Source: Flavobacteriales bacterium (GTDB taxonomy: Bacteria > Bacteroidota > Bacteroidia > JACJYZ01). Taken from it: a stretch of 40,590 nt of DNA. The number at the start of each line of letters is the position of its first letter. Position 1 is the stretch's first letter. The position numbers and the translations under genes are program-made. Of this stretch, positions 1-40,590 are shown piece after piece. The DNA is taken from NCBI GenBank assembly GCA_020435415.1, contig JAGQZQ010000022.1, positions 1 to 40,590 on the forward strand. The letters are read 5' to 3'. The notes under the pieces were generated by a model, which did no database searches, was not told where the DNA came from, and was given only the letters and a program-made list of their open reading frames with translations.

Positions 1-344
1 AATCCGTTATGAAATTTTCCCCGCTTGCCACCGAACTCGGTATATACTTGTTGTGTCTGTTCATTCCTGGCGAGGAACATATCCAGCAGTTCAGGTCTGA
101 CATGAGGCACAAGGGCAAGCATCAGAATGAATCGTTCCTCGAAGGAGAATTGATATTCCCTGACCAGCCGGTGGTATCCGGAATCTTCCGAACTCAGCGT
201 AGGAAGCGGGACTTCAAACACATCGGTGTACTTGCATTCTGCATTTGCGTTCAGCAGTGATCTGGTTTTAAGAACTTCACGGAACCACTGCAGTTCGGAT
301 TGCAGGTCGCGGGCATTGGATTTTATGGAGGTTGTTGTTACCAT
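1..344 (-). CDS. eCIS AAA+ ATPase (Pvc15-like), N-terminal fragment cut by window edge
   Basis: Only the first 114 codons are inside the window; the reading frame is open to base 1. The start ATG (342-344) overlaps the end of the tape-measure gene by 7 bases, a coupling typical of the Pvc14-Pvc15 pair. The visible part is helical and ends in a segment (FGGKRGKFHNG, after PHVRPELLDMF) that resembles the conserved N-terminal domain preceding the AAA+ module in eCIS ATPases. The Walker A and B motifs would lie outside the window. In the family this ATPase is essential for particle assembly, though it is not part of the mature particle. The assignment rests on this N-terminal resemblance and on position as last structural-assembly gene of the operon; it would be firm once the P-loop is seen. 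Confidence 0.8.
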   Translation of the reverse strand, partial: MVTTTSIKSNARDLQSELQWFREVLKTRSLLNANAECKYTDVFEVPLPTLSSEDSGYHRLVREYQFSFEERFILMLALVPHVRPELLDMFLARNEQTQQVYTEFGGKRGKFHNG

Positions 345-2095
345 TCTACGTGTATCATTGATTTGTTCCAGGGCATCATCACCAGGGAAATCCCCCAGGG
401 AAGGCGGTCCATCAGGATATCCACGGTTTGCCGCTCGACGTTAAGCTTCCATCCTCCCCCGAATCCTTCCCGTGACAGCAGTCCTTCGCGTTGAAGGAAG
501 GTTTGCTGAATAGATGCCGGTGATGCATTCTTCAGAACCGTCCATTGTTTCACCACATGCTCCAGCAATGCCTGGCTCTCGCTTTTTTCACTTTTGGTAA
601 GTCGGATTTTGGAAATAACGGGGGCCGAAGGTTCCATACCACACAGCAGTTTATTCAGGGTGAGTTCTTCTTCTCCCGCATTGCATCTTCCGTCTACGAG
701 GTATTGTAACAGGTGAACCGCACGCATTTGTTTGCTCTCGGATACAAACTGTTTATCCTTCACGAGGCCTAGTCCTTCGAAATAAAATGGTAAAAGCGAA
801 TGAAGGATCACCACACCGGCATTTTTCACGAATGCCTCTTCGACCTTTGGCAAGGGCCAGGCGTCTTCCTTCCTGCTTGATTTCTGATTCTGAAAATTCA
901 ACGGTGTTGATTTCCCGTCTGACGGTCGCAATTCCTCTTTTGATTGACCGTTCGGATGTTTTTCGTTCTTTGTGGAAACCGTATCGCTTTTCTTTACCTC
1001 TCGTTTACTTTCCTCTCCGGATTTGCGGTTGTTTTCTTTTACCGTGCTTATTTCCTTTTCATACGTTTTACCGGCTACCCTTACCTTATTGGTTTCACCT
1101 TTTTGCTCCCCATCTTTATCTTTTCTTTCGGGTTCAATCGGTTTCGAATCCGTTCCAGATCTTCCCGGAAGCTGTCCGATCATATCTTCCCAGGCAGACT
1201 CCAAAACAGGCGAGAGCGCATGGTTCTTCCGCCATGACTGATATGTCCGGCTGAGCTGTATCTCTCTGGCACTTGCTAAAGGATGGTTTATTTCCGCATG
1301 TCTTGTCGACGTCTGCTCATCCCAACCCGAGACCATAACCCGGATGAGTTGGGCAACAGAAGACACATCGGTTGATCTGGTGGTGATGGTCCAGTAAATA
1401 ATCGGTTGCCACTGCTTCCACCTTGTTGTTGAGCGATCGTCTCCACTTTGTGGTAGCCCGACTTTTGCGAGGGCATACAAGCCTGTGAGCAAATCCGTTT
1501 TTCCGGGAAGGATGGCTGCCAGCAGCTCGATCAGAGGTTTATCAGGGCATTGATATACCAGACGTTGTGCGCCGTGTGGAGATAACAGGCAGCGCCTGAG
1601 CACGCTGACGGTATCTTTGGGATGTTCGGTAATCAGGGTTTTGAGCCAAGTAGATAATGTTCCCCGGATCTCCCCGTAATGCTGACCGGTTTCGAGAAAG
1701 CGGATGATCGATTCCAGTTCGTGTACATGTGCTGATCTTCGTTCCGCATGTGGAACTTTTTCCGAAGCCTTTTCCGTCAGAAGTGGCGCGGATGGGTTGC
1801 GCGTTGTAGCGCCGGAAATGATATCAGGAAGTTTTGCGGCCAATGCCTCCTTCACCCTGGAAGGAAAATCTGCTTCCAGGCGATCCTTATCCAGGACACC
1901 AAGATCAATCTCTAATTTATCTATAACAAATACCTCCTCTTTTCCTCCATAGGAATCAAACAGCTTCTCCATCTCCAACAAAACCTTCTGGCGGTATATT
2001 CGACTTATGGTATTTTGCAGGACCTGGCCCTGATTTCCTGGTACGTTACATTGAAGTTCCAGTTTTTGTTTGGCAATGGAATGTTTGTTACCCAT
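338..2095 (-). CDS. contractile injection system tape measure protein (Pvc14-like, CIS_TMP family)
   Basis: A 585-aa protein with the two-part architecture of the eCIS tape-measure family. The N-terminus has the characteristic segment with a helix (LQNTISRIYRQKVLLEMEK) followed by FVIDKLEIDLGVLD (about residues 58-71). The C-terminal part has the family's NAGVVILHSLLPFYFEGLGL-like block (about 430-450) and ends in a WKLNVERQTVDILMDRLPW-type block. Between them, about residues 310-415, is a strongly charged, K/E/S-rich linker that looks disordered. The role known for the family is setting the length of the tube and sheath during assembly. It lies 25 bases after the 1353-aa protein and overlaps the ATPase gene by 7 bases. 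The linker would be the natural place for length variation between relatives; that is inference. Confidence 0.88.
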   Translation of the reverse strand: MGNKHSIAKQKLELQCNVPGNQGQVLQNTISRIYRQKVLLEMEKLFDSYGGKEEVFVIDKLEIDLGVLDKDRLEADFPSRVKEALAAKLPDIISGATTRNPSAPLLTEKASEKVPHAERRSAHVHELESIIRFLETGQHYGEIRGTLSTWLKTLITEHPKDTVSVLRRCLLSPHGAQRLVYQCPDKPLIELLAAILPGKTDLLTGLYALAKVGLPQSGDDRSTTRWKQWQPIIYWTITTRSTDVSSVAQLIRVMVSGWDEQTSTRHAEINHPLASAREIQLSRTYQSWRKNHALSPVLESAWEDMIGQLPGRSGTDSKPIEPERKDKDGEQKGETNKVRVAGKTYEKEISTVKENNRKSGEESKREVKKSDTVSTKNEKHPNGQSKEELRPSDGKSTPLNFQNQKSSRKEDAWPLPKVEEAFVKNAGVVILHSLLPFYFEGLGLVKDKQFVSESKQMRAVHLLQYLVDGRCNAGEEELTLNKLLCGMEPSAPVISKIRLTKSEKSESQALLEHVVKQWTVLKNASPASIQQTFLQREGLLSREGFGGGWKLNVERQTVDILMDRLPWGISLVMMPWNKSMIHVEW

Positions 2096-2120
2096 AGTAT
2101 GAATTCGGAGTTAGACAATA

Positions 2121-5100
2121 CTATTTTCTTTTAAACAGCGCATCCACCATATCGCTTCTATTCAAACTGGCGTCTACGCCCAGTTGCTCCGCTAACTTGA
2201 AAAGTGTTTCATCACTTAATGATGCTACCTCTTTTCTGGTCAGCGGTTGCGTTTTCAATCCTTCCTGTAGTTTTTTTGATAATGTTTCTCTTGTATCGGC
2301 CGTGGTCACTTTAAGCTGTCTGGACTCCATCAGGGCCGACAGTTCATTTCTGTTCAGGAATAAAAGATTATCCGTCAATGTTATTGTAGGTGTGGTCTCT
2401 CCCTGAATCTGGAAGTCCACGATCTGAGAAGAAGCCATGGCACCATCAAGGTCTACCGCCCTTCCCTGAAGTCTGTACGAACCGGCCTTGAGACCTTCCA
2501 TGACATACCCGAAATTCTGTTCCTTGGTGGTCACACCGTGGAGTTGTCCGTTCAACAGCACCTCCACTTTTGCCACGCCGGTATCGTCACCTGTGATGAA
2601 CACCACATCAATGGCAGAGCCAACCGGGAAGATCTGGTTTGTTTTCGGCTGTGCGATATTTACAAAGGGTGGTTCATTGCCACGAAGCAAACTGATATTC
2701 AGGAATGCCTGTGCAAACAATCCACTTGGATCGGTCACGCGTATTCCCAGTTGGAAGCCTTGTGAGTTGGGGAAGTTGGTGTTGCTGGCTACCACGATCT
2801 GTCCGGTGTTTGCAACAATGCGGAATGCATTGCCTGTATTTCCGGAAACGATACTGAAGGTGAGCGGATCTCCGTCAGGATCGCTGGCTTCCATGGTGGT
2901 CACCACTGTTCCTACCGCTATGGTCACAGGAATCTCAACACTTTGATTCCCGATGTTAGGGGCTTTGTTCTCATCAAACACCGTGATCACGACAAATGCT
3001 TCATCAAACAAGCCGAGAGGGTCTGTCACCCGAACACCCATTTCATATGGGATCGGCTCCATGGAATCCGGGTTGATGATCTGGATCTCTCCGGTTTGCG
3101 GATTGATGGCGAAGATATCCGTACGTCCTGTAAAGAATGAGAATGTCAGTGGTTCATTATCCGGATCGGATGCCTCCACAGTTCCAACGATGGTACCTTT
3201 AGGGCTATTCAGTGAGATAGAGAAATCCTGGTCAGGAATAAACGGCTCACCATTGCCTGTCGGGCGCAGGGTGATCTTTCCGCATCCGTCATTCTTATCA
3301 CCTTTCGCGGTGTACTTGAATGTATAAGGATCCTGGATGCTTTGGTTTACAAACATATGCAGTTCCACGCCACCGTTTTCAATGGATACGATTTCCTGAT
3401 TCACATCCGGATCATTGAACGTAAATCCTGGGTTATCCTTCAGGCTGGCCACCACATGGTCACCTTCTTTCACAGCAAATTCAAATGACGGGAGGCGAAC
3501 GCACATCTCACGAACAAGAACGGTGACGACCCCGGTATCTCTGAGCCCGTTATTGATGTTCTCCAAGGTATAGCTGTATTTTACAATGCCGGTGAAATCT
3601 TTGGGTGGGGTGAACAGCACACTGCGTTTGTCCTTGCTTATCTGCAATTGCGGTTGGTTATCATCAAGCGGCTTGACACCTACGATAAATACATTCCATG
3701 TCTCTTCCACTTCTTTGACGCAGAACTCTTTTTCCAGGTCATGAAGATTATGGTCGTTGATAACCAGCGGCATGGTGATGGATACATTCTCGAAAGTATA
3801 TCCGTAGTCAGGTCTTGCGTATGGCGCCACCATGATGTGTTCTTTCGCGATGGCATCATCGCAGACAGGAATGCAGCGGTGATCGTCACAGCATCGGTAA
3901 GGCAGGGAAAAGTCTGCCAGCACACGCTGGTTCATCCCCAGGAAATTGCCATAGACGATCACGAATGTTCCGCCGGATGGTGTACCGGCCATATGTTCTA
4001 TGCCGGGATGTTTGGCGATGTATTCACTGAACGTCTGACTATGTTTATTGAATTGAAGGGAGTAGTAATATTCCCTTCTTCTGAAAGCATAGTAAATTCT
4101 GTACAGGCGATTAAAGAACAGCATATCGAAGAACTGGTACACCACATGTGTAGCTTCTGCGATCACTTCCTGTGCAATATCGATACCAGTCACGTTATCC
4201 ACTTCCTGGGCACCTTCATCCACATCGTTCAGGTCAAGATGTTCGAACACCTTATCGGTCACAAAGACGATGGCATCTGCATAGCGATCTTTTAGCTCTT
4301 CGAATGATGCGGCGAAATCCGGAAGGCAGGGAGGCAATGTTTTACAGATGAATGTAACGATGCCTTTGTACACCTCTTCAATGATCTTCCTGACTTCGTC
4401 ATTGATTGGTTCTTCAAAATCCTTGTCGTTTTCCTTTGCGATCTCTTCGATCCTTTTGTAGAGATCCCAGACCGTGGGGCCGAACTTGAGCATGTTCACG
4501 ATCTGGTAGCGGCAGGAAATGTAGTCTTCGTGCAGGTCATGGAATCCGCAGTTGTAGTCTACGGGCATGTCTTCCAACGATGCAGGCACGACCGGGGCAG
4601 TCGCATTATTCACCCTTACCGCAACCACATCAAACGGGAGATTGTATTTGTGAATCTTTTCTTCCAGCAGGTCGATCACTTCGGCGCAGGATTTCCCGAG
4701 CCCACCTTCGATCCGGTAAAAACCGTAAGGGTCTCTGTTAAACTGAAGGGGCTTACTTACCTTGGTCTCTGTTGCCGGTCCGCCGGAGATATCATCATAG
4801 TTATTGGCATATGCCAGCAGTCCGTCACCAACGGCACATCTTCTTTTGATATCGTAGTCCCAAAGTGCTTCCAGGCTGCCAAACTTGCCATTGATCTTGG
4901 TTCTGAAATAGTATGGAATAGCCCGTTGGGTAAGCCAGGATTTTTTCTCATCGCTGGGTGTGACCTTTACTTTGAGCGGATCATAGCTTTCGGTCTTATT
5001 CACCCTGTCGGTATCAAATGCTTTAACCATTCGCTCCACCCGGTAAAACAGTGTTTGCGTTTCGAGCAACAACTTCCCGAAAGTCGCCTTGGCGGGGGAA

Positions 5101-6182
5101 TGCATGAATTGCTGACGGTAGGCTGACGGGATGCAGTCGGTGGTCACTTCACCAAGCATCAGGTGTTTCGGAAACTTCTTTTCATCGGGACAACATCTTG
5201 TAAGCAGGTCAAATGACACTTCTCTGAATTCACTGTAGGAAACAAAGAGGTCTTTGATAAAGTCATAGTAATACTGTATCCCCATATACTTCGGCGCGCT
5301 GCCACTGCCGTCGAAAATGGCTTTCCATGCATTGGCCATGGCGACGGGGTCAGCGAACGGATTGGCAGGAAGTGATTCCCTCAATATGGGTGCGAATGCT
5401 TCATAGGCGTCTTTCCAGGCGTTGAGTATGGCGAGAACGGGGTTCTGAGCTGCCGAAAAAAGTACGTTTCCGTAGGGTGCTGCAATCTTGGCGAACGTAT
5501 CGTAGTCTGCCACCGGTGGACTGAACAGCGGCAATTTCACACCAATATCCGGAAGGCGGTACCGGTCCGGGTATAGCATCACATCTTCATTCTCCGTACG
5601 CGGCAGTACCTTGTTTTCTATATCGGAAATAGAAATGAGCAACTTGCGCAGTGTGAATTTCCTTTCAATACCGATGTCGTCACAGCTTTTGGTGAGACAG
5701 GATTTCAGGTCTTTATCATAGCATTCGAGATAAAGAACCACCACCTTATTTTCGAAGATGGACTGATCAATTTGTACAATAGGTTCCTCACTTCCATCGG
5801 CTTCAAAATCATCCGTAAGCAGTTCCTGCATCACGATATCCTGCTGTTTGGTTGCAGGATTCTGAAACGGCGGATAGTCGATGTACGGATTCATCACATA
5901 ATTCCGGTAGGATGTGATAGGACATCCGCAGAATTGGATCAGAAAACCTTCCGAGGTGACGCCTACACCTTCTGAGATGTACAGCGTATCCACACCGAGG
6001 TCCGAATCGCTTTCGGGCACAAAACGGGTTTCCAGTCCGCACAGCACGCCGATACCGATCAGGCTGGACCGTGTGAGTCTTCCCTGCTCTTCCAGATAAG
6101 AAACCAGCTGGTTGAGCTGGGTGTTGGTCAGCACCTGGTTCTTTTCAAAAATGGGATAGGCATTATAGGTTGTAGAAGCCAT
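2121..6182 (-). CDS. giant eCIS-associated protein with cadherin-like and Ig-like repeats (Pvc13 position)
   Basis: A 1353-aa protein in the operon slot normally held by the Pvc13 tail fibre, but without any visible fibre-type (adenovirus-shaft) repeats. Residues 1-740 form a mixed helical region that starts with a segment (NQVLTNTQLNQLVSYL, then LIGIGVLCGLE) I believe recurs in Bacteroidota eCIS loci. A cysteine cluster CCDDHRCIPVC lies at 764-774. Two cadherin-like repeats follow (about 983-1070 and 1077-1166), each with an ASDPDxxPLTFS strand and a RVTDPxGLF strand, and then an Ig-like domain (about 1170-1260). The last 90 residues hold two short helical motifs resembling SAP or helix-extension-helix units (ending LAEQLGVDASLNRSDMVDAL). 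No signal peptide is visible, as expected for a particle component. It might be a surface-exposed adhesin or a shell around the baseplate; the function is inferred from position only. Confidence 0.75.
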   Translation of the reverse strand: MASTTYNAYPIFEKNQVLTNTQLNQLVSYLEEQGRLTRSSLIGIGVLCGLETRFVPESDSDLGVDTLYISEGVGVTSEGFLIQFCGCPITSYRNYVMNPYIDYPPFQNPATKQQDIVMQELLTDDFEADGSEEPIVQIDQSIFENKVVVLYLECYDKDLKSCLTKSCDDIGIERKFTLRKLLISISDIENKVLPRTENEDVMLYPDRYRLPDIGVKLPLFSPPVADYDTFAKIAAPYGNVLFSAAQNPVLAILNAWKDAYEAFAPILRESLPANPFADPVAMANAWKAIFDGSGSAPKYMGIQYYYDFIKDLFVSYSEFREVSFDLLTRCCPDEKKFPKHLMLGEVTTDCIPSAYRQQFMHSPAKATFGKLLLETQTLFYRVERMVKAFDTDRVNKTESYDPLKVKVTPSDEKKSWLTQRAIPYYFRTKINGKFGSLEALWDYDIKRRCAVGDGLLAYANNYDDISGGPATETKVSKPLQFNRDPYGFYRIEGGLGKSCAEVIDLLEEKIHKYNLPFDVVAVRVNNATAPVVPASLEDMPVDYNCGFHDLHEDYISCRYQIVNMLKFGPTVWDLYKRIEEIAKENDKDFEEPINDEVRKIIEEVYKGIVTFICKTLPPCLPDFAASFEELKDRYADAIVFVTDKVFEHLDLNDVDEGAQEVDNVTGIDIAQEVIAEATHVVYQFFDMLFFNRLYRIYYAFRRREYYYSLQFNKHSQTFSEYIAKHPGIEHMAGTPSGGTFVIVYGNFLGMNQRVLADFSLPYRCCDDHRCIPVCDDAIAKEHIMVAPYARPDYGYTFENVSITMPLVINDHNLHDLEKEFCVKEVEETWNVFIVGVKPLDDNQPQLQISKDKRSVLFTPPKDFTGIVKYSYTLENINNGLRDTGVVTVLVREMCVRLPSFEFAVKEGDHVVASLKDNPGFTFNDPDVNQEIVSIENGGVELHMFVNQSIQDPYTFKYTAKGDKNDGCGKITLRPTGNGEPFIPDQDFSISLNSPKGTIVGTVEASDPDNEPLTFSFFTGRTDIFAINPQTGEIQIINPDSMEPIPYEMGVRVTDPLGLFDEAFVVITVFDENKAPNIGNQSVEIPVTIAVGTVVTTMEASDPDGDPLTFSIVSGNTGNAFRIVANTGQIVVASNTNFPNSQGFQLGIRVTDPSGLFAQAFLNISLLRGNEPPFVNIAQPKTNQIFPVGSAIDVVFITGDDTGVAKVEVLLNGQLHGVTTKEQNFGYVMEGLKAGSYRLQGRAVDLDGAMASSQIVDFQIQGETTPTITLTDNLLFLNRNELSALMESRQLKVTTADTRETLSKKLQEGLKTQPLTRKEVASLSDETLFKLAEQLGVDASLNRSDMVDALFKRK

Positions 6183-6193
6183 GATTACTTGTT

Positions 6194-9100
6194 TTAGGCA
6201 TTTCCTAGAATAGAATTGTTCAGTATGATTGAGTTCTCCGTGGTATTGTCTTCCTCACAATCGTGCAGGTGTCCCACGGGGTATACATTTCGTAATCTTG
6301 TCAGGATATCGATGAGGTTGCTGAGGGCGATGCTCAGCTGAACATGATCTCTGTCTTCCTTCGATATTTCGAGCAGCCAGCGTTTGTACATCTCCTCGAA
6401 TTCGGACATGTGTGCGTTGCTCACCCAGCAAATATTCAGGAAGATGTGAGCGGGTGCTTCCAGCCTGATCTTCCGTTCAAAGAATTTTCTGAAATCAGCG
6501 TTCCGGAACCGTCCTTGCCAGTAAGGCATAATCACCGAAGCGATATAGGTGTAGGGGTTCTCAAGCTGACAGTATATGCAGTCGGGATCCAGGTTTACGG
6601 GCAGCAGGCGATCCTGAACGAGGCTTTCGATGGATGCCAGGATGATGTGGGTGGAGCCGCCCTGTATCTCGGAAGATTCCACTTTGTACGTTCCATCGTT
6701 CCGTTGGTCCGTTGATCCTGTCAGATGCACAACCGTTTCTGCATCCACGGGTATTTCTCCGGCCACGATCACATCGCGGTTGGCGGTAATCACCGCCTGA
6801 ACAGGAGATGACACATGATAAGACACAATGCCCTGCGGTTCGGTTGTGGTTTCCGGAAAAGCCTGAACCACCTTGATCTCCGTCACATCGTCACCAACGT
6901 CATAGGTAGCAGTATTTACCGTATAGGTATCATCATTGGCATGTGTTCCGCTGACAGCCACCAGCAGGCCGGCATAGATCTCGGCTGTCCAGTCACCTTC
7001 TACGCGGAATATTTTAGAGGATTTCACGGAAGACTTGATATCCAGTTTCCGTTCGAAAAAGATCAGACCTTTATCTGCCAGCCCGCTGGCCAGTGTGTCC
7101 TCATCCGCAGGTACAAAATACCAGCCATTTACACGTGGTCTGAGCAACAGATGCTCTACAAGGTGAAAACCTTCATTGCTATAAAACTTTGTTTTGAAGA
7201 AGGCAACGGTATCGTTCACTGCCTTTGTATCCAGTCCACCGAGCACGGTCACTTTGTTTCCGGAAATCAGGTGTACAGGGAAGGATTTGGTGAATGACAG
7301 TGTACCATCGCTGTTGGTGGAAGCGAGTTCTTCCTTCACCTCAATGACAGTATCTCCGCTGACCAGACTCACCTTACGGATATTGAACAGCCCGTTGTTA
7401 AAGCCGGAACCCATGATGAGCACATCTGCCACATCGTGAAGGATCGGTGTGTAATCACCAGACAGAATAAACGCATTGCCGGGTTTATCGGCGGTAAATG
7501 ACAGGCTATCGGTATAGGCCAACTCACCATCAGAACCTGCGGCGGGCATGGGTGCGGTCATGGTCAGTTCCACATACGGACCATCCGCGGTGGCACCGGT
7601 AAATGTATAATCTCCGTTGTTGGTGTCAGCTCCGGTAATGCTCACCTGTTTTGTGGTGAGCGCATTGAATGCATCAGCGACCGGAATATTAAAATCGAAT
7701 GCCGTACTTCTGCCGAGTTCACCACCCAGTCTACTGGTCAGCACAAACTCATAAGGTGAGGTAAAAGGAGCTTCATCAGGAAGGAAACTATACTGGTCAG
7801 GATCATCACCGTTGGCGACTACGTCCCAGATAAAATCAACAGCTCTCTCCTGGGCCAGGTTCTCCATCTCCAACAGGGTCATACCTTCTTCTCCGTCGCC
7901 GGTTTGTTCGCCGGTCATGATCACATCTCCCGGATCTGTTGAATAGGCCTCGGAATGCAACTTATAGGAGATGGTATATTCCGGGATGGTGGGAACCATA
8001 TCCACGGCGATATCCACTTCAAAATAATTGTCTACCGGCGCCGCCAAATTATTGCGGTTGGATTCGGGGTTGAAGAAAATTTCATTAGCCAGGTCTGCAT
8101 GCAGTTGGGTGATCGCTTGCCCTGCAAGTTCTTCGGAAGCGTAGTTCACTTTCTTACTTATGGCGGAAAGTACCTCATTGCAATACAGTGCAAATGAAAA
8201 GGCGCCGGGTCCTTCTTCCTTAACCACAAAATTGGTGACATACTGGCCATGGGTGATCACGTCCTCAATGGCAAGTGCTGCTTCATCGGTAGTATCAAAG
8301 AGAATGCCGTCAGGCGACTGTAAAATGTAAGGCGCACTGCCAATCTCAAAACGGAACTGATCGCCGACGGCGATGATGTCAAAGGGTGCACTGAAAGAAA
8401 GATCGGAAGCCTTTCTTTCGTCCACACCCACCATGAGTGCGCCTCTTTTTTCGAGTCCGGACTTATTGTCGATATGCCAGATATGGCAGCGGTCCATATA
8501 ATTGAAAGCGGTTCCTCTTGCTGCGCTTATCTCGGGGTAGGCATTCAGGAAAGTAAGCTTGTCCTGGATCAGATCGCGGTCGGCATCGACACCTGCCAGG
8601 CGATAGGTCATCAGGGCGTAATCGGTAAACTGCTCGGAGAAGCGGGCCATCAGGTGATTGAGGAATTTGTTGCGCCGTTCAAAGAACAGGTGCTGATCCT
8701 CGGCCAGTTCGGCCAATGTTTCGGGGTGATGGTCCGGATCGGTGTACAGGCCGTCTGATTCGGGCACGATGTCTTTCAACACCTGCGTAAAATACGTTCT
8801 CCCGATGACGTAATTTCCGTCTTCATCTTTCTCCGCATTCATGGAGAAAAGATCTTTCACGTGTGCCAGCTGCGACATATAATTGGCCAGCAGCTGATCA
8901 AAAAACATAAGAAAGCCTTTCAGTTGTTTTACCTGGGCTTTTTGTTTAACCGGGGCACTGGCGGGCAGGCCTTCATCCCCGATACCGTATACCAGCGGAA
9001 AGTCTTCCTGAATGCTGGTGTATTCTTCCAATTGCAGATAATTGCCTCGTGGCACTTTCAGGTCAAGTACCGGGTTCTCTATTTTTTGTGATTGTTCTCC

Positions 9101-10612
9101 GGACTCCAGTTCTGCGACCAGGGTATCCACCACGGTCTGATCTGCCTGATAAGGAAGTTGATCTTTATAATAGGTGATCTTTGAATCGGTGACTGACAAC
9201 CTGGGGATGTAGTTGTATTCGAAAGCCAGGTCGAGGCACCACTTCACGCTTTTGGAGGGGATGCCGTCATCATTATCCTGGGGCAGGTTGGCGATCTCGA
9301 TCTTTTTTACGGCAACGACACCTTCCACATCCATAATGATCTGGATAAGATCGGAGACATGGATCACATCGCGACGATCTGCGGCGTCCACATCTTCATC
9401 CAGCAGAAAACCATGTTCCAGCAATGGGCCTTCGTAGATCTTCTCCACCGGAATATCCATTTCCAACATTTCATCCAGGGAATAGTAAGGCACGGTGGGT
9501 GACAGAAACCTTCCGATGTGATAGTAAATCTGCGCCTGCACTTCTTCCACGTCGGCTTCGAGCTCCAGTTCAATATCCGTGCAAAGAGCGATCTCTTCGA
9601 TCTTGAGTGCATTGAATTTAAAAAAGTCCTCACACAGATTCCGATTGGCGTGGAGTTTTGCCTTAACGGCTTTCAGTATTCTGAATATCTTGAATACCTT
9701 GGCCTGATAGCGGGCAATCAAGCTATCCGGACCGTTGTAAATGTATGCGTTCAGGTTATCGGAGATCATATCCATACCCAGCACTTCCTCAGGATCCGGG
9801 GCTCCGGGCTTGAGGCCTGAGAGAACAACATACTTGTTATTGTCTACCTTATAATCGAAGGTATATCGTCTGGGTTTTCTGAAAAACTGAACATTGATAT
9901 TCTGAACGGATTTGCGGATGCTATCCGGATCATTCCAGTCTACCCCTTCTTCATCCCAGCGTGGAAACTCCACTTCCACTTTGATCACCAGGCCGTTCAA
10001 TTTATCGTCCACCGCTCCGGTCACGGTCATTTGTCCGTCGAGCTCATTTTCATTCAGATCACCATAGGCGTCGCATTTCTCAAACTCCAGCAATACGTTG
10101 TAAAGCGGTTTGATCTCCAATGGTGGTTTGCCCGGATGAAGGGGATGCGGATCATAGCTCAGGATACTTTCCACGGTATGGGCATGAACGGGAAATTCAT
10201 TTTCCGGAGAAACGCTGACCCAGGCATTTTTCACACCTACGAATGAGCAACCGTCGTCACTGCTGTCGCTTACCGAAACATCCATGATGATCTTCCGGAT
10301 ATCGCGAATGGTCAATGCTTTATTGGGAAGGATTTTTGCCGCGGTGAAGAAATTCTGTATATCCTTTTTATCCGGGTCGGAAGGATCCTGGGCAATGATA
10401 TTCCGGATGTCCTGGTTCACCCGATGTCCCAGGTCAGTGATGGCATAGCTCAACACTTCCAGAATGGTCACTCCCGGATCGTGGCTATTATAATCGGTCC
10501 AGATCTTTCCTGACAGGTTCTGCACATGCTCAACACCCAGATCACGAAGGGCTTGATACTGCATGCTCTCCAGTTCCGGTAGTTTCTTCGATATTTTGAT
10601 GGACTCTTCCAC
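6194..10612 (-). CDS. eCIS baseplate wedge protein (Pvc12-like), 1472 aa, with NDGxYxV repeats
   Basis: The N-terminus (SGKIWTDYNSHDPGVTILEV, about residues 35-54, then LSYAITDLGHRV) is the hallmark of the large baseplate proteins paired with J-like proteins in Bacteroidota eCIS. The conserved core resumes near residue 1140 (FHLVEHLLLRPR) and at 1346-1440 (YTYIASVIMPYWQGRFRN, then FFERKIRLEAPAHIFLNICW). Between these conserved blocks lie at least four degenerate repeats centred near residues 997, 1071, 1224 and 1304, each with an N(N/D)(G/D)xY/F core followed by beta-rich sequence. In PVC and AFP, Pvc12/Afp12 forms the wedge with Pvc11; that role is transferred from the family. The gene begins 51 bases after the J-like gene and ends 11 bases before the 1353-aa gene. 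At 1472 aa it appears longer than typical, mainly because of the repeats. Confidence 0.88.
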   Translation of the reverse strand: MEESIKISKKLPELESMQYQALRDLGVEHVQNLSGKIWTDYNSHDPGVTILEVLSYAITDLGHRVNQDIRNIIAQDPSDPDKKDIQNFFTAAKILPNKALTIRDIRKIIMDVSVSDSSDDGCSFVGVKNAWVSVSPENEFPVHAHTVESILSYDPHPLHPGKPPLEIKPLYNVLLEFEKCDAYGDLNENELDGQMTVTGAVDDKLNGLVIKVEVEFPRWDEEGVDWNDPDSIRKSVQNINVQFFRKPRRYTFDYKVDNNKYVVLSGLKPGAPDPEEVLGMDMISDNLNAYIYNGPDSLIARYQAKVFKIFRILKAVKAKLHANRNLCEDFFKFNALKIEEIALCTDIELELEADVEEVQAQIYYHIGRFLSPTVPYYSLDEMLEMDIPVEKIYEGPLLEHGFLLDEDVDAADRRDVIHVSDLIQIIMDVEGVVAVKKIEIANLPQDNDDGIPSKSVKWCLDLAFEYNYIPRLSVTDSKITYYKDQLPYQADQTVVDTLVAELESGEQSQKIENPVLDLKVPRGNYLQLEEYTSIQEDFPLVYGIGDEGLPASAPVKQKAQVKQLKGFLMFFDQLLANYMSQLAHVKDLFSMNAEKDEDGNYVIGRTYFTQVLKDIVPESDGLYTDPDHHPETLAELAEDQHLFFERRNKFLNHLMARFSEQFTDYALMTYRLAGVDADRDLIQDKLTFLNAYPEISAARGTAFNYMDRCHIWHIDNKSGLEKRGALMVGVDERKASDLSFSAPFDIIAVGDQFRFEIGSAPYILQSPDGILFDTTDEAALAIEDVITHGQYVTNFVVKEEGPGAFSFALYCNEVLSAISKKVNYASEELAGQAITQLHADLANEIFFNPESNRNNLAAPVDNYFEVDIAVDMVPTIPEYTISYKLHSEAYSTDPGDVIMTGEQTGDGEEGMTLLEMENLAQERAVDFIWDVVANGDDPDQYSFLPDEAPFTSPYEFVLTSRLGGELGRSTAFDFNIPVADAFNALTTKQVSITGADTNNGDYTFTGATADGPYVELTMTAPMPAAGSDGELAYTDSLSFTADKPGNAFILSGDYTPILHDVADVLIMGSGFNNGLFNIRKVSLVSGDTVIEVKEELASTNSDGTLSFTKSFPVHLISGNKVTVLGGLDTKAVNDTVAFFKTKFYSNEGFHLVEHLLLRPRVNGWYFVPADEDTLASGLADKGLIFFERKLDIKSSVKSSKIFRVEGDWTAEIYAGLLVAVSGTHANDDTYTVNTATYDVGDDVTEIKVVQAFPETTTEPQGIVSYHVSSPVQAVITANRDVIVAGEIPVDAETVVHLTGSTDQRNDGTYKVESSEIQGGSTHIILASIESLVQDRLLPVNLDPDCIYCQLENPYTYIASVIMPYWQGRFRNADFRKFFERKIRLEAPAHIFLNICWVSNAHMSEFEEMYKRWLLEISKEDRDHVQLSIALSNLIDILTRLRNVYPVGHLHDCEEDNTTENSIILNNSILGNA

Positions 10613-10663
10613 GTCTGTTTTTTGAGGATTACTCGTTCATTATATGATCTCTATCTTTCTTCA

Positions 10664-13600
10664 TTAATCACAACCACATCCATCAGCAGCTAGCTCTTTC
10701 ACACCGAACACTTCGTTTTCATCGCATCCGCAGATCGCCTCTTCCATCACGTGGATGAGATGTTCCGGTGCAGATCCGAGTACGGATCCGGTGGTGCTGG
10801 CTCGCGCCTCGTTAATGTCTATGGTTGACGGTGCCACACCCTCCGATGGCACTGTATGATACATTTTAAAGCAGGTCACATAATCTACATAGTCCCGTTC
10901 TTCCACAAAATTCAGGATCATGGATTTGTGTATTCTTCCGCCGAAGACGATATCCGAGCTATCCTCATAGGCCCATGGGGACAGGAAAGCTTTGATCTCA
11001 TCATTCAGTAATTCCTGGTAATAACCATTGTCGATACCGTCATAAAACTTGACATTCAACTCCACCTGAATTTCTTCATACAGTGGGTTTCTGACATGAA
11101 GCTCTACGCATTCCGCTTTAATATCGGTAAGGAATGTTTCGATCTCCGCCAGGGTAATCAGACTGGTTTTAGGTTTTAGCGGGTCTACCGCATTCTTATT
11201 GATCACGCTGGAAATCACAATGAGGGACACATGTCCAGGCGCAACCTCGGAGTAGTCTGTTGTTGTTCCATTAAAAATGGTATGGTTGATGCACTTCACC
11301 TTATACACGGAAGGGAACTCTTCCAGCACGAGTCTTTCATAGTCCCAGATGGTGATAGCGCGCTGCTTATGCCTCAGCCGTTCACTGACCCGCGTATAAA
11401 AAGCACTGCTGCTTTCTTTCAGCTTTCCACCGAATGAGCTGAAAGGCTGCTCTACCTTATCAATGGCAGAGTCGCTTTCCCGGAGCTTCTTGATCGTCTC
11501 CGCAGGCAAAGCCTTTCCCAGTCGGTTGGGGTCATTGTTGATATCCTCAGCGGTGGCTGTAACCGCTTGTGCGCGGATATCCACCATATCGGAAATGGCG
11601 GGTGTATCCTTGTCGACGGTAGCCCTGATCCAGAGCAAACCATCGGAGAGTAATTCGTGTGAGGTATTCGCTTCTTTGGGCAGAGCAAAGGAAATGATAC
11701 CGGAAGTCAGCAAACCGTTGGTGGAATCTGACAATATCTTCCGGTCGTTGAAGGTCTTCCAGGTATTGCCGGCCAGATAACTCCAATTTACCTTCTGTTG
11801 CAGATAGTCAGGGTTTGCGCTGCCCTCTGCAACCTGGAAAAGAAGTGACAGATTACTTCCTCCGGTTAAATTTTCAATTCCGATATAGAGGCTGCCTTCG
11901 CTGGTGATTACCGGCATCAGGTCATTGGTGGCTTCCCTGGCATCCGTTTCTGCCGCACCGAATGGGTGCACATGAAAGAACTGTTCCACCCGGTTTTCCC
12001 ATGCCTTCTCCGATTGCTTTACAATATTCAGATCAACAGAGGAGGAATAGTCCAGGGACAGTTCCTTGATCGTTGGTGTGTAGGGTTCATTCGGAAGATT
12101 TGGAGGGACCGGCGGATTGGCGGTTACACCTGCCAGCACCTGTTGGGTATAAGAAGTAGGATAATCCTTATGACCGAAGTTTTCCCCTTTCAGGGTCATC
12201 CTCAGAAATCCTTTTTGTGTTGTCGTATCAAGCTGGGTGAACGGAATGATCTCCGGATCACGTTTTACATCGCCAAGCGAATCGGTTGCTCCGGTGTTCG
12301 CTACAGATAAAAATAGGTTGTTGACCGGATTGATGATTTCCTCATCGGTGGCATTATCGAATAGCTGGAGATAACTTCCGTCTTTCATCACCGGCGTCCA
12401 CTCTCTTTTATCAAGCAAAGAAACCTCTGTAAGAAAGGTGGTATTCTGACGTTCGCCGGTCTGCACGGTATAGTTGGCATAATACGCGCCGAAGCTTTGT
12501 TCTTCAGGAAGCTCATGCCATTGTATGTTGACGGTCAGTGTTTCCAGATTCTTTTGAAAGATCTCCTGGTTGCCGATGTAGAAGGAGGCATCAAGTTGCG
12601 GCCGGTTACCGAATGGCTGGAATGGCTTGGCCGGATCAAGCCGGGCAGCATCATTCTGAATAATATTACTCTTCACATCCGACACATTCACATGGATGTT
12701 GGCTGCGGTCAGGTCGAGGTCCCTGAGATATTTATACACATACGGGCTTGCCGGATAATCACGATTCAATGTGACCTTCATCACCGGCCACGATGTTTTA
12801 TACGGTTCAAGAAGTACCTCCTGATTGTAAGCAACCACGGCGGGCTGACTTTCCTCTATGGTACGGATGATGGTGATCGTGTTGGCAACGGGGTCTACAA
12901 TGGTGGCATTGGACAGGTTCCTGAAAGTGTAGGCCATGTCGTTCAGCTTATCAATACCGAAGCCTTTCACATCCAGCAGCTGATCAAGGGAGGTGTAAGA
13001 GCCGATGATATTCCGTTTGGCGACGATGCGTTCTGCCACCAGCGCACCTATATCATAATCATCGATCTGGTCTCCATAACCGGTATTCGGGTCATCGCTG
13101 ATCTTGTGATCGAGGTCATCTTTCGTGGCAGAGTTTGCAAATGCCAGTATTCTTTCGACCACCTGCGGATGATACTTTCCATCGGTGACATCATACGCAT
13201 CCTCACCTTCGGGAGATATCCATTCTTCTTCTCCACTGAACACCACATCAAATGATTTATCAGCATGCGGAAACACGGATCCGATCTTTGTCTCCGGAGA
13301 AAATGTGAGGGTAACGGTTACCGTTCTTTCTCCTTCGGCAAGGAAAAGTATGGGAGATGCAAATGCAAAACCGATCTCGGGTTGATCCCTGTCGGTATTA
13401 CCGAATATCTCCCAATGCATGTCTTCACTCTCGATTTCAGCACCTTCTCCATCTGATGAGTTTGCGATGGGAGAGGCATACAGGCGTTGCGTGTTTTCTA
13501 CATCTGCAAACAGTGCCTTGATGGCGCTCACCTCACCTTTGTTCACCACGAGTTCATCATCCGTAGCGAAGAACAGAGGTTGTCCGGTGTCATCTTTCCC

Positions 13601-14116
13601 GGCCTTCAGCTCTGTGTTTTCCTTTACAGCATGGGATTTGGCAATGTGCTTTGCCAGGGTGAAGATGAGGAATACCTGATCTGAAACGGCTGGCTTTTCT
13701 TCCAGGCGAAGTACTTCTTTATAATAGAAATCAAGATGGCGTTTTGTAATGGTGTTAAGGTCATCCTGTGCCTTCCTGAATAACTTCAGAAACGCAAGGA
13801 ATAACGCAAAATGAGGCTGGGTGAATCCGCCCTTCTTTTCAACATAATCCAGAAAATTCTCTGTGTCGCTGTAATCTTCATCCAGCAGGATATCGATGTC
13901 ATTGTCGGCGTTGAAGAACGTTTTCCAATCACCATCTGCCAGGTTATCAATATCCACATAGGCGATCTCACCCGCATACTGCTGCACAAAGGTGATGAGG
14001 TCCTTCATGCTGCGTTCGTCCACCGCCACATATTCAGGCAACAATGCTTCCGCCAGCCGTTCATTCCGGTTGGTTCCGTCGCGCTGTATAAGGGCTTTAT
14101 TTTCGCAGGTTTCCAT
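10664..14116 (-). CDS. eCIS baseplate J-like protein (Pvc11-like)
   Basis: A 1150-aa protein recognisable by its C-terminal third, where FYTRVSERLRHKQRAITIWD and YERLVLEEFPSVYKVKC match the baseplate-J-like (gp6/Pvc11) family; the very C-terminus carries the usual late domain with alternating strands and helices (VELHVRNPLYEEIQVELNV). About residues 365-405 (YTSLDQLLDVKGFGIDKLN) resemble a helix-hairpin-helix unit, which is unexpected in a baseplate component. The last 30 residues contain CGCDENE and end DGCGCD, a small cysteine cluster. The protein should form the wedge heteromer of the baseplate with the Pvc12-like protein encoded directly downstream. It begins 9 bases after the gp25-like gene. 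The family call is secure; the HhH-like segment and cysteine tail are what I read from the sequence and have no assigned role. Confidence 0.9.
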   Translation of the reverse strand: METCENKALIQRDGTNRNERLAEALLPEYVAVDERSMKDLITFVQQYAGEIAYVDIDNLADGDWKTFFNADNDIDILLDEDYSDTENFLDYVEKKGGFTQPHFALFLAFLKLFRKAQDDLNTITKRHLDFYYKEVLRLEEKPAVSDQVFLIFTLAKHIAKSHAVKENTELKAGKDDTGQPLFFATDDELVVNKGEVSAIKALFADVENTQRLYASPIANSSDGEGAEIESEDMHWEIFGNTDRDQPEIGFAFASPILFLAEGERTVTVTLTFSPETKIGSVFPHADKSFDVVFSGEEEWISPEGEDAYDVTDGKYHPQVVERILAFANSATKDDLDHKISDDPNTGYGDQIDDYDIGALVAERIVAKRNIIGSYTSLDQLLDVKGFGIDKLNDMAYTFRNLSNATIVDPVANTITIIRTIEESQPAVVAYNQEVLLEPYKTSWPVMKVTLNRDYPASPYVYKYLRDLDLTAANIHVNVSDVKSNIIQNDAARLDPAKPFQPFGNRPQLDASFYIGNQEIFQKNLETLTVNIQWHELPEEQSFGAYYANYTVQTGERQNTTFLTEVSLLDKREWTPVMKDGSYLQLFDNATDEEIINPVNNLFLSVANTGATDSLGDVKRDPEIIPFTQLDTTTQKGFLRMTLKGENFGHKDYPTSYTQQVLAGVTANPPVPPNLPNEPYTPTIKELSLDYSSSVDLNIVKQSEKAWENRVEQFFHVHPFGAAETDAREATNDLMPVITSEGSLYIGIENLTGGSNLSLLFQVAEGSANPDYLQQKVNWSYLAGNTWKTFNDRKILSDSTNGLLTSGIISFALPKEANTSHELLSDGLLWIRATVDKDTPAISDMVDIRAQAVTATAEDINNDPNRLGKALPAETIKKLRESDSAIDKVEQPFSSFGGKLKESSSAFYTRVSERLRHKQRAITIWDYERLVLEEFPSVYKVKCINHTIFNGTTTDYSEVAPGHVSLIVISSVINKNAVDPLKPKTSLITLAEIETFLTDIKAECVELHVRNPLYEEIQVELNVKFYDGIDNGYYQELLNDEIKAFLSPWAYEDSSDIVFGGRIHKSMILNFVEERDYVDYVTCFKMYHTVPSEGVAPSTIDINEARASTTGSVLGSAPEHLIHVMEEAICGCDENEVFGVKELAADGCGCD

Positions 14117-14125
14117 GGATAAGTA

Positions 14126-14563
14126 CTAAATATCTGTTCCTTCGTTAAAGTAAAACGGGTAAACGAGGTTGGTCCTCGTATTGGTCGCGATGATGGTATA
14201 ATCCAACTGTATGAGGATGTATCCTTCTTCAGGATCCTGTTGATAGGACACATCTTTCACACTTACCCTGGGTTCATGGAAGAGGATGGCGCGTTTAATA
14301 TCTTCAGTCAGTCTGGCGGCAGAAGATACCCGAAGCGGCTCGAATATCTTTTCGCGCAGACTGGCACCATAGTCCGGTCTCATCACGCGTTCTCCGCGGA
14401 TGGTAGACAACAGTATTTCCAGACTTTCACGGATGTCCTGTTCGTCTTCCGACAGTTCCACCATGCTGCCTTCTTTATTAAAAGTCACAGGCCAGGCCCA
14501 TCCCCTTCCAAGGAAACTGTTCTGTTGTTGACTTTCAATATCTATGTCTTCTGTTTCAGGCAT
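14126..14563 (-). CDS. GPW/gp25-family baseplate protein (Pvc9-like)
   Basis: A 145-aa protein with the complete gp25-like fold signature: FLGRGWAWPVTF near the N-terminus, IRESLEILLSTIRGERVMRPDYG in the middle, and the FHEPRVSV block carrying the EPR motif typical of gp25/TssE-like proteins. Members sit in the baseplate wedge and contact the first sheath ring, nucleating sheath assembly. The length is normal for the family. It lies 11 bases after the PAAR gene and 9 bases before the J-like gene, so it is translated from the same operon mRNA. No unusual features are visible apart from a 15-20 residue acidic N-terminal extension before the conserved region. Confidence 0.93.
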   Translation of the reverse strand: MPETEDIDIESQQQNSFLGRGWAWPVTFNKEGSMVELSEDEQDIRESLEILLSTIRGERVMRPDYGASLREKIFEPLRVSSAARLTEDIKRAILFHEPRVSVKDVSYQQDPEEGYILIQLDYTIIATNTRTNLVYPFYFNEGTDI

Positions 14564-14574
14564 TGTCTTAATTT

Positions 14575-14853
14575 TTATCCGATCATCACCGTTGGTTCAC
14601 CAACAGCGGCGCCAGCACCACATATACAAACATCACCTACCCGGATGGCCGGCTTGCCCCCTATCAGCACCGTTGTACTTCCCATCGGAAAGGGACTTGC
14701 CGTAGGCTGATGTGCATTGGGTGGCAGGGAGCATACATGATTATCTCCTGCCACACATGCCGGCATGTTCCCGATAAGCACGGTGGCTTCTCCGGGTCCT
14801 ACGATGGTTCCCCCATGGGTCGTTGTGTCGGTTACTCTTGCTGCGGGTGGCAT
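14575..14853 (-). CDS. PAAR-domain spike tip protein (Pvc10-like)
   Basis: A 92-aa single-domain protein with PAAR repeats: MPPAARVTDTTTHGGTI at the start, then VLIGNMPACVAGDNHVC, and TTVLIGGKPAIRVGDVCIC in the second half, ending GEPTVMIG. Conserved His14, Cys and His residues could form the tip metal site known in PAAR proteins. It would cap the beta-helical spike encoded upstream and form the piercing tip; small effectors can be attached through PAAR proteins in related systems, but this one has no C-terminal extension. It is separated from the spike gene by a 94-base gap filled with AT-rich repeats, the largest gap inside the operon. Confidence 0.93.
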   Translation of the reverse strand: MPPAARVTDTTTHGGTIVGPGEATVLIGNMPACVAGDNHVCSLPPNAHQPTASPFPMGSTTVLIGGKPAIRVGDVCICGAGAAVGEPTVMIG

Positions 14854-14860
14854 TGGTTGG

Positions 14861-14946
14861 TTTTTAGTTTGTGGTTTTTAGTTTGTGGTTCTTTCAGCAA
14901 GCATTATCACATCATCAAATTTTCAAATTGCCACATTTTCAAATTG
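14861..14946. repeat. AT-rich direct repeats between the spike and PAAR genes
   Basis: TTTTTAGTTTGTGG occurs twice in tandem (14861-14874, 14875-14888), and ATTTTCAAATTG twice (14919-14930, 14935-14946). They fill the 94-base gap that separates the two genes, beginning one base after the spike stop in transcription direction. Such AT-rich spacers occur between genes in many Bacteroidota genomes; here one interrupts an otherwise compact operon. Confidence 0.6.
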
Positions 14947-14947
14947 T

Positions 14948-16702
14948 CTAATTGATCTGAACCAGAGAGCCTTTGACAACGGTTTGGGCGCTGGAGGTAA
15001 GTTCCGCACCTGCACCGCCGTCGGCTTTATAGCTCGCACTGGCTTTTTCAGTGATGTTTGTTCCTTCTATATTGATATCTCCTGATGCTTTCAGGTTGAT
15101 GTCTTTTGCACTTTCGATTGTGATCCCGTCGGAGCTCATCGTAATTTTATTTCCATTCTCATCTTCCAGGTTGATCCCTCCTTCATCATCGCTGATGACC
15201 ATGGTATTTCCGTTCGGGGTCTCAAGCGTGATACTGAGCTTATCATCGTTGAAGGTGAGTTTAAGTTCTCCCCTTGTAACAAAACCCTTCTCATTATTCT
15301 CTTCTTCCGCATCGATCGGCGCGGGTTTGGCGCTGCTGTGCACCATCCCCAGAATGATCGGGTCACGGGGATCATCATTCAGAAATCCAACGATCACCTC
15401 ATCTTCCACTTCGGGTCTGAAGACCATGCCGCGATTCTCTCCTGCATCGGGGCTCACCATTCTTGCCCAGACCCCTTCATTCTCAGGGTCGATGACAGGC
15501 AGTCTGACCTTGATCCGGAAATCGCCGTCCGGGTCTTCATGGATATTGGTCACCACGCCTACCTGCAACCCGTGTATCGGTGGCAGCATACCACCTGCAG
15601 GCTTATCCACGATGTCATCATAGCGGGTGATGAACCATTGCTCATCCAATCCGAATTCCAGGTGCGTATACCAGGCCATCCCGGTGGTGATCTGATGAAC
15701 AACCGAGGATACGAATGCAGGTCCGTTAAATCGGTTTCCGAGTCCCTGGAACGAGATGATGTGGCCTGGTTTGATGTCACTGAAGCCAACGATCTTCACA
15801 CGCCCTTTTACTTTTGACAAGCGGCTTCTGAGCAGGCGTGCATCCGACCAGGCTTTGAGTTCGGTGTCCTCTACCTTTCCGCTGTGTTGCTGTGTAAACG
15901 TTTCCAGGCCGATCACGTCAGACAGGTCCGAGGTCGTAAAGTCACCCTGTTCGGAAAGACCGGGATCCTCTCCTTCCTCTTCGATCATCTCCTGTGCCGT
16001 GAAGTCCCATGATTTACTGACGGAGGCGGCCAGCTGATCCCGTGCGTCCATGTCGGCCTCAAATTCCATGATGTTGTGTCCGTAAGCAAGGTTCAGCAAG
16101 GGATCCTGTGAAAGGTCCGGCGCTTTTACACCCAATGTGCCGTCATCCGCAAACACCAGCAGACCGTTTACTTCGGCTCTGCTTACAACGAAGTCCCAGT
16201 CTGTGCAATGGTATTGCACCATTTCTTTATGTGTAACGGAAGTGGCTTCGACGTCTGTTTGCAGTCCGTATTCACCGGCGATCTCTTCGATCACATCACT
16301 GTCCGCAACCTCTTCAAAATATTTGCTTTTCCTGCCTATGGTCATTTTAACGGCGGCATCGCGCAGCTCTATGATGAGGACCGGGTTTTTATTTTCCAGG
16401 GATTTGATACCATGTTTAATGATGATCCCTTTAAAAACGGTGTCTTCAATATTGTGATAACCACCTTTGATCTCCACTTCTTTACCGGGGACGAACATGT
16501 CTCCGCTGCTGACCTCAAAATCTTCAAGCGCCACATCTCCGTCGCTCAGGATCAGTCTCGCCTTGGGGATTTTGTTGACGGCCTTGGATACCATGATCGA
16601 GATCAGACCGAACAGTCCACCGATATCCTCCCCGTCCACCAGCACCTTGAAGGTGGGCAGGTCGGTTGCAGCCTGGGTTGGTATGGTGAGGGTTTCGGCC
16701 AT
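14948..16702 (-). CDS. eCIS spike protein, gp27/gp5 (VgrG-like) fusion (Pvc8-like)
   Basis: A 584-aa protein with the usual three-part spike build. Residues 1 to about 350 correspond to the gp27-like hub region (strand-rich, with WDFVVSRAEVNGLLVFADDG and a GHNIMEFE segment). An OB-fold of the gp5/phage baseplate V type follows at about 377-460 (VGVVTNIHEDPDGDFRIKV, then VWARMVSPDAGENRGMVF and EDEVIVGFLNDDPRDPIILG). The C-terminus is a run of short beta-helix strands (GDINIEGTNITEKAS) ending SAQTVVKGSLVQIN, with no effector domain fused. It would form the trimeric spike at the particle's distal end and receive the PAAR tip. It starts 2 bases after the LysM gene ends. Confidence 0.93.
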   Translation of the reverse strand: MAETLTIPTQAATDLPTFKVLVDGEDIGGLFGLISIMVSKAVNKIPKARLILSDGDVALEDFEVSSGDMFVPGKEVEIKGGYHNIEDTVFKGIIIKHGIKSLENKNPVLIIELRDAAVKMTIGRKSKYFEEVADSDVIEEIAGEYGLQTDVEATSVTHKEMVQYHCTDWDFVVSRAEVNGLLVFADDGTLGVKAPDLSQDPLLNLAYGHNIMEFEADMDARDQLAASVSKSWDFTAQEMIEEEGEDPGLSEQGDFTTSDLSDVIGLETFTQQHSGKVEDTELKAWSDARLLRSRLSKVKGRVKIVGFSDIKPGHIISFQGLGNRFNGPAFVSSVVHQITTGMAWYTHLEFGLDEQWFITRYDDIVDKPAGGMLPPIHGLQVGVVTNIHEDPDGDFRIKVRLPVIDPENEGVWARMVSPDAGENRGMVFRPEVEDEVIVGFLNDDPRDPIILGMVHSSAKPAPIDAEEENNEKGFVTRGELKLTFNDDKLSITLETPNGNTMVISDDEGGINLEDENGNKITMSSDGITIESAKDINLKASGDINIEGTNITEKASASYKADGGAGAELTSSAQTVVKGSLVQIN

Positions 16703-16704
16703 GG

Positions 16705-17430
16705 TTATTTTTTCTTGTCAATTGGTGGCAGAATCAGCTTCTGTCCCACTTTCAGTTTCCGGAAGTTGATCAGTTTATTCACGCGGGCGATCTCCAGGTA
16801 GAAAGATGGATCGCCGTATATTTTGTTGGCAATTCGTGGCAGTGTATCTCCGGCTTTCACCAGGCGGTAATGGGTAAGGTCAGGAGATGACTTCCTGTCT
16901 TGTGCCGCCTGTTCCTGCAAGGATGTATGCTTCCGGAAGCTGCATGCCACGGTAGACCGGATAGGGTTACCATCCAGGTTGAACAGCTTATGTGTTACGG
17001 TCGCCGATTCGAGCAGTCCTCGGAATTCGAAGTTCCCCCAACGGAGTTTGAGAAAATTCGGTTGGTGCGTATCGCCGGAACGCTGGTATGTGACTTCGAG
17101 AAAATTCTTGATCGCATCATCGGTATGCTTGTCTTTCAGTACCTGGTCGGCGATATTGGAAGTGCCGGACAAACTGGCACCGGTGGCATCAAAAAGGAAC
17201 TCAAACGAGACATTCTCCGGTTCGGTATGGGTGAATACGAGTGTACCGGTATTTCCCTGGGTGGTGGGACGCTCGTAGTTATTCTTGTATTCCTGGCTGT
17301 ACGTATTGGGATTGTACATCACCTGAAACGTGGCAATCTCATCCCCATCGTTGTATTCCTCATCGGGATAAGCGTCGATGGTCATTTTGGCCAGGCCATC
17401 CAGCTCGCTGAATATGTCAGTGATTGCCAT
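16705..17430 (-). CDS. LysM-domain eCIS baseplate hub protein (Pvc7-like)
   Basis: A 241-aa protein. The N-terminal 180 residues are the family-specific domain (starting with a segment that includes FQVMYNPNTYSQEYKN, and then FLFDATGAS), and the C-terminal 50 residues form a LysM unit (HYRLVKAGDTLPRIANKIYG, ending KVGQKLILPP). In PVC/AFP the protein with this architecture connects the spike hub to the first tube ring; the LysM is thought to act in assembly rather than wall digestion. The start codon overlaps the stop codon of the small upstream gene by one base (TGATG), which suggests translational coupling. The call rests on domain order and position between tube and spike. Confidence 0.9.
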   Translation of the reverse strand: MAITDIFSELDGLAKMTIDAYPDEEYNDGDEIATFQVMYNPNTYSQEYKNNYERPTTQGNTGTLVFTHTEPENVSFEFLFDATGASLSGTSNIADQVLKDKHTDDAIKNFLEVTYQRSGDTHQPNFLKLRWGNFEFRGLLESATVTHKLFNLDGNPIRSTVACSFRKHTSLQEQAAQDRKSSPDLTHYRLVKAGDTLPRIANKIYGDPSFYLEIARVNKLINFRKLKVGQKLILPPIDKKK

Positions 17431-17603
17431 CAGCGCTCGTTTTTATCTTCCTTGATCAGTTCCAGAATCTGACTGAGTGTTTCTTCCAGTTTCTTATCGC
17501 CGGTATTGCCATTACCTCCGCGTTGCGGTGACTCATCAGGCTTCCGTTGGCTGGCATGGTCCACCACAGCTTTGATCACGAGTTCACGTACTTCTATGGG
17601 CAT
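17430..17603 (-). CDS. small DUF5908-family eCIS protein (Pvc6-like)
   Basis: A 57-aa coding region between the second tube gene and the LysM gene. The N-terminus MPIEVRELVIKAVVD matches the start of the small conserved eCIS proteins annotated as DUF5908. The middle is Gly/Asn/Pro-rich (residues 22-34) and the C-terminus is a probable amphipathic helix (LEETLSQILELIKED). The ATG is 21 bases from the upstream stop and its stop TGA overlaps the next ATG by one base, so it is very unlikely to be a chance frame. Its role in the particle is not established. Small size makes it easy to miss in annotation. Confidence 0.85.
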   Translation of the reverse strand: MPIEVRELVIKAVVDHASQRKPDESPQRGGNGNTGDKKLEETLSQILELIKEDKNER

Positions 17604-17624
17604 GGCACGGGGTTGTTAAACTGA

Positions 17625-18104
17625 TTAGAACGGTAACAGATCCGTAGGATCGATGCGGCGGAAGTACTGGTAAGAGAACTCCACGGATTCGATCAGGATT
17701 TGTGCATCCTGCGCATTGAGATTGGCGATATCCCATTTCACCGGGTAGGCCTGAATAAAGTTCCAGGCTTGAAGCGGAATGTGATCGCCGTTCAACAATA
17801 CCACGGTGATATCAGCCGGTTCAAAGGTGAAATTCTCGGTGCTTTCCTTGAACCATTGCATGAGTTGAGAGCCGATGAGCAGGCCGCGTTTCATGACAAG
17901 ATTCTGGTAGCCCGCCGGCTGGGGAAGGCGATGTTTAAATCGGTTCTCGCCTCCCTCGTGATACTCTTCCGTAGCAATATCCACGTTGATACCGGACACT
18001 TCCTGAAAGCCAAGATCCGGAATACCCAGATACTTGGGATTGGTGAGCAGTCCTTCGAACCGCACCAGAAAATGAAACCCTACAGGTGGATTGAACAATG
18101 GCAT
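17625..18104 (-). CDS. eCIS tail tube protein, second copy (Pvc5-like, gp19 family)
   Basis: A 159-aa phage tube/gp19-family protein. Diagnostic segments are PPVGFHFLVRF at the N-terminus, LGFQEVSGINVDI, a long strand/loop EYHEGGENRFKHRLP, and a final ESVEFSYQYFRR strand. It differs strongly from the other tube protein encoded upstream (144 aa), with an extra loop GLLTNPKYLGIPD near residues 18-30, as expected if it forms the specialised tube-initiating ring near the baseplate rather than the bulk tube. Which of the two is the bulk tube is inferred from length and position only. Confidence 0.9.
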   Translation of the reverse strand: MPLFNPPVGFHFLVRFEGLLTNPKYLGIPDLGFQEVSGINVDIATEEYHEGGENRFKHRLPQPAGYQNLVMKRGLLIGSQLMQWFKESTENFTFEPADITVVLLNGDHIPLQAWNFIQAYPVKWDIANLNAQDAQILIESVEFSYQYFRRIDPTDLLPF

Positions 18105-18125
18105 GATGCAATCGTTTCAGGCAGA

Positions 18126-18560
18126 TTATGCAAACTCGATGGACAGTCCTTCGTGTTGAAGCTCGATGGATTCCACGGCAACTTCGTTACCGGTAGAGTT
18201 CAGGCTCGGACCTTCCACTTTCGAGGGCCATGCATCCTTTACCTTCCAGGTTACGATAGGCGCATGCTCTTCATTCAGCAGACTGATGGTAAGATCGCGT
18301 CTTTCGATGCTGTTCAGCTTAACGGTATTCAACCATTGGAAGAACTCATTGTCGCCCTGAAAAATTCCACGCTTCAAAGTGATGGCGGAAAACTTCGGGA
18401 TACCGGGCATTTTGGTTACCTGATATTCCAGCGAAGATCCTTCCCTGTAGTCGATAGACTGCAGTTCAATAGAAAGGCCCGATACTTCGGTAAAGCCAAT
18501 ACGTTGTCCACCCCATTCTACCTGAAAATGAAAAGCGGTTACTGGATAATTGATTGCCAT
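18126..18560 (-). CDS. eCIS inner tube protein (Pvc1-like, gp19 family)
   Basis: A 144-aa tube protein with the standard fold markers: YPVTAFHFQVEWGG at the start, GFTEVSGLSIELQSIDYREG, a TLKRGIFQGDNEFFQWL helix and the final VESIELQHEGL strand. Hexamers of this family stack into the rigid tube that the sheath drives through the target envelope. It is short and lacks insertions, which fits the bulk tube. The gene starts 39 bases after the last sheath gene and is followed after 21 bases by the second tube gene. The sheath-then-tube order is typical of eCIS, although canonical PVC places this tube gene ahead of the sheaths. Confidence 0.92.
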   Translation of the reverse strand: MAINYPVTAFHFQVEWGGQRIGFTEVSGLSIELQSIDYREGSSLEYQVTKMPGIPKFSAITLKRGIFQGDNEFFQWLNTVKLNSIERRDLTISLLNEEHAPIVTWKVKDAWPSKVEGPSLNSTGNEVAVESIELQHEGLSIEFA

Positions 18561-18599
18561 ATGCTTCTTTTTTTATGGTGTTAAAAATGATTGTTGCGG

Positions 18600-20018
18600 T
18601 TATGATTGCTGTAATTTGTGTGAGAATTTCAGGATGATGAATTCTGCGGGTCTGACAGCGGCCAGTCCGATTTCAATGTTCATTCTTCCTTCCAGGATAT
18701 CCTGAGCAGACATGGTCACACCCAACCCTACTTTCACAAAAAATGCCTGATCTGTCTTGGCTCCGGCCAATGCACCATCCCTCCAAAGTTTGGTCAGGAA
18801 ATTCTCGATCATGGTTTTAACCCGCAGCCAGGTGTTGGCGTCGTTGGGTTCAAACACGGAAAACTCTGTGGCTTTCTTCACCGATTCCTCTACAAAAATG
18901 AAGAGACGGCGAACCGGTACATAGCGCCACTCATTATCGTTTCCGGCCAGGGTTCTTGCGCCCCACACCAGGGTTCCTTTTCCGGGGAAAGCGCGCAATG
19001 CGTTGATCGACTTCCCGGAAGTCGCATCGATATTGAGGCTTTCCTGTTGCTCGCGTGTGATCTTGATAGTAGGTCCGACGATGGAAAATACACCAACGTT
19101 TGCCGGGGCCTTCCATACGCCGCGGTCATTGTCTACCCGGGCATAGATACCCGCCATAGCCGGTGACGGTGGCAATGTCACAAGCAATGTCGTCAGCTTG
19201 GCGATGATGCTGCGATACACATCGGGGTTTGACGCTTTGATGGCCGCAATGGTATCACCATCCAATGCACCGGGGTTGGCCGGATTGATTTCATTATGCG
19301 ATACGGTCAACAGGCTTTCATCATAACCATATGCCAGTGTTGTTTTGATATAAGGATAGTAGGCAGCACCGTACTTCAGGTTGTCAGAGCTTACGCCTGA
19401 ACTTCTGAAGGCGGTGGCATCTGCGAAGGCGTCGCCCGTCTCACCTTTATAGTCCATGATCACAAAGCGGTCTTTCAGTTTCTGGCATTGGGCCAGCGCT
19501 TCGTCGTAGACATCCTTGTAATTGGCCACGGTAGAATGGTCCGGGAATACCAGCAAGGTCGGTTCATCGATCTTCTCGATATCGGCCACACCATTCATCA
19601 ACTTGGACTTTGCAACGTTGGCTGTGGATCCCGAGTAATCACCTACCGATACGATGTAACACGGACCGCCACCATTAGCGAAGAAATGTTGCAGCGCATA
19701 GTACATCTTGAATGCACTCGCGCTTCCGATGGCAACGGATATGGTTCGGCTCACCACTTCGGCGCCGCCGTCCATATCGTCTTCTATGCCAACCGTGATG
19801 GCGGCATGTTCGGAAAACGGACCGCCGAAATACTGCTCGTACTCCAGCATATTGGTGATTCGTGTGGGAACGCGATCGAGTGCACCGCCCACGCCATTCT
19901 TATCCGCGATCTCTGTGCATCCTATGAATGCGGGTATCGCCGTTTCTACCGCCGCAACCGAGGGAGGCAGCGTGCTGACCTCTTCGATGTAGACTCCGGG
20001 GGTTTTGGGAAAAGCCAT
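18600..20018 (-). CDS. eCIS sheath protein, third paralogue
   Basis: A 472-aa sheath protein. The N-terminal block (KTPGVYIEEVSTLPPSVAAV) and the C-terminal 150 residues (from GKSINALRAFPGKGTL through NEWRYVPVRRLFIFVEES to AAVRPAEFIILKF) are the conserved sheath handshake regions. The middle domain (about 80-280) is unlike the two other paralogues, and this is the only copy with the GAAYYPYIKTTLAYGY variant. In PVC/AFP three sheath genes are also present; one forms most of the sheath and the others form specialised rings near baseplate or cap. Assignment to one of those roles cannot be made from sequence alone. Confidence 0.93.
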   Translation of the reverse strand: MAFPKTPGVYIEEVSTLPPSVAAVETAIPAFIGCTEIADKNGVGGALDRVPTRITNMLEYEQYFGGPFSEHAAITVGIEDDMDGGAEVVSRTISVAIGSASAFKMYYALQHFFANGGGPCYIVSVGDYSGSTANVAKSKLMNGVADIEKIDEPTLLVFPDHSTVANYKDVYDEALAQCQKLKDRFVIMDYKGETGDAFADATAFRSSGVSSDNLKYGAAYYPYIKTTLAYGYDESLLTVSHNEINPANPGALDGDTIAAIKASNPDVYRSIIAKLTTLLVTLPPSPAMAGIYARVDNDRGVWKAPANVGVFSIVGPTIKITREQQESLNIDATSGKSINALRAFPGKGTLVWGARTLAGNDNEWRYVPVRRLFIFVEESVKKATEFSVFEPNDANTWLRVKTMIENFLTKLWRDGALAGAKTDQAFFVKVGLGVTMSAQDILEGRMNIEIGLAAVRPAEFIILKFSHKLQQS

Positions 20019-20056
20019 AGTATCTTGTTTTTATTGGATGAGTAAGGTGAGTTATA

Positions 20057-21493
20057 TTAGGATTCCTGAAGTTTATGAGAGAATTTCAGGATGATAAATT
20101 CTGCAGGACGAACAGCGGCCATGCCGATCTCTACATTCATCCGCCCTTCCAAAATATCCAGGGGTGTCATGGTTTCTCCAAGGCCTACTTTTACAAAAAA
20201 GGCCTGTTCGGGTTTGGCACCCGCAAGGGCACCTTCACGCCAGAGTTTTACCAGGAAGTTCTCGATCATGCCCTTTACGCGCTGCCAGGTACCGGCCGTA
20301 TTGGGCTCGAATACCACGAACTCGGTCGCCTTTTTGACAGACTCTTCCACGAAAATGAACAACCTGCGAACAGGCACATAGCGCCATTCGTTGTCGTTCC
20401 CTGCCAGGGTACGTGATCCCCATACCAGCACGCCTTTTCCACTGAAGGTGCGAATGGCATTGATGGACTTTCCGGAAACCGCATTCACATTCAGGTTTTC
20501 CTGCTCTTCCGCTGAAATATTGAGGAGAGGTTCTGCTACACTGCGTACGCTTACGTTAGCAGGTGCTTTCCACACCCCACGCTCACGGTCTACCCGGGCG
20601 TATATTCCGGCAACGGATGATCCGGGAGACAGGATCACCTTTGCCTGGCGATTGATCTCACCCTTGATCTGGTAGTAAACCGCCAGGTTGGTGTTGGCAC
20701 CTTCACTGCTGAGGTCATCCAGACCCAGACCGTCAAAAGCGCCGGCAGGATTGGTGTCACCATCGTCGGTGGTATGGGTGATGGTGACGTCCGCATCAAC
20801 ATAAGGAACCACAATGGATGAACGGAGGTACGGATGGTATACCGCACCATACTTCAGGTCGTCGATCCCTAAGGTTGTTGATGCGTCTACCGTATCTGAA
20901 TCGCTGTTGTGTGTATCGATGATGGTGAATCTGTCTTGCAGAGATGCACATTGTGCCAGCATTTTCTGCGCGAGTTCATAGTGATCATCGGCGTTAAGTC
21001 CATCAGCGGTCTCAGGCATCAGAAGCAATGTGGGCTCATCCACTTTCTTAATGGCATCCAGGCCATCTTCAAAATCATCCTTGCTGAAGGCCGCCACAGG
21101 AAACGTGTGGGGATTCGGGTTTACCGAAACGATATAACACGGACCGCCGCCGTTGGCAAAGTACATCTGCACGGCATGATAAAGGTTGTGTTCAGACGGA
21201 TCCGCCTGGGCTACCGTTATGGTACGGCTGATGAGATCGCCGGCCGGGCCGGTCAGTTTATCATGAACGGTCACATCCAGTTCTTCAGATTCGGGTCCAC
21301 CGAAGATCTCTTCAAATTCAGGAAAGGAAGTGATGCGCACGGGGACGTTAGGTCCCAGCGTGACGCTGTCTTTCCTGCGTTTCTCCGTATAGCCTATAAA
21401 TGCCGGGATCGCTGTGGCAACGGCCGCAACAGATGCAGGGAGTTTGGATATCTCCTGAATATAAACACCAGGGGTTTTGATCACTGTAGCCAT
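20057..21493 (-). CDS. eCIS sheath protein, second paralogue
   Basis: A 478-aa sheath protein with the same N-terminal (KTPGVYIQEISKLPASVAAV) and C-terminal blocks as its neighbours. The C-terminal core (GKSINAIRTFSGKGVLVWGS, then NEWRYVPVRRLFIFVEES, and AAVRPAEFIILKFSHKL) is almost identical to the flanking copies, while residues 60-300 differ, including an acidic loop with DADVTITHTTDDGDTNPAGA. The pattern fits an old tandem duplication with strong constraint, or gene conversion, on the part that interlocks sheath subunits and free divergence of the outer domain. It is separated by 38 bases from the next copy and 33 from the previous one. Confidence 0.93.
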   Translation of the reverse strand: MATVIKTPGVYIQEISKLPASVAAVATAIPAFIGYTEKRRKDSVTLGPNVPVRITSFPEFEEIFGGPESEELDVTVHDKLTGPAGDLISRTITVAQADPSEHNLYHAVQMYFANGGGPCYIVSVNPNPHTFPVAAFSKDDFEDGLDAIKKVDEPTLLLMPETADGLNADDHYELAQKMLAQCASLQDRFTIIDTHNSDSDTVDASTTLGIDDLKYGAVYHPYLRSSIVVPYVDADVTITHTTDDGDTNPAGAFDGLGLDDLSSEGANTNLAVYYQIKGEINRQAKVILSPGSSVAGIYARVDRERGVWKAPANVSVRSVAEPLLNISAEEQENLNVNAVSGKSINAIRTFSGKGVLVWGSRTLAGNDNEWRYVPVRRLFIFVEESVKKATEFVVFEPNTAGTWQRVKGMIENFLVKLWREGALAGAKPEQAFFVKVGLGETMTPLDILEGRMNVEIGMAAVRPAEFIILKFSHKLQES

Positions 21494-21526
21494 GTGTTGA
21501 ATGGGTTAGCTTGTTTTACAATGGGT

Positions 21527-22993
21527 TTAGGATTCCTGCAGCTTATGAGAGAACTTCAGGATGATAAATTCGGCGGGGCGAACGGCGGCAAGACCTATCT
21601 CCACGTTCATACGTCCTTCAAGGATATCCAATGCGGTCATGGTTTCACCCAGACCTACTTTCACAAAGAAGGCATCTTCGGGTTTGGCACCTGCCAGGGC
21701 ACCTTCACGCCATAGTTTCACGAGGAAGTTCTCGATCATGCCTTTTACCCTGAGCCAGGTGTTGGCATCATTGGGTTCAAAGACCACGAACTCTGTTGCC
21801 TTTTTGGTGGATTCTTCAACAAAAATGTAGAAGCGGCGAACGGGAACATATCGCCATTCATTGTCATTCCCTGCCAGGGTGCGCGCACCCCAGATCAGGA
21901 TTCCTTTACCTGCAAAATTGCGGATAGCGTTGATTGATTTACCGCTGTTGGCATCCACGTTCAGGTCTTCCTGTTCTTCACTTGAAACAAGTGCAACGGG
22001 AGCTTTTACAGAACGCAGGCTGACATTTGCAGGAGCTTTCCAGACTCCGCGGTCACGATCGACGCGGGCATAAGTTCCGGCAATAGCGCTGCATGGATAT
22101 AATTTCACTTTGATCTTCCGGATCTCATTGATCAGTTTGGCGTATGCATCGGTGGCTGTTTCTTTGATATCGGCCAGGCTGTCCTGATTGGCAGGTGCTG
22201 CATCCAGGGTGATCACTGCATCATCAAAATCTTCGGCAGCCGCGTATGCTCCGTTCACCGTGCGATTCACTTTCAGAGCGGATTCATCGTAGGCGAAATT
22301 AATGGTGGTTTCCAGCTGAGGGTAGTACGCGGCACCATACTTCAGGTAGGTACTTCCTACATAATCATCGCGAAAATCATCGCCATCCTCTTTCACAGTT
22401 TGTGCGCTATCGGTAACCACATCCATGATCACAAACCGATCCTGGAGTTTGTTGCATTGCGCGAGGGCGGCATCGTATAATTCTTTGGCATCCGCAGGAT
22501 CCAATGTATTTGCCTCGGGGATGGTGATGAGTGTGATCTCATCTTCCATCTCACATTTCTGGAGCCCTTCCAGAAGAGCTGCCTTGGCGGGAGAACCTGC
22601 TGCCGTGCCTCCCACGGATACGATATAACATGGGCCGCCTCCATTGTTGAAATACATCTGAATGTAATAGTACATTTTGTAATCACTTTCAGATGGCAGG
22701 GTCACCTCATACTCCCGGCTTTGAAGCAGCCAGGTACCCGGGTTGTCGGCATCTTCTTCTGTTGTATCCTTAACCCTCAGGGTAAAGGTTTCGTTCTTCG
22801 CAACGCCGAACCATTGCTCATATTCAAGGAGCGACGTGATGCGTGTAGGCACATCGGTGATGTCTTCTCCATTGCGGGTGGCGTCGGCAGTATAGCCTAT
22901 GAAGACGGGGATAGCCGTGGCTACCGGTGCAATTGAAGCCGGCAGGGTGGATATCTCCTCCACATAAACACCGGGGGTTTTGTATTCAGGCAT
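21527..22993 (-). CDS. eCIS sheath protein, first paralogue
   Basis: A 488-aa sheath protein, the longest of three. Conserved ends are KTPGVYVEEISTLPASIAPV at the N-terminus and the shared C-terminal core with NEWRYVPVRRFYIFVEES and ALDILEGRMNVEIGLAAVRP. The middle region includes an aromatic/acidic stretch (TFTLRVKDTTEEDADNPGTW) and an insertion near 255-290 not seen in the third copy. The glycine-rich FNNGGGPCYIVSVGG segment is present in all three with small changes. As the first sheath gene behind the cap and discoidin genes it may be the main sheath protein; that is a guess from order. Confidence 0.93.
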   Translation of the reverse strand: MPEYKTPGVYVEEISTLPASIAPVATAIPVFIGYTADATRNGEDITDVPTRITSLLEYEQWFGVAKNETFTLRVKDTTEEDADNPGTWLLQSREYEVTLPSESDYKMYYYIQMYFNNGGGPCYIVSVGGTAAGSPAKAALLEGLQKCEMEDEITLITIPEANTLDPADAKELYDAALAQCNKLQDRFVIMDVVTDSAQTVKEDGDDFRDDYVGSTYLKYGAAYYPQLETTINFAYDESALKVNRTVNGAYAAAEDFDDAVITLDAAPANQDSLADIKETATDAYAKLINEIRKIKVKLYPCSAIAGTYARVDRDRGVWKAPANVSLRSVKAPVALVSSEEQEDLNVDANSGKSINAIRNFAGKGILIWGARTLAGNDNEWRYVPVRRFYIFVEESTKKATEFVVFEPNDANTWLRVKGMIENFLVKLWREGALAGAKPEDAFFVKVGLGETMTALDILEGRMNVEIGLAAVRPAEFIILKFSHKLQES

Positions 22994-23010
22994 GGTTAAG
23001 GTGTTTGGTT

Positions 23011-24522
23011 TTATACAAATACATACATCTTGGATTCAACGATATGGTTTCCCGGTACGGCGGGATTGTTCAAATGCGATATGATCACGGGATCAGACGC
23101 GCTGGTATTCTTGAGTGCCAGTCCTGTTTTGGGCGACTGGAACAAGGGTATGGGTTGTTTTGAATTAAAGGTGATGGCATTCCTTCCGGCCCACTCCGTA
23201 CTGGATTCATCCAACGGCCCCTTCACAAATTCGTAAGTGGCATAAGGATTTCCCGTATCACCGCTGTCATCTTCAATGACCAGATCAGCGTCTGTGAAAT
23301 CGATCTGACCTGACTTGTCTATAATGGTGAATGTCCAGTAGGTGGCCTTCTGGTCAAACTGTAGTGCGTAATATTCCTGGTCGCCAAACAGGTGGGCATC
23401 AGCTCCCGGGTATGCAATCTCCACGATTCCCAGTGGTGCGGTACCTGCCAGTTCGGGATGATAGTAGAGTCGTTTCGTGGCAAGGGTCTGCGACTCATCC
23501 GTTGTTTTCACAGTAAAGATGTAAAGGCCTGAAGGTCTGCTTCCCAATCTCACGGGATGTCCGGACACCCCATCATCATCTGGGATGATGGTTGCGGTAT
23601 TGTCGTCCGGTCCGGTTAATTTGAAAACCTCTCCTGTTGGGCCCGTCACTTCCACGATCGTATCCACCGGGGTTTCGAGTGCATATACAAAGTTGAAGGC
23701 GGCCGGCACGATCCTGTCGATCAGATCTTGTGCGATGATCTCCGCGTTATTGGGATCTGATGAGGCGGATGCGGGTACATTTTTAAAATACGCCACTTTG
23801 CCCGAGGTATATTCGGTCACTTCGTAGCTGGCATTTGCGAACACGGAAAGTTCTTTGATACCATACCCTTTTCCATTGTTGCTTTCCTCACATTGAATTC
23901 TCACGTACCGGCCGGTTGCAGCCAATCCGGAGACATTGATATTGTTGCCGTTGCTTCCTTCAAACCTGGATATGGCAATCCATTGACCGGGCTGGTGTGC
24001 AACCTGGATCTCAAAAGTCTCCGCACGTTTTTGCCATTTGATATCAATTTCAGTGATGCGGAATAACTGTCCAAGATCTACGATGATGAATTGATCATCA
24101 TTCTCCTCGCTTTGCCATGAAGTGGCGTTGGAGCCGTCTACTGCGTTTTCACCTCCACTGGAACCATCCTTGACGGACGACACTGTCACATCCTTATTCT
24201 CTGCCTGATTCACCGATGGATTAACAGCCGTTTCCGTGATCACATCCAGGTCTGTAAAACTTTGAAACACCTGGGGGCTGGAATGATCAAGGCTGAACAC
24301 GAGGGTCTGATCTCCCGATATCCCGATCACCGGATCACTGCCGGAGGTGATGTATTCATATAGCATCACATAACCGGATTCCAGTCTTCGCCATATCCAG
24401 CGACCATTTCGCATCAGGAGCGAAGTATTTCCATCAGGTTTCAGATAGAGGTCACGTCCCTTCCCATCATGATAATACGGATGATTGAAATCTACCTGAA
24501 ATAATGGAGTGTATGCAGCCAT
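23011..24522 (-). CDS. eCIS-associated protein with discoidin (F5/8 type C) domain
   Basis: A 503-aa protein starting at the ATG two bases past the cap gene's stop (a GGGGGG run just upstream can serve as ribosome binding site). The start (MAAYTPLFQVDFNHPYYHDG) and the region beyond residue 240 (YFKNVPASASSDPNN onwards) are beta-rich and not known to me by function. Residues about 108-229 form an F5/8 type C domain: ENAVDGSNATSWQSE, then FIIVDLGQLFRITEIDIKW and a final GRYVRIQCEES segment, the classic jelly-roll that binds sugars or lipids. No signal peptide is visible, so it probably acts on the particle rather than by ordinary secretion. It could mediate target or host binding, or hold the cap end; both are inference. 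Confidence 0.75.
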   Translation of the reverse strand: MAAYTPLFQVDFNHPYYHDGKGRDLYLKPDGNTSLLMRNGRWIWRRLESGYVMLYEYITSGSDPVIGISGDQTLVFSLDHSSPQVFQSFTDLDVITETAVNPSVNQAENKDVTVSSVKDGSSGGENAVDGSNATSWQSEENDDQFIIVDLGQLFRITEIDIKWQKRAETFEIQVAHQPGQWIAISRFEGSNGNNINVSGLAATGRYVRIQCEESNNGKGYGIKELSVFANASYEVTEYTSGKVAYFKNVPASASSDPNNAEIIAQDLIDRIVPAAFNFVYALETPVDTIVEVTGPTGEVFKLTGPDDNTATIIPDDDGVSGHPVRLGSRPSGLYIFTVKTTDESQTLATKRLYYHPELAGTAPLGIVEIAYPGADAHLFGDQEYYALQFDQKATYWTFTIIDKSGQIDFTDADLVIEDDSGDTGNPYATYEFVKGPLDESSTEWAGRNAITFNSKQPIPLFQSPKTGLALKNTSASDPVIISHLNNPAVPGNHIVESKMYVFV

Positions 24523-24524
24523 GA

Positions 24525-25127
24525 TTACCCCCCGATCAGATTTAGATTGTTTTCCAGGATCGGTGGACCCTGTTCTTTGACCGCTGCTTCCTGGAATCTT
24601 ACCACCCGGATTTTGTACAGCACAGAAGGGAGGTACTTCGCGCCGATAACGGTCCAAAGGTTGTCCTGTTGTTCGAAGCCGTAATAGTACAGTTCGACAA
24701 TCAGCTTTTCCAGTTCACCCATGGCTGCCATGGCCGGTGTATTGGCGGGCGTGAACACATGTTTCTGCTGGAAAAAAGAGATGATGTAGGAAAGCTGCTT
24801 GAGCCCTTCCGTATATTTTGTACTGGTGGCGTCGGTATCTCCGTTTGGGAAATTGGCCGTTACCAAAGCGTATAAATTAAACCGGAGTTCCGGATTGTAG
24901 AAAGATATTTTCCCGTCAGGATTTTTGTGCGCAGAATTTTGTTCCTTCAGCATTCTCTCCTCTTCCACCTTCACAAGGGACATGCCCAGCTTGTCTTCCG
25001 GAATAGCCCAGCTTCCACTCTCGGTAGCTACGTTGGACAGTACGATCTTATCTTCAACCGTTCCGTTCTTCAAATTCAGATAGCTATTGGCTTCACCTCT
25101 GAGCAGTATGAGGGCCTTATCAATCAT
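24525..25127 (-). CDS. DUF4255 / Pvc16-like eCIS cap protein
   Basis: A 200-aa protein of the Pvc16 N-terminal domain family (DUF4255). Markers are IDKALILLRGEANSYL at the start, KISFYNPELRFNLYALVTAN in the middle, the GLKQLSYIISFFQQKHVF helix, and a C-terminal LPSVLYKIRVVRFQE strand. In PVC and AFP the homologue caps the distal end of the sheath and tube. Here it is the first gene of the operon, whereas Pvc16 is last in the PVC order. The start follows a leader with an AGGAG sequence about 15 bases upstream, and a promoter candidate at 25158-25189. Confidence 0.9.
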   Translation of the reverse strand: MIDKALILLRGEANSYLNLKNGTVEDKIVLSNVATESGSWAIPEDKLGMSLVKVEEERMLKEQNSAHKNPDGKISFYNPELRFNLYALVTANFPNGDTDATSTKYTEGLKQLSYIISFFQQKHVFTPANTPAMAAMGELEKLIVELYYYGFEQQDNLWTVIGAKYLPSVLYKIRVVRFQEAAVKEQGPPILENNLNLIGG

Positions 25128-25157
25128 AATTGTTTTGGTATTCTCCTAAAAACACTG

Positions 25158-25189
25158 GAAAGATAGCGGCTCACGCCTGCCTGCTCAAA
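25158..25189 (-). promoter_or_regulatory. candidate Bacteroidota promoter for the eCIS operon
   Basis: Read on the minus strand: TTTG (25186-25189), a 20-base spacer, then TATCTTTC (25158-25165), which is 7 of 8 matches to the Bacteroidota -7 consensus TAnnTTTG. The box lies about 30 bases before the Pvc16-like ATG. The -33 box is overlapped by the palindrome at 25185-25200. It is a motif match and no transcript start is known. Confidence 0.45.
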
Positions 25190-25200
25190 GTACACTTTGA
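25185..25200. promoter_or_regulatory. palindrome overlapping the -33 box, candidate operator
   Basis: TCAAAGT-AC-ACTTTGA, a perfect 7-base inverted repeat with 2-base centre. The ACTTTGA half recurs at 25215-25221, exactly 21 bases (about two helical turns) from the first. This places three half sites directly upstream of and over the eCIS -33 box. Confidence 0.4.
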
Positions 25201-25207
25201 TGAAAAA

Positions 25208-25254
25208 TTGACAGACTTTGAAGGACTAACCGAAGAAGGAAAGTCTTTTGTCAA
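25208..25254. repeat. interrupted inverted repeat in the eCIS upstream region
   Basis: TTGACA (25208-25213) and GACTTT (25214-25219) pair with TGTCAA (25249-25254) and AAAGTC (25240-25245), with a 3-base bulge and 20-base loop. A further TTGACAAGCTTTG lies at 25288-25300. May be a regulator-binding dyad or an RNA stem. Confidence 0.35.
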
Positions 25255-25310
25255 TGGGGCATAGATCAACAATGGATGTTTGCATTATTGACAAGCTTTG
25301 CCTCATTTAT

Positions 25311-25347
25311 GTTATTTAAAAGGGGGCAGATTTTATGATTAAATAAC
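25311..25347. repeat. AT-rich 9-base inverted repeat after the helical-repeat gene
   Basis: GTTATTTAA (25311-25319) and TTAAATAAC (25339-25347), perfect, with a 19-base loop. It lies 42 bases beyond the stop of the upstream 491-aa gene in its direction of transcription. No clear T tract follows, so it is either a weak terminator or an operator. Confidence 0.35.
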
Positions 25348-25388
25348 AAGAACTACTTAAGAAGAGGGTAAAATACCGCGGCAGGATA

Positions 25389-26864
25389 TCACCCGAAAAC
25401 CGGCAAGCGTTTGTTACGGTTAAGGCTGTGTTCATGACCTTCCAGCCATTCACCGGCCGGGATCAATTCAAAAGCGATAGGGTCCCAGGCAAGACTATTA
25501 CCGGACTTTCCGTCAAAAGTCAGCAAAGTAATCTGGCGCCCGTGTGGTTCGCGATGATCAGGAATACCGGCTGTTCGGACAATGGAAGCAAGGGCACGGG
25601 CAATCAATCTGTAGCGTTGCGTTCCCGGTTCATCCCTGCGTTTCAATAATTGCTGAAATGCATCAATACGTATCTGAGCCAGGTCCCACTTCCGGCTTTC
25701 AATCAGGAGGATCAATTCGGTGTAACGGTAACCAAGATCCGCACCGTACACCCTGTCGTCCAGCATGCAGGTGGCTTTTTGAATTCCGAGAAGGGCGGCT
25801 TGCAGGTGCCCCTTTCTGTAGTGTATAACGGATCTGTAGAACATCCAGCGGTATCCCTTTTCTGTCTGACCTACGGCATTGAGCAGGTACTTTTCGGTCA
25901 ATGCTTCAGCTTCCTCGTATTGCCGGGCATACAGGTAGGTCCTGAATAACAGTTCACTCCATACTTCCGTAACAGGCTCACCCTTCATTTCATCATAAAT
26001 CAGACTTTGAAGTCTGGCTGACGCCTCCGCCCATTGCCCCGTGTACAAATAACAGAGGGCAATATTAAAACTCCCGTTCTGTCTTCCGGAATGGGACAAT
26101 GATTCCGGGTCCATGTTATCTACTTCAATCGCCTGCTGAAGCGCTTTCTGGTATTCTCCTTCCACCCTCAGAATGCACGATGAGAAGCTAAGCAGGTAAT
26201 AACGAATTTCAGCTGTAGGTCGACTGCTCATGGCACCACTAAGATCATTCACCAAATCTCTGATCACTTCTTTCCGTTCAGAAAGCATCGCCAGGTTTTC
26301 ATACAGTGCGGCGCGGTTGAACACAAATGTTTTGAGGTATTGCCGGGCCACCAGAAGATGGGCCATCTGTCGAAGGTCATGAGGATCCTTTTCACCGATC
26401 AATTGTTCCAGGGTCTCTCCCGGAAAAAATTCAGAAATAAACTCCAGAACCATCACCTGCTCTGTAGACAGATGATTTTTCCAGGCGAGCTGGGCAGCAG
26501 TCTTCAGATTCCGCCACCCCTCTGTTTTAATTCCTTTTCTCACCAGGATCTCGCTGAGCAACATCTTTTTTCTGCAGGCAGTGCGGGATGCTTCAACCAT
26601 ATCTCCATCCGAGATATTGGCCAGCATGACATCCATGATGTCGTCGAGCAATCTGCTTTTCAAATGGGAAAACGCGGAATTCGGCTTACCCCCATATAAC
26701 ATCTGCGCAGCATCCAGATCGGTGCATACTTTTCCACGGTGCACCAACTCAAAAAGTTCAAGTCTTTTTGAATGCTGACTATCATTTCTGTTCTTGTAAT
26801 ACGTCCGTATTTTAATGATGTCGGCCCTTCCGAGTGCTCCGATCACCTCTTTAAGTCTTTCCAT
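25389..26864 (-). CDS. helical-repeat (TPR-like) protein of unknown function upstream of the eCIS
   Basis: A 491-aa, almost wholly helical protein. The N-terminus (MERLKEVIGALGRADIIKIR) and a YYKNRNDSQHSKRLELFELV helix precede a run of paired helices from about residue 205 to 420 with TPR-like features (YQKALQQAIEVDN, ALCYLYTGQWAEASARLQSL, YLYARQYEEAEALTEKYLL, HYRKGHLQAALLGIQKA). There is no signal peptide, membrane span or catalytic motif. I do not recognise a named family. It lies on the same strand, 261 bases upstream of the eCIS operon, and the gap carries a candidate promoter, so it is probably a separate unit. A role as an eCIS regulator or assembly factor is possible from position only. 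Confidence 0.7.
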   Translation of the reverse strand: MERLKEVIGALGRADIIKIRTYYKNRNDSQHSKRLELFELVHRGKVCTDLDAAQMLYGGKPNSAFSHLKSRLLDDIMDVMLANISDGDMVEASRTACRKKMLLSEILVRKGIKTEGWRNLKTAAQLAWKNHLSTEQVMVLEFISEFFPGETLEQLIGEKDPHDLRQMAHLLVARQYLKTFVFNRAALYENLAMLSERKEVIRDLVNDLSGAMSSRPTAEIRYYLLSFSSCILRVEGEYQKALQQAIEVDNMDPESLSHSGRQNGSFNIALCYLYTGQWAEASARLQSLIYDEMKGEPVTEVWSELLFRTYLYARQYEEAEALTEKYLLNAVGQTEKGYRWMFYRSVIHYRKGHLQAALLGIQKATCMLDDRVYGADLGYRYTELILLIESRKWDLAQIRIDAFQQLLKRRDEPGTQRYRLIARALASIVRTAGIPDHREPHGRQITLLTFDGKSGNSLAWDPIAFELIPAGEWLEGHEHSLNRNKRLPVFG

Positions 26865-27248
26865 ACCACTTAACTAAATATTCCGCTTTGCACAAAGACA
26901 AAGCGCTGGCCGGAGGAAAGGCAAAGGGACCGGACCGCTACGGATGCGGATCACAGCTGATCTCCAATGTCACCTCCACATTGAGCATCGCGGTTAGTAA
27001 ATCAACAACTGATACAAATTTCATCCACTCCGGCGCCATGCTGCACCAGGAGAGCTAAAGATAGAAAATCCCTCCCATATCCGAATGATTGGTGCCATGA
27101 AATAATTTTGAACCGTTGAAAACAACGGTCGCCAGATGGTCATGTAATGGTTCGCCACGATGGAATTTATTTGATACATCAACCAAAACGGACAAGACAA
27201 TCAGCAAACGAATCACCATTGAACATCTATCCCTATTATCTTTGCCCC
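26865..27248. other. divergent intergenic region with two short palindromes
   Basis: This 384-base stretch separates the minus-strand helical-repeat gene from the plus-strand flavoprotein gene, so it should contain both promoters. An inverted repeat CGCTTTG-N8-CAAAGCG (26884-26905) lies 20 bases before the helical-repeat ATG, and ACCGTTG-AAAA-CAACGGT (27112-27129) lies 120 bases before the flavoprotein. A TATCTTTA box (minus strand, 27057-27064) is a weak promoter candidate with no clear -33. No tRNA, other RNA gene or convincing small gene was seen. Confidence 0.4.
27219..27244 (+). promoter_or_regulatory. TAnnTTTG box 4 bases before a start codon (possible leaderless promoter)
   Basis: TATCTTTG (27237-27244) matches the Bacteroidota -7 consensus and ends only four bases before the ATG at 27249, so transcription would begin at or near the start codon. 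A TTG at 27219-27221 is 15 bases upstream, shorter than the usual spacer, so the -33 element is uncertain. Confidence 0.4.
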
Positions 27249-28463
27249 ATGCCAATTGCTACGGATCTTTTGATTGTCGGAGGCGGAGCCGCAGGAATAT
27301 TTGCTGCCATCCGATACGCCTCCGGACACCCGGAACACAAGGTGTTGGTGCTTGAGAAAAGCCCACACCTCCTATCCAAAGTCAAGGTTTCCGGGGGAGG
27401 CCGTTGCAACGTCACCCATGCGTGCTTCGAGCCTGAAGAACTGATCACACACTATCCCCGGGGAGGCCGGGAATTACTGGGAGCCTTCCATCGTTTTCAG
27501 CCCGCTAATACGGTAAGCTGGTTTAAAGATCATGGCGTAAACTTAAAGACGGAAGCTGACGGACGGATGTTTCCGGTATCGGACAGGTCACAAACCATCA
27601 TCGACTGCTTTCTCAAGGAGGTGAAGAAACACAACATCACCATTGAGGTCAAAACTACAGTCACATCCATTACGCAAGCAGCCGCTGGCTTCGAAATCAG
27701 GGCCGGAGAGAAAACCATTTTAAGCCCCAAGGTCATACTGGCCATGGGCGGCTCTCCAAAGGGTGAAGCATACGATATGATCCGGCAACTTGGCCATACC
27801 ATCGTACCTACCGTACCATCGTTGTTTACCTTTAATCTACCGGGATCAGACCTGCTTTCTCTTCAGGGTCTCGTAACGCCGGTGACCCTAACCCTACCAG
27901 GAAACGGCCTCACCTCTTCCGGACCATTGCTTGTTACCCATTGGGGAGTGAGCGGCCCCGCAGTCCTGAAACTCAGCGCGTGGGCAGCTCGGTGGCTAAA
28001 TGAACAGAATTATCATTTCAAATTCCTGGTGGACTGGCTGCCTGACACCTCCGAAGAAATGTTGACCGGACATCTGATGAAATCCAAGGACATGCCTGGT
28101 GCGGTAACGGCATCAAAGGTTTTTCCTCCGGGACTTCCAAAGCGCCTTCAGGCCTACTTGTTGGATAAGTCGGGCATTGATGCGAACCGCCGATGGGCTG
28201 AGATCGGTAAGAAACAAGTGAGAGAATTGGTACGGATACTTAAACATGACGAATATGAAGCGTCAGGAAAGACCACCTTCAAAGAGGAATTTGTTCAATG
28301 CGGTGGGGTGACGCTAAAGGAAGTGGACATGACCACCATGGAAAGTAAACTGGTGCCCGGACTGTACTTTGCTGGAGAGGTGTTGGACATAGACGGGGTG
28401 ACGGGCGGGTTCAATTTTCAGGCGGCATGGACGACGGGGTTTTTGGCGGGGAGTATTGGTTAA
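27249..28463 (+). CDS. HI0933/BaiN-family NAD(P)/FAD-dependent oxidoreductase
   Basis: A 404-aa flavoprotein. The N-terminal FAD-binding motif DLLIVGGGAAGIFAA is at residues 6-20, the family signature KVKVSGGGRCNVTHAC near 50-65, and the C-terminal FAD segment GEVLDIDGVTGGFNFQ then AAWTTGFLAG at the end. Members of the HI0933 family are cytosolic two-dinucleotide-fold flavoproteins; some reduce bile-acid-like substrates, but most have no assigned reaction. An in-frame ATG at 27147 would add 34 residues before the GxGxxG motif and is rejected. The start at 27249 is supported by the TATCTTTG box immediately before it. Confidence 0.93.
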   Translation: MPIATDLLIVGGGAAGIFAAIRYASGHPEHKVLVLEKSPHLLSKVKVSGGGRCNVTHACFEPEELITHYPRGGRELLGAFHRFQPANTVSWFKDHGVNLKTEADGRMFPVSDRSQTIIDCFLKEVKKHNITIEVKTTVTSITQAAAGFEIRAGEKTILSPKVILAMGGSPKGEAYDMIRQLGHTIVPTVPSLFTFNLPGSDLLSLQGLVTPVTLTLPGNGLTSSGPLLVTHWGVSGPAVLKLSAWAARWLNEQNYHFKFLVDWLPDTSEEMLTGHLMKSKDMPGAVTASKVFPPGLPKRLQAYLLDKSGIDANRRWAEIGKKQVRELVRILKHDEYEASGKTTFKEEFVQCGGVTLKEVDMTTMESKLVPGLYFAGEVLDIDGVTGGFNFQAAWTTGFLAGSIG

Positions 28464-28464
28464 A

Positions 28465-28642
28465 GGTTTAAAGTTAAAGGTTTAAGGTACCGTTTACTTT
28501 CTCTTACTTCCGGAATCTTTTTTGCCGAATGAAGGTTTATGTAGTTTGGCGAAGATTATATCTTCGTCAGGTCGTGATGCAGCTCTTTAGTCAGGATCAA
28601 GTTTCAGCTCCGGTAGTCAGTGTCACGAAGCAACTTTAAACC
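28465..28642. repeat. inverted GTTTAAAG-type intergenic repeat flanking 156 bases
   Basis: GGTTTAAAGTT (28465-28475) and its complement AACTTTAAACC (28632-28642) are perfect 11-base arms, and both sides carry further GGTTTAAGG or CCTTAAAC units. They frame the whole gap between the flavoprotein and symporter genes. No gene was seen between the arms. Confidence 0.6.
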
Positions 28643-28657
28643 TTAAACATTAAACTC

Positions 28658-28665
28658 TACATTTG
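28658..28665 (+). promoter_or_regulatory. TAnnTTTG box 6 bases before the symporter start (possible leaderless)
   Basis: TACATTTG is an exact match to the -7 consensus and ends six bases before the ATG at 28672. A TTG alternative start at 28663 would lie inside this box. No clear -33 element was found upstream, where the GTTTAAAG repeat lies. Confidence 0.4.
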
Positions 28666-28671
28666 TCTGCC

Positions 28672-30447
28672 ATGGCATTTGAATTCATCGACTGGACGAT
28701 CATTGGTGTTTACCTGGCGTTCACCTTATATATAGGTTTTCGCTACCGCGGTCAGGCAGGTGGTGACCTTACTTCGTTTTTCCTTGGAGGCAGAAAACTG
28801 CCCTGGTTCATTGCCGGTATATCCATGGTTGCTACCACCTTTGCCGCGGATACACCCCTCTGGGTTACCGAGGTGGTTGCACAGCATGGTATTTCAGGCA
28901 ACTGGCTTTGGTGGAACATGCTTGCAGGCGGCATGTTAACCACCCTGTTTTTCAGCAGACTCTGGCGCAGGGCAGGTGTAATCACCGAACTGGAATTCAT
29001 CGAACTGCGCTACAGTGGCAAACCTGCTGCAGTACTCCGCGGATTCAAATCGGTATACATGGGCATCTTTTTGAATGGCATCATTATCGGCTGGGTGAAT
29101 GCCGCCCTGATGACCATATTGCATGTATTTTTTGACATCCCGGAACAGGATGCCTTCTGGTATACGGGCCTTGCCATGCTCCTGGTGGCGCTCTATTCCA
29201 CCCTTGCGGGATTGATAGGGGTTGCCCTTACGGATGCCGTGCAGTTTGTGATTGCGATGGTGGGATGCATCATCCTTGCCTACGTGGCCCTGGACCAACC
29301 AGAGGTGGGAGGACTCAGTGGCCTCACCGAAAAGCTACCGGCCTGGCGCTTTGATTTCTTCCCCCATATAACTTCCGGTGCAAGCCTAAGCGAAAACATA
29401 GGCACATTCAGCATTACCATTGGTGCCTTCCTGACCTTTACCTGCGTACAATGGTGGGCAAGCTGGTATCCCGGTGCCGAACCCGGCGGAGGCGGCTATA
29501 TCAGTCAACGGATGATGAGTGCCAAAAACGAAAAACATGCCGTTCTGGCCACCTTATTTTTCCAGGTCGCACATTACTGCCTGAGACCCTGGCCATGGAT
29601 CATTGTTGGACTTTGCGCGCTGGTCCTTTATCCGGAACTTCCCCTGGCTGACTCCGGAAAAGGTTTTGTCTTTGTGATGAGGGATTATCTTCCGGCGGGC
29701 TTGAAGGGCCTGTTGTTCGTCGCCTTTCTCTCCGCCTACATGAGTACCATATCCACCCAGTTGAACTGGGGTGCCAGTTACCTGACCAACGACTTGTATA
29801 AAAGGTTCATCCGAAAAGAGGATACATTCTCGACGGGTGAAGAAGGCAACCGTCACTATGTTTCTGTCGCCCGGATTATCACCCTTGGCTTGGTGTTACT
29901 GTCATTTGGTGTGACATCTATGATAGACAGCATTGATCAGGCTGCAAGATTCCTGATCGAATGTGGTGCCGGCCTGGGTCTTGTCCTTATCTTAAGATGG
30001 TATTGGTGGCGTATCAATGCATGGAGCGAAGTGGTAGCAACCGTTGCCCCGTTGGGTGGATGGCTCATAGCCAATAAAGGGCTTCATCTTGATTTTCCGG
30101 AAAGCTTTCTGCTTACAGTAGGCTTCAGCACGATATGCTGGATTGTGACAACTTTTCTGACCGCCCCTGACAAACAGGAACACCTTCAGCAATTTTATGA
30201 CCGCGTCAGACCCGGAGGCGCCTGGAAGCGCTTTCATAATAGTGATTCCGGCGATCGCCCTGTTCGGATAGGCCTGCTTCTGGCATGTTGGCTTACCGCC
30301 ACATTGTTTACCTATCTCCTTTTGTTTACCATGGGGGCGTTACTTTTCAAGCCGTTGACAGATGCTTGTGGGTATGCATTGATAATGGTCGGACTGCTCC
30401 TTGTGTTTCTATGGCTGGCTAAAAAGGCACGGCTTTTTTCTGACTGA
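28672..30447 (+). CDS. sodium:solute symporter family (SSS) transporter
   Basis: A 591-aa integral membrane protein with about 13 membrane spans. The SSS family is recognised by SFFLGGRKLPWFIAGISMVA near residue 37, AADTPLWVTEVV, and a region with ALTDAVQFVIAMVG near residue 185. Sodium-coupled uptake of sugars, amino acids, vitamins or organic acids is typical; the substrate is not predictable here. The ATG at 28672 was preferred to the TTG at 28663, which sits in a promoter-like box. Neither flanking gene suggests a substrate. Confidence 0.9.
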   Translation: MAFEFIDWTIIGVYLAFTLYIGFRYRGQAGGDLTSFFLGGRKLPWFIAGISMVATTFAADTPLWVTEVVAQHGISGNWLWWNMLAGGMLTTLFFSRLWRRAGVITELEFIELRYSGKPAAVLRGFKSVYMGIFLNGIIIGWVNAALMTILHVFFDIPEQDAFWYTGLAMLLVALYSTLAGLIGVALTDAVQFVIAMVGCIILAYVALDQPEVGGLSGLTEKLPAWRFDFFPHITSGASLSENIGTFSITIGAFLTFTCVQWWASWYPGAEPGGGGYISQRMMSAKNEKHAVLATLFFQVAHYCLRPWPWIIVGLCALVLYPELPLADSGKGFVFVMRDYLPAGLKGLLFVAFLSAYMSTISTQLNWGASYLTNDLYKRFIRKEDTFSTGEEGNRHYVSVARIITLGLVLLSFGVTSMIDSIDQAARFLIECGAGLGLVLILRWYWWRINAWSEVVATVAPLGGWLIANKGLHLDFPESFLLTVGFSTICWIVTTFLTAPDKQEHLQQFYDRVRPGGAWKRFHNSDSGDRPVRIGLLLACWLTATLFTYLLLFTMGALLFKPLTDACGYALIMVGLLLVFLWLAKKARLFSD

Positions 30448-30553
30448 TAATCAACACCTAAGCTTTTACAGACGTCTGTTCCGAAGCATCATGAACTTTT
30501 TGAGAATTGATTATTTTTTGCTTACTTGCAGCCTCTTTTAAAACCCGCGTAAT

Positions 30554-31465
30554 ATGAAGGTATTCAAGAATCGGGAACTGTCGTTTTTAGCCATATTCGG
30601 GCTTGGTCTGGCGATGGCCACTATGACCGGTTGTGATGGTGGAACCAAGGACACACCCGAGGAGGAGATCTTAGAAGACGATACGGATTCTATGCAATCT
30701 TCCATGTTTAAGATCGGTAATTCTGTTTTCAGCATTCCATCTCCGTTTCAAACCGCTTTGTTGATCAACAAGGTGGAAGCGACCTATAAGAAGGACATCC
30801 TGAACAGCACCGCGAACCTTCCTTCCTATTCGACGCGTTTCAAAAAGGCCCTGAACCTGGGAATCTATGGTGCTGACCTTGGCTACATCACGGTTTATGA
30901 TGTTCCGCAGGATGCCATTTCCTACCTGAACTCAGTCAAGAAACTGGCTGATGAACTGGGGGTGTCTTCAGCGTTCGATGAAAATACCATCAAACGGTTT
31001 GAAAGCAACATCGGCAACCGTGATTCACTGCTGTCACTCATTTCTGTTGCATACCGTGCTTCGGATACCTATTTGAAGAATAACGAACAAAATGACGTAG
31101 GTGCGCTTATCCTTGCCGGAGGTTGGATTGAAGGTCTTTATTTCTCTACCCTGATCGCCAAGACCAATCCGCACAGTGAACTACTGAACCGGATCGGAGA
31201 GCAGAAGCATTCACTGGAGAACCTGATCGCCCTGTTAAGAGATTACAATGCAAGTTCCGAGTACGATGCCTTGCTGAAGGAACTGGTTGAGCTTGCCTAT
31301 GACTTTGATGCCGTTGAGATGCACTATACTTATGAGAAACCTACGGTGGACAGGGATAAAAAGGTAACACACATCCGCAGTAAAAGTGAAGCCATTGTCA
31401 GCCAGGAATTGCTTGCAAAAATTGGCGAACGGATTGAAAAGCTTCGCGGACAGATCACTGGATAA
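30554..31465 (+). CDS. predicted lipoprotein, unknown function
   Basis: A 303-aa protein with a lipoprotein signal: a hydrophobic stretch at 9-24 and a MTGC lipobox with Cys27, followed by an acidic linker (DTPEEEILEDDTDS) that in Bacteroidota can mark surface export. The mature protein is mainly helical (NKVEATYKKDILNS, YLNSVKKLADELGV, ALILAGGWIEGLYFSTLIAK). I do not recognise the family. It is followed by a secreted protein and an ABC transporter on the same strand. Not enough is visible to suggest a ligand. Confidence 0.75.
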   Translation: MKVFKNRELSFLAIFGLGLAMATMTGCDGGTKDTPEEEILEDDTDSMQSSMFKIGNSVFSIPSPFQTALLINKVEATYKKDILNSTANLPSYSTRFKKALNLGIYGADLGYITVYDVPQDAISYLNSVKKLADELGVSSAFDENTIKRFESNIGNRDSLLSLISVAYRASDTYLKNNEQNDVGALILAGGWIEGLYFSTLIAKTNPHSELLNRIGEQKHSLENLIALLRDYNASSEYDALLKELVELAYDFDAVEMHYTYEKPTVDRDKKVTHIRSKSEAIVSQELLAKIGERIEKLRGQITG

Positions 31466-31534
31466 TCTTATAAATTCAAAGGAATACCTCTACGTCAATA
31501 CTTCAAATTACAGAGGACCCAAATCGGACCGAAT

Positions 31535-31957
31535 ATGACTAAAACAATACGTAAGATTGTAATGCTGGCCGGGTTTGCATTGATCTCCGCTTCAAGTTAC
31601 AGCCAGTGTGATTCGACTGCGTCGATTTGTACAACACATATGACCGCTGATTACATTTCGGATGGTCAGGTGTACCGAGCTCTTCTGCTCAAGAATGAAA
31701 CAGCGGAATTTCATGCTACCTTTTATGGTGGCAGTACTTACCGTGTGGCAGGCTGTAGTGGTCAACAAGGAAAAGACCTCGTATTCAGCATTTACGACCC
31801 CGAGCACAACCTCTTATTTACCAACACGGATTACGAAGGCTCCCCATATTGGGATTTCCAGTTTGACTTTACCGTCAACTGTACCATTGAAGCAAAACTG
31901 GATGACATGGGTTCACCAAGCGGGTGTGCCGTCCTCCTGATAAGTTTCAGACAGTAA
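31535..31957 (+). CDS. small secreted beta-sandwich protein
   Basis: A 140-aa protein with a signal peptide (hydrophobic at 8-22, likely cleavage before Gln24). The mature part, about 115 residues, is strand-rich with four or more Cys (Cys25, Cys31, the CSGQQG segment, VNCTIEA, SGCAVLL) that could form disulphides, and resembles the bacterial pre-peptidase C-terminal-type beta-sandwich (FSIYDPEHNLLFTN). Enzymatic residues are not visible. It lies 69 bases after the lipoprotein gene and may share its transcript. The beta-sandwich assignment is from pattern only. Confidence 0.65.
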   Translation: MTKTIRKIVMLAGFALISASSYSQCDSTASICTTHMTADYISDGQVYRALLLKNETAEFHATFYGGSTYRVAGCSGQQGKDLVFSIYDPEHNLLFTNTDYEGSPYWDFQFDFTVNCTIEAKLDDMGSPSGCAVLLISFRQ

Positions 31958-31977
31958 GCGATTGGGAAGACCTTAAT

Positions 31978-32010
31978 AAAGACATGAGGTATTGAATATT
32001 TCGTGTCTTT
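31978..32010 (+). terminator. weak stem-loop between the secreted-protein and ABC genes
   Basis: AAAGACATGA (31978-31987) can pair with TCGTGTCTTT (32001-32010) with one G-U pair and a 13-base loop. No long T tract follows, so it may attenuate rather than end transcription. Confidence 0.3.
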
Positions 32011-32043
32011 CTGGTATTTGGGTTTACGTAACCACCCGGATTC

Positions 32044-35000
32044 ATGAGTGAAAGAATACTAAAGGCTTTGATGCAACTGTTCGCCATTATTGCGAACGTT
32101 GAAGAAGGTATTTCCAGTGACCGGCGGAAGGTGGTGCAAATGTTCCTGAAACTCCAACTCAATCAGGAACAGATCGATGAATATCTCCGGATTTTTGATG
32201 AGTACGTAGAGACGCACAGTGCGCTGTTTAAGAGAAAAGACAGCACCGAAAAGCGCAAGCGGACGTCCCTGAACTCCGTTAAAGTACTGAAGATCTGTAC
32301 CCAGATCAACGAAGAACTGGCTCAAAAACAAAAGGTCGTTGTACTGATCCGGCTGCTTGAGTTTGTCAATATCGGCGACTCCATCTCCGACCAGGAAATG
32401 GAATTTGTCACCACCGTGGCAGATACCTTTAATATTGACAAGGAGGAGTTTGATCGTTGCCTGAACTTTGTACAAAACAAAGAAGGTTACGAAAGCCATG
32501 CAGGTAAACTCCTGGTTGTCGACAACAAGAATGCTGCCCCACACCCTAACACCAAACACATATACTCAGAATTTCTGGAAGGGGAACTGAGGGTGATGTT
32601 CATCACCAGCGTGAACATGTACCTTCTCCGTTATCTGGGTGACGGGGAACTCTATCTGAATGGGCAGATCATCGATCCGGGACGCATCTATGTGCTCACA
32701 CATGGTTCTTCCATCCGGAGTTCGAAGGTAAACCCGATCTACTACAGCGATATTGTCAGCACTTTCCTGAGCGATTCCCGTCAGTCCAAGATCGTCTTTT
32801 CCGCAAAGGATCTGGAGTACAAATTTAAAGGAGGTAAGATCGGACTTCATGACCTGAATCTTCACGAAGAAGGTGGAAAACTGATCGGCATCATGGGTGC
32901 CAGCGGTGCAGGAAAATCCACACTGCTGAACGTTCTGAACAGCAATGAGAAGCCTACTTCAGGCTCCGTGCTGATCAATGGCGTAAACATCCACGAAGAC
33001 AAGGAGGAGATTCAGGGAGTGATTGGTCACATTTCTCAGGATGACCTGCTTATTGAAGAACTTACCGTTTTCCAGAATCTCTACTATAATGCCAAGCTAT
33101 GCTTCGGTAACCTGAACGAAACGGAGATCAAGAAAAGGGTGATCGACCTGTTGACGAACATAGGTCTGTATGAGACCAAAGACCTGAAAGTGGGCAGCCC
33201 ATTGGATAAAAAGATCAGCGGAGGCCAGAGAAAAAGGTTGAATATTGCCCTGGAATTGATCCGTGAGCCATCGGTCCTGTTTGTTGATGAACCCACCAGC
33301 GGATTGTCTTCACGTGACTCCGAGAACATCATGGACCTTTTGAAGGAGTTGACCCTGAAGGGAAAGATGATCTTTGTGGTGATCCATCAGCCATCGTCCG
33401 ACATCTTCAAGATGTTTGACAAACTGCTCATTCTTGATACCGGCGGATACCCGGTTTACTATGGCAACCCGGTAGATGCGGTGGTATATTTCAAAACGCG
33501 CATCCTCCATGTGAACAGTAATGAGAGCGAGTGTGTGAAATGCGGTAATGTCAACCCGGAGCAGATCTTCAATATCATAGAATCCAAAGTACTGGATGAA
33601 TATGGGAATCAAACGCTCAACCGTAAGATCTCACCAAAGGAGTGGAATGAATTTTATCATGAGGTAAAAACCAACGATGCGGAAGAGGCATCCGTGGATT
33701 CTACGGAAATACCGCCAAGTATTTTCAGCATCCCCAATAAGATCAAGCAATTTGTTGTCTTTATCACCAGGGATGTACTTTCAAAGCTAACAAACAAGCA
33801 ATACCTGGCCATCAATTTACTTGAGGCACCTTTGCTTGCCTTTATACTGGCATTTCTTGTAAAATACTACCGGATAGGAGCAGACTCCGTAGGCTATGTA
33901 TTCAGGGAAAACGAGAACCTGCCCGCCTATCTGTTTATGGCAGTGGTTGTCGCCCTGTTCATGGGACTCACCGTAAGTGCAGAAGAAATCATACGCGATC
34001 GCAAGATTCTTAAGAGGGAATCTTTTCTGAACCTCAGCCGGTCAAGCTACCTTCTATCGAAGGTGTCCATTATGTTTGTATTGTCAGCGATACAAACACT
34101 TTCCTTCGTCCTTATCGGAAATATGATCCTTGAGGTCAAAGGCCTTGGGATGAATACCAATTACTGGTTCATTTTGTTTACCACATCCTGTTTTGCGAAT
34201 ATGCTGGGATTGAATATTTCTTCCAGTTTCAATTCTGCGGTTACTGTGTATATCCTCATTCCGTTTCTGCTTATTCCCCAGTTACTGTTAAGCGGTGTGA
34301 TTGTTAAGTTCGACAAACTTCATCCGATCCTTACGACACAGGACAAGGTGCCGTTGGCCGGAGAGGTCATGACTTCCAGGTGGGCTTTTGAAGCGCTTGC
34401 CGTGACGCAGTATAAAGCCAATGAATTCGAGCGGTCTTTTTACCTGATTGACAAGATCAGGAGTTTCGCTGAATTCAAGAAGAACTATTGGGTTCCGGCC
34501 TTACGCGCAAAGCTGGACAAGTGCATGTACAACCTTTCCTCAGGAGAGGAAAACAGCAAAGAAGAGCTCAAAAATGATCTCGCTTTGATCCGAAATGAGT
34601 TGAGCAAGGAAGCGATAATCAATACCAAAGCTACATTTCCTGAGGTAGACATGCTCGTTCCCGGTAAATTCAATGCGGTGGTATTTGAAAAAGCCAAAGC
34701 CCATCTTGATGCATTGAATACATATTATATCAGAAGATATAACAAGGCCAGTCAGAAGAAAGACGAACGCATATCCCGTATGCAGGATAGTGAACAAGGT
34801 CGTGCGGATTTCCTTCAGGCCAAAAACGACTATCAGAATGAGAGCCTGACCAATCTGGTGCGTAAGTCAAACGACATGGACAAGATTCTGGAATGGAATG
34901 ATGAGCTGATCCAGCGTGCTGATCCGATCTACCTTGACCCGAGATTCTCACCAACCATCAGGAGTCATTTCTTTGCACCGAAAAAGAATGTATTCGGCAA

Positions 35001-35154
35001 ACTGGTTGATACATTCTGGGTGAACATGATGGTCATCTGGGGCATGTGCCTCTTATTGTACGTCACCCTGTATTTTGATGTGTTGAAGCGTATCCTCGAT
35101 GCACTTGAACGCATGTTAGGCAGACTGACCGGAGGTAGCACATCAATGGATTAA
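32044..35154 (+). CDS. ABCG-like ABC transporter with TerB-like and FHA-like N-terminal regions
   Basis: A 1036-aa half-transporter with ATPase and permease in one chain. Residues 1-140 form a helical TerB-like region (LMQLFAIIANVEEGISSDRR). Residues about 175-245 resemble a degenerate FHA fold (YLNGQIIDPGRIYVLTHG then SIRSSKVNPIYYSDI). The ATPase follows: Walker A GASGAGKS near 285, signature ISGGQRKR near 390, Walker B VLFVDEPTSGLSS near 411 and H-loop VVIHQPSS near 444. Five hydrophobic spans lie at about 585-780, then a 200-residue soluble, coiled-coil-like part (780-980), and a last span near 995-1015. ABCG-type order (ATPase before membrane part) and family signatures support efflux or lipid-type transport; substrate unknown. 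The long soluble segment before the last span is unusual. Confidence 0.85.
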   Translation: MSERILKALMQLFAIIANVEEGISSDRRKVVQMFLKLQLNQEQIDEYLRIFDEYVETHSALFKRKDSTEKRKRTSLNSVKVLKICTQINEELAQKQKVVVLIRLLEFVNIGDSISDQEMEFVTTVADTFNIDKEEFDRCLNFVQNKEGYESHAGKLLVVDNKNAAPHPNTKHIYSEFLEGELRVMFITSVNMYLLRYLGDGELYLNGQIIDPGRIYVLTHGSSIRSSKVNPIYYSDIVSTFLSDSRQSKIVFSAKDLEYKFKGGKIGLHDLNLHEEGGKLIGIMGASGAGKSTLLNVLNSNEKPTSGSVLINGVNIHEDKEEIQGVIGHISQDDLLIEELTVFQNLYYNAKLCFGNLNETEIKKRVIDLLTNIGLYETKDLKVGSPLDKKISGGQRKRLNIALELIREPSVLFVDEPTSGLSSRDSENIMDLLKELTLKGKMIFVVIHQPSSDIFKMFDKLLILDTGGYPVYYGNPVDAVVYFKTRILHVNSNESECVKCGNVNPEQIFNIIESKVLDEYGNQTLNRKISPKEWNEFYHEVKTNDAEEASVDSTEIPPSIFSIPNKIKQFVVFITRDVLSKLTNKQYLAINLLEAPLLAFILAFLVKYYRIGADSVGYVFRENENLPAYLFMAVVVALFMGLTVSAEEIIRDRKILKRESFLNLSRSSYLLSKVSIMFVLSAIQTLSFVLIGNMILEVKGLGMNTNYWFILFTTSCFANMLGLNISSSFNSAVTVYILIPFLLIPQLLLSGVIVKFDKLHPILTTQDKVPLAGEVMTSRWAFEALAVTQYKANEFERSFYLIDKIRSFAEFKKNYWVPALRAKLDKCMYNLSSGEENSKEELKNDLALIRNELSKEAIINTKATFPEVDMLVPGKFNAVVFEKAKAHLDALNTYYIRRYNKASQKKDERISRMQDSEQGRADFLQAKNDYQNESLTNLVRKSNDMDKILEWNDELIQRADPIYLDPRFSPTIRSHFFAPKKNVFGKLVDTFWVNMMVIWGMCLLLYVTLYFDVLKRILDALERMLGRLTGGSTSMD

Positions 35155-35221
35155 ACCTGCCAGACCAACATCCGGCCTGATATAAAACAAACTTCATTCA
35201 TTACAAAGTTGCCTGTCCCGG

Positions 35222-35265
35222 AAAAAGCCCGGCAGAAATTTACGCATAAAAAAAGCCCGGCAGAA
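35222..35265. repeat. 16-base direct repeat at the convergent gene ends
   Basis: AAAAAGCCCGGCAGAA occurs at 35222-35237 and again at 35250-35265. The second copy forms the arm and loop of the terminator at 35248-35273; the first has lost most of the pairing arm. It may be a duplicated or decayed terminator. Confidence 0.6.
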
Positions 35266-35273
35266 CCGGGCTT
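35248..35273 (-). terminator. rho-independent terminator after the SiaC-like gene
   Basis: On the minus strand: stem AAGCCCGG (35266-35273) and CCGGGCTT (35253-35260), loop of 5, followed by seven T (35248-35254). It ends 24 bases after the SiaC-like stop. The ABC transporter gene, converging from the left, does not get a T tract from the same hairpin. Confidence 0.85.
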
Positions 35274-35296
35274 GGGTAGTATTTATTGTACGACTG

Positions 35297-35677
35297 CTAT
35301 TCGTCGGTTTCGATCAATTTAAATGGGATACCGATGATGGCCTGGTAGTCTTCACCAGCCTCCTGCATATCTTCATCATCCTCCTCATAAAACCAGTTGA
35401 TCACCATATCATGCCCTCCTTTGTGTATGGCCTCAAGCTTTTTAAAAACATCCAGGATACACTTGGAAGAACTGGTATTGAAATATTCCAATTGAATATT
35501 CACGTTGGTAAGGGTTTTCGGGGAAGATGAATACCCTTCAATCCACTCGATCAGCGGCTTGTAAAATTCAATGGCATTTTCCGGAATGGATCTGCCTTTG
35601 ATTTCAAGCACACCCTGATCAGAGTTAAAATTAACCACGGGGGTTTTAGGGGTTCCTTCGATTACAATTGCTTCCAT
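35297..35677 (-). CDS. SiaC-family (DUF1987) phospho-switch protein
   Basis: A 126-aa protein of the SiaC/DUF1987 family. It has IEGTPKTPVVNFNSD at the N-terminus, GVLEIKGRSIPENAIEFY, and a central strand ending YFNTSSSK. Thr68 in this strand corresponds in position to the threonine phosphorylated by SiaB in Pseudomonas SiaC. In the known system unphosphorylated SiaC activates a diguanylate cyclase (SiaD), and the SiaB kinase and SiaA phosphatase set its state. No diguanylate cyclase gene is present in the window, so the output partner here is unknown. The gene starts 11 bases after the SiaB-like gene. Confidence 0.88.
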   Translation of the reverse strand: MEAIVIEGTPKTPVVNFNSDQGVLEIKGRSIPENAIEFYKPLIEWIEGYSSSPKTLTNVNIQLEYFNTSSSKCILDVFKKLEAIHKGGHDMVINWFYEEDDEDMQEAGEDYQAIIGIPFKLIETDE

Positions 35678-35688
35678 AAAATTCGACT

Positions 35689-36246
35689 TTATTGCACGAT
35701 TTTAATATGAAGGCTAAAAAATGAATAGGTGTCATCCACAGGCTTAAAGAAATAATCCAGCTTCTGTCCGGTCTTCCTGGCAATATCGATCATGCCTAAC
35801 CCACCGCCGCCTTTGGCGCTGAATTCATCATTGTTTAACACTTCTTTGTAATAATCCTTCAATTCTTCCTTCGACATTGAATTGATCTTATCCAGTCGTT
35901 CTTTCAAGCCCTTGATGCGGTCGGTAAGAATGTAATTACCAGTCATCACATAATAATTGGCATTCTCTCTGCCAATCATAAAAATTGCTGATTTCTTTCC
36001 TCTCAGTTCTTCTTCGGAAAGGTCGCTTCCATCTTCCACATCGAGGTGATGATAGAGATTCTGAAGGCATTCTACGAGTACGTTGAAAACCTTCTTCTTG
36101 ACCTTTGGTTCTTCGTTGATGTTTTCCAGCTTGTTCTCCATGATCTGGAGTATGGATCCCAACAGCTCGGATGTAATCTCCCCTTTGAACGACAGCATGA
36201 TATTGCTGCGCTGCATTTTGTCATAAAAATCAAAAATATCGATCAT
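35689..36246 (-). CDS. SiaB-family protein kinase (HATPase-like)
   Basis: A 185-aa protein with the anti-sigma-factor-type kinase fold. The N-box (VLVECLQNLYHHLD, Asn63 candidate) and the G1-like glycine motif GGGGLGMIDIARKTG (about 146-160) are present. Kinases of this family phosphorylate the SiaC partner; the neighbouring SiaC-like gene 11 bases downstream gives the expected pair. The Gly-rich lid is intact, so activity is likely. A TATATTTG-type promoter lies 89 bases upstream, and the terminator at 36384-36420 separates it from the lipoprotein gene before it. Confidence 0.87.
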   Translation of the reverse strand: MIDIFDFYDKMQRSNIMLSFKGEITSELLGSILQIMENKLENINEEPKVKKKVFNVLVECLQNLYHHLDVEDGSDLSEEELRGKKSAIFMIGRENANYYVMTGNYILTDRIKGLKERLDKINSMSKEELKDYYKEVLNNDEFSAKGGGGLGMIDIARKTGQKLDYFFKPVDDTYSFFSLHIKIVQ

Positions 36247-36334
36247 CAGCCGAAAGTTTCATTTTCAGGGATCCGCTCTGCCAAAAAACAGTCTGAACGC
36301 AACAAAGATTTGACCCTGTTCCGTTTCGGATTAA

Positions 36335-36369
36335 CAAATATAAAAATTAGTTGGTTCGATAAGCACAAA
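36335..36369 (-). promoter_or_regulatory. candidate promoter for the siaB-siaC-like pair
   Basis: Minus strand: TTTG (36366-36369), a 23-base spacer, then TATATTTG (36335-36342), an exact match to TAnnTTTG. It lies between the upstream terminator and the kinase ATG, which agrees with separate transcription. Confidence 0.5.
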
Positions 36370-36383
36370 AGCCTTGGATTTAT

Positions 36384-36420
36384 AAAAAAAAGAGCCCCGG
36401 TGTGATTTGACCGGGGCTCT
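36384..36420 (-). terminator. rho-independent terminator after the lipoprotein gene
   Basis: Minus strand: 11-base perfect stem AGAGCCCCGGT / ACCGGGGCTCT (arms 36410-36420 and 36391-36401), 8-base loop, followed by eight T (36384-36391). It lies 14 bases beyond the lipoprotein stop. Confidence 0.92.
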
Positions 36421-36434
36421 GAATTTCAAGGGTC

Positions 36435-37241
36435 TTATTGCATGGTGATTTCGTAGCTCTTTCCCTTAATGGTTACCGTTGCTTTGTTATCACAGGTTTT
36501 ATCACCGAAATCCACAGTTCTGGTTGAAAGTCCTTCAGGTGTAAGCTCCAGCACTCCGGAAGTGATCCAGTCACAACTTCCATCCATCCTGATAGGTGAA
36601 GTCACTTTCACTTCATAGGTCTTCCCTTTCCGGTTTGTACCATTGGCACTTCCTGTAACTTCAAAGATATCATCGGTTTTCACCGTATCGGTATCAAAGC
36701 CTGACAGCCATTCAATGGTGCGGCTGGACTCCCATTGTATGGTTCCCTGGTCCGTCACTATACTGGCGTTGTCCACATTAATATCAAAGGTACGGGTGTT
36801 TGCTCCAGGCGCCGTCTGATTGATGGCCGTAAGCGTACCGGTATGTTTCTGCAGGTTCACGTAATAATTCACCAGTTCGGCAGTAATCTGGCTTTTGTAT
36901 TCGTTCCATGGACCCGTGATGGTCACCTTGATTTGCCCGGAACGCAGTCTGCCATCATCTCCGAGGCAACCTGTTCCGAAATCAATGGTCAGTACACGTG
37001 GCCATGGATCTGTGGTATCCGGCGCAGTGATCGTGTAACACTCATTCAGTATCTTTTTGGTTCCGGGTTCACGGATCACAATATTATTACTGGTGGAAAA
37101 GACCATGGCGAATTCTGTTTCTGCCATGCTGTTATCTGTTGCCGACTGTGTTTCCGAGTCCACCTCTTCCTTATTACAGGCTGCCAGGGCAAGTCCTGCA
37201 AAAGCAAGTGTGAAATACAAATTGCGATGATTACGTAGCAT
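36435..37241 (-). CDS. predicted lipoprotein, unknown function
   Basis: A 268-aa lipoprotein: hydrophobic 8-21 and lipobox LAAC with Cys22, then an acidic linker (KEEVDSETQSATDNS). The mature chain is mostly beta strands with regular Thr/Gly-rich turns (ILNECYTITAPDTTDPWPRV, LTIDFGTGCLGDDGRLRSGQ) and a series of KVTITGPWN and TVTIKGKSYEI strands. I do not recognise a named family with confidence. It lies between the sensor phosphatase and kinase genes with its own strong terminator, so it is either the sensor's surface partner or an unrelated insertion; the sequence does not decide. Confidence 0.72.
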   Translation of the reverse strand: MLRNHRNLYFTLAFAGLALAACNKEEVDSETQSATDNSMAETEFAMVFSTSNNIVIREPGTKKILNECYTITAPDTTDPWPRVLTIDFGTGCLGDDGRLRSGQIKVTITGPWNEYKSQITAELVNYYVNLQKHTGTLTAINQTAPGANTRTFDINVDNASIVTDQGTIQWESSRTIEWLSGFDTDTVKTDDIFEVTGSANGTNRKGKTYEVKVTSPIRMDGSCDWITSGVLELTPEGLSTRTVDFGDKTCDNKATVTIKGKSYEITMQ

Positions 37242-37353
37242 GATGTTGTCTTTTATGGGTTTAGATTACGAACGTGATTCTCCATTTTTCAATAACCATG
37301 CCATTTACCTGCTATGGCCATTCCGCATAAACGGTTCGAAGCTTAATTGGGAT

Positions 37354-40300
37354 CTAAAACCGGATTCCGATCACAAGCACATCATCCACTTGTTCCTCTT
37401 CCCCTCTCCACTCCTCAAACTTATCTTCGAGCAGCTTCCCTTGTTCATTCATCGGCCTGTCACCGGCGTGTTCCAGCAATTCGCGAAACCGCTTGGTCAT
37501 GAATTTCTTCCCTCGTTCTCCTCCGAACTGATCGGTATAACCGTCAGAAAAAAGATAGATGCGGTCACCGGCGGCAACCTTGATCTTTTGATTGGAGAAG
37601 ACCCTTGCTTCATCCATTTGTACTCCCCCAATGGGAAATTTGTTTCCCTGAATCAGCTGAAATCCATCTTTTCCGAAATAATACAAGGGTCTGAAGGCAC
37701 CCGCGAACTGTACCTCCATCTCTTCTGCATTAATACAACAAATTGCGACATCCATACCATCCGAGGTTTCCACCTGGTTGGCATGCCCCTGCTGAAGGGC
37801 TTTCTGAACGCCGGCATTCAATCGGTTTAGAATCTCAGAGGGGCGGGTAATGCCATTCTCAATCACGATCTGATTCAACAGATTATGCCCGATCATAGAC
37901 ATGAAGGCGCCAGGTACGCCATGACCTGTGCAATCCACCGCCGCAATGATGTTGAGTCCATCCCTTCTGGCAAACCAGTAGAAGTCACCGCTTACAATAT
38001 CTTTGGGGCGATAAAGGATAAACGCATCTGTTATATATTGATGTATATAAGATTTGGAAGGCAAGATGGCTTCCTGAATTCGCTGGGCATAAATGATACT
38101 GCTGGTGATGTCTTTGTTCTTTTGAGCCAGCTCCCTGGTTCGTTCAGCCACTTTTCCTTCGAGCACCTTTTTCTCCTTTTGAATCTTGCGTGTCCGTATC
38201 TGGATGAATGCAAAAATCCCGCCCAGGAAGGCAATGATACATAGTGCATAAAACCATTCCGTTTCCCAGAAAGGAGGCTGCACGTATATCTGGATAGATG
38301 CGCCTTCTTCATTCCACAACCCGTCGCTGTTGGAAGCCTGAACACGGAAAGTATAATGGCCGCCCTTCACATTGGTATATTCCGCGAACCGTTTTCCACC
38401 TTCAGGACGCCAGTCAGCGTCAAACCCTTCCAGTTTAAATCGGTACTGGTTCTTCATTGGATCTACATAATCGAGCCCCACCACCTCAAAATACAGGTAG
38501 TATGCATCCCGCCAATCCAATTCGATGTAGTGTTTCACCATCGCAGCAGAGTCGGTCTCCAGTTTTCTTCCGAGCACATTGATGGACTTGATATAGACAG
38601 GTGGTATGTGATTATTTTCAATCAGGTTGCTCGGGTAAAATGAATTGAAGCCCTTGATACCACCGAAGATGATCTCACCGTCGCTAAGCCGTGCATATGC
38701 ACCCTGGTTGAATTCATTATCCTGCAAACCGTCGTCCTTATCATATACCTTGATCTCTGGATTACCATCCTTGCCGGGAGCCGGGGTAAACCGCACCAGC
38801 CCTTTATCCACCGTACTGATCCAGATGTTTCCCTGATCGTCTGATTCCAGACCGAGCAGGAAGTTGCTCGGAAGGCCATGCACCTCATAAAACGGTGTTA
38901 CCTCTTTGTTGATGGGGTCTATCCGGTTAAGACCGTTACCCGTGGCCAGCCATATAAAACCTTTGTCATCTTCAATGATAGAAAAGACGGAGTTGTCACT
39001 CAATCCTTTGCCTTGTTCGGCCTTCGCATAGTTCACAATATCTCCCGTAGTAGGATCATACACATCCACACCCGACCCAAGGGTACCGATCCATATTTTA
39101 CCGCTACGCGCAGGGTATATGGAGTAGACCACATTATCGGAGAGACCGTTCTCTCTCGTCAGGTAGGTAAACTTCTGCGTTTTGGGGTCATAAATGTTGA
39201 TCCCATTGAATGTTCCTGCCCACACTTTGCCTTTATCATCTTCGGCCAGGCAAAGAATGGTTTTGTTATTCACATAGTCCCCGTTGGAAGTGGTCAGTTT
39301 CTTCGGAGTGTGGTTCCTGAATTTTTTTTCATTCGGCAAACGGGAAAACAGTCCGCCTCCATAGCTTCCCACCCATATGACACCGCGGCTGTCCTTGAGC
39401 AGGCTGATGATACTGCCATGTGCCAATTCTTCCGGACCATCTTTCACAATCCAGGAAAACGCATCCCGTGTCCGGTCCCACACTGTAATGCCGTTATCGA
39501 GTGTACCCACCCAGACCGTATTCGGGTCTATTTCCTGAAAACACATGACCATGTTTCCGGACAAACCGCCACCGTTGCCGGCCTTGCGAAACACCTCGAA
39601 CTTGTGTTTTGTTCTCAGGTATACCTTTACACCCTGCCCGGAAGTTCCTATCCAGACGTTACCGGCATTGTCTTCATATAAACTTTTCACCTTGATCAGG
39701 TTGGTGGTATCCGCTGATGCATCCGATTCTTCCCTGATACACTTCATGGTTCTGGAAACCGGATCCATGAGTGTCACTCCATTTCCGGTTCCGATCCACA
39801 TTTCACCGTTTCTGGACTGAACCACCTGGGAGATCCGTTCATCACACAAACCACTTCCGTCCTTTTCCGTGAAAGTTCTTGTTTGCTGGGTCTTCGGATC
39901 AAAGATGTTCAGACCGGTTGCCATATTACCGATCCACAGCTCCCCCTTTGTATCTACCAGCAGACTGGTAACCCAATTGCTGTAAATTCCCTTGGAGTTA
40001 CCTTCATCGAGAAAGAAATGATCAAAGGTGCCGGACTTGCGATTGAACCGGTTAAGCCCACCTTTCTCCGTGCCCACCCACAACTCGTTTTGCTTATCAA
40101 GTGCAAGGCAGGTAACTCGGTCATGACTTAGGGTGGTCCGGTCACCCTCCCGGTTCTGATACCGCTGACCCGTTCCTGTGGCCCGATCAAATGCGAAGAG
40201 TCCGTTGTTCGTCCCCACCCATAAGACACCATCGGTATCTAACAGTAATGTTTTAACCTGGTCTCCCGGTAAACTTTTCAGATTTTTTCCTTGCTTCCGG

Positions 40301-40590
40301 TAGTTCCTGAAAACACCCGTAACCGGGTTATATGTATTAAGTCCGCCACCATCCGTACCAATCCAAAGAATGCCATTTTCATCTTCCAGGATGCAATTGA
40401 CAAAATTGTGCGAAAGAGAGTTCGAATCGAGTGGATTGCTTTTGTAGATGGTAAATGAGTAGCCGTCATAACGGTTCAGACCGGATTGGGTTCCGAACCA
40501 CATAAATCCTTTATGATCCTGAATAATACAATTAACCACACTCTGAGACAATCCTTCCAATTGTTTAAGCGTGATCTCCTGGGCCCATAC
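37354..40590 (-). CDS. two-propeller sensor with SpoIIE/PP2C phosphatase (SiaA-like), signal peptide cut by edge
   Basis: The open frame runs to the right edge; the first visible residues VWAQEITLKQ look like the end of a signal peptide (cleavage after VWA), so probably only about 20 residues are missing. There are about 13 W(I/V)G-type Reg_prop blade motifs (such as LWIGTDGGGLNTYN, IWIGTLGSGVDVYD) plus a weaker fourteenth, i.e. two seven-bladed propellers, followed by a Y_Y_Y domain. A single membrane span (LCIIAFLGGIFAFI) is near visible residue 770 and a coiled coil follows. The last 237 residues form the SpoIIE phosphatase: VSGDFYWF, DCTGHGVPGAFMS, LFSDGYTDQ and VDDVLVIGI keep the acidic metal-binding residues. 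It would sense a periplasmic ligand and dephosphorylate the SiaC-like protein. Confidence 0.9.
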   Translation of the reverse strand, partial: VWAQEITLKQLEGLSQSVVNCIIQDHKGFMWFGTQSGLNRYDGYSFTIYKSNPLDSNSLSHNFVNCILEDENGILWIGTDGGGLNTYNPVTGVFRNYRKQGKNLKSLPGDQVKTLLLDTDGVLWVGTNNGLFAFDRATGTGQRYQNREGDRTTLSHDRVTCLALDKQNELWVGTEKGGLNRFNRKSGTFDHFFLDEGNSKGIYSNWVTSLLVDTKGELWIGNMATGLNIFDPKTQQTRTFTEKDGSGLCDERISQVVQSRNGEMWIGTGNGVTLMDPVSRTMKCIREESDASADTTNLIKVKSLYEDNAGNVWIGTSGQGVKVYLRTKHKFEVFRKAGNGGGLSGNMVMCFQEIDPNTVWVGTLDNGITVWDRTRDAFSWIVKDGPEELAHGSIISLLKDSRGVIWVGSYGGGLFSRLPNEKKFRNHTPKKLTTSNGDYVNNKTILCLAEDDKGKVWAGTFNGINIYDPKTQKFTYLTRENGLSDNVVYSIYPARSGKIWIGTLGSGVDVYDPTTGDIVNYAKAEQGKGLSDNSVFSIIEDDKGFIWLATGNGLNRIDPINKEVTPFYEVHGLPSNFLLGLESDDQGNIWISTVDKGLVRFTPAPGKDGNPEIKVYDKDDGLQDNEFNQGAYARLSDGEIIFGGIKGFNSFYPSNLIENNHIPPVYIKSINVLGRKLETDSAAMVKHYIELDWRDAYYLYFEVVGLDYVDPMKNQYRFKLEGFDADWRPEGGKRFAEYTNVKGGHYTFRVQASNSDGLWNEEGASIQIYVQPPFWETEWFYALCIIAFLGGIFAFIQIRTRKIQKEKKVLEGKVAERTRELAQKNKDITSSIIYAQRIQEAILPSKSYIHQYITDAFILYRPKDIVSGDFYWFARRDGLNIIAAVDCTGHGVPGAFMSMIGHNLLNQIVIENGITRPSEILNRLNAGVQKALQQGHANQVETSDGMDVAICCINAEEMEVQFAGAFRPLYYFGKDGFQLIQGNKFPIGGVQMDEARVFSNQKIKVAAGDRIYLFSDGYTDQFGGERGKKFMTKRFRELLEHAGDRPMNEQGKLLEDKFEEWRGEEEQVDDVLVIGIRF

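What the first reader, a model, noticed from the sequence alone, without database searches (positions are those of the whole stretch)
1..25127. Compact Bacteroidota-type eCIS operon with the cap gene first
Sixteen same-strand genes with small gaps or overlaps cover the conserved eCIS set from cap to ATPase, with no capsid, portal, terminase or integrase gene. The order differs from PVC/AFP: the Pvc16-like gene leads, PAAR precedes gp25, and a discoidin protein stands between cap and sheaths. Payload genes are not in the window and should be looked for to the left, past the ATPase.
Basis: partly seen in the sequence, partly recalled or inferred. Interest (0 to 1): 0.75.

Follow-up and report, generated by a model that had tools for sequence, protein, structure and literature searches.

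The report
Injection-particle operon with discoidin-bearing cap
This is a complete gene set for a phage-tail-like protein syringe of a well-known type; its one unusual part is a probable sugar-binding domain inserted into the protein that should close the rear, non-injecting end of the particle.

Summary
The window is one whole contig whose left edge splits the ATPase gene. The other half, with an AAA+ domain, ends contig C97 of the same assembly, followed by two eCIS_core (DUF4157) payload genes and further candidates, so both predictions about what lies to the left are met. Cap-first order and PAAR-before-gp25 are not distinctive: 60 of 61 scorable named loci run cap, adaptor, sheath.

The unusual feature is the "discoidin protein". 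By profile (All3326 E 1.5e-23; AlgoCIS cap adaptor E 3.4e-20) and fold (Z 17.6, 12.6) it is the cap adaptor (Alg16B/Cis16B family), with an in-frame insert of about 140 aa holding a discoidin/CBM32-like domain. None of the other adaptors scanned has one. In AlgoCIS the adaptor closes the non-injecting end and is shed on firing. I propose that discoidin domains ring the rear end as a glycan-binding, break-away tether. Anatomy is shown; function is inferred.

The parts
24525..25127 (-). Cap protein (Alg16A/Cis16A-like, Pvc16_N), 200 aa
   Evidence: PF14065 E 1.1e-32; AlgoCIS cap 7adz_0A E 3.2e-15, All3327 E 1.1e-14
23011..24522 (-). Cap adaptor (Alg16B/Cis16B family), 503 aa, with inserted discoidin domain
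   Evidence: profile A1 hits All3326 E 1.5e-23, AlgoCIS cap adaptor E 3.4e-20, SalCis16b E 2.3e-18; model Z 17.6 to 7b5i_AB and 12.6 to 7adz_1A
23833..24213 (-). Discoidin/CBM32-like domain inserted in the cap adaptor (about residues 104-230 of 503; the whole insert is about 140 aa)
   Evidence: PF00754 E 3.7e-16; absent as one block from 7 aligned relatives and 23 named relatives; Z 11.7 to CBM32 4zxe/4zz5
21527..22993 (-). Sheath 1, 488 aa
   Evidence: PF17482 E 1.7e-12
20057..21493 (-). Sheath 2, 478 aa
   Evidence: PF17482 E 8.1e-12; 56% identical to sheath 1
18600..20018 (-). Sheath 3, 472 aa
   Evidence: PF17482 E 5.6e-13; 57% identical to sheath 1
18126..18560 (-). Inner tube (Afp1-like), 144 aa
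   Evidence: PF06841 E 7.4e-48
17625..18104 (-). Second tube protein / probable tube initiator (Afp5-like), 159 aa
   Evidence: PF06841 E 1.9e-36
17430..17603 (-).
   Evidence: PF19265 DUF5908 E 3.3e-11; same place in 7 of 7 relatives; the link DUF5908 = Alg6 is recalled
16705..17430 (-). Afp7-like CIS_tube + LysM, 241 aa
   Evidence: PF19266 E 3e-44
14948..16702 (-). Afp8-like hub/spike (VgrG-like), 584 aa
   Evidence: PF04717 E 2.7e-23
14575..14853 (-). PAAR tip, 92 aa
   Evidence: PF05488 E 3e-18
14126..14563 (-). gp25 / Afp9-like sheath initiator, 145 aa
   Evidence: PF04965 E 8.1e-24
10664..14116 (-). Afp11-like baseplate J, 1150 aa
   Evidence: PF04865 E 4.7e-6
6194..10612 (-). Afp12-like baseplate, 1472 aa
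   Evidence: All3315 E 4.2e-145, Algo12 E 2.3e-111
2121..6182 (-). Probable tail fibre (N-terminus like All3314/Cis19 and the AlgoCIS fibre; cadherin/Big domains near the C-terminus), 1353 aa
   Evidence: All3314 E 5e-52, 9wt0_a E 1.2e-44; PF00028 E 2.8e-15
338..2095 (-). Tape measure (CIS_TMP), 585 aa
   Evidence: PF19268 E 1.8e-108
3..344 (-). N-terminal 114 aa of the eCIS ATPase, cut by the contig end; the rest is on contig C97 (L045:11097-12110 -)
   Evidence: matches residues 5-110 of the G040 ATPase; the C97 part matches 111-443 and holds PF00004

Best explanation
A complete clade-Ib eCIS operon runs from cap to ATPase, followed on the next contig by a payload module. Its cap adaptor carries an inserted discoidin (CBM32-like) domain. 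Working model: tube and sheaths assemble on the baseplate and spike, the cap (Pvc16-like) closes the tube, and the adaptor joins the cap to the last sheath ring, as Alg16B does. If the adaptor forms a hexamer like its relatives, six discoidin domains stand at the non-injecting end, while the cadherin-type fibres at the baseplate find the target. The discoidin ring binds glycans of the matrix, of the producer or of neighbouring particles, and so holds or clusters particles. Because the AlgoCIS adaptor is shed when the sheath contracts, this tether would break away on firing. Shown here: gene content, order, adaptor membership, the inserted domain, and the ATPase and payload genes on C97. Inferred: assembly, hexamer, glycan binding, tether, payload role. 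My odds: anatomy 0.95; adaptor with a true insertion 0.93; glycan binding 0.6; rear tether 0.4. The confidence below is for anatomy and adaptor insertion together.
For: Gene content. Same core order in seven relatives. Cap-adaptor-sheath order in 60 of 61 named loci holding all three. Adaptor membership by profile; by fold: Z 17.6 (299 residues, rmsd 5.4) to Anabaena All3326 and Z 12.6 (215 residues, rmsd 3.3) to the AlgoCIS adaptor. Relatives lack the discoidin block as one gap. Discoidin by Pfam E 3.7e-16; nearest folds for that region are CBM32 modules. Of 17 proteins in fetched loci that match this discoidin domain I scanned seven: three GH3, one GH26, one GDSL hydrolase, two other discoidin proteins. 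ATPase halves. Payload. Alg16B role and release on firing: PMC8894135 section 8, PMC13314943 passages.
Against: No particle, binding or expression data exist. The ligand site was not tested; glycan binding rests on fold and neighbours only, and other discoidin domains bind lipids or proteins (recalled). The window protein alone finds only discoidin proteins in the PDB, not adaptors, and one short relative alone (G372) finds nothing: adaptor membership by sequence needs the profile. The model is weak at the start of the insert (pLDDT under 50 over residues 102-113, 115-131, 135-141). Foldseek's ranks 2 and 3 are unrelated proteins and rmsd is high throughout. Whether the insert points outward was not tested. 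The discoidin adaptor was found in one draft genome only. C22 and C97 share no overlapping end bases, so their adjacency rests on protein homology.
Confidence: 0.85

Rival explanations
1. The operon is an ordinary clade-Ib eCIS, and the discoidin insert is a neutral or structural decoration (a spacer or brace) with no ligand.
For: Adaptor size varies (186 to 456 aa among the named calls apart from fused L093 and over-long L149), so the family tolerates extra blocks; no second discoidin adaptor was found.
Against: The insert keeps a discoidin signature at E 3.7e-16 and an open frame; of seven matching proteins scanned, five are glycoside or ester hydrolases.
Confidence: 0.3
2. The system is a cell-bound CIS rather than a released one, and the inserted domain helps to anchor it in or on the producing cell.
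For: The best solved match of the Afp12-like and fibre proteins is the thylakoid-anchored Anabaena CIS, found in the cell pellet and hardly in the supernatant (PMC8894136 passages).
Against: Anabaena is anchored through baseplate and fibre extensions, not through the cap. I ran no test for transmembrane segments or lipid anchors here.
Confidence: 0.12
3. The locus is a prophage tail or R-type tailocin, not an eCIS.
For: Contractile phage tails share the sheath, tube, gp25 and baseplate J families.
Against: No head, portal, terminase or lysis family was hit among the ORFs scanned in the window and C97; Pvc16, CIS_TMP, CIS_tube, an eCIS-type ATPase and eCIS_core payloads are present; a pattern scan of the viral contigs with the tube alignment gave one relative, 45% identical.
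Confidence: 0.02
4. The discoidin block is an assembly chimera.
For: Single draft genome in 194 contigs; no second discoidin adaptor found.
Against: The frame is open on both sides, the gap falls between conserved motifs, and GC and GC3 of the block (0.467, 0.496) are close to the N core (0.473, 0.480), less so to the C core (0.503, 0.549).
Confidence: 0.04

Closest known systems
AlgoCIS of Algoriphagus machipongonensis (clade Ib eCIS, PMC8894135)
   Same: Separate cap and cap adaptor; homologues of its cap, adaptor, Alg12 and fibre found by sequence. A plug is described there; a DUF5908 gene stands here.
   Different: Its adaptor has 284 aa and no discoidin in the profile alignment; one sheath protein, Alg2, makes its solved sheath, against three sheath genes here; its Alg12 has 933 aa against 1472 here.
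Anabaena thylakoid CIS (all3313-all3327, PMC8894136)
   Same: Operon all3327-all3315 starts with the cap gene; two-protein cap Cis16A/Cis16B; best solved match for Afp12-like, fibre and adaptor.
   Different: All3326 has 399 aa and no insert at the discoidin place in the alignment; that system is membrane-anchored through baseplate and fibre parts.
AFP and PVC (clade Ia eCIS)
   Same: Homologues of Afp12/Pvc12 found by sequence; a Pvc16 N-domain.
CBM32 / F5_F8 type C discoidin modules (e.g. Paenibacillus IK-5 chitosanase modules 4zxe, 4zz5)
   Same: Z 11.7 over 104-105 residues, 20-25% identity; phmmer E 1.6e-10 for 4zxe.
   Different: Those modules come from enzymes; this one sits inside a particle-closing protein, and its ligand is unknown.

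Membership tests
eCIS (extracellular contractile injection system) | Sheath, tube, spike/PAAR, gp25 and baseplate J genes in one operon | tested here: met
   Pfam hits, same strand, gaps -7 to 94
eCIS (extracellular contractile injection system) | Pvc16-type cap and AAA+ ATPase | tested here: met
   PF14065; ATPase split between C22 and C97, PF00004 E 1.8e-29
[quoted passage not shown]
   two eCIS_core proteins just past the ATPase on C97, the only two matches in this draft genome
eCIS (extracellular contractile injection system) | No head genes | tested here: met
   none hit among the ORFs scanned in the window and C97; the region beyond the far end of C97 was not seen
eCIS (extracellular contractile injection system) | Released, freely diffusing particle | not testable with these tools
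   needs culture and microscopy; known here only as an unnamed draft genome
Clade Ib CIS (AlgoCIS type) | Separate cap adaptor between cap and distal sheath | tested here: met
   profile and fold matches to Alg16B and All3326
Clade Ib CIS (AlgoCIS type) | Plug protein (Alg6) | tested here: inconclusive
   17430-17603 is DUF5908 (E 3.3e-11) at the expected place; that DUF5908 is the Alg6 family is recalled, and no comparison with Alg6 was run
Clade Ib CIS (AlgoCIS type) | Spike cage formed by an Alg11 extension | not tested
   the extension of the 1150-aa Afp11-like protein was not compared
Clade Ib CIS (AlgoCIS type) | Sheath phylogeny within clade Ib | not tested
   no tree was built; placement rests on best matches and shared parts
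Cap adaptor family (Alg16B/Cis16B) | Sequence homology over N- and C-terminal parts | tested here: met
   direct matches to discoidin-free adaptors on both sides of the insert in G247, G264 and G075
Cap adaptor family (Alg16B/Cis16B) | Gene between cap and sheath | tested here: met
   window order; 60 of 61 named loci holding all three
Cap adaptor family (Alg16B/Cis16B) | C6 ring joining cap to sheath | not testable with these tools
   needs cryo-EM
CBM32 / discoidin carbohydrate-binding module | Discoidin fold | tested here: met
   PF00754 E 3.7e-16; Z 11.7 to 4zxe
CBM32 / discoidin carbohydrate-binding module | Demonstrated sugar binding or conserved binding residues | not tested
   binding residues were not compared; ligand unknown

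The most novel reading that the evidence does not exclude
The rear end of an injection particle is a functional binding surface: discoidin domains on the cap adaptor, six if it forms a hexamer, hold the particle by its tail to a glycan matrix, to the producer or to other particles, and the hold is broken by firing itself, because contraction expels the adaptor. Loaded particles would then be displayed as fixed traps instead of being lost by diffusion.
Probability: 0.3. Interest if true: 0.75.

Novelty: new variant of a known kind. Interest (0 to 1): 0.45.

Why it matters
In AlgoCIS, attachment is assigned to the tail fibres, and a role is proposed for the spike cage; both are at the injecting end (PMC13314943 passages; PMC8894135 passages). 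A ligand-binding domain built into the part that closes the opposite end would mean that particles can be held, clustered or sorted by their tail. It would also show that the cap adaptor accepts a folded insert, which names a place where such particles vary in nature. If ordinary, the locus is still a complete operon with its payload genes, recovered across a contig break.

Tried and rejected
Cap-first order as a distinctive feature: rejected. Three sheath genes: also in relative G020; none of the 80 named loci showed more than two in the stretch held, but many of those stretches are cut, so I claim nothing from it.

A second discoidin adaptor was sought and not found: genome-contig scan with the protein (16 pattern matches, none confirmed); viral contigs (4 pattern matches, none confirmed); 395 phylum genomes with the protein (52 with any match, own included, mostly discoidin-only matches in longer proteins; seven other genomes gave adaptor-type matches, none across the discoidin block); Pfam on 64 of 64 adaptor calls from the 80 named loci. 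With the adaptor profile, 43 of 395 class genomes and 48 of 395 phylum genomes matched (own genome included in both, sets overlap). I did not scan all of these for discoidin. Apart from the window's frame and some weak partial matches in frames of 558-1317 aa (judged unrelated from partial coverage, not examined), listed frames reach at most 454 aa. I read ten adaptors from longer-frame genomes and scanned six of those plus three others (nine proteins, no discoidin). 16 of the 80 named loci gave no adaptor call; eight of them hold both cap and sheath. L093 is an adaptor running in frame into a sheath, and L149 has an over-long start.

Blocks in some other adaptors (L121, L098, L161, L164, L168, L169, L170, L051) struck me from memory as CBM5/12-like; Pfam at E up to 10 supported it in none of the eight. 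It remains a lead only.

The discoidin was not predicted on its own, and one of two prediction jobs stayed unused. Parts of the model outside residues 105-236 are barely tested against other folds (note). Foldseek's rank 1 was All3326 (E 1.3e-15), rank 4 the AlgoCIS adaptor (E 1.7e-6), with unrelated proteins at ranks 2 and 3 and high rmsd. No sigma-70-type promoter above chance in 24400-27200 (1 found, 4.0 expected).

Literature: 'contractile injection system' with 'discoidin' gave one paper, on pyocin fibres (listing only); with 'cap adaptor' two; 'contractile injection' with 'carbohydrate-binding module' eight (listing), of which I searched AlgoCIS for the term: its modules are in the Alg11 spike cage. 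'discoidin' and 'F5_F8' do not occur in the main text of the eCIS receptor-domain catalogue PMC12923769. 'SalCIS' gave none. A discoidin on the cap is not in print as far as these searches show; the library lacks most subscription papers.
Full report
What is there. The window is the complete contig C22 (40590 bases) of an unnamed draft genome of 3.48 Mb in 194 contigs. Sixteen minus-strand ORFs from 25127 to 3 were confirmed, and a seventeenth, 17430-17603, was added: 57 aa, DUF5908 at E 3.3e-11, with a counterpart between the second tube gene and the Afp7-like gene in 7 of 7 relatives looked at. Gaps run from -7 to 94 bases. Families are in the parts list. The genome gave one CIS_TMP match and one Pvc16 match, so one system. 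Among 60 genomes in that relatives search (own included), 6 had a CIS_TMP match, 5 over the family's cut-off.

The left edge. The cut 114-aa ORF matches the start of relatives' ATPases. Searching the genome for AAA gave 17 places; one lies near the end of contig C97, in a frame that runs off that contig. Against three relatives' ATPases the C22 half and the C97 half match residues 5-110 and 111-443 (G040), 1-110 and 111-446 (G030), 4-98 and 107-443 (G001). In two of three the halves abut without a missing residue. The contig ends share no overlapping bases. The C97 half carries PF00004 at E 1.8e-29, and I read a P-loop (GPPGTGKT) in its translation.

Payload. Past the ATPase on C97 (L045), same strand, lie: a 601-aa eCIS_core protein with a peptidoglycan-binding match (E 2.5e-5); a 112-aa protein with a weak NTF2-type immunity match (E 0.003, under its cut-off); a 742-aa eCIS_core protein with an M35 metallopeptidase match (E 2.9e-11); a 247-aa protein with an RHS-repeat match (E 1e-6); a 303-aa protein without a secure family; a 236-aa protein with an M35 match under its cut-off (E 6.1e-5); and a 1398-aa protein with a C-terminal AHH nuclease match (E 7.8e-13). 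The two eCIS_core proteins are the only ones found in the genome. PMC8213781 (passages) reports this domain as strongly associated with eCIS toxins, which tend to lie at the 3' end of operons, and a Bacteroidetes toxin of predicted peptidyl-Lys metalloendopeptidase function that was antibacterial and did not kill yeast. An antibacterial role is a fair guess here; it is not tested.

Gene order. In seven relatives, chosen because they hold a discoidin-free adaptor, the order cap, adaptor, sheath(s), tubes, Afp7, Afp8, PAAR, gp25, Afp11, Afp12, fibre, tape measure, ATPase is the same, except that no fibre was matched in G372 and no ATPase N-terminus in G140. Of 80 named loci fetched with the tube alignment (564 confirmed, best 80 kept), 69 hold cap and sheath, 68 with the cap first; 61 hold cap, adaptor and sheath, 60 in that order. 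The Anabaena operon all3327-all3315 also starts with its cap gene (PMC8894136 passages). So the order is that of the group.

The cap adaptor. Searching 395 phylum genomes with the discoidin protein gave seven other genomes whose proteins match its N-terminal part (within 17-143), its C-terminal part (282-547) or both, none across the discoidin; all seven lie between cap and sheath. Aligned, the discoidin stands as one block between the motif ending in FTDL and the motif YFxN, and the same holds against 23 named relatives. The profile of these eight proteins hits three PDB sequences at E up to 10: All3326 of the Anabaena cap (E 1.5e-23), the AlgoCIS cap adaptor (E 3.4e-20) and SalCis16b (E 2.3e-18). 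Single sequences do not reach that far: the window protein alone finds six discoidin-type chains, the short G372 adaptor none. The predicted model (mean pLDDT 80.5, pTM 0.77) gives Z 17.6 to All3326 over 299 residues and Z 12.6 to the AlgoCIS adaptor over 215; the discoidin region matches chitosan-binding CBM32 modules best, at Z 11.7. The model is weakest at the start of the insert.

How rare. Pfam found no discoidin in 64 of 64 adaptor calls from the named loci. Adaptor profile matches occur in 43 of 395 class genomes and 48 of 395 phylum genomes, own included and sets overlapping; nine of the larger adaptors were scanned without a discoidin hit. The rest were not scanned one by one.

What it may do. 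In AlgoCIS a hexamer of Alg16B joins the cap to the last sheath ring; without it particles are aberrant and empty (PMC8894135 section 8). On contraction Alg16B no longer fits and is lost; the authors conclude that it locks the pre-firing state (PMC13314943 passages). If this adaptor does the same, its discoidin domains decorate the end opposite to the fibres. Of 17 proteins in fetched loci that match this discoidin I scanned seven: three GH3, one GH26, one GDSL hydrolase, one with a lectin-like Laminin_G_3 domain, one with two discoidins and a sorting domain. With the CBM32 folds this points to glycan binding. I favour a tether that firing breaks; a plain structural insert is the main rival.

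Origin. Among the closest tubes in named loci are those of Algoriphagus aestuarii (84%) and Fodinibius roseus (82%). I did not determine the organism; 'Bacteroidota-type' agrees with these matches. GC and GC3 of the discoidin block do not stand out from the N-terminal core.

Verdict. The discoidin cap adaptor makes it a new variant.

Noticed in passing
window 25389-26864 (-): 491-aa protein with weak TPR matches directly upstream of the cap gene; a similar protein lies upstream of the cap in nine of 80 named loci (eight Algoriphagus/Aquiflexum, and L092 at some distance) and in G247. A regulator of the operon is possible.
   Followed up: partly
window 6194-10612 (-): The Afp12-like protein has 1472 aa, as in G247 (1429) and G264 (1656), against 869-1208 in the nine other relatives mapped and 933 in AlgoCIS. 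The nature of the extension was not worked out.
   Followed up: no
window 35297-40590 (-): A SiaC-family protein, a DUF6272 protein, a 268-aa protein without a family and a large sensor with propeller repeats and a SpoIIE phosphatase domain lie together, which resembles a SiaABC-type partner-switching cassette (name recalled).
   Followed up: no
window 32044-35154 (+): 1036-aa single protein combining TerB, ABC ATPase and ABC-2 membrane domains.
   Followed up: no
L121, L098, L161, L164, L168, L169, L170, L051 (adaptors): Other long cap adaptors carry extra blocks after the YFxN motif that look module-like; Pfam gives no carbohydrate-binding family. Extra blocks in cap adaptors may be recurrent.
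   Followed up: partly
L091, L094, L095, L112, L116, L120, L128, L132; G020: Loci with cap and sheath but no adaptor gene recognised by the profile.
   Followed up: no
L045:130-4326 (-): 1398-aa C97 protein with an AHH nuclease domain at its C-terminus, at the end of the payload cluster.
   Followed up: no

What the first reader, a model, noticed from the sequence alone, without database searches (positions are those of the whole stretch)
2121..6182. 1353-aa cadherin/Ig-repeat protein in the tail-fibre slot
Instead of a fibre with triple-helix or knob repeats, the operon has a large protein with a 740-residue helical head, a cysteine cluster (764-774), two cadherin-like repeats, an Ig-like domain and two C-terminal SAP-like helical motifs. 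It could be a new type of receptor-binding or baseplate-shell component.
Basis: partly seen in the sequence, partly recalled or inferred. Interest (0 to 1): 0.7.

Follow-up and report, generated by a model that had tools for sequence, protein, structure and literature searches.

The report
Cadherin-bearing tail fibre of eCIS
The gene makes what is probably the target-grasping leg of a phage-tail-like injection machine, a known type of tail fibre that here carries a cadherin-like adhesive segment, and the neighbouring baseplate protein ends in a short peptide that probably plugs into it.

Summary
The ORF is real: 1353 codons at 2121-6182, on the minus strand, in an eCIS operon that the contig end cuts after the tape measure. 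It is not a new type of component. Its first ~775 residues are the head of the Alg19/Cis19 (eBAP4) fibre family: a head profile matches AlgoCIS fibre Alg19 (9WT0, E=2e-129) and tCIS crown Cis19 (7B5H, E=6e-110), and its AlphaFold model matches 7B5H (Foldseek E=2e-31, Z=28). The cadherin repeats, Ig domain and cysteine cluster are confirmed; the 'SAP-like' end is best read as a tandem HeH module.

All 58 head-positive genomes of 395 also had the CIS tape-measure gene, and the gene normally sits between the Alg12-like wedge gene and the tape measure. Tails vary widely behind the conserved head.

Extra result: the wedge protein next door ends in a conserved peptide, matching the Alg12 end that docks Alg19. 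It is present in 87 of 91 fibre loci and 0 of 15 fibre-less ones; held-out loci gave 15 of 16 and 0 of 17.

Most likely a baseplate-anchored, trimeric, receptor-binding fibre. New member of a known kind. Ligand, trimer and target are inferred, not shown.

The parts
2121..6182 (-). eCIS tail fibre of the Alg19/Cis19 (eBAP4) family, 1353 aa
5613..6182 (-). residues 1-190, 'shoulder': presumed baseplate-docking alpha/beta domain
   Evidence: matches Cis19 6-184 and Alg19 7-192; model; the name 'shoulder' and its docking role are from PMC13314943
3948..5612 (-). residues ~191-745: rest of the conserved head, with the HPG.EH.AGV..GGTF motif near 725-740
3861..3893 (-). cysteine cluster C764, C765, C770, C774 at the head/tail joint
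   Evidence: a [Y/F/I/V]xCC motif recurs in many but not all relatives; two of the cysteines are conserved columns in A7
   Evidence: block pLDDT 71-83 for ~835-894, lower before it; Z 9.4 to a phage Milano collar chain and about 8 to cadherin and Rib domains; Big_9 at this place in five relatives
2967..3230 (-). cadherin-like repeat 1 (residues ~985-1072; limits approximate)
   Evidence: second PF00028 stretch (one search gives its count, not its limits); phmmer to cadherin-23 and CDHR2 over 987-1161
2691..2966 (-). cadherin-like repeat 2 (residues ~1073-1164)
   Evidence: PF00028 1081-1164 and Big_9 1072-1163
2469..2669 (-). Ig-like domain Big_7 (residues 1172-1238)
   Evidence: E=2.6e-7
2133..2375 (-). 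C-terminal tandem HeH/SAP-like helical module (residues ~1270-1350)
6194..10612 (-). baseplate wedge protein, Alg12/Cis12-like (1472 aa)
   Evidence: phmmer to Cis12/All3315 E=4.2e-145 and Alg12 E=2.3e-111
6197..6283 (-). proposed fibre-docking peptide: C-terminus of the wedge protein, YPVGHLHDC...IILNNSILG
   Evidence: the C-terminal loop of Alg12 docks Alg19 in PMC13314943
338..2095 (-). CIS tape-measure protein (PF19268, E=1.8e-108)
3..344 (-). start of the next gene, runs off the contig; position suggests the Afp15-type ATPase (recalled, not tested)
10664..14116 (-). baseplate protein, Afp11/Alg11-like (Baseplate_J, E=4.7e-6)
14126..14563 (-). gp25-like sheath initiator
14575..14853 (-). 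PAAR-like spike tip (by sequence look and position; no family search)
14948..16702 (-). VgrG-like spike (Phage_base_V, Phage_GPD)
16705..17430 (-). CIS tube/LysM protein (Afp7-like)
17625..18560 (-). two tube proteins (17625-18104, 18126-18560)
18600..22993 (-). three sheath proteins
   Evidence: PF04984 in all three, over the curated cut-off only in the first; the first also PF17482
24525..25127 (-). Pvc16-like cap protein

Best explanation
It is the tail fibre of an eCIS of the AlgoCIS/tCIS kind. Shown here by sequence, fold prediction and gene context: the N-terminal head is homologous to that of Alg19 and Cis19, the gene lies beside the wedge gene, and the wedge protein carries a conserved C-terminal peptide that comes and goes with the fibre. 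Inferred from Alg19: three copies form one leg, the central helices of the shoulder trimer grip the C-terminal loop of the wedge protein, one leg sits at each of six baseplate vertices and bridges neighbouring wedges, and it both steadies the loaded machine and makes first contact with the target. Inferred for this protein: the chain behind the cysteine cluster (Ig-type domain, two cadherin repeats that look calcium-binding, Ig domain) is a flexible, exchangeable adhesive segment that holds the receptor, ended by a tandem HeH module of unknown role; binding tilts the legs outwards and a second signal opens the cage and fires the sheath.
For: Sequence: phmmer to 7B5H All3314/Cis19 E=5e-52 and 9WT0 E=1.2e-44 in several colinear stretches; profile 2e-129 (9WT0) and 5.5e-110 (7B5H); 9WT0 is the AlgoCIS fibre bound to the wedge. 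Fold: Foldseek 7B5H E=2e-31, next TssK 6N38 at 5e-3; VIA Z=28.0 over 605 residues, rmsd 8.7. Context: all 58 head-positive genomes are among the 75 of 395 with PF19268 (hypergeometric 1.4e-54, which treats related genomes as independent); wedge gene directly upstream in 56 of 57 and 34 of 37 loci, tape measure directly downstream in 54 of 57 and 33 of 37, same strand in all 57 and 37. Docking peptide: 87 of 91 fibre loci and 0 of 15 fibre-less; held-out 15 of 16 and 0 of 17; the same peptide ends Cis12 and Alg12. Tails: PKD in 10 of 60, SprB 5, Big_9 5, CarboxypepD_reg 3, VWA 2, PF00028 only in the window. No strongly hydrophobic 19-residue stretch (highest mean 1.21). Literature: particles without Alg19 are rarely seen bound to cells and fire more easily at low pH (PMC13314943, Results read).
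Against: No experiment on this protein; receptor, target and trimer are untested. In tCIS the homologous Cis19 forms a crown, and target binding there is only proposed. The cadherin part of the tail model has low confidence (mean pLDDT of the tail 49.9). Four of 91 fibre loci miss the strict peptide pattern (L089, L091, L092, L112; L092 and L112 show near variants), and held-out L174 lacks it too. Two loci (L074, L075) carry two fibres in tandem with the tape measure elsewhere. In 17 of 75 tape-measure genomes no such fibre was found, so an eCIS can do without it. Tail binding alone did not fire AlgoCIS.
Confidence: 0.88

Rival explanations
1. It is a structural crown rather than a receptor-binding fibre: it rings the baseplate, keeps the iris closed, and the cadherin/Ig chain only packs or holds the particle inside its own cell, as could be so in tCIS.
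For: By single-sequence search the head is somewhat closer to Cis19 than to Alg19, and the wedge protein is closer to Cis12 (4.2e-145) than to Alg12 (2.3e-111). AlgoCIS without Alg19 fires more easily, so a stabilising role exists.
Against: The profile search ranks Alg19 above Cis19. Tails vary greatly behind a conserved head, as expected of a target-binding part. Cis19 itself has flexible fibre-like protrusions proposed to bind targets.
Confidence: 0.09
2. It is a secreted or surface adhesin or enzyme unrelated to the particle that happens to lie in the operon.
For: Cadherin and Ig repeats are common in cell-surface adhesins (recalled).
Against: No homologue was seen away from eCIS genes; the one locus without an eCIS neighbour (L119) is a 4.2-kb contig. 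No strongly hydrophobic segment. The head's fold is that of a baseplate protein.
Confidence: 0.01
3. It is a new type of baseplate-shell component.
For: Unusual domain mix; only 1 of 60 scanned tails (its own) had PF00028, though L094, scanned later, has five such stretches.
Against: Clear homology to Alg19 and Cis19; the class eBAP4 with Ig, PKD and cadherin-like modules is in print.
Confidence: 0.02

Closest known systems
Alg19, tail fibre of AlgoCIS (Algoriphagus machipongonensis; PDB 9WT0)
   Same: Head profile match spans positions 1-726 of 756; wedge protein with the same C-terminal peptide; Ig-rich C-terminal part.
   Different: Alg19 is 1443 aa and deposited as a PKD protein; here cadherin repeats, one Big_7 and a tandem HeH end. 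The HeH end was not found in 9WT0 by sequence. Wedge protein 1472 aa here against 933 listed for Alg12.
Cis19/All3314, crown of the Anabaena tCIS (PDB 7B5H)
   Same: Head fold (Foldseek E=2e-31, Z=28) and sequence; long wedge protein like Cis12.
   Different: tCIS is anchored in thylakoids. The window's genome is in the class of Algoriphagus: G194 ('same class') has the contig length and wedge C-terminus of Algoriphagus boritolerans L102. Tail domains differ from those of the window's protein by length and Pfam content; Cis19's own tail was not scanned.
eBAP4 class of eCIS fibres (PMC12923769)
   Same: Defined by the first ~200 aa of the tCIS crown gene; bulky shaft, then chains of Ig, PKD, VWA, carboxypeptidase-regulatory and cadherin-like modules.
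   Different: The whole words HeH, LEM and 'SAP domain' do not occur in that paper's main text.
TssK of T6SS and phage receptor-binding shoulders
   Same: The Alg19 shoulder is reported to resemble them; TssK is the next, weak Foldseek match (E=5e-3).
   Different: No match at E <= 0.1 in the profile search of PDB sequences.

Membership tests
Alg19/Cis19 fibre family (eBAP4) | N-terminal ~200-aa anchor homologous to the tCIS crown protein | tested here: met
   residues 4-186 match All3314 6-184, i-E 1.2e-22; profile 5.5e-110
Alg19/Cis19 fibre family (eBAP4) | bulky alpha+beta shaft after the anchor with the Cis19 fold | tested here: met
   AlphaFold model against 7B5H: E=2e-31, Z=28.0 over 605 residues
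Alg19/Cis19 fibre family (eBAP4) | gene next to an Afp12 homologue in an eCIS locus | tested here: met
   window: wedge gene 6194-10612, 11 bases away; other loci:
Alg19/Cis19 fibre family (eBAP4) | C-terminal chain of Ig-fold attachment modules | tested here: met
   cadherin x2 and Big_7 by Pfam; beta domain 782-894 by model
Alg19/Cis19 fibre family (eBAP4) | homotrimer docked on the C-terminal loop of the wedge protein | tested here: inconclusive
   trimer not modelled; the peptide is present in the window's wedge protein and co-occurs with the fibre
Alg19/Cis19 fibre family (eBAP4) | binds target cells | not testable with these tools
   shown for Alg19 only (PMC13314943)
eCIS (AlgoCIS/tCIS-like) | sheath, tube, LysM protein, spike, gp25, Afp11/12 homologues, tape measure, cap | tested here: met
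eCIS (AlgoCIS/tCIS-like) | AAA ATPase (Afp15) | not tested
   contig ends after 114 codons of the next gene
HeH/LEM/SAP-like domains | family profile match in the window's own C-terminus | tested here: inconclusive
   best match to such a family for the window's own is LEM at E=0.57; unrelated families score 0.023-0.11; other members match PF12949 at best 1.9e-5; homology to those members is above shuffles

The most novel reading that the evidence does not exclude
In this subclade the fibre is built inside out: the docking head and the very C-terminal tandem HeH module are kept, while the stretch between them is exchanged (cadherins in the window and L094, CarboxypepD_reg domains in L093, L036 and Algoriphagus, repeats of a CYS..LECWG unit in L111). 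The conserved tip would then do a common job (a second receptor, binding the particle's own cage, or trimer closure) and the variable middle would set specificity, unlike fibres whose tips vary most.
Probability: 0.2. Interest if true: 0.5.

Novelty: new member of a known kind. Interest (0 to 1): 0.33.

Why it matters
It places an unusual-looking gene in a family whose mechanism is being worked out by cryo-EM, and shows how much the adhesive part changes behind a conserved docking head. The wedge-protein peptide gives a sequence test for whether an eCIS baseplate has a socket for this kind of leg, even when the fibre gene is missing from a contig, and a short, removable target for testing docking. 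How eCIS particles choose their targets is still open; the cadherin segment is a concrete candidate to test.

Tried and rejected
'New type of component' was rejected after the PDB and literature matches. Secreted enzyme or adhesin outside eCIS was rejected by context and fold. NCBIfam gave only the tandem-95 repeat model far below its cut-off (30.1 against 90 bits) and PHROGs one chance-level match. The viral-contig scan found no match. A search of the window's own assembly found one copy; the other hit is a 93-residue stretch over the Big_7 part on another contig (E=7.8e-4). The C-terminal profile against solved structures gave only weak matches (FluMu gp35 E=0.062, T4 endonuclease VII E=0.25). 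The cadherin region of the tail model is too uncertain to interpret; the tail fold search covers only 782-894. Absence of families from the VIA lists is not read as evidence. The peptide pattern was written after looking at the first sets, so searches are not a blind test; one search is held out, but its loci share ancestry, so its Fisher p (1.5e-8) overstates the case. Dropped before that count: 9 loci without a wedge ORF and 4 repeats, of 46 fetched; not fetched at all were tape-measure fragments and sub-cut-off hits. 'Fibre-less' there means within the stretch of at most 20 kb: some of those genomes (such as G687, G612, G634) gave more than one tape-measure locus. The profile was built from the sequences it then found; independent checks are the single-sequence phmmer, the leave-out profile and one hit, L149, among 18 new fibre ORFs.
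Full report
WHAT IS THERE. The ORF at 2121-6182 is real, 1353 codons, minus strand. The operon on that strand reads, in gene order: Pvc16-like cap, an F5/8-C protein, three sheaths, two tubes, CIS tube/LysM, spike, PAAR-like tip, gp25, Afp11-like, Afp12-like wedge protein, this protein, CIS tape measure, and the start of another gene cut by the contig end.

WHAT IT IS. phmmer against the PDB found All3314 (Cis19, the crown of the Anabaena tCIS, 7B5H, E=5e-52) and a 1443-aa 'PKD domain-containing protein' of 9WT0 (E=1.2e-44), in colinear stretches covering about 4-187, 289-551 and 713-772. PMC13314943 states that 9WT0 is the AlgoCIS tail fibre on the baseplate wedge and that Alg19 has 1443 residues. 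A profile of 32 heads gave E=2e-129 (9WT0) and 5.5e-110 (7B5H) and nothing else at E <= 0.1. The AlphaFold model of residues 1-777 (pLDDT 78.3, pTM 0.60) matches 7B5H at E=2e-31, with TssK next at 5e-3, and at Z=28.0 over 605 residues (rmsd 8.7) against 9.3 for the next entry.

CONTEXT ACROSS GENOMES. The head was found in 58 of 395 genomes of the phylum draw, the window's own included. The CIS tape-measure family PF19268 was found in 75 of the 395, and all 58 are among the 75 (the two lists compared by eye; hypergeometric 1.4e-54, taking related genomes as independent). Of 57 neighbourhoods (59 homologues), the wedge gene is directly upstream in 56 and the tape measure directly downstream in 54; the exceptions are two contig ends (L042, L058) and two tandem pairs (L074, L075). 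In 37 further loci from named records the figures are 34 and 33. There, every missing tape measure (L108, L119, L120, L122) and two of three missing wedge genes (L117, L119) lie at contig ends; in L120 a 2058-aa ORF takes the wedge label one gene further up. L119 is too short to show any neighbour. At least one genome is in both sets (L037 and L102). Named carriers include many Algoriphagus, Fodinibius, Aquimarina, Chitinophaga, Nostoc, Geobacter and a gemmatimonadete.

THE TAIL VARIES. Of 60 tails scanned (59 homologues and the window, E <= 0.01), PKD occurs in 10, SprB in 5, Big_9 in 5, CarboxypepD_reg in 3, VWA in 2, and PF00028 cadherin only in the window. Among ten relatives scanned singly, L094 has five cadherin stretches, L093, L036, L098, L102 and L105 have CarboxypepD_reg domains, and L110 has no match. 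L093 is the nearest relative (48% identical head) yet is 1166 aa long and shows no cadherin. What the window shares with L093, L094, L036, L111 and the Algoriphagus set besides the head is the cysteine joint, the beta domain after it (Big_9 in L036, L098, L102, L104, L111) and the C-terminal module. That module is supported by single-sequence phmmer to L093 (i-E 8e-8) and L036 (i-E 7.5e-4), by a leave-out profile (23.0 bits against at most 15.4 in 1000 shuffles), by HeH/LEM matches in 3 and T4 endonuclease VII dimerisation matches in 5 of 15 aligned C-termini, and by two helix-loop-helix units in the model with block pLDDT 73-86. It is a subclade feature: 18 of 96 fibre ORFs, all of them in the training set, and 1 of 18 new ones.

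THE SOCKET. PMC13314943 reports that the C-terminal loop of Alg12 docks the central helices of the Alg19 shoulder. I looked at the C-termini of the neighbouring wedge proteins. A pattern written after seeing them ([YFH][PERA]xxxLxxC in the last 170 residues) is present in 87 of 91 fibre loci (83 of 87 after merging identical ends), in 0 of 15 tape-measure loci without the fibre, and in 1 of 530 other eCIS ORFs over 100 aa. Within genus g60 it is 14 of 14 against 0 of 4, and within genus g6, 9 of 9 against 0 of 2 (read). With the pattern unchanged, 46 new tape-measure loci were fetched; 9 had no wedge ORF and 4 repeated earlier ones; of the other 33, fibre loci had it in 15 of 16 and fibre-less loci in 0 of 17. 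The window's peptide aligns with the very ends of Cis12 (E=2.4e-9) and Alg12 (E=0.0017) and with no other chain at E <= 10; Afp12 and Pvc12, whose bodies do match the wedge protein, were not found to share it. The exceptions L089 and L174 pair short fibres (771 and 704 aa) with wedge proteins that lack the peptide. I found no paper that describes this pairing as a sequence marker, in one search (contractile injection, tail fiber, C-terminal loop, Afp12: 0 papers) and in sections 8 and 11 of PMC12923769, which do say that most such fibres anchor to Afp12 homologues; the docking itself is published.

HOW IT MOST LIKELY WORKS. Shown: homology, predicted fold of the head, steady context, co-occurrence with the peptide, variation of the tail. 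Inferred from Alg19: a trimeric leg at each baseplate vertex, bridging wedges, steadying the loaded state, and first contact with the target, after which the legs tilt, the cage opens and the sheath contracts. Inferred for this protein: the cadherin-Ig stretch, with DPDN/DPDG motifs (that these look calcium-binding is recalled), is the adhesive part.

NOVELTY. The family is in print under three names (Alg19, Cis19, eBAP4), with Ig, PKD, VWA and cadherin-like tails noted. The particular cadherin cassette and HeH end are a variation within it; a search for contractile injection, tail fiber and 'HeH domain' found 0 papers. I call it a new member of a known kind. Papers were seen as follows: PMC13314943 abstract, whole Results section and passages; PMC8894136 and PMC8894135 passages; PMC12923769 passages and sections 8 and 11; all others only as search listings.

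Noticed in passing
23011-24657 (-): Protein between the cap gene and the sheaths carries an F5/8-C domain (E=3.7e-16; PDB glucanase/chitosanase chains E~1e-10). A carbohydrate-binding type of fold at the cap end of an eCIS is unexpected. The listed TTG start overlaps the cap gene, so the true start is probably near 24522.
   Followed up: partly
6194-10612 (-): The wedge protein is 1472 aa, longer than Alg12 (933) and nearer Cis12 (1335); in tCIS an extra part of Cis12 reaches the thylakoid membrane. What it does here is unknown.
   Followed up: partly
L074 and L075: Two fibre genes of different length in tandem behind the wedge gene, with the genome's tape measure about 17.5 kb away on the other strand (G308, G012).
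   Followed up: no
L089 and L174: Short fibres (771 and 704 aa) paired with wedge proteins that lack the docking peptide: possibly another way of attachment.
   Followed up: no
32044-35154 (+): ABC transporter with an N-terminal TerB domain (PF05099, E=4.4e-7), beyond the eCIS on the other strand.
   Followed up: no
25389-26864 (-): 491-aa protein with weak tetratricopeptide matches directly upstream of the cap gene; may belong to the operon.
   Followed up: no
L130-L144: Tape-measure loci without this fibre mostly have no gene between wedge protein and tape measure (gap under 260 bases in 14 of 15; L135 has a 484-codon frame there).
   Followed up: partly

Follow-up and report, generated by a model that had tools for sequence, protein, structure and literature searches.

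The window, i.e., the whole 40,590-nt stretch of DNA that was analyzed, contains a gene cluster that, judging from its baseplate, fiber and cap matches (Table 1), is an AlgoCIS-type bacteroidotal eCIS. The gene that concerns us here encodes a 503-aa protein and lies next to the cap gene. After it, the same strand carries three sheath genes, two tube genes, and genes for a LysM-containing CIS tube protein, a VgrG-like spike, PAAR and gp25, followed by genes for an Alg11/Cis11-type baseplate protein, a 1472-aa protein, the fiber and the tape measure. The fiber is likely the receptor-binding fiber, to judge by its sequence; the fiber 9wt0 has a length of 1443 aa, which is the length given for AlgoCIS Alg19 (PMC13314943). 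The fiber encoded here contains cadherin and bacterial Ig repeats and, examined by eye, ends in a charged helical tail resembling a small SAP/HeH-type domain.

Several other features of the cluster can be described. The three sheath genes (18600–22993) are tandem paralogs containing 300-nt DNA repeats with 73–81% identity, with the two tube paralogs next to them; the number of sheath genes in related Bacteroidia loci ranges from one to three. The 1472-aa protein (6194–10612) has no Pfam match and a weak TIGR02243 baseplate match at its N-terminus, and its C-terminal third appears by eye to hold two or three diverged beta-rich modules; it is probably a gp7/Alg12-type part. Upstream of the cap gene by 261 bp, on the same strand, is a gene for a 491-aa TPR-like protein (25389–26864) with weak family matches only. 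The genome has one Pvc16_N gene. Two eCIS_core proteins (PF13699, E about 1e-31; L137 and L138), encoded roughly 2 kb apart on another contig (C97), away from the particle genes, are candidate cargo.

In the list of ORFs, the 503-aa gene has its ATG at position 24522 and reads to 23011; the plus strand across this interval has stops throughout and no open frame. The ATG lies 2 bases after the end of the cap gene, and the stop codon lies 17 bases before the first sheath gene. A longer, TTG-started ORF of 548 aa was rejected because it runs into the cap gene, while the ATG follows a GGGGGG stretch. A promoter scan gave no signal above chance. The first-pass annotation called this the second gene of the operon, which is correct on the condition that the operon starts at the cap gene, upstream of which there is a 261-bp gap.

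Table 1. Features of the eCIS cluster and of the 503-aa protein, with positions in the window
Feature	Position	Strand	Basis
Cap adaptor (Alg16B/Cis16B family) gene with F5/8C insertion, 503 aa	23011..24522	-	ORF and translation; family profile matches PDB 7b5i, 7adz, 9r9n
Cap-adaptor N-terminal core, residues 1-93	24244..24522	-	Common to 67 relatives; tblastn blocks end at residues 92-97; pLDDT about 90
Inserted segment, residues about 94-236	23815..24243	-	150-residue spacer versus <=18 in 67 relatives; all nearest relatives have a gap here
F5/8 type C (discoidin, CBM32-like) domain, residues 112-222	23857..24189	-	PF00754 E 3.1e-16; sole one in genome; CBM32 fold match
K118, E to K at conserved ligand-site Glu	24169..24171	-	Alignment; ligand role as reported for DD1/DD2
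S135, R to S at conserved ligand-site Arg	24118..24120	-	Alignment; ligand role as reported for DD1/DD2
Q164, E to Q at conserved ligand-site Glu	24031..24033	-	Alignment; ligand role as reported for DD1/DD2
Cap-adaptor C-terminal part, residues 237-503 (long-form beta-sandwich and C-terminal core)	23014..23814	-	Relatives and model
Cap protein (Pvc16_N; Alg16A/Cis16A type)	24525..25127	-	Pfam E 1.1e-32; 7adz cap E 3.2e-15
First sheath gene, 17 bp downstream of adaptor gene	21527..22993	-	Phage_sheath_1C E 1.7e-12
Alg11/Cis11-type baseplate protein	10664..14116	-	Anabaena PDB 7b5h E 7.5e-167; AlgoCIS 7aeb E 1.2e-153
Alg19/Cis19-type fiber, 1353 aa, cadherin/Ig repeats	2121..6182	-	7b5h All3314 E 5e-52; 9wt0 E 1.2e-44; Pfam

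The 503-aa protein is a cap adaptor of the Alg16B/Cis16B family. Establishing this required a family profile, because a single-sequence search of the PDB matched the F5/8C part only. Within the class, 48 further genomes have a Pvc16_N gene, and the region downstream of it was fetched from each; in most of these Bacteroidia loci, the interval between cap and sheath holds a homolog of the parts that flank the F5/8C domain. A profile built from the 503-aa protein and 21 relatives (22 sequences) matched Anabaena All3326 (7b5i; E 4.6e-28), AlgoCIS Alg16B (7adz; E 1.2e-22) and SalCis16b (9r9n; E 2.6e-19). The top fold matches of the full-length AlphaFold model are likewise 7b5i and 7adz, with TM-scores by target of only 0.49–0.55, reflecting differences in domain placement. 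The core of this model has a pLDDT of about 90, with the F5/8C domain itself poorly resolved. Together with the fold matches, the core model as a whole agrees with the solved cap-adaptor fold, in which an Ig-like N-terminal domain is followed by a C-terminal beta-barrel. The gene order, cap (Pvc16_N), adaptor, sheath, is the same here as in most related loci. Thus, by profile, fold and gene order, the claim that the domain is built into an eCIS particle protein at the cap end is borne out.

In AlgoCIS, the adaptor forms a hexamer at the far end of the particle from the baseplate and fibers, where it connects the cap with the most distal layer of the sheath. It is lost on firing, and particles without it mis-assemble (PMC8894135, PMC13314943), and its deletion destabilizes the distal end (PMC8894135). 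In the Anabaena CIS, Cis16A terminates the tube and Cis16B terminates the sheath (PMC8894136).

The family varies considerably in length. A set of 68 cap adaptors comprises short forms of 253–313 aa and long forms of 328–436 aa, the latter with an extra middle beta-sandwich that is missing from AlgoCIS Alg16B (e.g., Algoriphagus boritolerans, locus L040, 2975–4105). One adaptor (locus L065, 2391–3342), in one of three eCIS clusters of another genome (G172), is split into two ORFs and is perhaps a broken or frame-shifted copy. A pattern search had to rely on a four-member alignment, the broad alignment being too divergent, and returned three loci. Scans of viral contigs and a phage search found no relatives. 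Plasmid matches were set aside, covering at most 40% of the query and being, where annotated, discoidin-domain proteins or a glycosyl hydrolase; matches of two family members to a T9SS sorting tail (E 0.022 in the 503-aa protein) were judged to be chance Ig-like similarity.

Relative to the rest of this family, the F5/8C domain is cleanly inserted in a hairpin on the surface of the N-terminal Ig-like domain. In the alignment of the 68 Bacteroidota cap adaptors, 150 residues separate the columns of residues 92 and 243 here, versus at most 18 (median 8) in the 67 others. The nearest relatives align from residue 3 or 4 to residues 92–98, and again from residues 236–238 to the C-terminus; in the genes of these relatives, the two blocks lie side by side. 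In most of them the split points are at residues 92–97 and 237–238; in three tblastn comparisons the second block begins earlier, because the end of the F5/8C domain happens to match. The AlphaFold model places the insertion point in a turn that joins two strands of the N-terminal domain. Both junctions of the insertion are in frame and the GC content of the domain (0.473) matches that of the operon (0.495, sd 0.024), making an assembly artifact unlikely. Because of this match in GC content, the insertion is also not evidently recent.

Among the cap adaptors sampled, only this one has the domain. The first-pass annotation had proposed a search for homologs that lack the domain; none of the 67 relatives has an F5/8C match, which identifies the domain as an insertion, and the other eCIS loci that were fetched contain no F5/8C-like ORF. 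In searches across the phylum and the family (~1,500 genome look-ups in total, with some genomes counted repeatedly with different queries), only this genome has cap-adaptor and F5/8C matches in one frame; elsewhere, the two are in separate frames. With the fusion known from a single instance, there is no conservation to show selection.

The assignment of the domain itself is secure. Its PF00754 match scores 60.1 bits, well above the cut-off of 28.2, and the related family PF22633 agrees (E 7.4e-15). The boundaries first proposed, at about residues 108–229, are right to within a few positions and lie inside the inserted segment (Table 1). No other F5/8C domain was found in the 3.48-Mb, 98.8%-complete genome. 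A separate AlphaFold model of residues 97–232 (pTM 0.74) has the predicted fold of a jelly-roll beta-sandwich. With this model, a fold search gave 296 matches at E <= 0.001, with CBM32 modules leading; the best matches in the PDB are chitosan-binding CBM32 modules (4zy9, E 6e-11, TM 0.79). The structure prediction suggested in the first pass thus upholds the F5/8C call, since the model matches solved CBM32 modules. By sequence, the closest solved relatives are DD1 and DD2 (E 1.4e-10), modules of a secreted Paenibacillus chitosanase/glucanase (4zxe, 4zy9, 4zz5, 2rv9; TM about 0.8).

In F5/8C-type domains, the conserved tryptophans and arginines are mainly structural, and ligands are bound by protruding loops (PMC2789033). 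One discoidin domain, from a Paenibacillus glucanase, has laminarin, chitin and further polysaccharides as ligands in vitro, and F5/8C domains can bind proteins too (PMC2789033). The nearest relatives of the inserted domain, at most about 40% identical to it, are in open frames of 784–1762 aa in the Cyclobacteriaceae-type family that was searched. The neighborhoods read for these relatives contain chitinase- or glucanase-like sequence (labels read from sequence), further copies of the discoidin domain, and often a secretion-tail-like C-terminus. Of 37 positions strongly conserved among these relatives (in at least 13 of 14), the inserted domain keeps 22, including the tryptophans and arginines of the fold.

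The sugar pocket has fared differently. Crystal work on DD1 and DD2 reportedly identified ligand contacts at Glu14, Arg31, Tyr/Glu36 and Glu61 (DD numbering), which align with K118, S135, E140 and Q164 of the 503-aa protein. Three of these four contacts are substituted (Table 1), at positions where E, R and E are conserved in no fewer than 13 of 14 Bacteroidota relatives, and several loop charges have been lost. Because of these changes, sugar binding may be weakened, altered or gone. The known sugar pocket has thus not been retained, although the domain may have a different ligand.

Comparison with known systems shows what is unusual about this protein. Both AlgoCIS cap-module proteins have counterparts here, and Alg16B is of the same family by profile and fold; however, Alg16B has 284 aa and lacks both the F5/8C insertion and the extra middle beta-sandwich, whereas the 503-aa protein has both. 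Cis16B/All3326 of the thylakoid-anchored Anabaena CIS (7b5i; PMC8894136), the best family match, is a long form of 399 aa without an F5/8C domain, and its own extra length falls after the strand that follows the insertion site. The nearest named relatives of the core are the 376-aa adaptors of Algoriphagus mannitolivorans and A. boritolerans (about 30–35% identity). The A. boritolerans locus has the same cap-adaptor-sheath order, but in both species there are 11 residues in place of the 150 found here.

There are precedents for carbohydrate-binding modules on eCIS. The AlgoCIS spike cage (Alg11) bears two putative ones (PMC8894135), and many have been catalogued on eCIS tail fibers, in a paper from which the word "discoidin" is absent (PMC12923769). 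These modules are at the baseplate, or target, end of the particle, whereas the one described here is at the cap. In the open-licence literature we found no description of a carbohydrate-binding module on a cap adaptor, nor of a binding function at the cap end of any eCIS. The suggestion that no characterized eCIS has such an element is in line with this. What is new is the place of the module, known from one genome.

What might the inserted domain do? We see about an even chance that it is a module displayed at the distal rim, in six copies by analogy with AlgoCIS, for a surface or matrix ligand, serving docking or retention rather than target recognition. The adaptor hexamer would join the tube cap to the last sheath layer, and if its arrangement is that of AlgoCIS, six F5/8C domains would ring the distal, non-injecting end of the particle. 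We infer that they would bind a surface or matrix ligand, e.g., glycans of the producer envelope or exopolysaccharide, a host or mat matrix, or neighboring particles. The ring would then position or retain the particle, while the baseplate fibers recognize the target. The tether would presumably be shed at firing, given that contraction releases the adaptor in AlgoCIS. Consistent with display, the domain is intact, in frame and operon-like in GC content, and its relatives are on chitinase- and glucanase-like enzymes. There is also a precedent, in function only, for decorations of structural proteins that bind glycans at a site remote from the receptor-binding tip: Hoc decoration of the heads of T4-like phages holds the phages in mucus (PMC11853027, PMC6867891). 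A bolder version, in which the ring is a rear-end docking device that keeps loaded particles attached to a glycan matrix or to one another, spike outward, until it is shed with the adaptor at firing, strikes us as unlikely.

As the fold signature is kept but the residues that contact sugar in the nearest solved modules are replaced, the domain could instead be structural, strengthening the hexameric adaptor ring, or its junction with the sheath (three paralogs here), through protein-protein contacts and having no outside ligand. Protein binding is possible for F5/8C domains (PMC2789033), extra reinforcement is plausible given that deletion of the AlgoCIS adaptor destabilizes the distal end (PMC8894135), and the middle of the family already varies by a whole beta-sandwich (lengths 253–436 aa). 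However, the domain is missing from all 67 relatives, including that of A. boritolerans, from a cluster that likewise has multiple sheath genes, and a beta-sandwich with close ends inserted in a hairpin would seem suited to outward display. We regard a structural role as the next most likely reading after display, though a doubtful one. The same substitutions, and the restriction of the fusion to one genome among all those searched, would also fit a near-neutral insertion, i.e., a domain shuffled from a secreted enzyme gene and tolerated with no role. This we find improbable, since the genome has no other F5/8C copy, the identity to the nearest relatives does not exceed about 40%, and the GC content is operon-like, none of which points to a recent event; even so, the fold positions and the reading frame are still intact.

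The first-pass annotation had suggested that the domain could be a target-binding surface; it would then aid recognition of, or adhesion to, the cell to be injected. The CBM32-type fold is compatible with this, and six copies would lend avidity. However, in AlgoCIS the adaptor and the spike are at opposite ends of the particle (PMC8894135), a particle bound distally would fire away from its target, and three of the four presumed ligand residues are substituted. Moreover, the cluster encodes a separate fiber of the AlgoCIS/Anabaena type, a relative of the fiber by which AlgoCIS has been shown to bind (PMC13314943). Because of the position of the cap and the presence of this fiber, we consider target recognition very improbable, and the proposal is not upheld.

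The display of a docking or retention module at the distal rim remains our preferred reading. Whatever the role of the domain, a loop of the cap adaptor tolerates a whole folded domain with the conserved core unbroken. The finding raises the question of whether the rear end of an eCIS docks to the producer, to a matrix or to other particles; with a lectin-type domain on the cap adaptor, the particle would be able to interact with the outside through its distal end as well.
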